From positions 3,722,501 through 3,786,500 of the forward strand of contig OY987226.1 in NCBI GenBank assembly GCA_963920705.1: a stretch of 64,000 nucleotides of DNA, given 5' to 3'. The position numbers were made by a program, and so were the translations under genes. This stretch comes from Odiellus spinosus. Taxonomy: Eukaryota; Arthropoda; Arachnida; Opiliones; Phalangiidae. Under the pieces are notes generated by a model, which saw nothing but the letters and a program-made list of their open reading frames with translations, searched no databases and had not been told where the DNA came from. This document shows, piece after piece, positions 1 to 64,000 of this stretch. Positions within the stretch are counted from its first letter, which is position 1. Every line of letters begins with the position of its first letter.

Positions 1-593
1 ATTCTTATCGAATCTCTATTAGTATTTTGGATTTGTACATTTTTTTCTGGAATATATATAGGCCTAGGAGTTTTTTTCTTTTTGAGAGGGACATACGTCA
101 TTTTTTCTAGCACGGAAATATTGGAACGATCGAGTTTTGTTCAAAACGTTTGCGAAATAAAGAAGTAATTAAACAACGTCGAATCGATTTGAATACTTTT
201 TCGAAACTGCTTCGGGAACCAGTTTCAAATCGGTTCAACTTCAATTTAAGATACGTTCACACTAGCTTATCCTTGGTGTGAACGTAGCTTAAATCAAAGC
301 ACTGGTAGGTGTGAACGAGGCTTTAGAGATAAAGGGAACCAGCTCTCTTTGCGAGTGTTGCCAAATCAAGTTGCATACCTATATAGACCATATTTGTTTT
401 TAGTCTATATTCTAAAATTGTCTGCAATTATCTCTAGTTACCCATGAGACTAAGGTGAGGGTCGTAGAAATGTCTCTCATCCTTTGATAGTGGGCTATAG
501 GGAAATTCGGGGCGAGGTAATTATAGAGATTTCGATAAACCAAATAGCCTATAGTCATTTTTCATCGAAACATTTTTAACGATAGTTGTGTAC
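1..593. other. Left flank, no gene seen
   Basis: AT-rich non-coding sequence with no open frame of note. The only structure I see is a family E fragment at about 175-328. The rest appears unique within the window. Confidence 0.6.
175..328. repeat. Family E fragment (GTTCACAC-type termini)
   Basis: This stretch carries the family E signature: GAATCGATTTGA, then ACTGCTTCGGGAACCAGTTT, then terminus-like motifs ACGTTCACACTAG, GTGTGAACGTAGCTTA and GTGTGAACGAGGCTTTA. The same motifs occur in fuller copies near 30265, 32931, 37346, 52185 and 61505. Three terminus motifs within 80 bp suggest piled-up or rearranged ends. The boundaries are not defined. Confidence 0.55.
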
Positions 594-629
594 CCATGGA
601 CTCTAAATCTATAGATTTAGAGTCCATGG
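594..629. repeat. 36-bp perfect palindrome, copy 1
   Basis: A perfect 36-bp palindrome runs from CCATGGACTC to GAGTCCATGG with centre CTATAG. It is flanked on both sides by the 5-mer TGTAC (589-593 and 630-634), which looks like a target-site duplication. A near-identical palindrome lies at 5489-5526. It is probably a minimal palindromic insertion, but the mechanism is unknown. Confidence 0.7.
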
Positions 630-895
630 TGTACCGAAGCCAAAGATGACTGACTTTGTTTTCTTAACCGCAATAACAAAGTCACCCGTCCCTTTTGTCT
701 TTAAAGTATATTTCGAGAACCACCGTCGTGTTTTTGATCCACCTGTAGTGAAACACAGACAATATACTATGACCAAGGGATTTGTACGGACTACTTTTTC
801 TTACTATTAGGCTTAGCATAATGTATCAATCCTTCTCATCTTCGAATATTCAGAAAGCCACCCTTGAACCCCGAGTATATATTTAATATCCTTAA

Positions 896-1550
896 AGGGA
901 CCAGGAAACCTGCTTTCGAAATGTCCAATTATTCTTAATTTAGTTAGATTAGTCATTTGAAACAAATCTTCAAATATAATTTAGTTATAAATATCAATAT
1001 TTACTTATCAAAATAAATGAAAACGACTCTTAAAGCTATTTAAAGTTCAAAACAATATAATGGCCAATCACCATTAAAACCGAGTTTCCAGCCAATTAAA
1101 GATTCTCGCGCGCTTATAGTCGCCCGCCCTATTAGAGTGTAGCCATGGCAACGTTGGCGCCAAAACGCGCGCCTAGAAAGTTCTTTATTTAAGATTTTAA
1201 ACGGAAATAGTCTAATATTAGGCTTAGCGTAAAATTAACTCAAATGCGCTTTTCCGAGTAGAAAGTGAATAATTTTATCGGTAATTGCTAGAATAATATC
1301 GTTTTCGCTTCGGTAAGTCATTTTTATTATAATTATTGTTTATTTATAATTAAATATCTAAAAATTAATTGCAGTCTAAGTGACCTTTTAATAACTTGTT
1401 AATTGCTAACCCTATTCCGTGATTGGTTTTGTATTACAAAAACTACCTTGGAAAACACCAAAATAGATATTTTAATCCATTTTTTAAGTTATTTTTCTAC
1501 CCTAAAAACAATGTAACTCAAAATTCTCGAACCCGTGTTTCCTGGTCCCT
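896..1550. mobile_element. TTAA-flanked MITE (T2/Kolobok-like)
   Basis: A perfect terminal inverted repeat, AGGGACCAGGAAAC at 896-909 and its complement at 1537-1550, is bounded by TTAA on both sides (892-895 and 1551-1554). The inverted symmetry continues 5 bp outside the TTAA (TATCC / GGATA). TTAA duplications with termini beginning AGGRR are known from the T2 MITEs of the Kolobok superfamily; piggyBac also uses TTAA but has different ends. There is no transposase frame, so it is non-autonomous. It contains the CpG-rich regulatory-looking patch at 1061-1163. Confidence 0.7.
1061..1163. promoter_or_regulatory. X-box, E2F-like and CCAAT cluster
   Basis: Within 103 bp there are two CCAAT motifs (about 1063 and 1092), CpG-rich sequence (CGCGCGC, CGCCCGCCC), GTAGCCATGGCAAC at 1139-1152 and TTGGCGCCAA at 1154-1163. 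The 14-mer matches the full RFX X-box consensus GTHNYYATRRNAAC known from ciliary gene promoters. The palindrome resembles an E2F site. The patch stands out from its AT-rich surroundings. No coding start is visible next to it on either strand, so it may be the promoter of an unseen non-coding or distant gene, or simply part of the transposon. Confidence 0.45.
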
Positions 1551-1554
1551 TTAA

Positions 1555-2253
1555 GGATAAAATGTTCTATCCTGCCACTATAGCGGCAAAGTTTGCTTTC
1601 CTATTGATGCTACCGGGGTCTTTTGATATAACTTTACGCCTGAAGTTTACGAACACCACGCCCCGCGGGTTTTACAATGGATTTCAAAATGAATGAAGTC
1701 TTAATGGAAAAAGGAGAATGATGGCCCGACGCGTCCATAACAAGCGTCTCGCAAATTGAGTGACGCTATCGCTAGATTACCCACTGTGATGTTTGCCTCG
1801 TATAAACTTGAATATAAAATACGCTCTACGAGAGGAATATAAGACATATTAACTTGGTACTTTAGAAAAGAGTGTGAAAAATTCTTAAATTTTAAGATGT
1901 AAGGTGAAACAAGATGTGACGTATTTGGCAGTAGAGAGCGAAGGGAAAATTTCTGACGAAAATCTTTCTCGACACATTTTTAGTCAGTTTCGGTCAATCC
2001 CTATTTCATTTATCAACCTCACTTCTTTGGAGATGTGACTGTTCTGTCGGAGGTAAACAATTCGAAAAATTATGGGAATATATAGGCAGTTGTAGTGGTA
2101 ATTGGTGAGCTCCAAATATGATGGATGGTTCATATCAAAAATAAAATTCTAATATACTTTCCTAAAAATATTTCCGCGTGAAAATTTCGCTCTAAATGAA
2201 CCCAGATTTCAATGTCAAAATCCAACATAAAGATTTTTATAAAAAAAAATTAG
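1555..2253. other. No gene or repeat recognised
   Basis: Mixed-composition sequence without a useful open frame, tandem repeat or match to the other repeat families in this window. Confidence 0.5.
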
Positions 2254-2260
2254 ATAGAGG

Positions 2261-2678
2261 CAGAGGTATATAATAACCCCCTTCGTGGGGAAGTATGAAA
2301 GCCCCTATACTACCAATGCTAAAAACCACGAACAACAAGAGCCCGCTGCTGACTATCTAGGCCACTAGCTCGCGCTGGACTTCTCAATGTCGCTACTCTA
2401 GTAAATGGTCTTTGTATAAACAAGACGGCTCGATTTGTGTTTAGAACTTCCTGTCTCGGGAGTCAGGCTGTCTGTTAAAATGGAGTAGAAGGTTGACTTC
2501 AGCTCGCGAGTTCCGGAAGTGTGCGTAGGGAAAATTTAGTGAGGTTCAAAATGGTGTAACTATTTTTTGGGAGTAAAGCGGCGTGTCGATCCGCCGCGAT
2601 TTACGCCGGGCACTTGTTGTTCGTCGATTTTGCCTACCTTTCATACTTCCCCCCGAAGGGGGTTATTATATACCTCTG
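2261..2678. mobile_element. MITE family C, copy 1, 7-bp TSD
   Basis: A 418-bp element with terminal inverted repeats of about 40 bp beginning CAGAGGTATATAATAACCCC; the end includes a CCTTCG/CGAAGG hairpin. It is flanked by the exact 7-bp duplication ATAGAGG (2254-2260 and 2679-2685). Copies 2 (30716) and 3 (43842) lie in the opposite internal orientation and share almost the whole length. The minus-strand open frame at 2634-2933 crosses the right boundary and is not a gene. Confidence 0.88.
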
Positions 2679-2987
2679 ATAGAGGTGAATTTGCGGGAGA
2701 CTAGGAAAAAGTAAATAACCCTGTTCATCTTGTAAAGGAAATCGCTTACGTTTTCCCGATACAGTCATGTTCTGCCAGACAAGTACTGTTGTCAATAGGC
2801 AAACTCTGTCGTTATCTTCTCCCCCGTACTGACAAGGGATACTTAAAAAAAAGGTTTTAAAGATATATCGATCGCCACTCGAGTTAGTTTTCAGCATGGT
2901 GAAAACTTTGGATGGCTTTGATTCTGGGGTCAACCGAACCCCGTTACGATTGACCTAATGGCTAAACCACCTTTTTAAAAAGATATA

Positions 2988-4000
2988 GACTACGGTTACA
3001 TTGGGCTCTGAACGTCGTCGTAAGGGAACGTCGACGCTCATTTTTTCCATGTAAACGGACGAACGTCGACGTTCGAGGAGATACGTCGACTTAACGAAAA
3101 CTACCTCGAACCGTCGATTTAAGGACTTACGTCGACGTTCGAGGTGGCATGTAACCCGTGAAAGTAGTTGTTCGCCGCATAGTAGAATTTTTCTTACTAT
3201 ATAAATGCTACTATTTTTTTGATATTGCATTTTATTTTCTGAACTACTTTATTCTCAAGCGTAACAACGATTTTTTTAACATATTTAAATTATTGAACTA
3301 AGTAGCCACCTACTGACAAATTCATTAATAGCAGAGGTTTGATTTTCAAAATTTAAAATAAATTAACTGATATTATTTAAGATAAGCGTATTTAATTTAG
3401 TACATACAATTAATATTATACTATATTATAAATACTATATTATATTAATATTTATAATAAAAATCAGAGGCAAGCAGTTATACCGAAATAATATACCCGA
3501 TTTAATTTTAAAGATCCCGATTTAATTTTAAAGATCCCGATTTAATTTTAAAGATCCCGATTTAATTTTAAAGATCCCGATTTAATTTTAAAGATCCCGA
3601 TTTAATTTTAAAGATCCCGATTTAATTTTAAAGATCCCGATTTAATTTTAAAGATCCCGATTTAATTTTAAAGATCCCGATTTAATTTTAAAGATCCCGA
3701 TTTAATTTTAAAGATCCCGATTTAATTTTAAAGATCCCGATTTAATTTTAAAGATCCCGATTTAATTTTAAAGATCCCGATTTAATTTTAAAGATCCCGA
3801 TTTAATTTTAAAGATCGCCCTCCTCCCTTTTCTAATATTCCATACCAGAAAAACCCCGTTAGGAGGAAATATTCTACAAGGGTACATTCAAACGACGACA
3901 ATGTAACCGCTCCCTTTTTCCGAATGTCGACGTTCACGAGCGTCGACGAAACGTCGTCGTTCACTTACGTCGACGTTCAGAGCCCAATGTAACCGTAGTC
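2988..4000. mobile_element. Inverted-repeat element rich in ACGTCGAC motifs
   Basis: Inverted ends match well: ACTACGGTTACATTGGGCTC plus about 10 bp at the left (from 2989), and the complement ending at 3999. Both subterminal regions are packed with ACGTCGAC-type motifs (3010-3145 and 3925-3982). The interior holds an AT-rich spacer and a 16-copy tandem array. Flanks share only ATA, so the target duplication is uncertain. There is no transposase. Minus-strand frames over 2955-3230 are incidental. Confidence 0.65.
3496..3815. repeat. Perfect 20-bp tandem array, 16 copies
   Basis: Sixteen uninterrupted, identical copies of CCCGATTTAATTTTAAAGAT lie inside the inverted-repeat element at 2988-4000. 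Identity of all copies points to recent expansion or gene-conversion-like homogenisation. Confidence 0.97.
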
Positions 4001-4094
4001 ATAGAGCATATTCTATACAATTTTGGACCGTCTCTAGACTCTCTCTCTTTCACTCACTCTTTTCTGGGAATTGAACTTAAAAACAAGGGTCAGT

Positions 4095-4573
4095 AAAATC
4101 CACCAACCCTAGAATACAGTTGGAAGGTTTACATTTAACAGCTCCAAGGAAAAGCCCAGAGTTATTACAAAAGCAGACGACAAAATTAACCCCATGTATT
4201 GTAAAGTTAATGAGTCTGGGGGTCGTCAATAAAACCCAGTCTGGGTTTGTACGTAAATAGCAGCCTTCGGTAATGCTAAATAAGCAGCGGGATTTGGATC
4301 CCAATAATCGACTTGATTTAAAAAACTAACCTAAGCCTTTGTTGATCATTTGAAAGTTGATAATTGAACAAAACCTATTATCTTTCACTAGGACATTATA
4401 CTTAATCATTTTAGTACAGTAAACGTCTTTAAACTCAATTTGCGAGACGTAAATCGATTAAAAGTAGTTATCAGCTTTGTTAGGTAAGCTTTCAGTGTTC
4501 TTGAGTGCTTCCATACGTTCTTGGTAAGAAAATCATGTCTTGTTTCTTAACATTGCGAGGGTTGGTGGATTTT
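4095..4573. mobile_element. Candidate element with 16-bp perfect inverted ends
   Basis: AAAATCCACCAACCCT at 4095-4110 is exactly complementary to 4558-4573. The 479-bp interval has no coding potential beyond a 75-codon minus frame at 4077-4304 that I do not recognise. No target duplication is evident and there is no second copy in the window, so the mobile-element reading is tentative. Confidence 0.4.
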
Positions 4574-4904
4574 TCGACTCTTGATGTTTTGGCCACTAGG
4601 GGCACTTCGATCGAAGATTGGAGAATATGTTTTTAAAAGGAACAGCGAGGAAACGTAGATAACATCTTAAGATTTTTCTTCTTCTTATTCTTATTAAAGT
4701 GAGGCTGTCACCTATTTTTTAGTTTTATCTTAATATAGGGAGTCTGCAAGGGAGACATTGATACGTCAGAGGTTTCTATCTCTCACCTCGGTGTCATCCC
4801 CTTAGTGAGGGAGTTACAGTATTCGCCCTTACAAGCGCTCCCCCAGTAAGGGGGTTCCATGACGTCAGGCTTTCTTTCCCCCTTGGCTCTTTGCTGTTTC
4901 CTTA
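4574..4904. other. No gene seen
   Basis: Includes a run of ACGTCA-like motifs and CCCC-rich patches at 4760-4875, but no open frame or repeat match. Confidence 0.5.
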
Positions 4905-5205
4905 TTAAAACGACATATTCTAAATTGTATATCTCTGAATTGACGCGTTCTTAATAAACCTCAAAATGATAAATGACGTAGTTTATTTCTGGAACGTAAT
5001 TAACGATAATTTTCGTACGAAAGGTAGTTCATTTTCTGGATAAAGTACTTATCACTCGTTTCAGAACGCGTGAGAATTAACTGTAGGTTCTACAATAGCG
5101 AAATCACTCGACCTTAGTGATGACGTAGTATTGCGGGAAAATATTATTTTAAAATTTAAAATCTATATTTTTACTGTCGCTGTAATTATTTTTATGGCAT
5201 ATGTA
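4905..5205. repeat. Dispersed repeat family L, copy 1
   Basis: Co-linear and diverged relative of 43066-43355. Shared blocks include CATATTCTAAATT, TTGACGCGTTCTTA, ACGCGTGAGAAT, AATGACGTA then ATATTGCG, and GCTGTAATT. A short piece of the same family occurs near 52060-52110. There is no coding frame, and ends and class are unresolved. Confidence 0.65.
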
Positions 5206-5488
5206 TATATATTTTGAATCGTTTTTTAACGATCTTTCCGAAAATGCTACTCAATTTGCATTTGGAGTTCATGAACAGCCTCACTTTTAACTTGAAGAAT
5301 TGTATACGTTCCTCTCATCTTGGAATATAAAAAGCAAGGTTTCGCTTCAGGGACTTTTGATTTCTGAGTTTCTCATTTTTATTTATTTTTTCAACAGTTA
5401 TATTTACGTTTCAATACAACTATATACTTTGTAAAGTTTTTTTTTTTTGGAAACAAAAAAAAAAAAAAGTTTTTGTATATAGTGGAAT

Positions 5489-5526
5489 CATGGACTCTAA
5501 ATCTATATATAGATTTAGAGTCCATG
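5489..5526. repeat. 38-bp palindrome, copy 2
   Basis: A perfect palindrome beginning CATGGACTCTAAATC. It differs from the copy at 594-629 mainly by two extra bases at the centre (CTATATATAG instead of CTATAG). The outer flanks differ from copy 1, so this is a dispersed unit and not a segmental duplication. Confidence 0.7.
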
Positions 5527-5648
5527 GTTCAGGGCTATATAATATTCATTGAAATGTATAGGCGCTATATAGCACCGGTAGATGGCGTCATTTTAAATAT
5601 GATTAATTATCTAGGCTAGATTACGATATTAAACTAAATAAAGATGCT

Positions 5649-5832
5649 TATGGACTAATTAGAACATGGGGAGTTCAGAAAAAATACTTAAAAAACTCTA
5701 CGACCAGGAGAAATGTAGGAAAAACGTATTTGAAATTTTCAAATTCTCAAAAATACGTTTTTTTCGCACTTCTGCTGCTTTTGATTTTTAAGAGTATTTT
5801 TTCTGAGCTTCCCAGGTCCTAATTAGTCCATA
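5649..5832. mobile_element. Short foldback MITE, 184 bp
   Basis: The left arm from TATGGACTAATTAG (5649) and the right arm ending CTAATTAGTCCATA (5832) are complementary over about 45 bp with a few mismatches, including the shared block TCAGAAAAAATACT. Between them AAAACGTATTTGAAA and ATACGTTTTTTTCG form a second inverted pair. No target duplication is clear. Confidence 0.6.
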
Positions 5833-5984
5833 TCCATTGTTGTTTAGAGGGGGTCTGAATACCATAATCCCCCCCCTTAGCCCTTCAAAAAATATGGACT
5901 TTATAGATAATTTTTATTAATTAATTTGAGAAATATGAGAAAAAACCGACATAATTAAGTTTGCTGTGGAACTCAGCGACCAGA

Positions 5985-6485
5985 AAGGTTTGTTCCCATT
6001 TCGCCCAAATATTTCGCCCAAAATTATCTATTCCCATTTCGCCCAATCCTACTTCACCCAAACGTATTATCATTTGGCCCAAAATTATCGATTCCCAATT
6101 CGCCCAAAGCAAAATTTCCTTGTCCCAATTCGCCCAATCCCACTTCGCCCAATCGTTTTATCAGTTAGTAAAGAATTATCTATTCCCATTTCGCTCAACC
6201 TAAAATTCCTTTTCCCGTTTCGCCTAAAATTGTTAGGTTGTGTTAGGTTAGGTTAGGTTAGGTAGAAATAATTAAACAGGACGAAGGAACCGATCAAGAG
6301 GATTTTGTTCGCATATGCGAAATAGGATTGGGCCTAATAAATTGGGCTGATTGGGAATTGGGCCTAATAAATTGGGCTGATTGGGAATTGGGCCAGTTGG
6401 GATTGGGTCAGTTAGGATTGGGCCAATTGAGTTTTGGGCGAAATGGGAATTGGGCCAAATGTTTTGGGCGAATCGGGGTAGAACC
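5985..6485. repeat. Inverted TTCGCCCAAT minisatellite around a TTAGG core
   Basis: Left half (about 5995-6230) is a degenerate tandem of TTCGCCCAA(T/A) motifs. The right half (about 6325-6475) is the same motif in reverse complement (ATTGGGCGAA, ATTGGGAATTGGGCC). Between them lies GTTAGGTTGTG and (TTAGG)3-4 at 6233-6262. Several overlapping open frames on both strands here arise because the motif lacks stops. They are not genes. Confidence 0.75.
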
Positions 6486-7039
6486 ACAAGAAAGAATTAG
6501 GCCGTATTCTGGCTTATAATCATAGATTATCCATTTGTACCTATCTTCTATCACGATATTACGCGCTACTGCGAATGCTCGCGTTTACAGGAATCTTATT
6601 TCAATGGACGCAACTAAATAACAACGAAAATTGTAAAACAATGGTTTTAAACGTGCTTTTAATCTTATAGAGATGAACAGTAAAACACGAACTTCAAATT
6701 TTAAAATCAGATAAGCGTATCTAGATCTAAAACGTGAAACTTTTTTGATGTTTTGGTTGAGGATTATCTGTCAAGAAAGCATTAATATAACGGAAACATT
6801 ATAGTATATCTATATATAAGAGCATATAATGCTATTAGTTATATGTAAGTTTGAATAACCTGTTAGAGTGGGGTCTTAAAAGAGTTATGACACTTTAATC
6901 ATCTTGCGTCATCTTTTAAAGTTTTAAGTACTTTTTCTTATTTATGGGCCATTTGGAATATACCTGAATTAATGGTATCTTTTTTGAGACCGGCTCGGTG
7001 AGCTTTATTAAAGAGGTACCAGATTTCCTATATTTCATA
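6486..7039. other. No gene or repeat recognised
   Basis: AT-rich sequence without a long open frame or match to other parts of the window. Confidence 0.5.
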
Positions 7040-7345
7040 TATTTTGAATACATTCCTATCAATTAATTTTTTTAATTATTTATTTTTCTATTATTTCACA
7101 TTAGTATTATTTCTCCTATATTTTACCATAATTTTAGTATTATTTCTTCTATATTTTACTATAATTATGGTATTATTTTTCCTATATTTTCCTATAATTT
7201 TGTTATTTCTCATATATTTTCCTATCACTTTAGTTTTATTTCTCCTATATTTCCCTCTCACATTATTTCTATAATTTACTATAATTTTACTATAAATTAG
7301 AGTTATTTCACCTTTTTTTACTATAAGTTTACTATAAATTAGTTA
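7040..7345. repeat. Pyrimidine-rich TTTCCTATATTTT tract
   Basis: Degenerate tandem of ATTATTTCTCCTATATTTTACTATAA-like units, directly left of a family H element whose own ends are made of very similar TTTCCTATATTTCC motifs. The 76-codon frame at 7044-7274 is low-complexity Phe/Leu/Tyr sequence produced by this tract. Confidence 0.65.
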
Positions 7346-7356
7346 TTTCTCCTGCT

Positions 7357-7816
7357 CAGGGTGACCACTTTTCCTATATTTCCTATTTTTTCCTATATTT
7401 TCACCTCCTTCCTATTTTCTCCTATAATTTAATGTAATTTCCTATAATCTCCTATATTTCTACTCAAAATCTCTAGTTAAGGGTAAAGTTCTAAATCATA
7501 CTGTCAGCTGTGGCTGTATAAGATTATTTTAGCTTAACTGTACATTTTCCAGTTAAAATACTCTGTAAAATTCCATACTATTTAATCAATTGGATCATAT
7601 TAATACCATGTTTAAACCGGTGGCGAGAGTTGTGACGCGATAATAAACATGGTTCCTACTTTTAATTATTTTCCTATTTTATCATATATTTTACACTTAT
7701 TTCTTCCTATTTTATCCTATATTTTACATAAAATTCTTCCTATGTTTTCCTATATTTCGCAAAGAGATATCCTATATTTCCTATATATGATTTTCAAATT
7801 TTCAGTGGTCACCCTG
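7357..7816. mobile_element. MITE family H, copy 1, 6-bp TSD
   Basis: A 460-bp element with ends CAGGGTGACCACT and AGTGGTCACCCTG, and CCTATATTTCCTA-type repeats just inside each end. An exact 6-bp duplication, CCTGCT, flanks it (7351-7356 and 7817-7822). Copy 2 at 36121-36580 is also 460 bp and over 90% similar by eye. The ends look hAT-like, but hAT elements make 8-bp duplications; IS3EU and Dada have been described with about 6 bp. Superfamily unassigned. Confidence 0.87.
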
Positions 7817-7822
7817 CCTGCT

Positions 7823-8210
7823 TTATTCCAATATTTAATTAGCATAAAGCCGGTCCTTATATAAATTCAAATAATATTAGTGACAAAACGACTATGTTTC
7901 AAAGATTCCTTTCCATCATGTATCTAGATGAAGCGTAGAACATAAATTTCCTTAGAATTTCCCCGGAGGCCTGGCGCGAACATTTTGTTTACGTGATGGG
8001 CAATCTCCAGCCAGAATCTGGTTATGAATGGGAGAGTGCTGGAGCCCGGGACCACCCTCGTTTTCAAGACCTCCCATCTTGAAACAATGTATTTATCTCC
8101 GTTTTTAAAATATATATAGACATATCACCCTTTTATCAAAATCGAGACAAATTGTGAAGGGAATTTAAAGGGTAACACTCATTGTAATATATAGATTCAA
8201 AGCGTGTGTA
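7823..8210. other. No gene recognised; small GC-richer patch
   Basis: A GC-richer patch at about 7960-8095 stands out, but no long open frame or splice-bounded exon can be defended. Confidence 0.45.
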
Positions 8211-8735
8211 GAGCTCAGAATCGGATCGATCCATTATCTTCCGTTATTCGTATATTTTCAGATATTTTATTTTCGGATAAATTATTTGTAACTAACACAA
8301 TGAAATTTGTATATTCGTATAATTGTTAAACGTATAAGGTTTACCCGAAGATAAGCGTTTGGCGCTTTATCTCTCTACAAATTACTCGTATTCAAACGTA
8401 TAACGATGGATAAGAAAATTCACATTTCCAGAATAAGTCTAAAATATAAGAAAAATATTTCAAATTGACTTTTAATTCGAAGAATAGAAATAAAACAATA
8501 AGATTTTAAATTATCTTTTTATTCGTTATTTTTCAGGAAAATAAATTTAGAATTTTTTTATCCGTACGTATAACGCGGATAATATTCTAAGATAAGTTGC
8601 CATTTTTGGATAAAAACGGGTATGGATTATGTTTTTTTCTTTATCTTCGAATAAGTTAACTCGAATGAAAAATAGTCTATTTTTAATCAAACGGATAATA
8701 TACATCAGAATATGGTAGATTTTATCAAATTAATA
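8211..8735. repeat. Dispersed repeat family G, copy 1
   Basis: Begins GAGCTC(A/G)GAATCGGATCG and contains CCATTATCTTCC, GTATATTTTCAGATATTTTA, GAAGATAAGC and GTATAACGATGGATAAG. It is nearly co-linear with 31840-32365 and with the reverse-complement fragment 35575-35776. Many GATAA/TTATC motifs recur in alternating orientation. Ends and class are not established, and no target duplication was found. Confidence 0.75.
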
Positions 8736-8820
8736 CAAGTTGGGAAACCAAAATATAACCTCCCCGACCCCGACGTTAAGGTAATCTAACCTAACCCTAC
8801 CTAAAATAAAAGATGAAAAG
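8736..8820 (-). repeat. TTAGG-containing dispersed repeat, copy 1
   Basis: Reverse complement of 18167-18261. Both copies run from CAAGTTGGGAAACCAAAATA through ACCTCCCCGACCCCGA and a CTAACCTAAC tract to AAAATAAAAGATGAAAAG. Copy 1 abuts a family G element and copy 2 abuts the end of the 17-bp array. Confidence 0.8.
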
Positions 8821-8935
8821 AAATGTAGAGTATTGGATGAGTAGAGGAAACAGCGTGCATTTCAATCATTATTCTCTATTTTACGGAGTATAAGTATTTT
8901 CCCTTAACCTCAAGGATACAGAGAATGCAAAAGAA

Positions 8936-9062
8936 TGTCATGCGTTACCCATAATTATATGCGGCAGGGCGTAGACTCTAATATACACACCAAATGAAAT
9001 GTCCTGCGTTACCCATAATTATATGCGGCATGGCGTAGAGTTCATAATTGACACACCAAATT
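8936..9062. repeat. Tandem duplication of about 63 bp
   Basis: Two adjacent copies share GCGTTACCCATAATTATATG, CGGCAKGGCGTAGA and CACACCAAAT. The second copy carries small substitutions. Confidence 0.85.
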
Positions 9063-10063
9063 AAATTTATTTTCTAAATAAATATGTAAAATACATGTTC
9101 TTTTAATATAAATTATCATTAGAGCATAGGCTGTACTGTGTGATTATCTTTGAGATAATCCACTGATTTGATAAAGACGAAGGATTTAGTCTGGGATGGC
9201 AATGAAGACAAGGAATTAAAACGACGAAGATTTTGTAGCAAGTTCCTCTTAGACAAACCAAGAAATATTGTAGACTGAATGTTCCATTTACAACCCATTT
9301 TCGGTAGATGATCGGCAATTACTTCCGGTACAGTTTTCGTCTAAAATTCTTGTTTTGACGTGCTAATAGAGGACCATTACTGATATTTTCATCATGCAAG
9401 TGATCCCAGTCATTGGAAGAATCAAAGGATTGAGCTGGTCGAGAGGTTATTTTCCAAACCGGCTGACAAGATGTTAGCTTCCACTCCTATGATAAAAAAA
9501 ATATCTTGAATACTGAAATAGACTAATTTCCATACCGTTAATATTTATACTTGAATAGCTCCTTTTATGTTTAGAATAACGAGGCCGTATGAAGAACTGT
9601 TGAGCTTTTACTGACTGTAAGAATCTCATATGTCGAGTCCGAAAACACTCACTGCTTGCGTGTTTCAATTCTTCGTAGCCAGGCCGTCTCTTTCTGGTGA
9701 TAAATGAAAGCCGTGTCGCTGCTCTGTTGACTTCAAATGGTGATGACATTCTGCGCTGGTTGATTTTCTCACTTAAGTCACTATAGCTCTCTTTTGTCTG
9801 GTCTCACTCTACACGGCTTCTTTTGATTATGAAAATAATCGGAAATGTTTCTTGGTTTTATAGTGGAGAAATCTGAAGCCTATTTTTTTCCAGCATCAGA
9901 TAACCATTTTTTATTCAAAACTGATGTTTTTTTAAACCCGGGAAACCTACTGTACTTCTGTCCAAGGGGAGTTTTCACGACTATAATTTTTCTTAAGAGG
10001 TTTAACATTTTGTATCAATCCGCCTCAGCTTTAAATCTTATGTCGTTTCTATCTTGGATGCCC
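9063..10063. other. No gene supported; unrecognised minus-strand frame
   Basis: Contains a 91-codon minus-strand frame (9474-9749) with a basic, non-repetitive product (motifs such as FITRKRRPGYEELKHAS) and a 71-codon minus frame at 9103-9318. I recognise neither. The first is the more gene-like by composition, but frames of this length are expected by chance in a window of this size. Confidence 0.35.
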
Positions 10064-10728
10064 GTGTAAACGTACCTTTATTTAGATTCTTCAATCCACC
10101 CCAAGTTTGCAGCAAGCCTTAGCCTATACTGCCCGTTATACCTTTGCTTTTTGGACTAAATGATATATGGAAAACAGCTTAGCGCGTGTTGCCAACTCAA
10201 GCTGGTATTAAACGGTCACATTTCATTAAATCTTTGTTTAACTAAGAGAAGCACTCGTAAACAATAAACTATACTTTCTCTCTATTAGCTCGAATTCAAT
10301 GGATATTCCTTATCATTCTACTGTTTAAGAAATAAAATTTTTGTTTATCATTTTGAAGCAATTAATAAAAATAGGCTAAGCTTATGATTTCACCCTTTTG
10401 TAACCAATTCAGGCACCTTACTCTCTATTACTTCATATAATTTATCAATATTTCATTATTTAAATCTGTGTTTAACTAGAGAAACTCTCGTACCGAAAGA
10501 AGTCTTATCAAATTTTGTCAAAGTACCTTTGTCTGTATTAATTCGAATTCAGTGGACGGTGTAAACGCACTTTTATTTAGATTCTTCAATCCACCCCAAG
10601 TTTGCAGCAAGACTAAGCCTATACTGCCCGTTATACCTTTGCTTTTTGGACTAAATGATATATGGAAAACAGCTAAGCGCGTGTTGCCAACTCAAGCTGG
10701 TATTAAACGGTCACATTTCATTAAATTT
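10064..10728. repeat. Direct repeat pair, about 490 bp apart
   Basis: About 160 bp is duplicated nearly exactly: 10066-10228 and 10560-10728 share CTTTATTTAGATTCTTCAAT, CTATACTGCCCGTTATACC and GCCAACTCAAGCTGGTATTA. The intervening segment carries weaker repeats of CTCGAATTCAATGGA and GTTTAACTAAGAGAA, so the unit is probably a diverged two-copy tandem. The 67-codon frame at 10552 lies in copy 2 and is broken in copy 1. Confidence 0.8.
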
Positions 10729-10879
10729 TTGGGAAATTTCTTAAATATCTTCTAAACTATCTCGAATTTTTAATTGATTTTTCAGCTTCTTTATTAATTA
10801 GATTCAGTTTAACAATATTATTATATTAAATTAAAATTTAAATGAATTATACGCTTCAATTCACTAAAAGATATCGCGG

Positions 10880-11563
10880 CATAAGGCCAAAATAGTTAGG
10901 GCATGGAAAAGGGGTATATATAGCTTTCGATAACCTTTATTCACCGAGCGAGTAACCGAGAAGAGTTGGGGAAAACCACCCCTTCTCAACGTCTAGACGT
11001 TTATCGTAACCCTAGGCATTCGGTAACTGCACCACAAAGACCCGTAGAGGGAGGAGATGACTGGAGTGGAAGGTTGATGTGGACTATATTAGCGAGGGAC
11101 GCCTCGCTAATATGGCCCGCTGAGATCGGACACTAGAGGTTGGACCTTGGTGTGAGGATGGTCGGAGGTGATTATAACAGTGGGAGACGTCCCATTGCGT
11201 ATAATCGCCTTCAACTGTCCAGCATCGAGGTTTGACCGTAAAGTGGATGGTGGCATGCGATAATATACAATTGGAGACGTCCTGTTGTATATAATTGCAC
11301 GACACCTGAAACTCATTGTGGCAGCCACGCTTAAAGGAGGTAATTCCCGTTAAACGGAATTGAACGATAAGCTGGTATGATAATGTCTCTAGACTTTTGG
11401 CTCCACGAGCTAGGTCACGTGATTTCCGGTTACACAGGATATCCGCTTACACAGGAAGTGACACACACACACACACAGACACACACACAGACACACACAC
11501 ACAGACACGATCAGTGTAAAACCTCCCCCTGAACTAAAGTTCAGTCGGGGAGGTAAAAAAATA
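10880..11563 (-). mobile_element. Inverted-arm element, left copy with insert
   Basis: Reverse-complement partner of 13942-14249. Matching blocks are CATAAGGCCAAAATAG, GTAACCGAGAAGAGTTGGGG, CGTCTAGACG, GGAGATGACTGGAGTGGAAG, ACAGGATATCCGCTTACACA, an (AC)n tract and the hairpin at 11522-11553 (stem CCTCCCC / GGGGAGG and CTGAACT / AGTTCAG). Compared with the right arm, this copy has 348 bp of extra sequence at 11085-11432. The two copies may be the arms of one 3.4-kb foldback element or two separate insertions in opposite orientation. Confidence 0.8.
11085..11432. other. Structured insert with three GACGYC-capped hairpins
   Basis: Absent from the partner arm. It contains a perfect 12-bp stem, ATATTAGCGAGG / CCTCGCTAATAT, with loop GACG (11086-11113). 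Two further long stems have the identical apex GGAGACGTCC or GGGAGACGTCCC (11168-11209 and 11258-11298), with mismatches largely of the G-U type. A fourth hairpin, AATTCC-GTT / AAC-GGAATT, lies at about 11342-11361. Two overlapping frames cross it on the minus strand (11084-11328), but they follow from the symmetric sequence and are not convincing. Function unknown; a folded RNA or cruciform-prone DNA insert is possible. Confidence 0.6.
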
Positions 11564-13941
11564 TACGAATTCCGAGTTCTACTTTGAAGTTTAAAACTTT
11601 AGTATAAACTAATGGTCCTCATTTAAATAATGAGGATAGTCAGGAGAGAAAATTAAACTCTCGAGTTTACAAGAAGAATTTATTTTTTCTTTTTATTTAC
11701 AGATCTTTCAATGAACCGATCCGTCGATGTAAGACATCGAAAAGTGAGTTCATATTTTCTTTCATTGTAAAGTTCTGGGAAGATTTAAGACTTACAAAAC
11801 TACGATTTTGCCAGCGGGGAAAAAATATTTCGTATTACATGTTTCGATGAGATAGTTTATAATTTGAACCATTGAAAACCGCCCAAATTAATTGGAAGCG
11901 GATCCTAAATTGTTTGAGTCTCTGGGCTCGCAACCTCCACAGGCTTCTCTATGCGAAAACTATCAATAGGTGACTCCCTCTATAATTCCTCCAAGGTTTT
12001 ATCTAGGATGGGATTTCTTATTATCGTTGCATAATAATCATTATCGATTTATTTTGATGAGATTCACTCGAGCCTTTATTGATTAAAACGGCCCTACTAT
12101 TTTGCAGAAATTCTTTATTGTAAATCAATGCTGCAAACCTGGTCCAACTTTGAATTTTCAAAAATTTTACTAGTTCCCCCATATCTTTCCCAGATGAGCT
12201 CGAATTATCCAAGTTCTAGAGAGAGACCCATTAATGAAATAGACAAAGAATCTTTTACAGGAACGCAGCCATTCTAGGTTGAATTTTAGGCCTAATATAC
12301 CAGTAAAAAAATTTACAAACAAATATTAAAATAGAAATAAATTTAAAACTTACCTGGAAAATAGGCTTAGCTGAATTCACGTAGATCCTGAATTTCTTCG
12401 CATTGAAAGGTCAGCGACCAATAAGGAAAGGCCAGTCGTTAAGGCGAGATCTCCATGATTCTTCCAATAACATTCGATTGGTCGCTGACCCTTTAATTTG
12501 AAGAAATTCAGGGTCTACTTGAATTCAGCTAAGCCTATTTGGTGGGTAAGTAATTTTAACTAAAAATTAAATAATAGAAAAGAAAACGTAATTTGTTACT
12601 ATTTTTTTTAAGTTTCTCATTAGCTAGTAATTTTCCATCGCCTTACAACAAAATATTCTAAAAATATCTGAGAGTAGAAATATCTGATATTTTCCCGATT
12701 TTTAAAACATGTCCCGTCGCGTCTCCTTGTATATCTTTAAAAGCATCGATACATAGACGTGATCGAAAAAATGTTGGAATATATGATTTCCAAAGGGATT
12801 CGAGCTCAAGGACTCGGATGAAGATATTTCCATGTAAATGTCGAAGAAACTTAGGGTGTCGGGGGAACACACAACTGGCGCAAGAATAAAATCCCTTTAG
12901 AGTCGAGGTTTGGAGCCTCGAGGTTTTGGCGTGTGCTCTTACTCGAGTGTCTACCACATAACCCCCAACTTCCACTACGATGGAGAGCGTCACTCTTGAA
13001 TATTGAATCGATTCGCTCGCCTCCTACGACGGAGGTTACAAAAATATCCAGAGAAACAAGAACCCGTTCGACTCAACAAGGTTCTCGGGGTTCCCTCTCT
13101 TCCACTTGGATCCAAAGAGTGAGAGTTCAAGATTTCGCTTCCGTTTTCCGTTTTCGAGACCAACGGGGTTAGGGGTCTGACACTCGTCGCAAATGCGTAC
13201 ATATTTACAAGATGGTTGAAAGAAATTTTAATAATTTTCATTTACGAGAACGATTCTGTTAAGAAAAGTTCAAACAAGATTTATTTGTGGGTAAAACAAT
13301 CATATTGAATACAATTTTGGAATCAGGATTACAAGTAAAACTTTCAAAGACTCGAAGAAAGAATTTCGTAGTAAAGAGTTTAAAAAATTACAGAAAATAA
13401 TCTCCATGTTTAAATACGAAGTTTCGAGCTGCCAATTTACATAAATGTATCGAATAATTTCATATTATGCCTTGATCACCTTGTTGAAATGTCCCAAAAT
13501 CGTCACGTGATAAACGTAACGAATCACGTAACTAGATGCTCTACAAAAAAGTTTACTTCCGGATTACACGGGCGCGAATCTGAAGAGTCAGGAGCTTTTT
13601 AATTTTGGTTCTTAAGCCTTGGTTTATGTAGACTAATAATGGAAACTGAAAAATCTAAAAGGTATTTAAATTATTATACATTCAGATTAAATTATTTAAC
13701 CCCGACGCTAGAGGAAAAAAACATCGTTATACTCTATGATTTTGATACCGTTACCAAGCAAAGGCTTCGCGTGTTCTTTGTTAACTGACAAGTATGTACG
13801 CGGGATTATGTAATTTTAATCGCATACGGAAATCGCGTAAAAACATTATTTATGATTTCATAAATTTAAACATGGTTCATCGACTAAAGTTCGTCCAAAG
13901 ATACCGACTCTTTTAGGCGCTATTTAATACCAGAAATAATG
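11564..13941. other. Interior between the inverted arms
   Basis: About 2.4 kb of sequence that includes an N-type repeat (12285-12545). Open frames of 111 codons (minus, 12658-12993), 79 codons (plus, 12933-13172) and 83 codons (minus, 12990-13241) overlap one another on opposite strands in a locally GC-richer patch. None shows a motif I recognise, and no transposase signature is visible. Confidence 0.4.
12285..12545. mobile_element. TTAA-family (N type) relative, truncated
   Basis: Shares with the 22364-24003 element the blocks AATAGAAATAAATTTAAAAC, AAAATAGGCTTAGC, AGCGACCAAT and, on the other side, ATTGGTCGCT, GCTAAGCCTATTT and GTAAGTAATTTTAA. The outer TTAA/AGGG ends are missing, so this is an internally deleted, end-truncated copy. 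The two arms form a long inverted repeat around 12450. Confidence 0.7.
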
Positions 13942-14249
13942 TATTTTTTACCTCCCCGACTGAACTTTAGTTCAGGGGGAGGTTTTACACTGGTCGTATC
14001 TGTGTGTGTGTGTGTGTCACTTCCTGTGTAAGCGGATATCCTGTGTCCACATCAACCTTCCACTCCAGTCATCTCCTCCCTCTACGGGTCTTTGTGGTGC
14101 AGTTACCGAATGCCTAGGGTTACGATAAACGTCTAGACGTTGAGAAGGGGGGGTTTTCCCCAACTCTTCTCGGTTACTCGCTCGGTGAATAAAGGTTAGC
14201 GAAAGCTATATATACCCCTTTTCCATGCCCTAACTATTTTGGCCTTATG
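13942..14249 (+). mobile_element. Inverted-arm element, right copy (short form)
   Basis: The 308-bp short version of the arm at 10880-11563, in opposite orientation. It starts with the hairpin 13951-13982, followed by a (GT)n tract, and ends GGCCAAAATAG-complement then TTATG. The 13-mer ATGTATTTTTTAC occurs at both edges (13939-13951 and 14247-14259), as a target duplication or a recombination junction would leave. The outer edge abuts the first unit of the 17-bp array. Confidence 0.75.
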
Positions 14250-17200
14250 TATTTTTTACTATATTTTAATAAAGAGTATAATAATTTCCTTTAAGCTAGG
14301 TTCTCTGGCTACTGAAGATAGGAATGAAGGACAGGTAATGTCAGGGGTGTAGCTATTACTATGGCCTTCCCCATCTTGTTAGCGCCTTAAATTAGGTAGG
14401 ACAGAGGATGTAGCTATTCTATTATATTAAATTGTGATTTTTATTATTTTTAATTATTGACAATGTATTTTTTACTAATATATATACTAATGTATATTTT
14501 ACTTCTCATTTGTGGACGCGTTTCATTTGTCGCCGCGTTTCATTTGTCGTTGCGTTTCATCTGTCGCCGCGTTTCATTTGTCGCCGCGTTTCATTTGTCG
14601 CCGCGTTTCATTTGTCGCCGCGTTTCATTTGTCGCCGCGTTTCATTTGTGATTTTTATTATTTTTAATTATTGGCAATGTATTTTTTACTATATTTTAAT
14701 AAAGAGTATAATAATTTCCTTTAAGCTCGGTTCTCTGGCTACTGAAGATAGGAATGAAAGACAGGTAATGTCAGGGGTGTAGCTATTACTATGGGCTTCC
14801 CCATCTTGTTAGCGCCTTAAATTAGGTAGGACAGAAGATGTAGCTATTCTATTATATTAAATTGTGATTTTTATTATTTTTAATTATTGACAATGTATTT
14901 TTTACTAATATATATATACTAATGTATATTTTACTTCTCATTTGTGGACGCGTTTTACTTTCGCCGCGATTCATTTGTCGCCGTGTTTCATTTGTCGTTG
15001 CGTTTCATCTGTCGCCGCGTTTCATTTGTCGCCGCGTTTCATTTGTCGCCGCGTATCATTTGTCGCCGCGTTTCATTTGTCGCCGCGTTTCATCTGTCGC
15101 CGCGTTTCATTTGTGGTCGCGTTTCATCTGTCGCCGCGTTTCATCTGTCGCCGCGTTTCATTTGTCGTCGCGTTTCATTTGTGATTTTTATTATTTTTAA
15201 TTATTGGCAATGTATTTTTTACTAATATATATACTAATGTATATTTTACTTCTCATTTCTGGACGCGTTTTACTTTCGCCGCGTTTCATTTGTCGCCGCG
15301 TTTCATTTGTCGTTGCGTTTCATCTGTCGCCGCGTTTCATTTGTCGCCGCGTTTCATTTGTGATTTTTATTATTTTTAATTATTGGCAATGTATTTTTTA
15401 CTATATTTTAATAAAGAGTATAGTAATTTCCTTTAAGCTCGGTTCTCTGGCTACTGAAGATAGGAATGAAAGACAGGTAATGTCAGGGGTGTAGCTATTA
15501 CTATGGGCTTCCCCATCTTGTTAGCGCCTTAAATTAGGTAGGACAGAAGATGTAGCTATTCTATTATATTAAATTGTGATTTTTATTAATTTTAATTATT
15601 GACAATGTATTTTTTACTAATATATACTAATGTATATTTTACTTCTATTTGTGGACGCGTTTTACTTTCGCCGCGATTCATTTGTCGCCGCGTTTCATTT
15701 GTCGTTGCGTTTCATCTGTCGCCGCGTTTCATTTGTCGCCGCGTTTCATTTGTCGCCGCGTATCATTTGTCGCCGCGTTTCATTTGTCGCCGCGTTTCAT
15801 CTGTCGCCGCGTTTCATTTGTCGTCGCGTTTCATCTGTCGCCGCGTTTCATCTGTCGCCGCGTTACATTTGTCGTCGCGTTTCATTTGTCGTCGCGTTTC
15901 ATTTGTCGCCGCGTTTCATTTGTCGTCGCGTTTCATTTGTCGCCGAGTTTCATTTCTCGTCGCGTTTCATTTGTCGCCGCGTTTCATCTGTCGCCGCGTT
16001 TCATTTGTGATTTTTATTATTTTTAATTATTGGCAATGTATTTTTTACTATATTTTAATAAAGAGTATAATAATTTCCTTTAAGCTAGGTTCTCTGGCTA
16101 CTAAAGATAGGAAGACAGGTAATGTCAGGGGTGTAGCTATTACTATGGGCTTCCCCATCTTGTTAGCGCCTTAAATTAGGTAGGACAGAAGATGTAGCTA
16201 TTCTATTATATAAAATTGTGATTTTTATTACTTTTAATTATTGACAATTTGTGGACGCGTTTTACTTTCGCCGCGATTCATTTGTCGTCGCGTTTCATTT
16301 GTCGTCGCGTTTCATTTGTCGTCGCGTTTCATTTGTCGCCGCGTTTCATTTGTCGTTGCGTTTCATTTGTCGTCGCGTTTCATTTCTCGTCGCGTTTCAT
16401 TTGTCGCCGCGTTTCATTTGTGATTTTTATTATTTTTAATTATTGGCAATGTATTTTTTTCTATATTTTAATAAAGAGTATAATAATTTCCTTTAAGCTA
16501 GGTTCTCTGGCTACTGAAGATAGGAATGAAAGACTGGTAATGTCAGGGGTGTAGCTATACTATGGGCTTCCCCATCTTGTTAGCGCCTTAAATTAGGTAG
16601 GACAGAAGATGTAGCTATTCTATTATATTAAATTGTGATTTTTATTATTTTTAATTATTGACAATGTATTTTTTACTAATATATATACTAATGTATATTT
16701 TACTTCTCATTTGTGGACGCGTTTTACTTTCGCAACGTTTCATTTGTCGCCGCGTTTCATCTGTCGCCGCGTTTCATTTGTCGTCGCGTTTCATCTGTCG
16801 CTGCGTTACATTTGTCGCCGCGTTTCATTTGTCGTTGCGTTTCATCTGTCGCCGCGTTTCATTTGTCGCCGCGTTTCATTTGTGATTTTTATTATTTTTA
16901 ATTATTGGCAATGTATTTTTTACTATATTTTAATAAAGAGTATAATAATTTCCTTTAAGCTCGGTTCTCTGGCTACTGAAGATAGGAATGAAAGACAGGT
17001 AATGTCAGGGGTGTAGCTATTACTATGGGCTTCCCCATCTTGTTAGCGCCTTAAATTAGGTAGGACAGAAGATGTAGCTATTCTATTATATTAAATTGTG
17101 ATTTTTATTATTTTTAATTATTGACAATGTATTTTTTACTAATAAATATACTAATGTATATTTTACTTCTCATTTGTGGACGCGTTTTACTTTCGCAACG

Positions 17201-18166
17201 TTTCATTTGTCGCCGCGTTTCATCTGTCGCCGCGTTTCATTTGTCGTCGCGTTTCATCTGTCGCTGCGTTACATTTGTCGCCGCGTTTCATTTGTGATTT
17301 TTATTATTTTTAATTATTGGCAATGTATTTTTTACTATATTTTAATAAAGAGTATAATAATTTCCTTTAAGCTAGGTTCTCTGGCTACTGAAGATAGGAA
17401 TGAAAGACAGGTAATGTCAGAGGTGTAGCTATTACTATGGGCTTCCCCATCTTGTTAGCGCCTTAAATTAGGTAGGACAGAGGATGTAGCTATTCTATTA
17501 TATTAAATTGTGATTTTTATTATTTTTAATTATTGACAATGTATTTTTTACTAATATATATACTAATGCATATTTTACTTCTGATTTGTGGACGCGTTTT
17601 ACTTTCGCCGCGATTCATTTGTCGCCGCGTTTCATTTGTCGTTGCGTTTCATCTGTCGCCGCGTTTCATTTGTCGCCGCGTTTCATTTGTCGCCGCGTAT
17701 CATTTGTCGCCGCGTTTCATTTGTCGCCGCGTTTCATATGTCGCCGCGTTTCATTTGTCGTCGCGTTTCATTTGTCGTCGCGTTTCATTTGTCGCCGCGT
17801 TTCATTTGTCGTCGCGTTTCATTTGTCGTCGCGTTTCATTTGTCGTCGCGTTTCATTTGTCGTCGCGTTTCATCTGTCGCCGCGTTACATTTGTCGTCGC
17901 GTTTCATTTGTCGTCGCGTTTCATTTGTCGTCGCGTTTCATTTGTCGCCGCGTTTCATTTGTCGCCGCGTATCATTTGTCGCCGCGTATCATTTGTCGCC
18001 GCGTTTCATTTGTCGCCGCGTTTCATCTGTCGCCGCGTTTCATTTGTCGTCGCGTTTCATTTGTCGTCGCGTTTCATCTGTCGCCGCGTTACATTTGTCG
18101 TCGCGTTTCATTTGTCGTCGCGTTTCATTTGTCGCCGCGTTTCATTTGTCGCCGCGTTTCATATGT
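14250..18166. repeat. Higher-order array of 17-bp repeats and spacer
   Basis: Eight blocks of tandem CGCCGCGTTTCATTTGT-type 17-mers (starting near 14514, 14946, 15265, 15653, 16253, 16715, 17177 and 17589; from about 5 to about 34 copies) alternate with a conserved spacer, mostly 240-295 bp. Each spacer carries TTTAATAAAGAGTATAATAA, GGTTCTCTGGCTACTGAAGA, CTTCCCCATCTTGTTAGCGC and ends in GTGGACGCGTTTTACTTTCG. One spacer (15184-15262) is cut to about 79 bp. The 17-mer has no stop in any plus frame, which creates long false open frames in all three frames at once. Confidence 0.95.
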
Positions 18167-18261
18167 CTTTTCATCTTTTATTTTAGGTAAGGTTAGGTTA
18201 GGTTAGGTTATGTTACCTTATCGTCGGGGTCGGGGAGGTTATATTTTGGTTTCCCAACTTG
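18167..18261 (+). repeat. TTAGG-containing dispersed repeat, copy 2
   Basis: Follows the last 17-mer directly. Holds AGGTAAGGTTAGGTTAGG (four TTAGG-like units), then TCGGGGTCGGGGAGGTTATA and TTTTGGTTTCCCAACTTG. It is the reverse complement of 8736-8820. Confidence 0.8.
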
Positions 18262-18968
18262 TTATATGTCGAGTTTGACCCAAAGCGTAAACGCCTGCTT
18301 GATTGACCCCAACCGTTACTCGTGACGATTCAGGGTCATTTCTTAGTAAGCTCCTCCCACATTATATTTTTGTCTAGGCCTAGTCTCTTTCGACTCAGTT
18401 TTGAAGAAGCAATTTTAAAGTTTGAATCTTTAAATTTTCAGGATTTGAAACGGAAAATTTCAATATATGAAAAATAATTTATCAAGATTGAGAGCAAAGT
18501 ATTTCAAAGGAATTGAAACGTATCCAAGTAATTTCAAGTTATAATTTTGCATATGGAGCGGAAAAAGTCATCACTCGATTTCACAAGACTACGCAGACCT
18601 TCCGATCACACTCGTATTTTAGCAAAAAACGGCTAATACAGGAATCCTGGAGGGGGAAGAGGAGAAATATATATATAAATTTAGTAGGGAGGGCGAATCC
18701 AAAGCTGGATGAAAAGAAAAACTGGAGAAAGAGGAGAATAGGGGGAGGAACTCGCTAGCTACGAATATCACGGTTAAAAACTACGCGCTGTCGGGAGGGT
18801 CGAAAACACCCCACCACGATGGCTTGCCAGAAGCTTAAAGAGGGTGGTAAAAGTTGGGGGAGAGATCTCGAAGGCTCGCGTACTCGCGTTGAACTACGAG
18901 AAGAGGAGGGTAGAAGGAGCCGGCGCGAAAGAGAGAAGACTCTGAGAGATTGTCCCGGCACGGCACAG
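18262..18968 (+). promoter_or_regulatory. Upstream region of the laminin gene
   Basis: Non-repetitive sequence between the last repeat and the likely transcription start. It becomes purine-rich at about 18640-18745 (GGAGAAAGAGGAG-like runs, potential GAGA-factor sites) and GC/CpG-rich from about 18780. Short frames on both strands (18513-18758, 18755-18979, 18819-19055) overlap and are typical of a CpG-rich promoter. They show no recognisable domain. Confidence 0.45.
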
Positions 18969-19029
18969 TATAGAGCCACACGCGAGATCAGTCTTCAGTC
19001 CGAGACGCGCTCGCGATTGTGGTGGACCG
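18969..19029 (+). promoter_or_regulatory. Candidate core promoter: Inr and DPE-like
   Basis: Two arthropod-type initiators, TCAGTC, lie at 18988-18993 and 18995-19000 (+1 at 18990 or 18997). For the second, a TATA-like TATAGA sits 28 bp upstream (18969). GGACCG occupies +28 to +33 (19024-19029), matching the DPE consensus RGWYVT at five of six positions. This would give a 5' UTR of about 99-106 nt. Motif-based inference only. Confidence 0.45.
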
Positions 19030-19054
19030 ATTTTAACCCAGACCCTTCGAGATA

Positions 19055-19072
19055 ATGCGCCCCTTTCCCTGA
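19055..19072 (+). CDS. Short upstream ORF in the 5' UTR
   Basis: ATG CGC CCC TTT CCC TGA, five codons plus a stop, ends 23 nt before the laminin start codon. Its ATG context (GATAATG) is weaker than that of the main start. If transcription begins at 18990-18997 this uORF is in the leader and could lower laminin translation. It may have no function. Confidence 0.3.
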   Translation: MRPFP

Positions 19073-19095
19073 AGAAGACGGTAACATAAATCGAA

Positions 19096-19564
19096 ATGGG
19101 TCCCACGATTCGACCCGCGTCGGTGATAAGGTGCTTCGTAGCGTTGTTGTGCTTCGGTTATAGTCAAGGTCAAATCAAGGACCCTTACGCGGACGTGAAC
19201 AACGTTGTCGAACCGCCCATTTACGGGCCAGTTACGAGGCAAAGGACATTGACCAGGTGTTACGACAATCAACGTCGTCCTCAACGGTGTATCCCGGAAT
19301 TCGTCAACGCGGCTTACAATGTCCGCGTGGAAGCCACGAATACTTGCGGGACGTCACGCGGAGCCACCGAGTTTTGCATGCAAACGGGAACGACGGAGGC
19401 CCGGAAGTCTTGCGAGATTTGCGACTCAACGGTACCCCAATTGGCACATCCGCCCGAATATCTGACGGACTTTAACAACAACGATAATCAGACATGGTGG
19501 CAAAGCGAGACCATGAACGAAGGCGTTCAATACCCCAATAGGGTCAACTTGACTTTGAAATTGG
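19096..19564 (+). CDS. LAMC1: Laminin subunit gamma-1, exon 1
   Basis: First coding exon of a laminin gamma chain, a secreted basement-membrane glycoprotein that trimerises with alpha and beta chains. The start codon has a good context (GAAATGG). Residues 1-25 form a signal peptide (hydrophobic core [14 protein letters not shown], likely cleavage after SQG). After a linker of about 30 residues, the laminin N-terminal domain (domain VI), used in network polymerisation, begins near Cys55. Recognisable blocks are [16 protein letters not shown] (61-76), ATNTCGT (80-86), KSCEICD (104-110), [19 protein letters not shown] (122-140), [15 protein letters not shown] (143-157). Cysteines at 55, 65, 84, 94, 106 and 109. 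Sequons at NQT131 and NLT151. The frame runs on to 19593, but the family match stops at LG and a strong GTAAGT donor follows, giving a phase-1 junction inside a Gly codon. To my knowledge the vertebrate gene also ends its first exon at this LG(K) position before a long intron. Only the first tenth or so of the roughly 1600-residue protein is here. Confidence 0.93.
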
Positions 19565-19570
19565 GTAAGT

Positions 19571-21219
19571 TCAAAATTTTGTTTTTACAGTGATATTAGT
19601 GATATTTAACGCGTTGTCGAGTGTTTTAATTAATGATATTCATTGTTTGAAATGTCACCACGATTCTTCGTAAAGGTGGTAGTAGTTCTGGTTTAATGTT
19701 TAACACTTGTTACCGGTAGTTAGGCAAAGTTGGGTATCGTTGTTAGATTATGAAATGTTACGGGAAGCTCCTACTGGTAGGGGAAGTGATATTCAAAAGA
19801 TTGTCATGACGTGACGAAAGCGCTGTAGAAAGTATATCTTCACGTTTCTCGTAGGATTTTTCTGTAAACTTTCACATCTTTACACTGAATAGAAACTTCA
19901 GGAAGTAGTGTAAATGTGATAAACTCTTTTTTTATCAACCTTTTTTTGGGTTCTTGCCATATAGTTTTTTCTAAAAAAAATTTCAAGACACCTCAAGTTT
20001 TGTTTGGTCTAAAAGTTTGCCACTATAATTTAAGAAAGGCTTAAATGCAAAGTAACTTTTGGGTTCGTAATGAACCTAGAAAAACTCAGGGAAATTAAAA
20101 AAATTGGCGGGAAAAATAAAGAGTAATTAAACTAAAATAGAATAATTACGCATCAAAGACATGATTACGTAATTCGGTATCTATTACTTAGATTAGACCA
20201 ATGAATACATATGATGAAATTAGCAATTAAGTTCGATTAACCAAGATTTTTAAGTACAATTAAGAAATGTTAGTAATTAGACTGAGGGATTTGGTTATGA
20301 TTAGGAAATGATATTTGATAAGGGAATTTTGATAGAACTTGTATTTAGAATATCCAAAACAATGCTAGCTTTGTTAAACCTGACTTGATTCGGGCCTTGG
20401 CGAATTGAATTCGCGCCAAGCTCACGAATTTTATCATCAGAAATTTGATTTACATTAACAATTTAACATTGGGTGTCACCTTTTCTCCTTTTGATAACGT
20501 CGAGTTAAACTTTACCGTTCCTGACCGACAGACAGACAAATAAGTTCTAAATTAAGACGCTGTATTTCGACCCTATCTTCTCTCTTCAGGGTGATTTCTT
20601 TGCGTAATTAATTTGGATATAATAGTTTTGAGTGACCTGGAACTTTCACCTTTATTTTTAAATTAAGTATAGTGGTAATACTTTAACTTAATTACTTAAT
20701 TAGTGGGCTTTTTATGTGTGTAGTAAACTCCGTTAAATTTATATTATGACCCAGACATTCAAAAGTTAGAAAAGTACCATCGTCGAATACCCCTACAGGA
20801 TACTAGAAAGTTATAATTTAATTCCACCAGTATTATATGAAGAGAGATTAAAATTCCTAACTTGACCCTTATGACCCACGGGTACCCTAGACTATAAAAT
20901 TTTGGGAACCAGGACTAAACCTCCCCTCTAAGCTAAAATCCCCTTGTTAAAATTCCTGGGCCTATACCGCGAGCCCCCAAATTTTAGTTCGTCCACTTTT
21001 TACGTCGCAATAGAGAGAAAATGTAGGTTGGGAGAAGAACTTAAGCCCCTTAATAAAGACATCTCTTCATTTTACACTATTACCTCTAAACCGTAGGACG
21101 AACAAATACCCCATAGTCTTTAAATCAACTTGATAACGGGGGCCGATAGAGGACCCTCCTAGTCTTCCAAGTGAGAACCAAAATGTAGCAAGTCTTCACT
21201 GGAATTAGTAGCAAAAATA
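19571..21219. other. Intronic sequence, no element recognised
   Basis: AT-rich, apparently unique sequence with no long frame or clear inverted repeat. A GACAGACAGACA motif at about 20527 also occurs near 52164. Confidence 0.5.
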
Positions 21220-21370
21220 AACCACCCCCAAGGTTATTTTGAAAAAAATCTAACATTAAACTAGAAATAAATTTAAAAGTTATCAAAATAGGCTTAGCTG
21301 GATTCATGGACATCACATGAACTCCCTGTATAAGGACTAGCTACCAATGACAGTGATCGATGGCTCTTAC
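21220..21370. mobile_element. TTAA-family (N type) fragment
   Basis: One arm only: AACATTAAACTAGAAATAAA, AAAATAGGCTTAGCTGGATT, TAAGGACTAGCTACCAATGA and GATCGATGG. It is close to 47360-47470 and to the left arm at 22440-22560. Confidence 0.65.
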
Positions 21371-21373
21371 AGG

Positions 21374-21890
21374 ATTGCCACAGGTCAGGGTAAACAGGGA
21401 AAAGTCAGGGAATTTGAAAATGAACCAAAAAAGTCAGGAAATTTTGAGATATTTTCGAGGGGTCCGACACTCTTGAATTCGCTGTACACCTGAGTTCATT
21501 GAGTTCAGCTTTGACAGTGCATTGCGTTCGAACTCTTATGAACTCCGAGTTCAGCTTTGATAGTGCAAAGAGTTCTCCAATTTTGTACACCTGAGTTAGC
21601 GAGTGTCAGCCCCCTCGGATATTTTAAAAAGTCAGGGAATTTAAAGATCTTTCAAGAAGCCAGGAAATTACAATCATTATCTGTGATAAAGATTCTCAGC
21701 TGACCGTGTCAGTTGTATAGATTAGAACAAAGATACGCCTGCAAAAAGTTTGGCGAACGCGATTATATAAAAAATAAAAGGTTAAAAATTGGGTAGTATT
21801 AGCCGAAACGGTCAGGGAAAATCGTTGGAAAAGGTCAGGGGAAAAACCTGGAAAATTCAGGGAATTTGAATCTGAAAAATCTGTGGCAAC
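21374..21890. mobile_element. Candidate MITE with TTGCCACAG ends
   Basis: ATTGCCACAGGTCAGGG at the left faces CTGTGGCAAC at the right (21881-21890). The interior near both ends carries repeated GTCAGGGAATTTGAA motifs, and a duplicated GAGTTCAGCTTTGA lies inside (about 21499 and 21551). The layout resembles widespread hAT-type MITEs with TTGCCACAG termini, but no 8-bp duplication is visible. Confidence 0.5.
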
Positions 21891-22359
21891 CGAATTACTC
21901 TGAATAAACAAAAGTTACAATCATTTGCCTCTCATATTACCATAAATATAGAGCTCGCGATTCTAAGTAACGCGCGAAGCTCATTTCTAAAACAATTTTT
22001 TTATAAGTTTGTTTATGAGAAGAAATTGCCTTTAGGGGTCGATACTAATTTTTTTTATGTTAAGACGCTAGTGAAGTTTAAAGGCGGGAATTTCGGTCTT
22101 TAGGCTTGTCGGAAAATGGGAATATGTATGGTTTAAGATATTTGTTTTGTTACTCTTTGTATGGTGGAATAATTATAGGGTCTCCGTAAGTTAGTAGGTT
22201 TTTGGGGAGGATGGAATTGTTTTTCGGTAAAAGCTTTTTTTTTTTTATGTATAAAAAAAGTAGGGTATCTTAATAATTAGGAGTTTGACAAATAATGCGT
22301 TTAAAGTCGATATGAATGCTATAATGTTTATGGGAAAAAATTACAAGAGAAAATATTAA
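21891..22359. other. No gene or repeat recognised
   Basis: AT-rich with a short poly(T) run at about 22230. No open frame. Confidence 0.5.
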
Positions 22360-22363
22360 TTAA

Positions 22364-24003
22364 AGGGAGAATGCAACCTAATTACAAGTGATTTTTTTTT
22401 TATCGATTCCTTATCGTTTAAATAGGCCTAATCCACCGATAAAAAGTTTACAATACAAATATTAAACTAGAAATAAATTTAAAACTTACCCTGAAAATAG
22501 GCTTAGCGGGATTCATGGAGATCCTGAATCGCGTCCGTGTAAGGTCCAGCGACCAATGAGCCAAGGCCCGTCGTTCGCGCGAGATTTCCACGATACTTAC
22601 GTCGCGCGCGATTGGTCGCTAGACCTTACACGCGAGGAAAACAGGACCTCCATCAAGGTTGCTGGAGATGTTTCTTATACAGGTGTGCCAACGCTACCGG
22701 TTTTCGATGTGGAAAAATACGCGGCGAAGAGAGAAAATTTCGTGACGTCATATTCCGACCTCCCGCTCAAACTCGCTTATCGTGTTTACTTTCGCGGGTT
22801 TCTCGCCAGTTCCTAATCGGCAGTGTAGCCTCGTAGGCTTGCTTGGCTTTTTTGATCTGGAGATTAATTAACACATCGATTGATTCCCGCGAGTGTGATA
22901 GTGATTTTAAGAAATGTGAAGAAAATGGATTGGAATACTTCGGTGGGTGGGTTGCTAAAAAACACTATAAAGCCAACCCAGAATTGGATTTAATAAACAA
23001 AAATAAGCTAGACCACGATTATCAAATTCCCTCTTGGGCAAATTTCTTGTCATACGAGGTTTAGTCATTCCTTCTAGTGCTTTTATGCAAATAATCAAAA
23101 TTTACGAGGAGACCTTTAAAAAAATATTACCTAACATTTCTTTGTCTAACGAAGAGAATGTTGTTAAAAATATTAGTCAAAAAATATTTGAAATTGAAAA
23201 TAAATACCCTTTAAACATTATTAAAACCTTTGTGAAACTTAGAATTTTCATTCGAATTAAACATTTGAATTCAATTAAAATCACAAATGCTGAAGACAAT
23301 GATGGATAAAGAAAAGGTGCCAAAAAAATGGCTAAAATAATTAATTAAAAATTTAAAATCACTATCATACTCTCGGGAACCAATCAAATTTATTGAACAC
23401 CAGGGTTTAGAATTTTGTGATATAGCCAAATATTCTCATAATTTTGTTAAAAAAATTTGAATAAGTGATAATTATAAGTATTAATCCTAAACATATTGTG
23501 ATTTTTACAAAATATTTTAATGTATTTCTGTTCTTACACTAATAAGTATAAAAGAAAACTCTTAAATTGTATAGTGCTAGACAAAAAAAATGTCAATGCT
23601 TTCATTTTTGAAGAAGTTTGTAAAATGTTCCTTTTAGAAATTATCTTATTTCACTTCATTAAAAGTTTTAAATTCATTAATAACTTTATTTGTAATTTTA
23701 ATAAACAAATAATTTCAATTTAAAAACCCTATAAAGGGCGCGCTTTTTTATCTGTCACACTCGCGGAGCAGCTCCCGTAGGTCGGATTCTGACGTCACGC
23801 GAGAGAGAGAAAAAAATCGAAAATTCGGAATTGAGCGTTGGCACCCGTTGGACCTCCATGAATCCCGCTAAGCCTATTTTCAGGGTAAGTTTTAAATTTA
23901 TTTCTAGTTTAATATTTGTTTGTAAATTTTTTAAATAGTGGATTAGCCCTATTTAAACAATAAGGAATCGATAAAAAATCACTTGTTGTTAGGTTGCATC
24001 CCT
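22364..24003 (+). mobile_element. TTAA element with transposase relic (Kolobok/T2-like)
   Basis: A 1640-bp element flanked by TTAA (22360-22363 and 24004-24007). Inverted ends start AGGGAGAATGCAACCTAA and remain similar for about 150 bp, through ATCGATTCCTTATCGTTTAAA, a TTAAAACTTACC block and AAAATAGGCTTAGCGGGATT. Next to the left arm is a second inverted pair, AGCGACCAAT / ATTGGTCGCT, flanked by GTGTAAGGTC / GACCTTACAC. The middle encodes a damaged transposase C-terminus (22843-23309). TTAA plus AGGRR ends fit T2-type Kolobok elements. Related fragments occur at 12285, 21220, 47288, 52111 and 61860. Confidence 0.78.
22843..23309 (+). pseudogene. P/THAP9-type transposase C-terminus, frameshifted
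   Basis: Two overlapping plus frames join into one transposase-like segment if a frameshift at about 23055 is allowed. Frame one carries GLEYFGGWVAKKHY and then PSWANFLSYE. Frame two continues RGLVIPSSAFMQ, an acidic/hydrophobic helix and IIKTFVKLRIFIRIKHLN. The order 'YxxGWVAxK - SWxxxLS - GLxxPSxxF - FxKxRxFIRIKxLN' is what I recall from the C-terminal region of P-element/THAP9-like transposases, which also share a THAP domain with Kolobok. The catalytic core and DNA-binding domain are absent. An upstream frame (22556-22816) in the same element is not recognised. Confidence 0.5.
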
Positions 24004-24007
24004 TTAA

Positions 24008-24469
24008 CTCAATTACACGCGTTTTTTAAAACTTAGCTCTGTCCATCTTCACGTAATTAGCTTATGTTTAAAAGTTTGAACATCATATTATGGCGGATTC
24101 AGTGAAAGTTCGGGTATTTCATTATGATTTTTACAAACTGGCCAATTTGCCTCTCTTTAGGAGGGCTGCGGGAAGTGTCTGGTAAAGGGGGTATGAATTA
24201 AAGCTGCGAATTATAATGCCTATCTTGGCCTTGAGAAAAGGAAAGAAAAAACGAAAAGATCTGATGTCATTTTTATTAAGTACGGTTTTTGAACCCCACT
24301 TTTTATTTTAAATTGTTTAATAGCGGTATTTTGCTGGAATCTGTAGAGTGAAAAACAGAAAAAAAATACACGTTTTAATTCAGGAAGAATTACGTAATGA
24401 CGAAAGATATCTTTGTTAAGGGGAAAGTGAAAGGTTTTTGTGTTTTGTGAAATTCTGAACTACTTTTTC
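24008..24469. other. No gene recognised
   Basis: Spacer between the TTAA element and the 35-bp array. No coding frame or repeat match. Confidence 0.5.
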
Positions 24470-25215
24470 GCTAAGCCTATTTTGATAAAATGCTAGCTGA
24501 ACTATCATGGTTTTCGCTAAGCCTATTTTAATAAGATCCTAGCTGAACTATGTTTCTACACTAGCCTATTTTATTTTGATAAGAAAGTAGCCTATTTTGT
24601 TATGATCCTGAACTACCTATTCGCTAAGCCTATTTTATAATCCTGAACTACCTATTCGCTAAGCCTATTTTATAATCCTGAACTACCTATTCGCTAAGCT
24701 TATTTTGTTAAAATCCTGAACTACCTATTCGCTAAGCCTATTTTATAATCCTGAACTAAATATTCACTAAGCCTATTTTATAATCCTGAACTACCTATTC
24801 GCTAAGCCTATTTTATAATCCTGAACTACCTATTCGCTAAGCCTATTTTATAATCCTGAACTACCTATTCGCTAAGCCTATTTTATAATCCTGAACTACC
24901 TATTCGCTAAGCCTATTTTATAATCCTGAACTACCTATTCGCTAAGCCTATTTTATAATCCTGAACTACCTATTCGCTAAGCCTATTTTATAATCCTGAA
25001 CTACCTATTCGCTAAGCCTATTTTATAATCCTGAACTACCTATTCGCTAAGCTTATTTTATTAACATCCTTAACTACCTATTCGCTAAGCCTATTTGCAT
25101 AAGACACTGAACTACGATTTTGCTAAGCCTATTTTGATAAGATACCGAACTTCGCTAAGCCTATTTAATCAGATATTGAACTACGTTTTCGCTAAGCCTA
25201 TTTTGATAAGATTCA
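24470..25215. repeat. 35-bp satellite carrying GCTAAGCCTATTTT
   Basis: About 20 units. The regular part (about 24600-25040) repeats CGCTAAGCCTATTTTATAAT followed by CCTGAACTACCTATT exactly every 35 bp. The edges are degenerate (24470-24600 and 25050-25215). The GCTAAGCCTATTTT core is identical to the complement of the AAAATAGGCTTAGC motif inside the inverted ends of the neighbouring TTAA element family. Confidence 0.93.
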
Positions 25216-25787
25216 GTTCTAAATATCTTTAATCCAACACTTAACCTATAAAATAAGTATATATATCAATTCACTCGATAGGTTTTCGGTCCAATAGAAC
25301 CGATAAGGTTTTCGGTCGAAGCCTATTAAATTGGATGATAATGTTCATTTAACAAAAATGATTCGTATCATTTGACTTATTTCTCCCATTTCCTTCCTTT
25401 TAACTTTTAACTGCCATATTTCAACCGTTTGAACAAATTGGCGGACATCAGCCGTATAGTTTAGGCTTATCTAGAGGTTCGTAGACTTTAATACTTCTAT
25501 AAAAGAAGTGTTTAAAGTCACTCCTTATCTTTCTCTTATACTTTTATTCCTTCTTTATTAAGCTCCTCTAGACGAATAGTGACGTGAAAATCTCCTTTGT
25601 TAGGCCCGCTTTGCGTTTGCCCATCCAGTTAGTGGAGAAAAGTCCCAAAGTGTCGGCGACAAGCTTTTAATAGCGCCTTAAATTGTGTTAATTAATAACC
25701 CTATGTCTATTTCACTGTCTTTTATTTTTCTTGGCCACTAAACCACTCAAAAAATACATTTTGCTCAATAACTCGACGTATTTTTAA
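25216..25787. other. No gene recognised
   Basis: Contains a short direct repeat of GATAGGTTTTCGGTC / GATAAGGTTTTCGGTC at 25276-25318 only. Confidence 0.5.
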
Positions 25788-27102
25788 ATAGTTCGTGTGT
25801 ACGGGCGCGGAGAGAAGAGAGATTGATTTACTTCGCTATACATAGTTTTCGATAAAGGGGCAAAAGAAAATTCTACCCCTCTTTCCCAGCTTTACTTTCA
25901 TTACAGGGTTGCCAGGAGCTTGTGAGTGCAGTTCAAAACAGATCAGTTCCAAAACTGAACTTCTAGCCTTTCTCTCTTCTTCAGTTAGCACTCACAAATG
26001 GTTGGCAAACCTGGGGGAACGGCATTTACCCCCTTTAGTGAAAACTATGCCTATGCTAGAACGTGAGCCTTTAGACTCGAGATATTCCTGGGGCGTGATT
26101 ACTTCATCGAAATGATTTTTCTGAAGGGTTTTTTGCCGACTATTGTCGACTAGGGGCCACCATTACCTCTCAACCAATGGCATAAAAGTAGCCACTCGGT
26201 GATTTTTACGTAGCTTCAAACCCTGTAGAGATTATTTACCTCCTGGCAATGCCACGAAAGGTCTAAATGCTTCTGTTATTACGTAATTGTCAGGTCACCG
26301 TCGCTTTGAAAACGCCGTCAGATCTTGGGTCCTTTCCTTTCATTTCCTTGGCCATTATTCGAGTCTTTTACAGTCTCACGCTTTCTAAAGGCCTGCGTCT
26401 TCTCTTCGGCGTCCCTAATTGGTGTCAGAAACTAGGAATTTATTTCGGGCGAAAATTTTATCTTGACATTTTTGGTGCGTTTCGTAGAGCGAGTTTGCGC
26501 TTTTGCCCGCAGACATTTTCACTATTTCTTTTCAATAGAAGATGATAGATGCATTTATTTGTCTTTCCCGCTTGCTTTCTTATATCGTACAGAATTACGG
26601 ACTAAGTTAGTGTTGTTCCAAAAGTTTTACAAACTTTTTTGGTGCGTTTTTTAAAGCTTTTAACGTGTCTGGGGAATTTCGACGTAATTTAACAATAAAT
26701 ATGGGCATAATTTGGTTTTTAAAGTGATAATGAAGTAATCAAATAATATTCTATTGATAAAGTATCAAAATATACAGTTTTCTATGGACAAAAATATATA
26801 ATTTTATCTGTATCAATGTCCGTCACTGAATAATGGTAGCAGTTTTAAATAGAATAACAAAAAGTCTAGGACTTACCTCTTCCCTTATTGAAAAAAACTT
26901 TCTTAAAGACATAAGCATTTCTTAGTCGGTCGGTTCAAATCGATTCCAAGGCCTAGTGTCAACGTACATTAACAATGGCCAGCCAATAAAAATCCATTGA
27001 GGTAATCTTTCCCCGGGAATAACACGAGTCTGAAGGCTCACGTCTATCATAGACAGACAAAAAATGATATCTCTTCTCTCCGCGCCCGCAGACACGAACT
27101 AT
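25788..27102. mobile_element. 1.3-kb element with 33-bp inverted ends
   Basis: The left end, ATAGTTCGTGTGTACGGGCG plus CGGAGAGAAGAGA (25788-25820), matches the complement of 27070-27102 with two mismatches. No target duplication is obvious. The interior is richer in GC than its surroundings and holds plus frames of 68, 92 and 63 codons (25909, 26267 and 26463) that I cannot assign. A family E fragment (GGTTCAAATCGATTCCAAGG) sits at about 26932. Probably a non-autonomous DNA element, but the class is unknown. Confidence 0.6.
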
Positions 27103-27604
27103 AGCGGGAGTATCAAAAGAGCTAGAAAAGTAAGACCCACCTAAATTATTTTTACCCCTCTAGAAAAGGGGGTGACAAACAGGATTACTGTGAGCGAACT
27201 GTAGGAAGATTATAATTATATTTAAACAAGTAAATTAATTATTTGGTTTTATACCTAAAAACTTTTTCGAACTTATTTAGATAAGATATATTTTGGATTT
27301 TAATTTACTAAAATGACGGGAAATATTACGATTTATTGAGGTACTTCCTATAATTCCCAATAGTTTAGGTGTCAAAATATTCAAATTATTCAAAGTCATC
27401 AATTCAACCTGATAAATTATTCTAGAATCATTAATTTCACGATCTACTATAAGCCCCTATGTTTCTAACTTTCTATATATATATTCGTTCCTTTCTATAG
27501 ACTACTCCACCTAAATTTGTCAGCACTTATACAATACTGCGATACCTGTTATCTCTTTGATTTATGAAATGGAAAATATTAATTAAAAATGTAACTATAG
27601 TTTC
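27103..27604. other. No gene or repeat recognised
   Basis: AT-rich with no long frame. Confidence 0.5.
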
Positions 27605-27995
27605 AAGCTACGTTTATACTAGAACCGTGTTCGTACTAAGCCTTGGAGTCGATTTAAATCGTTTCTCTCTACACTATAGCTACGTTCACACTTGACACTT
27701 TCGAACCGTTTTCAAACCGTTTCGGATGTTCAAATCTATTTTTTAAGATATTAATTTTGTTCCTTGATCAAAGGTCTACACGGGTGACCTCAAAATTTTA
27801 TAATTTGACCAGTTTCAAACCGATTTGGATATAATAAACTACAAAGCTGCGTTCACACTAGAAACGCAGGTCTAATAATAAAATTTTGGGGTCACCCGTG
27901 TAGACCTTTGATCAAGAAACCAAATTAATATCTAAAAAAGTCGATTTGACGACTCGAAACGGTTTGAAAACGGTTTCAAAGTGTGAACGTAGCTT
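27605..27995. mobile_element. Family E/F composite copy
   Basis: Outer ends AAGCTACGTTTATACTAG and GTGTGAACGTAGCTT face each other. Inside are two opposed F-type arms: CTACGTTCACACTTGACA to ACCTCAAAATTTTATAATTT, and AAAATTTTGGGGTCACCCGT to AAACGGTTTCAAAGTGTGAA. It therefore reads as a large inverted repeat. AAGCTGCGTTCACACTAG at about 27842 is another terminus in the middle, so this looks like nested or head-to-head insertions. Confidence 0.65.
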
Positions 27996-28193
27996 AAACA
28001 TCTAGATTGTACGTTTAATTGTATTTTAAGTCAGTTTTCACCTTTCTACTTTAATTATTAACTGAGAAGAAAGACTTTTCGTGAAGGAAGTAATGACGTC
28101 AAATTCGAGACGTTTGGGGAAATTGGGACTATTTTTTAGTTTGTTGTAGGACGTGTAAGAGATGGCGCGATGGTCGCAGTATGTTGACATAGG

Positions 28194-28483
28194 CAAGAAG
28201 GATTAGATAAGGAGAGGAAATGTGGGAACGGCGCGGCTCGTACTGCGTCGGCCTAAACTCCCACTCTGGGAGAACGGGGGTAGAGACGTTTCGTGGTAAA
28301 TTGTTGTCATGTGGGGAAAACGGATCCTTTATGAGACGCGTAGTAGTCAACGACGCTAGCGACCACGTGACAAGTTTACCTCGAGAATTTCCTATCCCCC
28401 CTTTCCACCCGAGTGGGAGGCTGGCTCTTCTCTCTCTAACTCAACGCAGCCCCACATTTCCTCTCCTTATCTAATCCTTCTTG
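28194..28483. mobile_element. MITE family I, copy 1, 7-bp TSD
   Basis: A 290-bp element with inverted ends CAAGAAGGATTAGATAAGG extended by about 14 bp to CCCCACATTTCC on the other side, and an exact 7-bp duplication ACATAGG (28187-28193 and 28484-28490). GC-rich interior with its own inverted pair CCCACTCTGGGAG / CACCCGAGTGGGAGG. Open frames on both strands here (28129-28350 and 28220-28474) are by-products. Copy 2 is at 49738-50018. Confidence 0.88.
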
Positions 28484-28490
28484 ACATAGG

Positions 28491-29132
28491 GAAGAGAACA
28501 GTTCGCTGTAGGACAAACACGTGGTCCCTGAATTTTAACGCTGTCGCTGTGGGTCCCTCTACAATATACTTGTTCCATGCTAGCGCGTACTAACAACTCA
28601 AAATGAAATATCCTATAAGTTTTATAGATCGAAATTTTTATGATAAATAGGTGAAACACTACATTAACCTTTATAACAATTTATTTTAAAGCCAAATTTT
28701 ATTTTTATATATATATTTTTTGGAAGAAATTTATGCTCCTATGATCACTTATTTACGGCCGTCAAAAAAATAGGGTTTTCCATCCAACTACGCCCTTTTT
28801 TGATTTTCACGGAGAATTTCTCCTCAATATTTTAGCGTATCTTCATGTATGTTCTTGTTTAAGTTCTTTTTTTCTTAACCTAGGCCATTGTTTCGCCATT
28901 TTTTCGCTTCAATGCCGACAAATTCTTTTTCTTTTCTTGTTTAGGGATGGTAAAACGGAAATATTATGTTTATTGGATTAATATTTACTTACCCGTATTA
29001 ACGTTATAGACTTTTGATCTGGGCTTTAGAATGATCTCAAGTTAGGTTACGAAATTTTCAGAATTTGAAAATTGTCCGAAATAATCAGTGATTTTGAAAT
29101 AATAGTCTAATAAGGTAATACATTTTTTTTTG
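28491..29132. other. No gene or repeat recognised
   Basis: AT-rich. A 62-codon minus frame at 28471-28659 is unrecognised and probably chance. Confidence 0.5.
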
Positions 29133-29720
29133 TGAAGTAGGAAAATTGTTGAAAGATGATCAGGGAATTTGAGAAATGGCTCAAAGATGATCAGGGAATT
29201 TGTAAAATTGTTGAAAGATGATCAGGGTATTTGAAAAATTGTTGAAAGATGATCAGGGTATTTGTAAAATTGTTGAAAGATGATCAGGGTATTTGAGAAA
29301 TGGATCAAAGATGATCAGGGATTTTGTTAAATTGTTGAAAAATTAGGGATTTTGTTAAATTGTCGAAAGATTATCAGGGATTTTGAAAAATCGTTGAAAG
29401 ATTATCAGGGATTTTGAAAAATCGTTGAAAGATTATCAGGGGTTTTGAAAAATTGTTGAAATATTATCAGGGAATTCGTGAAATTGAAAGATTATCAGGG
29501 ATTTTGAAAAATTGTTGAAAGATTATCAGGGAGGTTGAAAGCTGAGCAGGGATTTTGAAAGATTATCAGGAAATTTGTAAATTTATAGAAGATTTTCACG
29601 TATTTTGAAAATTGTTAAAGTAAATAAGAAAATTGATTATCTGTGAATTTTAATTTGAAAACATGATAAAGGTTACGTTCGATAATCTGAAAAAATATTC
29701 GAAATAATCAGGAAATTAGT
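29133..29720. repeat. Degenerate tandem of about 31 bp (GATCAGGG)
   Basis: Repeats AATTGTTGAAAGATGATCAG followed by GGTATTTGAAA. Units vary (GATCAGGG to TATCAGGG) in regional blocks and decay towards both ends. Confidence 0.85.
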
Positions 29721-30264
29721 AAAAATTGGATTCTATTCACCATCCCTTGAACAAACTCGTTTTTTTTTCTCCGCATCTCGAATCCATTTATAAGATATTG
29801 CCTATTAATTTTGGCTATTCTTTTAGCCGACGCCGCGCCTGTTCATACTTCTTTCTTTTTGGTTGCGTAACGGGAATATTTATAAGTCAAGAAAACTTTC
29901 TATAGGCTCTTAGCGCGATCCACTACGGGGCCCTATTACCTAACTACGCGTCACTTTTGTTATTATTATTATTATTACCACCCTTCCTACTCTCCTAAAT
30001 GGTACTTCTATCGCTTCCCTATCCTGGCCCGTACCAAAGTAATTGCTATTCTATGGCACGAAAAGGGTTAAGCGCTATGTAGGTATAGAACCAGTTTTGG
30101 TTATCAGCACCTTTCAAAGCCCCAGAGTCCTTTGGTTTATTTGGTTTTCTAAAAGGGACAGTCTAAGTGAAACAGGACATGAAACCATAGTTTACCTTGA
30201 TAGAAATAAATAATAAAACCTGGTATTCATAAGCGTTCTCTAACGGCCCAAACAGTACAAGAAC
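29721..30264. other. No gene; short dispersed motif at the end
   Basis: 30205-30264 carries TTCATAAGCGTTCTCTAACG followed by GCCCAAACAGTA. Related sequences occur at about 40185-40225 and 46590-46630, a small uncharacterised repeat. Includes (ATT)n at about 29960. Confidence 0.5.
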
Positions 30265-30516
30265 CGTGGTCGATTTTCAAATCTTCAGGAATCGTTTTAA
30301 GGATCACGTGTTCACGCATTCTTTATAAATCGATTTAACGTAGCTTCATCTATCGGTTGTTGAAACCTTCCGAATCGGTACGAAATTGGTTCCCGAAGCA
30401 GTTTCGAGAAATCGAATCAAATCGATTCGATAAAAGACGGTTTCCTGTTCACACGACTCCAGCGAAAAGTTTTCAAACGGTTGAAATCGATTCAATGCCT
30501 AGTATGAATGCAACTT
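30265..30516 (-). mobile_element. Family E copy
   Basis: Reverse complement of the copy at 52185-52485. It includes ATCGGTTGTTGAAACC, GGTTCCCGAAGCAGTTTCGA, CGATAAAAGACGGTTTCCTG, TTGAAATCGATTCAATGCCT and the end GCCTAGTATGAATGCA. The left part is more diverged. Confidence 0.65.
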
Positions 30517-30530
30517 CTAGCGACTGTAGT

Positions 30531-31193
30531 CGATGTAAATAGTGAAATCGGAAGCTCCAGAGTTGGGAGGGAAGACAATATAGCCAAGCGCGGCCCGCCT
30601 AAATTCCGTCCCTTTTTCCCGACTCAAAATATCGAGGAAGAGTCCAAATCACTAGAGCCAGAGAGGGGTGATGACTTTTTTGACTATTTTTAAGTGATGG
30701 GACCTTTGCTGATAGCAGAGGTATATAATAACCCCCTTCGGTGGGAAGTATGAAAGGTAGGCAAAATCGACGAACAACGAGTGCCCGGCATAAATCGCGG
30801 CGAATCGACACACCGCTTTACTCCCAAAAAATAGTTACACCATTTTGAACCTCACTAAATTTTCCCTACGCGCACTTCCGGAACTCGCGAGCTGAAGTCA
30901 ACCTTCGACTCCATTTTAACAGACAGCCTGACTCCCGAGACAGGAAGTTCTAAACACAAATCAAGCCGTCTTGTTTATACAAAGACCATTTACTAGAGTA
31001 GCGACATTGAGAAGTCCAGCGCGAGCTAGTGGCCTAGATAGTCAGCAGCGGGCTCTTGTTGTTCGTGATTTTTAGCATTGGTAGTATAGGGCTTTCATAC
31101 TTCCCCCCCGAAGGGGGTTATTATATACCTCTGCTGATAGTATTTAACTATGGGGCGTTGTTTACTTTTATAAAATAAAATTATAGCCTTTTG
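30531..31193. mobile_element. MITE family B copy, split by a C element
   Basis: The B sequence begins near GTAAATAGTGAAATCGG, continues CAATATAGCCAAGCGCGGCC and AGGGGTGATGACTTTTTTGA, is interrupted at 30716-31133 by family C, and resumes TATTTAACTATGGGGCGTTG to the end CTTTTG at 31193. The left end is truncated. Removing C and one 7-bp duplication restores the B reading GCTGATAGTAT. Confidence 0.8.
30716..31133. mobile_element. MITE family C, copy 2, nested in B
   Basis: 418 bp, ends CAGAGGTATATAATAACCCC and complement, exact 7-bp duplication CTGATAG (30709-30715 and 31134-31140). Insertion inside a family B copy proves mobility and dates C after B. Internal sequence is nearly identical to 43842-44258 and to the complement of 2261-2678. 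Confidence 0.92.
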
Positions 31194-31839
31194 ATATTAC
31201 GTTGTTAATCAAAAACAAAACGCGAATTCTTGAGACTTGCACTTTAAAGATATAAAGGTCAAGTTTGCTTTTATACTCGCTGAAAATTGAAGCTGCTTTT
31301 TTTGCTTCATTTCATTCTCCTTCGAATCAATTCGCGAAGGGCTGGTGTTGGCTGTTTTTCTAATAACCCGATTATACCTGGTTTATCTCTATACCGCGAA
31401 CATTTCTTCATTGTTTTAAATATTACGAACGCGTAACTGTAAAAGTACGGGATAGAAAATTGCGTTACTTGATGATGGTGCAAAGGCGATTATTTTTGTA
31501 TATAGGATCAAGTAATGGGTTTCAAATTGGGCTATTCTCTGAATTCGCAGCTTCTGTTTAGTGGAAAATTATCTAAAGTGCAAATTGATGGCATTCTTTT
31601 ATGGTCGCGACGCCAATTTAGTCCTAAAACCGTAACAGTAACCGAACTGTTGATGGATAACGAAGTGTTAAGCCTACCTTGAAAATTATTGTTATTATTA
31701 TAAGCGCGAAGCGTATACTAATTAATTAAAATATATAGTGTTATGATTGTAATTTTCGATAAAGATTTTATCGCTTTAAATCTTTAAATATATTGCCAAT
31801 AGCAGACACTTATTGGCAAAAATACATAAAATAACTATA
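31194..31839. other. No gene or repeat recognised
   Basis: AT-rich, apparently unique, without a long frame. Confidence 0.5.
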
Positions 31840-32365
31840 GAGCTCGGAATCGGATCGATCCATTATCTTCCCGTTATTCGTATATTTTCAGATATTTTAT
31901 TTACGGATAAATTGTAACTAAAAAATGAAATTTGTATATTCGTATATTATAAGGTTTACCCGAAGATAAGCAATTGGCGCTTTATCTATCTACAAATTAC
32001 TCGTATTCAAACGTATAACGATGGATAAGAAACATTCGCGTTTCCAGAATTAGTCTAAAATATAAGAAAAATATTTAAAATTGACTTTTAATTCGAAGAA
32101 TATAAATAAAACAATAAGATTTTAAATCATCTTTTTATTCGTTATTTTTCAGGAAAATAAATTTTGAATTTTTTTATCCGTACGTATAACGCGGATAATA
32201 TTCTAAGATAAGTTGCCATTTTTGGATAAAAACGGATATGGATTACGTTTTTTTACTTTATCTTCGAATAAGTTAACTTTGAATGAAAAATATACTATTT
32301 TTAATCAAACAGATAAATAATATACAACAGAATTTAGTAGATTTTATTCAATTAATAAAAATTAT
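31840..32365. repeat. Dispersed repeat family G, copy 2
   Basis: Full-length relative of 8211-8735 with small indels, from GAGCTCGGAATCGGATCG to the GTAGATTTTATTCAATTAAT region. Same GATAA/TTATC-rich layout. Confidence 0.78.
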
Positions 32366-32930
32366 ACAAATTTCAAGCTCTACAAGCAACCAAGGTTTAA
32401 AATTGTGTTGTGAAATATTCACCTAATAATCTTTTAATGTGTGATAAATTTATATGTGGGAAAAGGATTTTATTTTTTTTATTTTAATCTTTAACGCAGT
32501 ACTACCGGTAGTTACATATGGGGATGTTATAAAAGAAATATATTGTCGCGGATTTGTTTGGAATTAGAAGATTAGATAAGAACAGCCGCGAACCAAGAGC
32601 TTATATTACATCCGCGGCGGATCCCTAAAACCGCGATTACTCGGAAGATTTCTGTACGGAAAAAAAAACAGCGATTAGAGGAGGAGATTTAGCTAAAAAG
32701 GCTATGATTATTACTTTATAAGAATTGAAATCTCCGGTTGAATATTAGTTTATATAAATAGATTAGTGGCGTGCAATCCACTTTTCATTCTAAAATATAA
32801 CGCGACATCCGTTGTCGATTAAAATAACTTCACCCGAATTCTTATAACGAAGAAATCTCGTTTCGTTATAACCGAAACGCCTTGAGAAATTCCCAGAGAT
32901 TTCGTTATAAACGAATCTATATAGCGGCGT
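32366..32930. other. No gene recognised
   Basis: A local inverted pair, GAAATCTCGTTTCGTTATAA and GAGATTTCGTTATAA, lies at 32850-32915. Otherwise featureless. Confidence 0.45.
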
Positions 32931-33397
32931 TCATACTAGGCCTTGGAATCGATTTATACCGTTTTAAAATGTTTCCTTAGAGTCGTGTGAACGGGGAAAC
33001 GGTCTTTTCTCGAATCGATTTGATTCGATTTCTCGAAACTGCTTCGGGAACCAGTTTCATTCCAATTCGGTTTCAACAACAGCTCAGCTGCGTTCACACT
33101 ACAGACTTCGAAACCGTTTTGAACCGTTTTGGAAAGGTCAAATTATAAAATTTTGAGGTCACCCGTCTAGACCTTTGATCAAGGAACAAAATTTATATCT
33201 TAAAAAATAGATTTGAACATCCGAAACGGTTTGAAAGTGTCAAGTGTGAACGTAGCTCTAGATGAAGCTACAATAAATCGATTTATAAAGATAGTGAGTG
33301 AACGCGTGACGCTTAAAACAATTCTTGTCGATTTGAATATCGGCTTGATTTTCCCGTTTCAAATCGATTTAGGAAATGCTAGTGTGAACGTAGCTTT
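32931..33397 (+). mobile_element. Family E copy with family F inside
   Basis: Starts GGCGTTCATACTAGGCCTTG, runs through ACTGCTTCGGGAACCAGTTT, is interrupted at 33085-33257 by family F, and resumes TAGATGAAGCTACAATAAAT to the end GCTAGTGTGAACGTAGCTTTA. Compare the uninterrupted copy at 52185-52485. Confidence 0.75.
33085..33257. mobile_element. Family F MITE nested in E
   Basis: 173 bp with ends AGCTGCGTTCACACT and AGTGTGAACGTAGCT, interior AAACCGTTTTGAACCGTTTT and GTCACCCGTCTAGACCTTTG. Its termini closely resemble those of family E, suggesting the same transposition machinery. A second F lies at 61319-61504, also within a family E copy. Confidence 0.72.
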
Positions 33398-33581
33398 AGC
33401 TGTGTATTTAAATAGTTTAATTGAGAAATGATCAAGGATTTTGCAAAAAAAAAATCACTGAAATATTTCCTTTTCTATTAGGCTTGTTTGAAATTATACG
33501 TACCATTTTAAAATAAGAACATTTTTACACACAGTCACAATATTTAGAAACTCTTTCCATAAATTATTATATGTATAATAT

Positions 33582-33939
33582 CAAAAGTCTATCAATTTAT
33601 TCCATAAAAGTGAACAACAGCCTGTAGCTTAATACTATCAGCAAAGGTCCAGGTTAACGTACTAGCCCATCACTTAAAAATAGACAAAAAGTCATCACCC
33701 CTGTCTTGCTCGAGTGATTTGAACTCTTCCTCGATATTTTGAGTCAAGAGAAAGGTTCGGAATTTAGGCGGGCCGCGCTTGGCTATATTGTCTTCCCTCC
33801 TAACTTAGATATTTCTCCGCAGAGTGGCGCTTCCGATTTCTATATTTACACGTGGCGACTGCGGCCGCTAGAATCAGAATCTGCCGGTACATTTACCCGG
33901 AACTTGTTTACTTTTATGGAATTAAGTGATATACTTCTG
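33582..33939. mobile_element. MITE family B copy, 7-bp TSD (one mismatch)
   Basis: 358 bp; ends CAAAAGTCTATCA and the complement of CAGAAGTATATCAC. Flanks are ATAATAT (33575-33581) and ATATTAT (33940-33946), identical at six of seven bases. The interior holds AGCTTAATACTATCAGCAAA, AAAGTCATCACCCCTGTCTT and GGCGGGCCGCGCTTGGCTAT. The frame at 33739-33948 is incidental. Confidence 0.78.
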
Positions 33940-33946
33940 ATATTAT

Positions 33947-34808
33947 AAAGGTCGTTCTATTTTCTGTTATATAATAACTTTCAAGAGTCGCGATAAAATA
34001 AACTCAAGCGGGCTTGAAAATTGGGTGAAGCCGTCTGCCATCCACAATATCTTCTTGACTCAGACAACAACACCCATATTTCCAAGTAGTCATTGTTTAT
34101 TTTAAACTTTTTGAACGATATATAAGCAAATTTTAGTTCTAGACGTCGTCTTTATGAAACGCAACCGCGTATCAAGAGCCAAAAATAATGACGCGGTCGA
34201 GTGGGTTCTGTTACGACTAAAAAAAAGTGTAACGGGATTCAAGTAACGTCATTGTAAATTATGTAAACCATATTTATATATAACCAGGAGTTAATTATCT
34301 CCGGAGTCTGATGGAGTAAACAAATTGTAGATGATATATTTGAGGCCTCCCTTTTGGAGATGTCGAGTTTATTTCAATTGTTTATTATACCGAGACCAGC
34401 CTAATTGTTTATTCTATCGCGCAAAGAATTGTGGATACGTTACGTTGTTAATTATAATTAATTTTAATATATTTCCCATCAAATTGGCATCATGAAAAAA
34501 GCTACCCTTTAGTCTACTCTAATAGTTGCAATCATAAAAGAAGAGGAGCTTACTTAGGGAATATTGGCATCGACGTCATCAGCTACGTCATAGTTTGTAA
34601 AGCTCATAGCGTTCGTGAGCACCGAGCATTTTTTTAAGCCTTTGTTTTTCTGTATCCGTGTCAGCTCTCAAGGTCGGGTCTCTCCCGAGTCGCTTCTGAG
34701 CCATCTGACCCCTAGCTTTTTATGAAAACGGAAATAACAGCCTAGTATAACCTTAACGCGACGTGGTTAGCAACATTGGAACAAGATGTCGCACCCACAA
34801 CTTCTTTT
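33947..34808. other. No gene or repeat recognised
   Basis: Mixed sequence without a long frame. ACGTCATCAGCTACGTCA at about 34572 is a small CRE-like pair. Confidence 0.45.
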
Positions 34809-34815
34809 ATAATAT

Positions 34816-35126
34816 CAGAAGCCGATGAAACCCTCCTTTGAAGTCTACTACTCGAATGTTCCATCTAGCGCTCCTCTCTGTATGGGTAAAATTCCCAATT
34901 TTACGAGTTAGAAGGGGTCCTACTTCATCCCCCCTGTCTACAGAAAATTGGAAATTCTCTCTCTCCACAAACGACGATGTTTTTTGGACGAACTCCGAGG
35001 CTGCTAGAGATATTCGCTCGACGTTAGGAGGCGTACGGATCGCGCCTTTTGAGAATAACCCATACAGAGAGGGGTAGACAAGACCAGGGAGTAATAGACT
35101 TCAAAGGAGGGTTTCATCGGCTTCTG
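34816..35126. mobile_element. MITE family A, copy 1, 7-bp TSD
   Basis: 311 bp; ends CAGAAGCCGATGAAACCCTC with about 18 further matching bases. Exact duplication ATAATAT (34809-34815 and 35127-35133). The interior is in the opposite orientation to copies 2, 4 and 5. The plus frame at 34838-35077 lies wholly inside and is not a gene. Confidence 0.9.
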
Positions 35127-35133
35127 ATAATAT

Positions 35134-35574
35134 CAACTACTGGCAAACACAACAAGAGCTACAGTTATTTTTAACAATGAAAAAACAGTGTATACTTTGA
35201 GGAAGTCCCTTCTCCAAGCTATTTAACCTGTCCAGAAAAAGTACCACTTCTTTTACACTCGAGTTAATTAGCACTTGATATCACGCGTATACAATGCGCT
35301 TAATTCTTCAGATTTTTTTATATATATAAAATTTAGACGGAAGGAAGGAAGAGAAAGCAAATTGATAAGCGTGACTTCCTTGTTTGAAGTGTTGTTATTA
35401 TTTACGAGCCTCGATTCTCCTTAGAAGGAAAGGTTTAATTTAAAATGACGTTTTTGATTAACGAGAGCGGAGAATAATCATTTAATTCGAAATTGAGGAG
35501 GAACTTGCAGGGGCAGCGCGCGAATTTAAAAGAAAGAAAAACTTGAATAAATTTCAAACTTAACAATCAAATTA
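35134..35574. other. No gene recognised
   Basis: AT-rich intronic sequence without a repeat match. Confidence 0.5.
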
Positions 35575-35776
35575 GGCTTATCCATCGTTATACGTTTGAA
35601 TACGAGTAATTTGTAGATAGATAAAGCGCCAAACGCTTATCTTCGGGTAAACCTTATACATTTAACAATTATACGAATATACAAATTTCATTTTTTTAGT
35701 TACAATTTATCCGAAAATAAAATATCTGAAAATATACGAATAACGGAAGATAATGGATCGATCCGATTCCGAGCTC
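35575..35776 (-). repeat. Dispersed repeat family G, truncated copy 3
   Basis: Reverse complement of the first 200 bp of the G repeat: TTATCCATCGTTATACGTTT, GATAAAGCGCCAAACGCTTA, CGATCCGATTCCGAGCTC. Confidence 0.78.
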
Positions 35777-36120
35777 TACGCCGAACCGTTTAAAATTTAC
35801 TAGCTAAGCCTATATAGATAGGGAAAGCTAGAATTAACTTTTCAGACAATTATACATGAATATACAAGATTCTTGGTTCCATTAAAACTTTGGGGAGTCT
35901 GCCTGCAACGACTGTTCGGTTAAAACTCTAGAGAGCGAGAGTCGAGAAACAAAACAAAAGTACTTTCCACCCAAATCCCAATCTCTCAAAGTTGTAAGCA
36001 ACAGCCCAGTAACATCGTGTCTCCAAGGGATTTGGCAAAGCGAGCTGCAAATGAGTAAAACCAAATTTATGAGAAGGCTAGTTTAAGATGCGTTTTCATC
36101 GCCGAAAATACCATTAAACG

Positions 36121-36580
36121 CAGGGTGACCACTTTTCCTATATTTCCTATTTTTTCCTATATTTTCACCTCCTTCCTATTTTCTCCTATAATTTAATGGC
36201 AATTCCTATAATCTCCAATATTTCTACTCAAAATCTCTAGTTAAGGGTAAAGTTCTAAATCATACTGTCAGCTGTGGCTGCATAAGATTATTTTAGCTTA
36301 ATTGTACATTTACCAGGTACAATAGTCTGTAAAATTCCATACTATTTAAGCAATTGGATCATATTAATACCATGTTTAAACCGGTGGCGAGAGTTGTGAT
36401 GCAATAATAAACATGGTTCCTACTTTTAATTATTTTCCTATTTTATCATATATTTTACACTTATTTCTTCCTATTTTATCCTATATTTTACATGAAATTC
36501 TTCCTATATTCTCCTATATTTCGCAATGAAATTTCCTATATTTCCTATATAGGATTTTCAAATTTTCAGTGGTCACCCTG
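36121..36580. mobile_element. MITE family H, copy 2, 6-bp TSD
   Basis: 460 bp, ends CAGGGTGACCACT / AGTGGTCACCCTG, exact 6-bp duplication TAAACG (36115-36120 and 36581-36586). Same orientation and length as copy 1 at 7357, differing by scattered substitutions. The frame at 36492-36677 runs across the boundary and is not a gene. Confidence 0.9.
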
Positions 36581-36586
36581 TAAACG

Positions 36587-37345
36587 GCAAATTGGAGCTA
36601 AAATGGAACAGCTTTTAAATTTATTTTCAGAATCACTTTGCCCAAAACTTACTCCAGAACTTTCAAGCAACTTTTAGATACATTTTGGGTGAAAACGCAC
36701 CTTTACTTATAAATGGCTTGTCCTTTTAAATATATTTGAATTAATTTTAGAACGAAAACGAAAATGTTTCGTGGGAAAGTCAACTCTATTTTATACTAGC
36801 GTTCAAAACTTAGTTTACATAATGCATAAAGGTATGGCGGAGGAATACTTAATGTTTAAACCTATTACGGAAAAACGTAGTCTCTGAAAACTCTTCTTAA
36901 ACACGAGAATAATTGGAAATTAAAATATATTGGGCGATTGTGATTGTATTTCCGTCCACTTTATCAAAGGCATTTTAATTAATTATTCAGAACGTGGTTG
37001 TTGGTGTTTTTAAATTCGTAAAGAATTCGTAAAGAATTATTTAGCGTTTTACCAAAATTCCCAGATATTAATTGAAATTTTATTTCTGCTGTTCAAGGCG
37101 AGTTGGTGTAATGAACAACAATAAGGCGGATTGATACGCAATTATAAACTTCAGATAGAAGAAAAAAGTCCGTCTAAACTAGCTTTGAACATAAATACAC
37201 GTATATTAGCGTATTTTAAATAAAAATCGACGTAAAATTAAGTTTTGAAACATTTTTAAGAATTACATCAACAGGTTTTAAGATTAATTTTAATTTTTAC
37301 ATAACGGCTATTTAAAGTAGACAAGCAGCTAGGCATCGTATTAAT
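36587..37345. other. No gene or repeat recognised
   Basis: AT-rich intronic sequence. Confidence 0.5.
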
Positions 37346-37617
37346 AGCTACGGTCACATTTCTTAATCGATCAAATCGATATTTAAATTGCCAGGAATCA
37401 ATGTAAGCGTTACGTGTTCACGCATTATATTTATAATAGATTTATCGTAGCTTCATCTATCGGTTGTTGAAACCAGCCGAATCGGTACGAAACTGGTTCC
37501 CGAAGCAGTTTCAAGAAATCAAATCGATTCGATAAAAAACTGTTTCCTGTTCACACAACTCCCGCGAAACGTTTTGAAACGGTTTAAATCGATTCCAAGG
37601 CCTAGTATGAACACAAA
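37346..37617 (-). mobile_element. Family E copy
   Basis: Reverse-complement orientation: TAGCTACGGTCACATTTCTT at the left, GATTCCAAGGCCTAGTATGA at the right, with ATCGGTTGTTGAAACC and GTTCCCGAAGCAGTTTC inside. Confidence 0.72.
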
Positions 37618-38051
37618 CGATTCGCTAGAGCCGTTTACCAAATACACCTGAATTCACCAAAAATGGACCAAATTCATGTTATAACTAACCAAATCACTAT
37701 TTGGCCAATACCCCTTAGATGTTATCCATGAAAAAATGTTGGCTCCACTTAATACGTTCTCATTCATAAATACGTTCTTGGTCAAAGCCATATCAACCCA
37801 ATTTTAATGGGATTTTTCTATCATTCTCAAAAAAAGTTAATCCCGCTTTATTTTCGGGTACAAACTCGAAAAGAAATAATTGTTGAATTCCAGCCAAATT
37901 CTCCGTAACTCGAGCCTCAACCCATTTGATCATTCGAAAGAAATAGCACCTTATAAATTCTTTCAACAGCTAGGCCTATACTTAAATGAACTATAAAGAA
38001 ATCGTTCCAAGCCCTGCACCACTTTATATGCTAATAAGAGCTTCGTCACTT

Positions 38052-38091
<40 letters not shown>

Positions 38092-38464
38092 ACTCATAAG
38101 GAAGACTTGATTATTATTCCCACATCAAATTACATTTTTATATCACACCATTCTCCCCACGTACAAGTATACTCTACATTGCAAGTACAATGACTTCATC
38201 CAAAGATTCTTCAGCCTCTTAAGCCTTGGCATAATAAGATCATTGAGCTATAAAAGAGATGCGAAAGAATTTATGAATACTTAATAGTAAACAATAGAGA
38301 AACGTGGAATGTTAGTTATTCTCTCGAGTATATTTAATTATAAAAGACTCGCCTACACGGCCCTGTGACTTATTTATTAGTTGCCCCAATTATATTGACG
38401 TCTTCTTAACGTTTATCGGTGCGCAAATGTCGCAGGAATTAAGGATGGAGTCTATCACTTTGTC
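37618..38464. other. No gene; (AG)n microsatellite
   Basis: Contains a pure (GA)n run of about 30 bp at 38055-38086. The rest is featureless. Confidence 0.6.
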
Positions 38465-38911
38465 AGACAGGGGTGATATCATTTTTGGCTAGTTTTAAGT
38501 GATGGACTATGACCAGTAGCCGATGAAATCCTCCTTTGAAGTATATTACTCCCGGGTCTTGTCAACCCCTCTCTGTATGGGTTAGTTTCAAAAAGCGCGA
38601 TTCGTACGCCTCCTAACGGTAGATATTTTCGGAGCGGGAGTTTGTCGAGCGAATATCTCTAGCAGCCTCGGAGTTCGTCAAAAAAACGTCGTCGTTTGTG
38701 GAGAGAGAATTTCCAATTTTCCGTAGACAGGGGGGTATGAAGTAGGACCCCTCCGATCTCGTAAAATTGTGAATTTTACCCATACAGATCGAGGAGCGCT
38801 ATATCGAACATTATAGTAGTAGACTTCAAAGGTGGGTTTCATCGGCTTCTGCTCATAGTATTAAGCTACAGGGTGTTGTTTACTTTCGTGGGATAAAGTG
38901 ATATACTTTTG
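38465..38911. mobile_element. MITE family B copy, split by an A element
   Basis: Left remnant CAGACAGGGGTGATATC to TGATGGACTATGAC, then family A (38514-38851), then CTCATAGTATTAAGCTACAG and the end ATATACTTTTG at 38911. About 25-30 bp of B that should precede the insertion point is missing on the left side, so a small deletion accompanied or followed the insertion. Confidence 0.72.
38514..38851. mobile_element. MITE family A, copy 2, nested in B
   Basis: 338 bp; left end CAGTAGCCGATGAAATCC (two changes from consensus), right end GTTTCATCGGCTTCTG. The right flank CTCATAG corresponds to the B motif CTGATAG. The matching left duplication is lost. Interior shared with copies 4 and 5 (TTTCGGAGCGGGAG, AACGTCGTCGTTTGTGGAGA). 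Confidence 0.82.
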
Positions 38912-41121
38912 GTATCATTATGAACGGAATTTGGTGATCATGAATCTGGATGTGGGTTCTCTTAAGGACCTGGTTATCTTTTATTTCGCATGTCGTGCGT
39001 AAAATAAGTTTGAATAACGAATACCTATTGACCAATGGTTTCTATAAAGGTAACCTCTCTTTGAATCGAAAACTTTAGTTGCGGGGGCGGAACTGGCGAT
39101 AAAAATAGCGGAAGTGCATGAGTAAAACACGTTCACACATCTTTCACAGCCTCTCGAGATAAACTGGGGCCAAGGGGGAGAATGAAGAGGGTCCTATAGT
39201 GCACCCTCGATGCTCTTGTACTCTCAGGGCTCGAATCTCAACGCCCCTTCTTACTAAAATACGTTTTTTTCTCGCCTGGGCTTATTTTTGTAGACGCGAG
39301 TAGTGGATTTTTTTTTGGGGTTAAAACCTATTTTTTACGCTTTCTCGGGTTTTTGGGGGTGGTGTGTAAATGCCAGATGGCTCCAATTGTGTGGCTGTAT
39401 ACTGAACTCGCTCGACTTCTTAAAGGAAAGGTCTGCTCACATAATCAAAGCTTCGGGCTAGTACACCGATTACTCGAATTTGGAGTATACTTGGTCCATT
39501 TAAAAACCCGAACTTTCACTAGACTTGACCTTTACGTTAAGCTGAAGAGTTTTAGAGAGAATTTCGAAAGAAAATTGCTTTCTGTACAGAGTCGAATCAC
39601 TATCTTGATCAGCGTGTAACAAATTGAACCAGTAGCAAACTTCAACAATATTGTCGTCCGAGTAGTGCTAGGACGAAGGTAACTTAACACGTGATCTTGT
39701 ACTACTTTTTTTAATTTTGGTGAAGAAGCCATATAATTTTTAGCATCATTTTAACATAAATCATTCATTGAAGAGCTCTTGATTGTTTGCTTCGTTAAAA
39801 TGGCATTAAAATGAGATTATAATTTTTTAAAATCAATTTATTAAGACAAAACGCACACATACTGGCGACCATGACTATTTTGTGCCTTAAAAAGCGTTTA
39901 TACTTCCGTTACTTCGTCTCAGAATTTGCCTGAGCTTCCTCATAATCTTTTAAATATATATATTTTCTAACAACCTAGGAAATGATCTAAATTTTCATAT
40001 ACAAAGACGTTTTCCCGTGGGAATTAAGATCCATTCTAAGATTATTATTAAGAATAATCTCCCCCTTGCCTTTCTCATTTTCCCGACGGTTGGGTGACCC
40101 TGGAGGAATGGAGTATTGGGGTGTACGACTGGAAATTTTACTGTCGTTGGTGTTAAGAGTGTCAGCACTTTTCTTAATTCATAATCGTCCTCTAACGGCA
40201 AATAGTACTGGCAAAATTAGTAACAAAACCACGTTCGTATCTGCCTAGTATTAGAAAGCAGCCAAGGCTTAACCGATTGACACCATTATTTCACGAGCTA
40301 AACCTTGGAAGAGAAAAATTAGGATGAGATCTTACGCCATGATTGGCAGTATAGATTTACCAGCATGCATAGCGGATAATCGTGACGCGCGCTTTAAATG
40401 CAACCTTGTAGTCGAAAAAAGTCTTTAGTTGCATGGTTATAGGTCAAATAGAATAGAAAAAGCCGCAATCGTAAGACCAAGGTTTAAGGTAGCTGGCGAA
40501 CCTGGCGGATTTTGATGGCAATTTTTGTAACGCCCACACAAACGTGCCTGTGTAATAGGTATGGTATTTCTCTCTCCAGAACAGTCTATGCTTCTGTTGT
40601 TGCCTACAACTTGGGTTGTAAAATAAATATCTATAGTTCAAGACCGCGAACTTTTACCGACCACTAATGTATTCTTTGACTCCATTATCTCATTCCTCCA
40701 AGGGGTGACATTAAAGAACTCTCCCTCTATTTCGACGCGGCGCGCTATCGGCTGGCAAATCCTTAGTTTTCCTAAAGTTACTTTACACTGCATTAAGCTA
40801 AAAATAAGGAGCAATGAGGGGGGTCGGGGAAACACCCAAAGTTCAGAAGAAGCTTAGAAAAAAAAAAAAAAAAAAAAAAGTAAAATAAAACAGAAAGAAA
40901 TTCTTCTAGCTTCCGACTCAACTGTAGGTTTTTTTTTGTTTCACTTTTTTTCACTAACTCTCTTCCTACTTTAACTGCACTGATAGAAAGTTTGAAAGCA
41001 AAAAAAGCTAGGCCCATAGCACACACGCAAGAATGATTTTAAGCATCCAAGGTGAGACTTATCGTAAGCGACTCAAAGGGAGAATGAAACACAATTTTTG
41101 GATTATTAAAATTCTTATTCA
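38912..41121. other. No gene supported
   Basis: 2.2 kb with several 60-88 codon frames on both strands (e.g. plus 39353-39619, minus 40793-41026) that overlap poly-A/T runs or each other and have no recognisable motif. A poly(A) run lies at 40857-40879. A short dispersed motif, CCTCTAACGGCAAATAGTA, at about 40190 is shared with 30235 and 46605. Confidence 0.45.
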
Positions 41122-41128
41122 CTATCAC

Positions 41129-41423
41129 CAAAAGTCTAATCACTTTATTATTAAAGTCTATCAGCAAAGGTCCATTTTAAATCGTGAAATCGGTTGGGGC
41201 TGGGAGGGAAAAACAATATAGGAAAGCGCGGCCCGCCTAAATTCCGTCCCTCTCTCCATACTCAAAATATAGAGGAAGAGTCCAAATCACTTGAGCAAGA
41301 CAGGGGTGATGACTTTCTTCGCTATGTTTATGTGATCGACTATGATTTTAAACTGACCTTTTGCTGATAGTACTAAGCTACGGGGCGTTGTTTACTTTTA
41401 TGGAATTAATTCATAGACTTTTG
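41129..41423. mobile_element. MITE family B, shorter copy, 7-bp TSD (one mismatch)
   Basis: 295 bp; ends CAAAAGTCTAATCA and TTCATAGACTTTTG. Flanks CTATCAC (41122-41128) and CTATCAT (41424-41430) match at six of seven. It shows an internal deletion relative to the 55573 copy but keeps ATATAGGAAAGCGCGGCCCG, AGGGGTGATGACTTTCTTCG and GGGGCGTTGTTTACTTTTAT. Confidence 0.8.
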
Positions 41424-41904
41424 CTATCATAAATTATCATAAGAACTCTTAAAGGTTGCGGGCGAGTCCAATATCTAAACAAATTCAACTGAATCGCGTC
41501 TTGCGAGGAAAGTACCTAGTTCCTAAATGAAAAATAATATAGATATTTTAAAAATAAACTAGGAGATAATAGAAAACCCTTGTTATCACTGCCCCTTTAA
41601 ATTAGAAAGACATTACGTAATAGATTCATTGATTTAGTATTTATATTAAAACCGGGTGTGCGAAGGGTCTTTTAAAACGAAATCTTGAAAATTGCTCTTG
41701 ATGGCCTAACGAAAATGAAAAACGCTTTCTATTGTTCTTAAAAATGTGGCTAGGGATTTTGGGAATTTTTTGGATCTCGACTATAGTTTCCTTCGGCCTT
41801 AAGTTTTTTTTCTTTGATCCCCAATGACCTCACAATGTTTTTGGTTTCAAGATAGGCGGCATAGACCTATGGTCTAAATTCGTGGAACTGCTTTTTGCTT
41901 TTAC

Positions 41905-42124
41905 CAGAAGCCGATGAAACCCTCCTTTGAAGTCTACTTCTCTAATGTTCCATATAGCGCTCCTCTCTGTATGGGTAAAATTCCCAATTTTACAAGATCG
42001 GAGGGATCCTACTTCATACCGTTAGGAGGCGTACGAATCGCGCTTTTTGAAACTAACCCATACAGAGAGGGGTAGACAAGACCAGGGAGTAATAGACTTC
42101 AAAGGAGGGTTTCATCGGCTTCTG
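41905..42124. mobile_element. MITE family A, copy 3, internally deleted
   Basis: 220 bp with intact ends CAGAAGCCGATGAAACCCTC and complement, exact duplication CTTTTAC (41898-41904 and 42125-42131). About 115 bp of the interior is missing relative to 44804-45140, so the ends are apparently sufficient for mobility or the deletion is later. Confidence 0.9.
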
Positions 42125-42131
42125 CTTTTAC

Positions 42132-42799
42132 GGGACTTTGAAAAGTTTGTGGAATTAGAAAAGCTTTTTAAGGATTTTTTTTGGAAATTTTTTTTATTTC
42201 GTTTTTTGCTTTCATTTTTTTTTTTAATATTATATAAATTAAGTTAAAAATACTGGTCTGGTAAGCAATTGTCTCTGGTTCAAGTCAGTTTTTTTTTTTT
42301 TTTTTTTTTTTTCTTTTTCTGGGGACTGTAGGAAGGAGTTTATGTAATTTATTAAGAGATTTGGGTGACGTATAATGGAGCTTAATTATTCTCTTTGTTT
42401 TTGGTTTTAAGTACGCTTATCGTAAGCCAATTTATAAACTAGAATTTTACGTTAGAGAGTGTAGTTTTATGTTTTATTTTCCTAGAAACCTTTTTTTTAC
42501 GTTTTGCGTAGTGTTTTTTATCAAAAATTTGCCAAAATTCGAATCCTTCCGAAAAAGAAAATTGTTTTAATCTAGTAAAAAATGGTAAAATTTAAATTGC
42601 AGAGAAATTGATATATATGACAACCAACCCATGCTTTCAATTTTAAGTGTAATATTTAATATTTTACACGAAAAAATAAGACTATGGTGATTAATTTAGA
42701 TTATATTTAACTTAATTAACGAGACTACTTCTTCATAGTTGAGAAAAAGGTTTCTGGACACTCTAATCCCTTTCAATCCATTTATAAACTGTTTGTAAA
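42132..42799. other. No gene; poly(T) runs
   Basis: Contains T-rich tracts at 42177-42226 and a 24-base T run at about 42289-42312. No coding sequence. Confidence 0.55.
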
Positions 42800-42807
42800 C
42801 CATGAAA

Positions 42808-42997
42808 CAGGGGCGTCGCTAGAATCTTCAAATTGGGGGGCTAATCTGGGCAATTGGGGCTTTTGGGGGGCTAATCGGGGCGATTCGGGGGGGGGGGGGT
42901 TCTGGGGAAACACATGTTTTTTGTAAAAATTTTGGGGGAGCTAATTTGAAATTTAGGGGGCTATAGCCCCCCCCCCAAAGGCCTAGCGACGCCCCTG
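42808..42997. mobile_element. hAT-type MITE, 8-bp TSD
   Basis: 190 bp; ends CAGGGGCGTCGCTAG and CTAGCGACGCCCCTG. Exact 8-bp duplication CCATGAAA (42800-42807 and 42998-43005). CAGGGGCGTCGC-type ends with an 8-bp duplication are typical of hAT MITEs. The interior is G-rich on this strand, with repeated GGGGGGCTAATC and a run of 14 G at about 42886. Confidence 0.92.
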
Positions 42998-43065
42998 CCA
43001 TGAAATAGCAATCTTGTTAATTAATTTAAAGAGAGGCATATGGATTACAATTTTAGTTTTATCAT

Positions 43066-43355
43066 ACTATTAAAACGCCATATTCTAAATTTTATAACTC
43101 TGGGTTGACGCGTTCTTATGAAACTTCAAAATGAAAATGTCAAAAATGTTTTTTAAGTACTTTGACGAAAAAGATCGCGAGAAAGCGACCTTATCACGTG
43201 CCAGGACGCGTGAGAATAAACTATAGGCTCAACAATAGTCACGCGACTATAATAATGACGTAATATTGCGTGGAAATTTTTGTTTTTAAAAATTTCGAAA
43301 ATGGCGATTGCAAAAATATGTATATATATTATTGCTGTAATTTTTCTATGACATT
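43066..43355. repeat. Dispersed repeat family L, copy 2
   Basis: Diverged, co-linear partner of 4905-5205 (see shared blocks TTGACGCGTTCTTA, ACGCGTGAGAAT, AATGACGTAATATTGCG). Confidence 0.65.
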
Positions 43356-43834
43356 ACCGCGTAAATTACTGATTTAGAACTCTAGGAAAAACTCTCGTCT
43401 AAAGGCGGCAGAGCTATTAATTTCATTAGCACATTATTATCCAATTCCGCTAGGCGTTGGATATTTAAACCATCATCGCGATCCTCGTGGCATTCAATTA
43501 CGACAATTAAAACCACTGAGAAGCGCAGTTGTACTCATAGTTCGTACCAGTATAAGAATACAACATACTATAATTCTTTGATTCCAATTAATTTAGCCTC
43601 TTCAAATATTTAAGCTTTTATTTCTAACTTATTGCTTCTTCGTATTGAAATACGTAACTTTCTTCTTTGGAATCTTGTTGCAAAGGGGTGGGTTTCAGTG
43701 AAGTACCGCGTGTACTTGTAGAAATCAAACATTCTTCTTCGATGCCGAGAATTTAAAGGTACACAGACATCTAATTTTGAGCTTAAAAGTTCACAAAAAC
43801 ACCTTGATTTCGGAATTAACCGCTAGTGAAATTA
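43356..43834. other. No gene or repeat recognised
   Basis: AT-rich, apparently unique. Confidence 0.5.
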
Positions 43835-43841
43835 GTTATAT

Positions 43842-44258
43842 CAGAGGTATATAATAACCCCCTTCGGGGGGAAGTATGAAAGGTAGGCAAAATCGACGAA
43901 CAACAAGTGTCCGGCGTAAATCGCGGCGGATCGACACACCGCTTTACTCCCAAAAAATAGTTACACCATTTTGAACCTCGCTAAATTTTCCCTACGCACA
44001 CTTCCGGAACTCGCGAGCTGAAGTCAACCTTCGACTCCATTTTAACAGACAGCCTGACTCCCGAGACAGGAAGTTCTAAACACAAATCGAGCCGTCTTGT
44101 TTATACAAAGACCATTTACTAGAGTAGCGACATTGAGAAGTCCAGCGCGAGCTAGTGGCCTAGATAGTCCGCAGCGGGCTCTTGTTGTTCGTGATTTTTA
44201 GCATTGGTAGTATAGGGGCGTTCATACTTTCCCCGAAGGGGGTTATTATATACCTTTG
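43842..44258. mobile_element. MITE family C, copy 3, abutting a B element
   Basis: 417 bp, over 95% like copy 2 by eye. It has no duplication of its own. Its left flank GTTATAT (43835-43841) instead matches GTTATAG (44567-44573), at the far end of the adjacent B element. Confidence 0.85.
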
Positions 44259-44259
44259 A

Positions 44260-44566
44260 CAGAAGTTAACAACGCCCCGTAGTTTAATAATATCAGATAA
44301 GGGTCCGGGTAAGTGTACCGGCAGATTCTGATTCGAGACACTCTAGCGGCCGCAGTTAGTGTAAATAGTGAAATAGGAATCGCCACTCTTTGGAGAAATT
44401 TCGGAGTTAGGAGGGAAGACAATATAGCCAAGCGCGGCCCGCCTAAATTCCGTCCCTCTCTGCTGACTCAAAATATCAAGGAAGAGTCCAAATCATTCGA
44501 GCCAGACAGGGGTGATGACTTTTTTGCTATTTTTAAGTGATGGGCTGATAGTATTAAGCCCTTTTG
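44260..44566. mobile_element. MITE family B copy, abutting C
   Basis: Ends CAGAAGTTAACAACGCCCCG and AGTATTAAGCCCTTTTG. The middle of both terminal repeats is deleted. It contains CTGATTCGAGACACTCTAGC, GAAGACAATATAGCCAAGCG and AGGGGTGATGACTTTTTTGC. The right flank is GTTATAG. The frame at 44313-44540 is part of the repeat. Confidence 0.75.
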
Positions 44567-44803
44567 GTTATAGAATATCACACCCATTTCGCGATATTTC
44601 AACTAAAAATATATTTCTGTCCGTCTTCCTTTAATGAGTTTAACCTTAATGTGAGCGTTAAAATGCTACCCTCGCAATTACGAACAGCGCGAAGTTGATC
44701 TGGAGTATAACGACAGAAACAAATATGAACCAAATATATAATAACCCCAAATATTATTCAATTTCTCACTGGTAAATTATTTGTCATTTTATTTAGGTAG
44801 TGG

Positions 44804-45140
44804 CAGAAGCCGATGAAACCCTCCTTTGAAGTCTATTACTCCCGGGTCTTGCCTACCCCTCTCTGTATGGGTTAGTTTCAAAAAGCGTGATTCGTACGCC
44901 TCCTAACGGTAGATATTTTCGGAGCGGGAGTTCGTCGAGCGAATATATCTAGCAGCCTCGGAGTTCGTCAAAAAAACGTCGTCGTTTGTGGAGAGAGAGA
45001 ATTTCCAATTTTCCGTAGACAGGGGGTATGAAGTAGGACCCCTCCGATCTCGTAAAATTGGGAATTTTACCCATACAGAGAGGAGCGCTATATGGAACAT
45101 TAGAGTAGTAGACTTCAAAGGAGGGTTTCATCGGCTTCTG
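44804..45140. mobile_element. MITE family A, copy 4, 7-bp TSD
   Basis: 337 bp, ends CAGAAGCCGATGAAACCCTC and complement, exact duplication GTAGTGG (44797-44803 and 45141-45147). Minus-strand frames inside (44903-45118 and 44949-45131) recur at the equivalent place in copy 5 but are disrupted differently and are not genes. Confidence 0.93.
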
Positions 45141-45147
45141 GTAGTGG

Positions 45148-45967
45148 TCGTCATTTTCTAATTATTACTAAGGTTTTCAAAAGCAATTCTTGGCATTGTT
45201 GATTTATTACCACCGAAGGAGAATGTATTTTTTTATTTATTTTATATTTTGGGATTATCAGTCCAGTTCAAAATGCGTAAAAATAATTTGACCTCCTAAA
45301 TATTGAAATTTTGGCTCTGGCCACGATGGCATAACGTCTGAGAATAGGTCGGGTTTGATGTCCGAGGTCTTAGGTCTCAAACACTGGCCTATTCTTTTAA
45401 TGTTAGGACATTACAAGCTCTGTTGAAGGCTGAAATAATCTGATTGGTCCGAATTTATATTTACTTTCATAGATATTTTTACCAAACTTCCGAAATTAAT
45501 TTAATCACAAAAAACGTGTCTAAATATTATGAAAAAATTTCAAAGACGTTTTTTTGTCACAGTGATTCTTAAAATAAATTCAAAAGCTAGCTCCTAGTTT
45601 CCCTTTAAGTGGGTGCGTTGTGTGAAAACGACATCGCGTAAGAAAATTATGTCATGGTTATTATAAGAACATGAACATCATCGTAATATATAAATCGCCT
45701 TGGCCTAAAATATTGAATATCATTTCCTTCCTCTCATCCTTTCCTATCCACCCATCAACATGCCAGTTGTGACTTCCTGGGGAAATTTGGGTAATAGCGC
45801 GCTCGAATACACCCGAGATTTGTCTTAACACGTACTACCCTTTTACGCGCAGATATGGCCTAATGGTCTCATGTTTCCCGACATTATTAAAGCGACAATG
45901 AAGTCAAATAACGTGGTATTAATAATTAACGGATTTCAATTAGTGCTCGGTGTTTGTATAATTTTTA
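45148..45967. other. No gene or repeat recognised
   Basis: Mixed intronic sequence. CCCTTTAAG at about 45603 resembles the end of a TTAA-type element without a partner. Confidence 0.45.
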
Positions 45968-46120
45968 ATACTATCAGTTGGGGGATGACAATGTAGCCAA
46001 GCGTGGCCCGCCTAAATTCAGTCCCTCTCTCCTGACTCTAAATACCGAGGAAGAGTCCAAATCACTCTAGCCAGACAGGGGTGATGACTTTGTCTATTTT
46101 TAAGTGATGGCCTATGACCT
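45968..46120. mobile_element. MITE family B remnant
   Basis: TTAATACTATCAG, then GTAGCCAAGCGTGGCCCGCC, AGGAAGAGTCCAAATCACTC and TTAAGTGATGGCCTATGACC. Both outer ends are missing. Confidence 0.7.
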
Positions 46121-46646
46121 ACAGCCAATCAACGTTTAAAAACGTGAAATATTTATATCTATGTTTTATGCGTAATTAAATTAAGTTAGGCTTAGCTGAT
46201 TGAAATAGTAACTACGTTAATTAACGTTAAATTAACTAGAAACGTTTGGTAAATTTTAATAACGTTTTTATGAACGGTTACTCGTCTTCATTATCCCTTT
46301 AAAACAAAACCCGACAGTTGTGAACCTAAGAATCCGGAACCGCTTGTATAAAATTTCAATGTGGGAAGTTACTGATAAGGACAACTGCAACAATTTAAAA
46401 GTAGAACCGAAGCTCTACAATAGATCGAACACGCTGTAGACTAAAGCGCGGAGTAATACATAATATTAAACCTCATACGGAAAAAAATGTGTCGCTGCGC
46501 AATTATATAAGGATAGAGCCTAATAAGAGGGCTGTTACGTAATATACGTACAGTTTCATAGCCCATATAGATGAAAATAAATAAAAACTTGGTGTTCATA
46601 AGCGTCCTCTAACGGCAAACAAGAACTAACAAAACCTCGTGCTTAA
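46121..46646. other. No gene recognised
   Basis: Includes TTAGGCTTAGCTGATT (about 46186), a motif of the TTAA family, and a small dispersed repeat, TTCATAAGCGTCCTCTAACG, at about 46588. Confidence 0.45.
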
Positions 46647-46653
46647 GTGCTAT

Positions 46654-46991
46654 CAGAAGCCGATGAAACCCTCCTTTGAAGTCTATTACTCCCGGGTCTT
46701 GTTTACCCCTCTCTGTATGGGTTAGTTTCAAAAAGCGCGATTCGTACGCCTCCTAACGGTAGATATTTTCGGAGCGGGAGTTCGTCGAGCGAATATCTCT
46801 AGCAGCCTCGGAGTTCGACAAAAAAACGTCGTCGTTTGTGGAGAAAGAGAATTTCCAATTTTGCGTAGACAGGGGGGTATGAAGTAGGACCCCTCCGATC
46901 TCGTAAAATTGTGAATTTTACCCATACAGAGAGGCGCGCTATATGGAACATTAGAGTAGTAGACTTCAAAGGAGGGTTTCATCGGCTTCTG
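46654..46991. mobile_element. MITE family A, copy 5, 7-bp TSD
   Basis: 338 bp, ends CAGAAGCCGATGAAACCCTC and complement, exact duplication GTGCTAT (46647-46653 and 46992-46998). Nearly identical to copy 4. Confidence 0.93.
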
Positions 46992-47287
46992 GTGCTATGG
47001 ATAAAAGTTCTAATCGACATAGCAACATTTAGTAGGTCCTATCGTAGCTTTCGTGACCTTTGACTGAAGAATTCTATCACTGTATCACAGATAAGCCTAC
47101 TTGTAATCGCCATGCCAAGCTAATTTAGTTTCAGTATTGTTTCGATACGTGAAAAATATGGTATTTTTTACAAGTCCCAGACGTAATTGAGAAACGCAGG
47201 ATAGAGGCGTAAGCTCGCTCGTATAACGATACACATAAGGGCCAATATTTTATTTTAATAAAGGAATAGTTTCACGAAAGCTTTTAA

Positions 47288-47614
47288 AGGGACTGTAAAT
47301 CTAACAATTTTTTTATCGATTCCTTTTAGTTTAAATAGGCCTAATCCAACAGTAAATAAATTTAAAGGCCAATATTAAACTAAATAAATCAAAATAGGCT
47401 TAGCTGGATTCATGGAGATATACTTAACTCCCCGGATAAGGACTAGCAACCAATGACATTGATCGATGGAGATCCTACATGTAGATTGGTTTTTCGAATA
47501 CGGACATGCGCATTTGGAATACAAAGATACTGTATTTCGCCGCTGTTTGCCACTTATAATTGACAAAATACGGACAGGGGCGTACTATAAATCAAATTAC
47601 GTAAAACTATCCCT
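47288..47614. mobile_element. TTAA-flanked N-type element, diverged
   Basis: TTAA at 47284-47287 and 47615-47618. Ends AGGGACTGTAAATC and the complement of AGGGATAGTTTTAC agree well only in the first five bases. Interior TTTATCGATTCCTTTTAGTT, CAAAATAGGCTTAGCTGGAT and AAGGACTAGCAACCAATGAC ties it to 21220 and 22364. The rest of the right half is unrelated or decayed. Confidence 0.6.
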
Positions 47615-47845
47615 TTAAAGGACCAAATAGAAACGGAAAACATTTCAGACAATTCTCTATACACGAACAAAAAAAATATTATATATAAAATAAAAATTTG
47701 TTGACGTCTAGGGATCCTCCCATCGCATTAAGTAGTTTTTATTTCTACTGCTGAATTGAAATGGATTTATATTATACATATATACTCGAGCCAGAAATTA
47801 CATAAACCGCTTTTTAATGCGCTCACTCGCTTCTGCCGAGCTCTT

Positions 47846-48284
47846 AAGCCTCGTTCATACTTGAGGGCAAAATCGGTTCCAAAACCAGTACGAAGCGTTT
47901 TCCTTTTTTCCTGGTTCACACGCTGACAAGACGGTTCGCGGCCGTTCGCCCCAGTTCGACCTAAGCCAAGGCTTAACGTCATTTTAAAAAAATGCCCAAA
48001 ATTTAAAATTTTTAAATAATTATCTCAAACTAATTAGTAAATCGTGTTTGTTACTCGTTGGTTAATAATTTTTGACAGAAACTATAATTTTAATCGCGTT
48101 ATTTTAAGATTTATCAGCAAATTTGTCTCCCCGCCTCGTTATTTTCTTGGCGGATTGAACCGAAGCGACTAGACCAAATTGCTTCCCGAACCAACGCGAA
48201 TTGATTTCTCACGTTGGTTTGATAACCAGTTATAGAAATCGAAGCGCAACGAAGCGCATTTAGGTCCATGTATGAACGAGGCTT
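47846..48284. mobile_element. Element with AAGCCTCGTTCATAC ends (E relative)
   Basis: A perfect 15-bp inverted end pair: AAGCCTCGTTCATAC at 47846-47860 and GTATGAACGAGGCTT at 48270-48284. Subterminal parts echo family E (CCAAAACCAGTACGAAGCG, CTTCCCGAACCAACGCG, CACGTTGGTTTGATAACCAG). GTGTGAACGAGGCTTTA near 312 is a related terminus. No target duplication was found. Confidence 0.65.
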
Positions 48285-49730
48285 TATTTCAAGCGGACGA
48301 AGATTGATTTAAAACAGATTGGTGTATCGCGGCAGTCCTACGTAACTTCGCTGAATTTCAACTGATAACGTCTGAGTTTCGAATATATAATTTCTCTTCG
48401 TAAAAATTGCTGATGGCATGATTTCGCTTTTAATGAAATAATGACAGTTTGATAGTGGCCTTTCTCGATTAGGGTTACTGGGATGATGGTTTGAAAATGG
48501 ATGGAGTTTTACAGATAATAAGGGATTTATAATCTGGAGTTTGCTTCGTAATTTGGTTTCGAACATTATATTTGAAATATCAATAATGGAAAATGGTCGA
48601 TTAGGGGGGGGGGGGGGGACTTAGAGTCCGTGATTTGAACAGTTGAGAGACTAATCTACATAACATTAAAAGGGATAATAAACACCTCTGTTTGTGGGAA
48701 CGTTAAAATGTACACGAAAAGATAGACGCGTTATTATAAACTTCGTTGCAAACTCCGGTTGAATTTTAGTTTTATTTCAAAACACGTGCAGAGTTTGAGT
48801 TTTCCCGCGATTTTCCGTATTAGCGCGAGACTCGATTCCCGCGCTTTTCAAATTATTTCAAACATCGATTAAGCCTAATTCCAAGACCTAAGCCTAATTT
48901 GATAATTATATGTTTTGGAGGTTAAAGATTTAGAAAGAATTATAATTATTCTCAATTAATTGCGTATTATTTGGCGAGAACATAATTGAATTATAGAGTT
49001 AATTAACCCCTAAATATCTGCTCACAAAAATTGAATCAGTTTGGACAAGTAATTCAGATATAAAATCTGTTGAAAAGATATTTCGTAGATACAGTTCATC
49101 CTCGAACTTGTGCAATATCTGAAACAGATAACGGTTTGTTCTGTTCGGATATAAGCTAGGAGTACTACTCTGTTTTGATCTTTAAACCTCTCATATACGA
49201 ACTGTAAATAAATTAATATATATATAAAATTTCGGGCCAACGAAAATAGTAGACGTAAAGTATCATTATTTTAAATTTAACCTTAAATTCGTCCTCGAAA
49301 TAAGTCTGAAGTATAAATTCGGACCCATAAGATTCAGTGACATTTTTAAAACCAGACGAAATAGTGGCGAATACGAATATAAATCCCAGTTTATACCCAA
49401 AAGGTAAACCCCTTTAAAGCTCTTATATCACCAAAGTATAGCCACAAACCCATATAATCCACCTCGGAAAGGGACAGTGTCTTTCGTACGACGAAACCAA
49501 ACCAATACGCCGAGTCAAAAAGGAATAATGAAATGGGACCTAGATATTATTTGGGAATGATTTAAGTTAGGAAAAAAACATCCCATGAAACCGGATTCTT
49601 CCCGATGAGAGTTACTGAACGTAGCCTTCCTTATTCATGGGTGCCCCTTTACTGAAACTTTCCCGCGGTGTTCTATTTTAGTCGACTGGTTCCCGAAAAG
49701 CAGGGGGTCGAGAAATGACGACTTTCTTGA
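48285..49730. other. No gene or repeat recognised
   Basis: 1.4 kb of intronic sequence. Minus frames at 48309-48566 (85 codons) and 49022-49240 are unrecognised. A G run of 14 sits at about 48605. Confidence 0.45.
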
Positions 49731-49737
49731 CCCAAAT

Positions 49738-50018
49738 CAAGGAGGATCAGAGAAGGAGAGGAAATGTGGGGACGGCGCGGTTCCTACTGCGTCGGCCTAA
49801 ACTCCCACTCTGGGAGAACGGGGGTAGAGACGTTTCGTGGTAAAATGTTGTCGCGTGGGTAAAACGAATCCTTTATGAGACGCGCTAGCTAGCGACCACG
49901 TGACAACAGTTTACCTCGAGAATTTCCTATCCCCCCTTTCCACCCGAGTGGGAGGTTGGCTCTTCTCTCTCTAACTCAACGCAGCCCCACATTTCCTCTC
50001 CTTCTCTGATCCTATTTG
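49738..50018. mobile_element. MITE family I, copy 2, 7-bp TSD
   Basis: 281 bp, ends CAAGGAGGATCAGAGAAGG and the complement of CAAATAGGATCAGAGAAGG, exact duplication CCCAAAT (49731-49737 and 50019-50025). Interior nearly identical to 28194-28483 with a small deletion. Confidence 0.9.
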
Positions 50019-50025
50019 CCCAAAT

Positions 50026-50849
50026 CACCCTCTTTCTGACATCTAACTTAACTATATAAAAAATATAGATGGCGTTGATATTCGTCTCTTAAAAAAGATT
50101 TTAATTGAATCCTTTCAATTTACGTTAATTACGTAATGAGTTAATTTTAAAACACATCTTTTAATGTAGTTTCCGTTTTATTTTCCCTTTAAGGAAGAGC
50201 AAAATCCCCTTGATAAAGAAAAGCTAAATAAGAATTGATGACAGTTATTTACGGTCGGTGGTGGCCCGGTATCGTTGACCCCCTCGACCTAGCGAAAAAA
50301 AAAACTATAGCGAGGCCCTATAACATTTACTTCTTTCAAAACCTGAAACCTTGAAAGAGAGTTTTTTTCGGACTAAGGTTGTTCCTTAGGGAGGCATTAC
50401 CTAATCCCTAGCCACGGTCTTTTTTAGATAACGAACAACCTTATAAATAGAGCTCAAGTCGATTTCTTCCGCTCTTCGTAACGCGAAGGAATGCTCCTAT
50501 ATAGCTAGTGTGGACTTATAACAACAACAAAATGGTTCGGAAAGAAAAACAGCCAAGTGAGCTCGTCTTTATAGCCCGATTTTATTTGCTGACACGAATG
50601 AATTTCTTTAGTTTCTCCTTATTATGCACCGTGATCTTAAGAATATCTGTTATGATTCTAAGCTGTAGTAAGTTTCATTCGTACGAACTTCGATCTTGGA
50701 GATGATGTTTTCTAAATAAATTAATAAAATATCAAGAGGATCGCGCGGTAGGTTAGCGAGGTCGGTAAACAAATCTATCCGATGGATGAAGGGATGATAT
50801 AATTGGTCAACAAATGAATGGTTAGGCGCTTCAATATAGGATTATCATA
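50026..50849. other. No gene recognised
   Basis: Unassigned sequence. A 65-codon plus frame at 50508-50705 has no recognisable motif. Confidence 0.45.
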
Positions 50850-51245
50850 TATTAACCGTATGTCAACAATAGAATGGTCGGTCTAACAAGATTATAGAAA
50901 GGTTAAAGGGTCGAACGGTTGATTCAGTAAGATTTTCGAAAGGTTAAAAAAATAGAACTATCAGTCCAATAAGATTATCGAAAGGTTAAAGAGTCGAACG
51001 GTCGGTCCAATAAGATTATCTAAAGATTAAAGGGTCGAACGGTCGGTCCAACAAGATTATCGAAAGGTTAAAGGGTCGAACTGTCAGTCCAACAAGATAA
51101 TCGAAAGGTTAAAGGGTCGAACGGTCGGTCCAACAAGATTATCTAAAGGTTAAAGGGTCGAACGGTCGGTTCAGCAAGATTATTAGAAAGGTTAGAGGGT
51201 CGACCTCTCGGTCCAACATGATTATCGAAAGGTCAAGGGATCGAA
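50850..51245. repeat. 41-bp tandem array
   Basis: About nine units of AAAGGGTCGAACGGTCGGTC followed by CAACAAGATTATCGAAAGGTT, increasingly diverged at both ends. The 107-codon frame beginning at 51218 starts in the last unit and continues into unique sequence without a recognisable domain. Confidence 0.9.
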
Positions 51246-52020
51246 CAATCCCGCAAAACATATATTATATATATCTTATAAGGTCAGGAAGATGCGATAG
51301 TTGGTCTACAAGTTTAATAGACGTCAGAGGGATTGATCGTGTTCATTGTCAGTTTAGTTTACATATTATTGAAAACGTCAGAGAAGAGATTCGTCGAACT
51401 TTAAACCTAGTGTACCGTGTAGGGGAAAAATGGTTTTGCAATGGATTTCAACAACACCCCCGAAAAGTTATGAGAATTTTTACAGTCGATCCAAATGTTT
51501 ATGGAAATATTGTAGGTAAAGAACAGTCAGTCAACAATTAAATTCATCGAAAGATTTAGAACGAAAGGTTACGGTCAAGTTCGTCAAAACGTTATAGGGT
51601 CATTGAAAGTTCATTAATTTAAACCCTTCCATTTGCTCCAAATGATTTAATAACCAAATATCCCAAACCAAATTATAATTAGAACAGAGAAACAACAGCG
51701 TTGTTACACTCAGCCAATCTTGTTCCGATGTATATAGAAGTTATAAGCGGGGTTAACGCTCCGCGCGACGAGTGCCAATAATACATTTAAGTACGTAGTT
51801 GTGGGTGGGCCAGCGTGCGGCCGTCGAGAGTTAAACCTTTTCTTCACAGTCGATTAGACTAGACAGTCTTCAATGGCACCGGCGACCGTCATTGTCTCTA
51901 TCTCTAGTAAAGGATGGCGACAACAGACCGCTACTCTCGCTTTGACGCCACGCATGCCCCGATTAAAACACAAGTTTCCATATTCGCTCGAGAGTCGAGA
52001 CTAAGAGTTCTATATAAATT
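51246..52020. other. No gene supported; CpG-richer patch
   Basis: About 51740-52005 is richer in GC and CpG than the surrounding intron (GCGGCCGTCGAG, GGCACCGGCGACCG), has no long frame on either strand and could be an intronic enhancer, an alternative promoter or an old repeat. Confidence 0.4.
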
Positions 52021-52140
52021 ATTTAAAGGGAGGATGAAAGGCTAAAATTAAAGTGAGACTGACACTATGGATTTTATCTTTATTTATTCAGTTTCTGGGT
52101 TGACGCGTCCTTAAAGGGAGAATGCAACCAAACAACAACC
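52021..52140. repeat. Fragments of L and TTAA-type termini
   Basis: TTAAAGGGAGGATGAAAGGC at about 52022 and TTAAAGGGAGAATGCAACC at about 52110 are two left ends of TTAA-type elements separated by an L-like piece (TTCTGGGTTGACGCGTCC). No right ends are seen. Confidence 0.5.
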
Positions 52141-52184
52141 TAATCAATTTTAGTGTTACCGACAGGCAGACAGACAGATGTACC

Positions 52185-52485
52185 AAAACTGCGTTCATAC
52201 TAGGCCTTGGAATCGATTTAAACCGTTTCAAAACGTTTCCCTAGAGTCATGTGAACAGGAAACCGTCTTTTCTCGAATCCATTTGATTCGATTTCACGAA
52301 ACTGCTTCGGGAACCAGTTTCATTCCGATTCGGTTTCAACAACCGATAGATGAAGCTACGATAAATCGATTTATAAAGATAACGCGTGAACACGTGACGC
52401 TTAAAACGATTCCTGGCGATTTGAATATCGGTTTGATTTTACCGTTTCAAATCGATTAAGAAATGCTAGTGTGACCGTAACTTTA
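52185..52485 (+). mobile_element. Family E, uninterrupted copy
   Basis: About 300 bp, from AACTGCGTTCATACTAGGCC to TGCTAGTGTGACCGTAACTT, with GAATCGATTTAAACCGTTTC, ACTGCTTCGGGAACCAGTTT, AACAACCGATAGATGAAGCT and ATCGATTTATAAAGATAACG. It is the best reference copy in the window. The 93-codon frame at 52178-52459 follows the repeat and is broken in other copies. Confidence 0.78.
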
Positions 52486-53107
52486 TTTTGATTTAATTCC
52501 TGATAAAATCAATTATTATATAATTATTATTCCTTTTTACCCTCCCTTTGTAACGGAATGGCAATGCTAGCAGCTACTGAATATTATTGTAGAAACTCTT
52601 CAATTAAATGAAGCGTTTTGTTCAAGACGCGTAGCAACCGCACGCCCGATCGAAATTTCATTGTCATCGTTCCGTTTTGAAGACGATGCCTTTCAAAATA
52701 TTTGTTTCCAACGCCCCACTTAAATGCCGAATACAATCGCTAGCGATGTTGATTGGCATAGCTTTTACGTTTAGAGGCAAGGGTTTCTTGAAGCGTGCGT
52801 GAATAATGTATTTTAATGGATTTTGTCTAGTGTAATATCGCGTTTATGGTCTAAGGATCTTATTATCATATGAGTTTAATTTTTTAAAGAAACGTAAATT
52901 ATTAGAGGAATGTGGAAAATTTAACTTTACAGTCATGTACGTAAAGCTATTCTCCAAATTCCACGCTGAGCTCCAACGTTTTAAACTGGTTTATTTAAAG
53001 GGAAGATTAAACCCCTTAACCAATGAGATAAGTTTATTTCTTAACCATTTAAACTTTAGGTTTAATTCCCGAGTGAAAGATCCAGGATAAAAATATGTGT
53101 TCAATCT
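52486..53107. other. No gene or repeat recognised
   Basis: AT-rich; a solitary TTTAAAGGGAAGATTAAACC at about 52996 resembles a TTAA-type terminus. Confidence 0.45.
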
Positions 53108-54495
53108 TATTTTATGATTTTCAAACGTATTTTATGATTTTCCAACGTATTTTATGATTTTCCAACGTATTTTATGATTTTCCAAAGTATTTTATGATTT
53201 TCCAACGTATTTTATGATTTTCCAACGTATTTAATGATTTTCCATCGTATTTAATGATTTTCCATCGTATTTAATGATTTTCCATCGTATTTTATGATTT
53301 TCCAACGTATTTTATGATTTTCCAACGTATTTTATGATTTTCCATCGTATTTTATGATTTTCCAACGTATTTTATGATTTTCCAACGTATTTTATGATTT
53401 TCCAACGTATTTTATGATTTTCCAACGTATTTTATGATTTTCCAACGTATTTTATGATTTTCCAACGTATTTTATGATTTTCCAACGTATTTTATGATTT
53501 TCCAACGTATTTTATGATTTTCCAACGTATTTTATGATTTTCCAACGTATTTTATGATTTTCCAACGTATTTTATGATTTTCCAACGTATTTTATGATTT
53601 TCCAACGTATTTTATGATTTTCCAACGTATTTTATGATTTTCCAACGTATTTTATGATTTTCCAACGTATTTTATGATTTTCCAACGTATTTTATGATTT
53701 TCCAACGTATTTTATGATTTTCCAACGTATTTTATGATTTTCCAAACGTATTTTAAGATTTTCCAACGTATTTTAAGATTTTCCAACGTATTTTAAGATT
53801 TTCCAACGTATTTTAAGATTTTCCAACGTATTTTAAGATTTTCCAACGTATTTTAAGATTTTCCAACGTATTTTAAGATTTTCCAACGTATTTTAAGATT
53901 TTCCAACGTATTTTAAGATTTTCCAACGTATTTTAAGATTTTCCAACGTATTTTAAGATTTTCCAACGTATTTTAAGATTTTCCAACGTATTTTAAGATT
54001 TTCCAACGTATTTTAAGATTTTCCAACGTATTTTAAGATTTTCCAACGTATTTTAAGATTTTCCAACGTATTTTAAGATTTTCCAACGTATTTTAAGATT
54101 TTCCAACGTATTTTAAGATTTTCCAACGTATTTTAAGATTTTCCAACGTATTTTAAGATTTTCCAACGTATTTTAAGATTTTCCAACGTATTTTAAGATT
54201 TTCCAACGTATTTTAAGATTTTCCAACGTATTTTAAGATTTTCCAACGTATTTTAAGCTTTTCCAACGTATTTTAAGCTTTTCCAACGTATTTTAAGCTT
54301 TTCCAACGTATTTTAAGCTTTTCCAACGTATTTTAAGCTTTTCCAACGTTTGTTAAGATTTTCCAACGTTTGTTAAGATTTTCCAACGTTTGTTAAGATT
54401 TTCCAACGTATTTTATGATTTTCCAACGTATTTTATGATTTTCCAACGTATTTTATGATTTTCCAACGTATTTTATGATTTTCCAACGTATTTTC
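53108..54495. repeat. 20-bp satellite, about 69 copies, in variant blocks
   Basis: The basic unit is TCCAACGTATTTTATGATTT. Variants are grouped: ...TTATGATTT to about 53740, ...TTAAGATTT to about 54250, ...TTAAGCTTT to about 54345, a GTTTGTTAAGA form at about 54346-54400, then the first form again. A one-base insertion at about 53744 marks the first switch. Confidence 0.97.
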
Positions 54496-55565
54496 AGAAA
54501 ATCACTTGTATAGAATTCATTTAAGTCAGTCTGCAAAATTTCATATTGTTCAGAACCAAAACGTATATCCCTACCATTCGAAAGATGCTAAAATATAAAC
54601 CAACTTCTCAAAAAATACCCAAGATTTTTTTAAATTACGCGTGTATAACAAATAACATTCCAAATTTCAATCTGATCTGGTGGTGCCAATGGTCCTAAAA
54701 TAATCTGACCTGCTAGAACATCTTTTTACTCGTAATATAGCGGAGAAAATCACGATTCAATTCAATTTCTTAAATCCTTGAACGAAATTGCTTGAAAATG
54801 TTTCTTTAAGCCACTCCAGTCTCTACACCGAATTTTACTCGAGAAACGCGTCTTGTAAATGCGTTCCAGTACGTGCCTCGACTTCCAGAATGGATATCGG
54901 ACACCCCTAGCTGAAACTAGGACTAGAATCACTCCTAGATTTCATCTCGTACGAAGATAAGTTCGATTGCGTGTGCCCACCAAATCAAATCATAGAGAAA
55001 TATGACATTTACCCTCTTACATATGGAATGTTCCGGCTGATTTTGACTAATAAAACCCCAAATTTTCTTAAAGTACAAGTCTAAACCTACATCAAAGCTT
55101 CGTAAATATAACGTTAGACTGCTAATTTCGTAACTTCCACGTTATGTTGAAGTTACTCTGACATTAACGGCTGTAGAACCACTATAACCTTAGTTTATTC
55201 TTAGGGAAAATTAAATATTTCGATAATTTGTTATTTAGAAGCGTCTCATCTTTTAAAATTAGACCAATTATTTCAAAATTGGCTCATAAATATGAAGTTA
55301 AAAGGAACATTATAAGATAAAGAATAATTGCGTTCTAAAAGATCAATTTTCAAAAGGCCGTATCTGCTCTGAAATTTGCCCCTTTAAAATACTCTTCCCT
55401 TATGCACACAGTTTAGCTTTGACTGTACTGTTTGTTATGATCAACGTCGTCTGCTAAGCTAGAAAAGAAGGCGACTTTAAAGGGGATTAAAAAAATCGCA
55501 GATAGTCATCAACTTCAGATGGAAATTGAGTTCAAAGCGAATGTTCTTATTTTGAGGAGCTTTTA
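54496..55565. other. No gene or repeat recognised
   Basis: About 1 kb of unassigned sequence with no long frame. Confidence 0.5.
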
Positions 55566-55572
55566 TTATTAA

Positions 55573-56271
55573 CAAAAATTTATCCCATAGAAGTAAACAA
55601 CGCCCCATAGCTTAATACTATCAAGAATCCATAAGAATATGGGAGGGCCGCGATTCAATAACCATCCTCCCAAACTTTGTATTAAAAGTTCGTCCGCTTC
55701 GAATCGATTTTTCAAGTAAATCGCTCCTGACATCTATTATTAACCCGCGCCACTAACGACCTTGACATAATATTTGGGGTAATAAAAATGGAGCCGACCG
55801 AAAAAGATCTAAGCGTACAAATGTTGCGAAAATTGCGGACGAACTTTTGTTACAAAGTTTGGGAGGATGGTACCAGAGGCTAAAGCAATGCTCCCATATT
55901 CTTATGGAACCTGAATGGATTCTTGATACTATCATCAAAGGACCAGGTAAAGGTACTAGCCAATCACTTAAAACTACCCAAAAAGTCATCACCCCTGTCT
56001 AGTTCGAGTGATTTGGACTCTTCCTCGATATTTTGAGTCGGGAGAGAGGGACGAAATTAAGGCGGGCCGCGCTTGTCTATATTGCCTTCCCTCGCAACTC
56101 CGAAATTTCTCCGAAGAGTGGGCTTCCTATTTCACTATTTACAACAACTTGCGGACACTAGAGTGTCTCGAATCCTGCAGAATCTGGTGGTACATATACC
56201 CGGACCTTTTGCTAATAGTATTTAGCTACGGGGCGTTGTTTACTTATACGTAATAAAGTGATATACTTTTG
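55573..56271. mobile_element. MITE family B, longest copy, split by D
   Basis: Left end CAAAAATTTATCCCATAG, AACAACGCCCCATAGCTTAA, then family D (55622-55925), then AAAGGACCAGGTAAAGGTAC, AAAAGTCATCACCCCTGTCT, GGCGGGCCGCGCTTGTCTAT and the right end ATATACTTTTG at 56271. Without D it would be about 390 bp. The flanks (TTATTAA / GTTTAAA) give no convincing duplication. Confidence 0.8.
55622..55925. mobile_element. MITE family D, copy 1, nested in B, 7-bp TSD
   Basis: 304 bp; ends CAAGAATCC(ATTCAGGTTCC)ATAAGAATATGG, with the bracketed part missing from the left end, and the full complement at the right. Exact duplication ATACTAT (55615-55621 and 55926-55932). Interior inverted pairs (CATCCTCCCAAACTTTG / CAAAGTTTGGGAGGATG, GTTCGTCCGC / GCGGACGAAC) make the whole element one long hairpin. 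Confidence 0.9.
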
Positions 56272-56278
56272 GTTTAAA

Positions 56279-56849
56279 TATTCGTAAGACTTTTTCTTTA
56301 AGATATAATCAAAAGGCCAATTCTCCACGGACTCCGTACAACTTACAGCGAAGCTTATATAGCTTTTAAACTAATACCCTTCCCCATGTTCTTATAGTTC
56401 TTAGCTGTCATAAGTTTGGGCGTTACTGTCTATTTCTAATCAGATTACAACGCGACGGACGTAATTCCCTCGCCCTCCCTCGCTCACCATAAATCGAATT
56501 TATCTTCCGAGTTTTGAGTCGAAACACGATATAACTGTGTCCCAAGGAAACCCGTTTCATACACGTAATTGTGCCTTTTTATAAAAAAATTCTTGTAAGA
56601 TTACATATATATATATTCGCTGAACTCCTTAGCCTTATCCGTATCATATCCATTACTCTTGGTGGTCTGGATAAGGTTCAACGATAATATGTGGGATGTT
56701 TCAACTAGTAGCGTTTTACTGGGGGATCTGTGTGTTTAGATAAAGATTAATGAAGCCAAAACAAAATTCGAGATTTTCTAACTTGACAAAGTTTCTTTAA
56801 AAATGGCAGATCATTTTGATGAAGTTCTAATACGTAATCGTACGTAACG
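56279..56849. other. No gene or repeat recognised
   Basis: AT-rich intronic sequence. Confidence 0.5.
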
Positions 56850-57385
56850 TCATGCTTTAAGTAATTGTATTTAATCGCATACTTAAGTAATTGTCTATAA
56901 TGCTTAATGGCATGCTTAAGTAATTATCTATAATGCTTAATGACATGCTTAAGTAATTGTCTATAATGCTTAATGGCATGCTTAAGTAATTGTCTATAAT
57001 GCTTAATGGCATGCTTAAGTAATTATCTATATTACTTAATGTCATGCGAAGTAATTATCTATAATACTTAATGACACGCTTAATTATCTTCAATGCTTAA
57101 TGACACGCTTAAAGGCCTAGGATTTCTTCTGCCTGTCCCCTGCCTGTTTCACTGGAAGTGGGCTCACCTTCTGAGCTTCCCCTTGGGTAGCAAGGCAAGA
57201 GAAAGCCTGGATGGTGAGTTTGTTTCCAGGGTGACGGGCAGAAGTAATCCTAGGCCTTTAAGTAATTATCTACAATGCTTAATGTCATATTTAAGTAATT
57301 ATCTATAGTTCTTAATGCCATGCTTAAGTAATTATCTATAGTTCATAATGGCATACTTAAGTATGTGTCTGTAGTACTTATACAG
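56850..57385. repeat. 33-bp tandem array split by a MITE
   Basis: Units of CATGCTTAAGTAATTGTCTA followed by TAATGCTTAATGG. Each unit contains CTTAAG, so every unit offers a TTAA site. The array is interrupted at 57113-57257. An 11-residue periodic minus frame (56857-57045) is a by-product of 33 being a multiple of three. Confidence 0.92.
57113..57257. mobile_element. 145-bp TTAA MITE inside the 33-bp array
   Basis: Ends AGGCCTAGGATT and AATCCTAGGCCT, with similarity continuing to about 24 bp (CTTCTGCCYGTC). Flanked by TTAA (57109-57112 and 57258-57261) that belongs to the array unit GCTTAAGTAATT. The interior is conspicuously GC-rich (CTGTCCCCTGCCTG, CTGAGCTTCCCCTTGGG) compared with everything around it. 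Confidence 0.85.
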
Positions 57386-58122
57386 CACTCGAAGAAAGTA
57401 TTTATTATATCATAAAGAACACTTGAAGAAAAGTACGCAAAGCCCAATGTTTCTTGTAGTATTGCCCATATTTTCGCAATGCCTCGTCTCGTTGTAAAAG
57501 GTCCCAAGGCTCGCGGCTCAGGTTTTTAGTTATCTTACCAACTTGCGCACGTACACCCGCCTTAAATACATTTTTTTCCCACACCGTATATACCATATAG
57601 TCGAAGCATTTTATTATATAATATATCAGACTTATATATAGCTTTTTATAACGGTGGTGGTGCGCTTACAATCTTGACTTCTTCTACGTTTTACCAAGTT
57701 TTACGAGCTCTGAACCAAAAGAGCCCCCAGATGTTGTTGAAGATTTGCGGTTTACTTGCCGAGTTAGATGGAAGGAGAAAAAAGTCCTATAGAGGGAGGA
57801 TATTTTAACCATACACGTAAGGCTACATTATTGAACGATTTGTAGTAGTAGTGGTAGTAGTCATAGTAGTAGAAATATTATTAAAATCATGCGGAAGAAT
57901 TATAATATTAAATGGTTTTATAAAGTAACATATACAATAATGTAGAAACCGATAAAATAGCCGTTCATATTGAAAATTTTGCGTTTTTTCAAGGCTGGTT
58001 CAAAGTATGGCATTTTCTATACATTTGCCAACCTTGAAACTAACAAAAATAGCCGTTAAATAGAACCCGTTTCTACGGAAGATGTTAGCATTTTTCAAGG
58101 TTGGGACATAGTCACACTTCAT
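57386..58122. other. No gene; TAG/GTA microsatellite and local repeat
   Basis: A (GTA)n-like run lies at 57841-57871. TTTTTCAAGGCTGGTTC (57985) and TTTTTCAAGGTTGGGAC (58091) repeat with ATAGCCGTT on their sides. Minus frame 57405-57596 is unrecognised. Confidence 0.5.
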
Positions 58123-58438
58123 CAAGAATCCATTCAGGTTCCATAAGAATATGGGAGGGCCGCGATTCAATAACCATCCTCCCAAACTTTGTAGCAAAAG
58201 TTCGTCCGCTTCGAATCGATTTTTCAAGTAAATCGCTCCTGACAGCTATTATTAACCCGCGCCACTAACGACCTTGACATAATATTTTAGGCAATAAAAA
58301 TGGAGCCGACCGAAAAAAGATCTAAGCGTACAAATGTTACGAAAATTGCGGACGAACTTTCGTTACAAAGTTTGGGAGGATGGTACCAGAGGCTAAACCT
58401 ATGCTCCCATATTCTTATGGAACCTGAATGGATTCTTG
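58123..58438. mobile_element. MITE family D, copy 2, full length
   Basis: 316 bp; intact ends CAAGAATCCATTCAGGTTCC and complement, about 35 bp each. Nearly identical to copy 1 in the interior. No duplication at the flanks (ACTTCAT / GTATTAG), so the insertion site was altered later. The minus frame 58000-58227 crosses the boundary and is not a gene. Confidence 0.85.
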
Positions 58439-58445
58439 GTATTAG

Positions 58446-59204
58446 TAATTAGTAATAGGCGTAGTAGTAATTAGTAATAACTGTTGTGTACAAGTTTTTG
58501 TTTAGTCATTCTCACAAAATAGGTCAGGGAAAGTTTTTAAAAATGGGCAGAAGAGGTGGAGCTATCAGTATAACTTCAGTATCTTGTTTCATCTTTCTGT
58601 GAGATTCTGGGGATTTGGGATATGAGTATGGTCTCGGAGGAGTGTACCAGTTTCGGCGTTACACTAGCGCTGTTCCGGCGCTGCACCAATACGCCCTTCT
58701 GGGAGCTAGCTCTACTCTGTACCGTTTGTCTTAGAAACGGAGTTTGTATTCAAGAAGCTTAATGGAAAAAGAAAGTCGTAACCGTTCGCCTTAATGCGGC
58801 CCGTGTACCTTTTTTTTCAAGAGGTGTTGACAATATTTAAAAAGGTGAGGAGGATTGATACGTAATGTTAAACCTAAAGTCCACTTTACCAACTCCTCTT
58901 GAACGCGAATTAGCCATATACCTATATATAGTAGCTGAGGCTTATTGGATAACTTTTCTAGCTTTAAAATAGATCTCCCGCGCGCACGTTTTCACTATGT
59001 TATGAATTGTTGAGGTTGGCAATGGACTTTTTTTTTTATATAAATGAACTTATATATCCCTGGAGGGTTTCCTCTGTACAACATTATAGTCCTAATCGCT
59101 GATGTGGAAAAACGTCGTATTTTTTATTTACGTTGTTAGTTAGCTAGGTGTATTTAATTGTTAAACTTTTCTTTTAAAAATTACAATTAATTTTCTCCTT
59201 GAAT
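58446..59204. other. No gene or repeat recognised
   Basis: Unassigned sequence with a T run at about 59028. A slightly GC-richer patch at 58620-58740 has no long frame. Confidence 0.5.
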
Positions 59205-60570
59205 TTACTATTAATTTTCTTCAACAATTTACAAATCTTCTCTTTGAAATTGCTATTAATTTTCTCCTTGAAATTGCTATTAATTTTCTCCTTGAAATTG
59301 CTATTAATTTTCTCTTTGAAATTGCTATTAATTTTCTCTTTGAAATTGCTATTAATTTTCTCTTTGAAATTGCTATTAATTTTCTCTTTGAAATTGCTAT
59401 TAATTTTCTCTTTGAAATTGCTATTAATTTTCTCTTTGAAATTGCTATTAATTTTCTCTTTGAAATTGCTATTAATTTTCTCCTTGAAATTGCTATTAAT
59501 TTTCTCCTTGAAATTGCTATTAATTTTCTCCTTGAAATTGCTATTAATTTTCTCCTACAAATTGCTATTAATTTTCTCCTACAAATTATAATTAATTTTC
59601 TCCTACAAATTATAATTAATTTTCTCCTACAAATTATAATTAATTTTCTACTACAAATTATAATTAATTTTCTACTACAAATTATAATTAATTTTCTACT
59701 ACAAATTATAATTAATTTTCTCCTACAAATTATAATTAATTTTCTCCTACAAATTATAATTAATTTTCTCCTACAAATTATAATTAATTTTCTCCTACAA
59801 ATTATAATTAATTTTCTCCTACAAATTATAATTAATTTTCTCCTACAAATTACAATTAATTTTCTCCTACAAATTACAATTAATTTTCTCCTACAAATTA
59901 CAATTAATTGTCTCCTACAAATTACAATTAATTTTCTCCTACAAATTACAATTAATTTTCTCCTACAAATTACAATTAATTTTCTCCTACAAATTACAAT
60001 TAATTTTCTCCTACAAATTACAATTAATTTTCTCCTACAAATTACAATTAATTTTCTCCTACAAATTACAATTAATTTTCTCCTACAAATTACAATTAAT
60101 TTTCTCCTACAAATTACAATTAATTTTCTCCTACAAATTACAATTAATTTTCTCCTACAAATTACAATTAATTTTCTCCTACAAATTACAATTAATTTTC
60201 TCCTACAAATTACAATTAATTTTCTCCTACAAATTACAATTTATTTTCTCCTACAAATTACAATTTATTTTCTCCTACAAATTACAATTTATTTTCTCCT
60301 ACAAATTACAATTTATTTTCTCCTACAAATTATAATTTATTTTCTCCTACAAATTATAATTTATTTTCTCCTACAAATTATAATTTATTTTCTCCTACAA
60401 ATTATTTATTTTCTCCTACAAATTACCATTCATTTTCCTCTACAAATTACCATTCATTTTCCTCTACAAATTACCATTCATTTTCCTCTACAAATTACCA
60501 TTCATTTTCCTCTACAAATTACCATTCATTTTCCTCTACAAATTACCATTCATTTTCCTCTACAAATTAG
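59205..60570. repeat. 24-bp satellite, about 57 copies, in variant blocks
   Basis: AT-rich unit, e.g. ACAAATTACAATTAATTTTC then TCCT. Blocks differ in order: AAATTGCTATTAATTTTCTC (to about 59560), ACAAATTATAATTAATTTTC (to about 59840), the AATTACAATTAA form (to about 60235), a TTTATTTTC form (to about 60410) and a CCATTCATTTTCC form at the end. The 130-codon plus frame (59199-59591) is the 8-residue repeat LLLIFSLK and is not a gene. Confidence 0.97.
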
Positions 60571-61305
60571 AATTAATTAGAAGTAATTATATTCTACATT
60601 TTACCGAGCTTGGCCAGATTCTTATTACAATTGGCAAGCAAATAGTGTCATTCTTTTCTTAACATAGCATTATAGTAGTAGTTGTAAAACTTTATGGGAG
60701 GAATTGGAAATAAGGGTAAGGGTATATGATTATTATTTACGTATTCAAAACCGCGAAATGTAATGAATATTTTATAGCGTTACAAAATTCCTTTCCGTCT
60801 TCAAAGCTGCGGCTTAGAATATATATTTCGACTTTATAGGTTTTAAAATTACCTTTGAGAGTATAGTGGCGCGGTATTTTTCTTACTAAAGCACGTTTCG
60901 TTTTCCTTACGGGTTTATTCTTACGCGTCTCTAGGAATAGGTTTTCGAAACTTTGGGGCTCAAGACTTGATATATTGGTTTTGAATTTACAACGCGTTAT
61001 GTGCCAATGGAATTTTATAAGCTTCCTTTTAGAGAAAGTCGTAAAGTTCGGCGTACTTTCCTTGAGGGTTTTAGTGGAAGAGATCTTCGCGAACTCCTTC
61101 TGTTTGTATTTTATACGATTATAGAAAATCTCCACCTAGGGAATTATACCGTAAATGGAATTTAAGTAATATGGTAATAAGATCTTGTAAAGTATTAAGA
61201 CTTATCTTGTATTTTAAGACTTATCTTTTAAAGAATATTAAGACTTACCTTGTAAAGAATATTTCTTGGACTAAGACAGAATATTTCTTGGACCAGATAC
61301 TGCAA
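60571..61305. other. No gene supported; 132-codon minus frame
   Basis: A minus-strand frame at 60737-61135 encodes a lysine-rich, non-repetitive 132-residue product (e.g. FSKRKLIKFHWHITRCKFK) with no domain I recognise. A frame this long is about what chance allows in 64 kb at this GC content. No start-site or splice evidence supports it. Confidence 0.3.
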
Positions 61306-61318
61306 AGCCGCGTTCGTA

Positions 61319-61504
61319 AAGCTGCGTTCACACTTCAGACTTTGAAACCGTTTTTAACCGTTTTGGAAAGGTCAAATTATAAAATTTTGGGGTCACCCGT
61401 GTAGATCTTTGATCAAGAAACCAAATGATTATCTTAAAAAGTCGATTTGAGCATTCGAAACGATTTGAAAACGGTTTTGAAAGTGCCAAGTGTGAACGTA
61501 GCTT
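61319..61504. mobile_element. Family F MITE, copy 2
   Basis: 186 bp; ends AAGCTGCGTTCACACTTCAG and AAGTGTGAACGTAGCTT, interior GTCACCCGTGTAGATCTTTG. Immediately left is GCCGCGTTCGTA and immediately right ATTAGGCCTTGG, which together read as an interrupted family E start. Confidence 0.75.
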
Positions 61505-61790
61505 ATTAGGCCTTGGAATCGATTTAAACCGTTTCAAAACGATTCCCTACAGTCGTGTGAACGGGAAATCGTCTTTTCTCGAATCGATTTGATTCGATTT
61601 CTCGAAACTGCTTCGGGAACCAGTTTCGTACCGATTCGGTTTCAACAACCGATAGATGAAGCTACGATAAATCGATTTATAAAGATATTGCGTGAACACG
61701 TGACGATTGAAACGATTCCTGGCGATTTGAATAACGGTTTGATTTTACCGTTTCAAATCGATTAAGAAATACTAGTGTGACCGTAGCTTA
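61505..61790 (+). mobile_element. Family E copy
   Basis: From TTAGGCCTTGGAATCG to ACTAGTGTGACCGTAGCTTA, nearly identical in sequence and order to 52185-52485. Its left end was split by the F element at 61319. Confidence 0.78.
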
Positions 61791-61859
61791 TGTATACTAA
61801 GTAAGAACACCCCGTGATGATCTGAATATTAGGAAAGTCCCCAAGTTTCCAATATTTGC

Positions 61860-61948
61860 TCGTAAATTTATTCACTAGTGGATTAGGCCTATTTAAACGA
61901 AAAAGAATCGATAAAAAATTCCTTATTGTTAGGTTGCATTCTCCCTTT
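61860..61948. mobile_element. Right end of a TTAA-family (N type) element
   Basis: GTGGATTAGGCCTATTTAAA, AATCGATAAAAAATTCC and TTAGGTTGCATTCTCCCT match the right arm at 23935-24003. The base after CCCT reads TTATA instead of TTAA, and no left end is present. Confidence 0.65.
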
Positions 61949-62804
61949 ATATACCGTTGCAAAAAAACAAATCTCAACACCCGAATTTCCTAAAAGTTTC
62001 TTTGCCTCAAAACGAAACTTTTCTCGAGTGTGACCCACTTGGGCGCGAGTTTTTTGGGAACTTTCCCAATACCTTGTTTTTTTCTTTAAAAAAGAAATAA
62101 GAAATCTTGAAGTTCCCCTAACTCAATATCGGTGTCAAAACTTTGGCGGTTCTCTTAGCTTACTGCAAAAGGCCTTTTTAGACTTGGATTTCTTTTTAAC
62201 GTTCTTTTATCCATCGAACCTCGCGTGTTCGGCCCGTTGATCTCATTGAGAAGGTCTCTGGAACCCGTAGACTCTTGATAACGCTTTGGTAGTGTCTAGA
62301 ATCACGTCGATAATTCTCATTCAATGAAGCGTCACCTGTTATCGTGCCTCAATTATTGGCTTCCAAAGCCCCCCTCCCATCCCCGCTTCCTTCCCGCTGC
62401 CTATCAACTACGTAACCCGAATGAATGTCAGTTGACACTACTACGAATAGCGACATCAACCTTCACTCTCGAAGCTGCCAGTTCTAAGTGACTTTCGATG
62501 TCAGTATGTGGTTTGATCGTGACGAGAAGATTAATGATATCAAAGGCTGAAATGAGGATAGCCAGTGATTATGATGAGGAGCTGACATGATCGCGTTTTG
62601 CGGAAGTAAATCATTATTAACGTAATCAGACCAATAATATGCCCATTTAGGGGCAAAATTAAGTTTTTAATTATAAAATGGCTTACTTTTATTGCCATAT
62701 ATGTCTTGAATATTTGTAAGCTGTATTTTTCCTGATAGATTGGCAAATTTAGAATTGGTGCCTTTTTAGAAAAATAGATAGGGGTAATATAATTTTAATG
62801 TATT
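61949..62804. other. No gene or repeat recognised
   Basis: Mixed sequence with a modestly GC-richer part at 62200-62500 lacking a long frame. Confidence 0.5.
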
Positions 62805-63690
62805 CAAAATCTTCGTTTTAATTTATTCAAAAATCTTCTTTTTAATTTATTCAAAAATCTTTTAATTTATTCAAAAATCTTCGTATTAATTTATTCAAAA
62901 ATCTTCGTATTAATTTATTCAAAAATCTTCGTATTAATTTATTCAAAAATCTTCGTATTAATTTATTCAAAAATCTTCGTATTAATTTATTCAAAAATCT
63001 TCGTATTAATTTATTCAAAAATCTTCGTATTAATTTATTCAAAAATCTTCGTATTAATTTATTCAAAAATCTTCGTATTAATTTATTCAAAAATCTTCGT
63101 ATTAATTTATTCAAAAATCTTCGTATTAATTTATTCAAAAATCTTCGTATTAATTTATTCAAAAATCTTCTTTTTAATTTATTCAAAAATCTTCTTTTTA
63201 ATTTATTCAAAAATCCTCTTTTTAATTTATTCAAAAATCATCTTTTTAATTTATTCAAAAATCATCTTTTTAATTTATTCCAAAATCTTCGTATTAATTT
63301 ATTCCAAAATCTTCGTATTAATTTATTCCAAAATCTTCGTATTAATTTATTCCAAAATCTTCGTATTAATTTATTCCAAAATCTTCGTATTAATTTATTC
63401 CAAAATCTTCGTATTAATTTATTCCAAAATCTTCGTATTAATTTATTCCAAAATCTTCGTATTAATTTATTCCAAAATCTTCGTATTAATTTATTCCAAA
63501 ATCTTCGTATTAATTTATTCCAAAATCTTCGTATTAATTTATTCCAAAATCTTCGTATTAATTTATTCCAAAATCTTCGTATTAATTTATTCCAAAAAAT
63601 TCGTATTAATTTATTCAAAAATCTTCGAAATAATTTATTCAAAAATTTTCGAAATAATTTATTCAAAAATTTTCGAAATAATTTATTCAA
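62805..63690. repeat. Second 24-bp satellite, about 37 copies
   Basis: Unit TTAATTTATTCAAAAATCTT followed by CGTA. The first half uses TTCAAAAATC and the second half TTCCAAAATC, with degenerate units at the edges and at about 63170-63270. Two minus frames (62851-63234 and 63262-63690) are periodic NKLIRRFL / NKLIRRFW peptides and not genes. Unrelated in sequence to the 59205-60570 array. Confidence 0.97.
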
Positions 63691-64000
63691 AAATGACGAA
63701 ATGGATATTTATTTTCTAAATTCATTTCTTCTAAATTATCTCTCAATACATTTCTTTAAAATCAAATTTAAATTAATATATTTATAATTAATCTCTTAAT
63801 TAATAAAGTTATTACTTCATTATCTCTAAACTTAAGATTTTATTGCAAAACTATTTAATAATCGCCAATCAAATAATACTTGATTTTATTCACGCGTATA
63901 CCTGTGGAATTTGTGACACAAAACTATAAATATAGAAATACTTGACACGAAATTAGATAATAATCAAATATTTAACATTATCACATGCTCGTACCATTCC
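63691..64000. other. Right edge, no gene seen
   Basis: AT-rich sequence following the 24-bp array. No frame or repeat match. Confidence 0.5.

Follow-up and report, generated by a model that had tools for sequence, protein, structure and literature searches.

Families of CA...TG-ended MITEs with 7-bp target duplications in Odiellus spinosus, very probably moved by P-superfamily transposases

MITE copies in the window

The window, which is the whole 64,000-nucleotide stretch of Odiellus spinosus DNA that was analysed, contains copies of five MITE families, A, B, C, D and I. The terminal inverted repeats (TIRs) were 33-41 bp long in A, B, C and I and 87 bp long in D. Ends and target site duplications (TSDs) were checked in the 14 copies that had both ends (five of A, three of C and two each of D, I and B); the other five B copies in the window were interrupted or truncated and fell outside this check. 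All 14 copies started with CA and ended with TG, as the first-pass annotation of this DNA had stated for the five families, and nine of them were flanked by an exact 7-bp TSD. These were the same nine copies that it had listed (A1, A3, A4, A5, C1, C2, D1, I1 and I2), with identical sequences on recheck, and the 6-of-7 matches that it had given for two B copies were also found again.

Four of the five A copies had a duplication: copy 1 on the minus strand (34816..35126, 311 bp, ATAATAT), the internally deleted copy 3, also on the minus strand (41905..42124, 220 bp, CTTTTAC), and copies 4 (44804..45140, 337 bp, GTAGTGG) and 5 (46654..46991, 338 bp, GTGCTAT) on the plus strand. Copy 2 (38514..38851, plus strand, left end CAGTAGCC) sits within a B element. 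In family C, copy 1 (2261..2678, plus strand, 418 bp) has a 41-bp TIR and the TSD ATAGAGG, copy 2 (30716..31133, minus strand) lies within a B element and has the TSD CTGATAG, and copy 3 (43842..44258, minus strand) adjoins B sequence. The two D copies, both on the plus strand, are a 304-bp element inserted in a B element (55622..55925, ATACTAT) and a 316-bp element (58123..58438). Both I copies are also on the plus strand, the first (28194..28483, 290 bp) with a perfect 33-bp TIR and the TSD ACATAGG and the second (49738..50018, 281 bp) with the TSD CCCAAAT. No duplication was found at the flanks of A2 (38514), C3 (43842) or D2 (58123).

The B elements at 30536..31193 (plus strand), 38465..38911 (plus strand) and 55577..56271 (minus strand) are interrupted by C2, A2 and D1, respectively. 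The insertion sites of C2 and D1 in their B elements overlap, being only 3 bp apart, and the right flank of A2 starts at the same place in the B element. The B element at 44263..44573 (plus strand) is truncated and adjoins C3, and a further B fragment lies at 45982..46120 (plus strand). The two testable B copies, at 33582..33939 (minus strand, 358 bp, ATAATAT/ATATTAT) and 41129..41423 (plus strand, CTATCAC/CTATCAT), each matched at 6 of 7 positions, and these two copies constitute the TSD evidence for the family. The 39 other scored copies of B in the genome were 84-88% identical to the window copy, and with this divergence of 12-16% B is the older family.

Duplication length and target site across the genome

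Genome-wide TSD lengths, which the first-pass annotation had proposed as a check, were determined for the best-scoring copies of A, C, D and I, restricted for A, C and D to full-length copies with distinct flanks. An exact 7-bp TSD was found in 83 of the 113 copies (27/43 for A, 25/34 for C, 19/24 for D and 12/12 for I). The remaining 30 lacked an exact TSD; one of the C copies fitted an 8-bp duplication with one mismatch (L026). Two I copies among the 10 that were fetched (L117 and L121) had the same flanks in opposite orientation, which caps the independent sites of family I at 11 and the pooled 7-bp count at 82. When left flanks were compared with the right flanks of different copies, 50 of 12,656 pairings (0.4%) matched over 7 bp, which corresponds to about 0.45 exact 7-bp TSDs expected by chance compared to the 83 observed. 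Not one of the 113 copies had an exact 6-bp or 8-bp TSD, and the predominance of 8-bp duplications that had been named as evidence against a shared 7-bp mechanism was thus not seen. The true duplication in families A, C, D and I is 7 bp long.

When the MITE insertions were pooled, the target site was a palindrome, T-NN-[NTANTAN]-NN-A, with a preference for T three bases outside the duplication and for A on the opposite side.

P-superfamily transposons in the same genome

A search with the RNase H domain gave at least 150 P-transposase matches in the 443-Mb genome (150 out of 386 candidates were scored). All 150 exceeded the Pfam cut-off, and the frames were up to 929 aa long. The transposase of L089 contained THAP, TNP-like_RNaseH_N and TNP-like_GBD in a single frame and matched the solved Drosophila P transposase (6p5a) with an E value of 5.4e-19. 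L094 had RNaseH_N and GBD in one frame and THAP in an upstream frame, and L091 had RNaseH_N and GBD but no THAP in the frame that was scanned. The complete set of THAP, split RNase H and GTP-binding insertion was therefore found only in L089 and L094.

The L089-type element is 5,670 bp long with the termini CATAGACTAAG, and its four independent insertions all had 7-bp TSDs (GTCTGTC, ATATTAT, GATGTAT and GTCTAAG). The L091-type element is 5,443 bp long with the termini CARAGAAAATATACCC and the TSD CTCCAAT; six copies of it have identical flanks and were counted as a single insertion. With the L094-type element (GTTTATA), 7-bp TSDs were present at six out of six independent insertions of the three P-element families. 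The elements start with CA in L089 and L091 and with CG in L094; their terminal repeats are about 29-42 bp long, and the ends of the three do not match one another. A 223-bp MITE, L151 (C45:47442-47664), carries L091-type termini at both ends, close to those of the full element, and has the TSD ACTAAAC. The P superfamily in this genome has thus given rise to at least one MITE.

A target matrix built from the MITE sites was used to rank insertion sites among 19-mers from the window. The six P insertion sites and the L151 site had a mean rank at the 91.8th percentile, a value that 1 of 200,000 random draws reached. TA-rich palindromic targets are also favoured by other superfamilies, so this matrix test is not specific to P elements.

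The CA...TG ends would also suit hAT elements, which often have such termini, and the target preference of hAT elements is similar to the T and A found here towards either end of the target. hAT elements make 8-bp TSDs, however, and the MITEs would have to be hAT elements with an unusual 7-bp stagger. With exact 8-bp TSDs in 0/113 copies and P elements of the same genome yielding 7 bp, we consider this very unlikely.

Candidate transposases and known systems

The first-pass annotation had also suggested a search for a larger element that combines MITE ends with a transposase frame. The termini CAGAAGCC, CAGAGGTA, CAAGAATC, CAAGAAGG and CAAAAGTC were sought as partner ends, and 36 transposase loci in 33 places were read, 30 of them over 3.4 kb and the other six over 8 kb. 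None of these loci held a P element with A, B, C, D or I termini, so the larger element did not turn up there. Comparison of the MITEs with the 36 loci gave only pieces of 11-15 bases, as expected by chance, except for an A end in L094. This end (at 6562) was considered as part of a long A element, but the candidate was rejected because, past the first 95 bp, the stretch matched nothing except itself and a repeat of some 150 bp that is unrelated. The exact D termini occur 3,849 times in the genome, and among 100 of these places that were listed, one pair lies 5.3 kb apart on contig C1 (1899078 to 1904369); no scored P match (150 of 386 candidates scored) fell inside it, and two C-family termini lie between. 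By eye, no pair of C or I termini enclosed a scored P match among the 100 listed places for each family.

A transposase superfamily that is unseen, and possibly undescribed, could lie behind all five families; such a source would agree with the lack of an autonomous partner with exact termini in the 36 loci, and an unusual family had been proposed from the window. We regard it as very unlikely, since the known P superfamily here already gives 7 bp at similar sites and has produced a MITE. What stands of the earlier proposal, that one unusual transposase family drives all five, is that one kind of transposase and target preference fits A, C, D and I. The unknown superfamily is not needed, because the local P elements and Galileo both give 7-bp TSDs (PMC4168063, PMC2775673).

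Families A, B, C, D and I are very probably non-autonomous cut-and-paste elements moved by P-superfamily transposases. This reading builds on the 7-bp TSDs that P elements of the same genome also make, on the L151 MITE with its P termini, and on the high rank of the P insertion sites on the MITE target matrix. We infer the use of P transposases in all five families, with less confidence in the case of B. By analogy with known P-element behaviour, THAP9/P-element-like transposases from genes at other genomic sites would act in trans, bind the CA...TG terminal repeats and excise the MITE. The excised MITE would then be joined to the palindromic target with a 7-bp stagger, and repair of the gaps would leave the 7-bp duplication.

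A single P transposase that recognises CA...TG ends loosely could explain the identical TSD length and the motif of the pooled target sites, and why C2 and D1 lie at overlapping sites in B elements with the right flank of A2 starting there too. Against this, the MITE terminal repeats have little in common beyond CA, the three P elements with found ends have mutually unmatched termini, and L151 closely keeps those of the L091 type, which makes a single enzyme unlikely. As the terminal repeats of the MITE families differ, a set of transposases from the same superfamily is more probable than a single enzyme, and each family probably has its own P transposase.

Galileo, a Drosophila element of the P superfamily, makes 7-bp TSDs (PMC4168063, PMC2775673) at the consensus GTANTAC (PMC4168063). 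It shares with the MITEs and P elements here the duplication length and a palindromic target, GTANTAC being close to NTANTAN, and its transposase combines THAP and DDE domains as here (PMC4168063, PMC2775673). In contrast, the terminal repeats of Galileo are long, whereas here those of the P elements measure about 29-42 bp and those of the MITEs 33-41 bp (A, B, C and I) or 87 bp (D). The Galileo flanks are AANGT/ACNTT instead of a T three bases outside and an A opposite. The P-MITEs of Anopheles gambiae likewise comprise several families from P subfamilies and share termini with full-length P elements, but their TSDs are 8 bp long (PMC1562414); they have full-length partners, whereas none was found in the 36 loci for A, B, C, D and I. 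Canonical P and zebrafish Pdre2/THAP9 have the THAP domain, RNase H and GTP-binding insertion of the P elements here. Their TSDs are 8 bp (PMC7776569, PMC10983969), and the Pdre2 termini start with CA (PMC10983969), as in L089 and L091 but not in L094. The P elements of this genome thus resemble the 7-bp Galileo and not the canonical 8-bp P. No printed description of MITEs with 7-bp TSDs or of two-gene P elements was found in a literature sample consisting mostly of abstract openings, which is weak evidence of absence.

Abundant anonymous MITEs are in this way tied to the P superfamily by measured TSDs and target sites and not by resemblance, and 7-bp staggering by P-type transposons is shown in the Odiellus spinosus genome. 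Whether the stagger is 7 or 8 bp is determined physically by the strand-transfer complex, so relatives that differ in this respect lend themselves to comparison with the solved complex of the P element.

Many P elements here, unlike canonical P and Pdre2/THAP9, have a second, convergent gene. Of the 36 places that had a scored P transposase no more than 8 kb away, 33 showed a tail-to-tail arrangement and none a tandem one, and the convergent gene was alike across several P families. Its profile gave no match below E 0.7 against solved structures. RAG-like transposons are also reported to carry two convergent genes each (PMC7204232); they belong to a different transposase family and offer an analogy for gene arrangement only. 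We tentatively suggest, at slightly less than even chances, a large radiation of 7-bp P transposons in which two convergent genes encode different parts of the transposase. One strand would carry the THAP, RNase H and GTP-binding parts, and the other a C-terminal THAP9_C-like domain in a gene of its own; such elements would drive MITE families with thousands of termini. The second gene makes it possible to ask directly whether a second protein can be required for P transposition.

Seven-base-pair target duplications

The window corresponds to bases 3,722,501–3,786,500 of contig 2 in the 443-Mb genome and contains a Laminin N-terminal exon at 19,093–19,593, a sign of animal origin. As proposed in the first-pass annotation, the MITE copies with both ends present started with CA and ended with TG (14 of 14). 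The same nine of these 14 copies were recovered with an exact 7-bp target duplication, and two B copies agreed at 6 of 7 positions. No duplication was found at the flanks of A2, C3 or D2. Several of the seven B elements in the window were interrupted, and they harbored C2 (insertion point near 30715/31134), A2 (38513/38852) and D1 (55621/55926). The C2 and D1 sites overlapped, lying 3 bp apart in TTTGCTGATAGTATTAAGC of the B terminal repeat. A2, although free of a duplication, had a right flank that started at this same place.

The genome was searched with one copy per MITE family as the query, giving 473 (A), 1,986 (B), 957 (C), 472 (D) and 1,157 (I) initial candidates, and 40 copies were scored per family. 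Among these 40, flanks were read for 30 A, 28 C, 20 D, 10 I and no B copies, and extra copies lying within fetched stretches were added. A, C and D copies were excluded when an end was missing within 6 bp, when identity was below 80% or when flanks were repeated; two window copies with exact duplications were lost to this filter, A3 because of its internal deletion and D1 because of its variant left end. Of the remaining copies (n = 113), which were the youngest because they were the best-scoring, 83 had an exact 7-bp duplication (A 27/43, C 25/34, D 19/24, I 12/12), and exact 6-bp or 8-bp duplications were found in none of the 113. In these four families the genome copies bore out the 7 bp reported for the window. 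As a control for chance, left and right flanks taken from different copies matched in 50 of 12,656 pairings.

When the 83 sites were pooled, with L117 and L121 being one site read in opposite directions, the target centre was NTANTAN; beyond it, a T was preferred at the third base out from the left end and an A at the mirror position. Galileo of Drosophila likewise makes 7-bp duplications, with the consensus GTANTAC, and D. willistoni Galileo copies mostly have 7 bp, with 8 bp in three (PMC4168063). In contrast, Anopheles P elements and P-derived MITEs have 8-bp duplications (PMC1562414).

P-superfamily elements and the probable origin of the MITEs

Searching the genome with Pfam's model for the N-terminal domain of the P-type RNase H yielded 386 candidates, and all 150 scored matches were above the cut-off. 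An 856-aa frame in L089, one of six 8-kb transposase loci, carried THAP, RNaseH_N and GTP-binding domains and matched the Drosophila P transposase structure 6p5a (E 5.4e-19). Element ends were located in three of the six loci, namely L089 (2,206–7,875, duplication GTCTGTC), L091 (2,281–7,723, CTCCAAT) and L094 (about 1,641–6,221, GTTTATA), and THAP was found in two of these three elements; no ends were found in L090, L092 or L093. Three other L089-type copies were flanked by ATATTAT, GATGTAT and GTCTAAG, while five more L091-type copies shared the flanks of the first and were duplicates of one insertion. All six independent P insertions therefore had a 7-bp duplication. When the first 200 bp of L091 were used as the query, 40 candidates were scored, of which six matched in full and 34 were diverged and partial. 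Among these 34 was a 223-bp MITE (C45:47,442–47,664) that carried L091 termini at each end and was flanked by the duplication ACTAAAC. Together with the six insertions, this shows that P elements of this genome make 7-bp duplications and gave rise to at least one MITE.

The transposase type that drives the five families is very probably of the P superfamily, judged by duplication length, CA-starting termini, target motif and the company they keep rather than by a named partner. The first-pass annotation had proposed one unusual transposase family. One type with 7 bp was upheld; this type is very probably that of the P superfamily, in which 7-bp duplications have a precedent. A single transposase behind all five is less likely than several P transposases because the MITE termini differ. 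A larger element combining a transposase with the termini of any of the five families was not found in the 36 P-transposase loci read or among the 100 exact termini listed for each of C, D and I.

Exact terminal 20-/21-mers on the two strands numbered 1,935 + 1,914 for D, 1,718 + 1,669 for C and 85 + 88 for I, with none in the genome for the reversed controls; D and C are thus large families and I is small. Family I is recent, judging by 20 genome copies that tied at the top score with 99% identity to the window copy.

On genome contig C1, 34 of 36 scored P-transposase matches lay at 3.13–16.43 Mb. Of the first 100 termini listed for each family, one of C and 26 of D fell in this interval, D being less depleted than C. 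Copies of the P transposase seem to lie in other parts of the chromosomes than the C MITEs.

A convergent second gene and other repeats

Downstream of the transposase and on the strand opposite to it, a long frame was found (minus strand) in L089 (5902–6567, 222 aa), L090 (6274–7725, 484 aa), L091 (5679–7340, 554 aa) and L092 (5824–6681, 286 aa). The proteins were alike between P families (24–33% identity), and in L091 one pair of termini with one duplication enclosed both genes. A profile of the four frames, run on frames of at least 40 aa in 36 loci, found partial relatives in L078, L080, L083 and L085, all of them again on the strand that does not encode the transposase. A weak relative (E 1.3e-4) in L063 shared the strand of the transposase. 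The L090 protein had 65 matches at 53 places, several of which were near-identical copies and thus not independent cases. A scored P transposase lay within 8 kb at 36 of the 53, with 33 convergent (tail to tail), three divergent and none in tandem, and none was found within 8 kb at the other 17. The three divergent places were one 42-aa piece at constant spacing.

The opposite-strand frames had no convincing match in Pfam. In a profile comparison of few, divergent sequences, their protein resembled the C-terminal region that other P families of this genome encode on the sense strand (E 2.5e-6, probability 88.8%), and this region weakly matched THAP9_C (best E 0.0025, below the cut-off). These resemblances suggest that a C-terminal domain of the transposase may have become a separate convergent gene. 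In L063 and L060 the motif NQDxLE lay within the C-terminal domain of the RNase H; in L089–L092 it occurred in later frames on the transposase strand.

Other repeats were observed in the window. At 10880–14249, 3,370 bp lay between 205-bp inverted repeats (99%) ending CATAAGGCC...GGCCTTATG; no flanking duplication of at least 6 bp was found, and its two frames (120 and 121 aa) had no Pfam match. Arrays of a 17-bp unit (TCATTTGTCGCCGCGTT) were nested in 412–462-bp tandem repeats at 14506–18167, and long arrays of 20 and 24 bp lay at 53108–54494, 59167–60578 and 62795–63694. Near P-transposase copies, L063 (180–780) contained a near-palindrome that spanned about 600 bp with 89% self-complementarity, and L064 and L066 had one as well.
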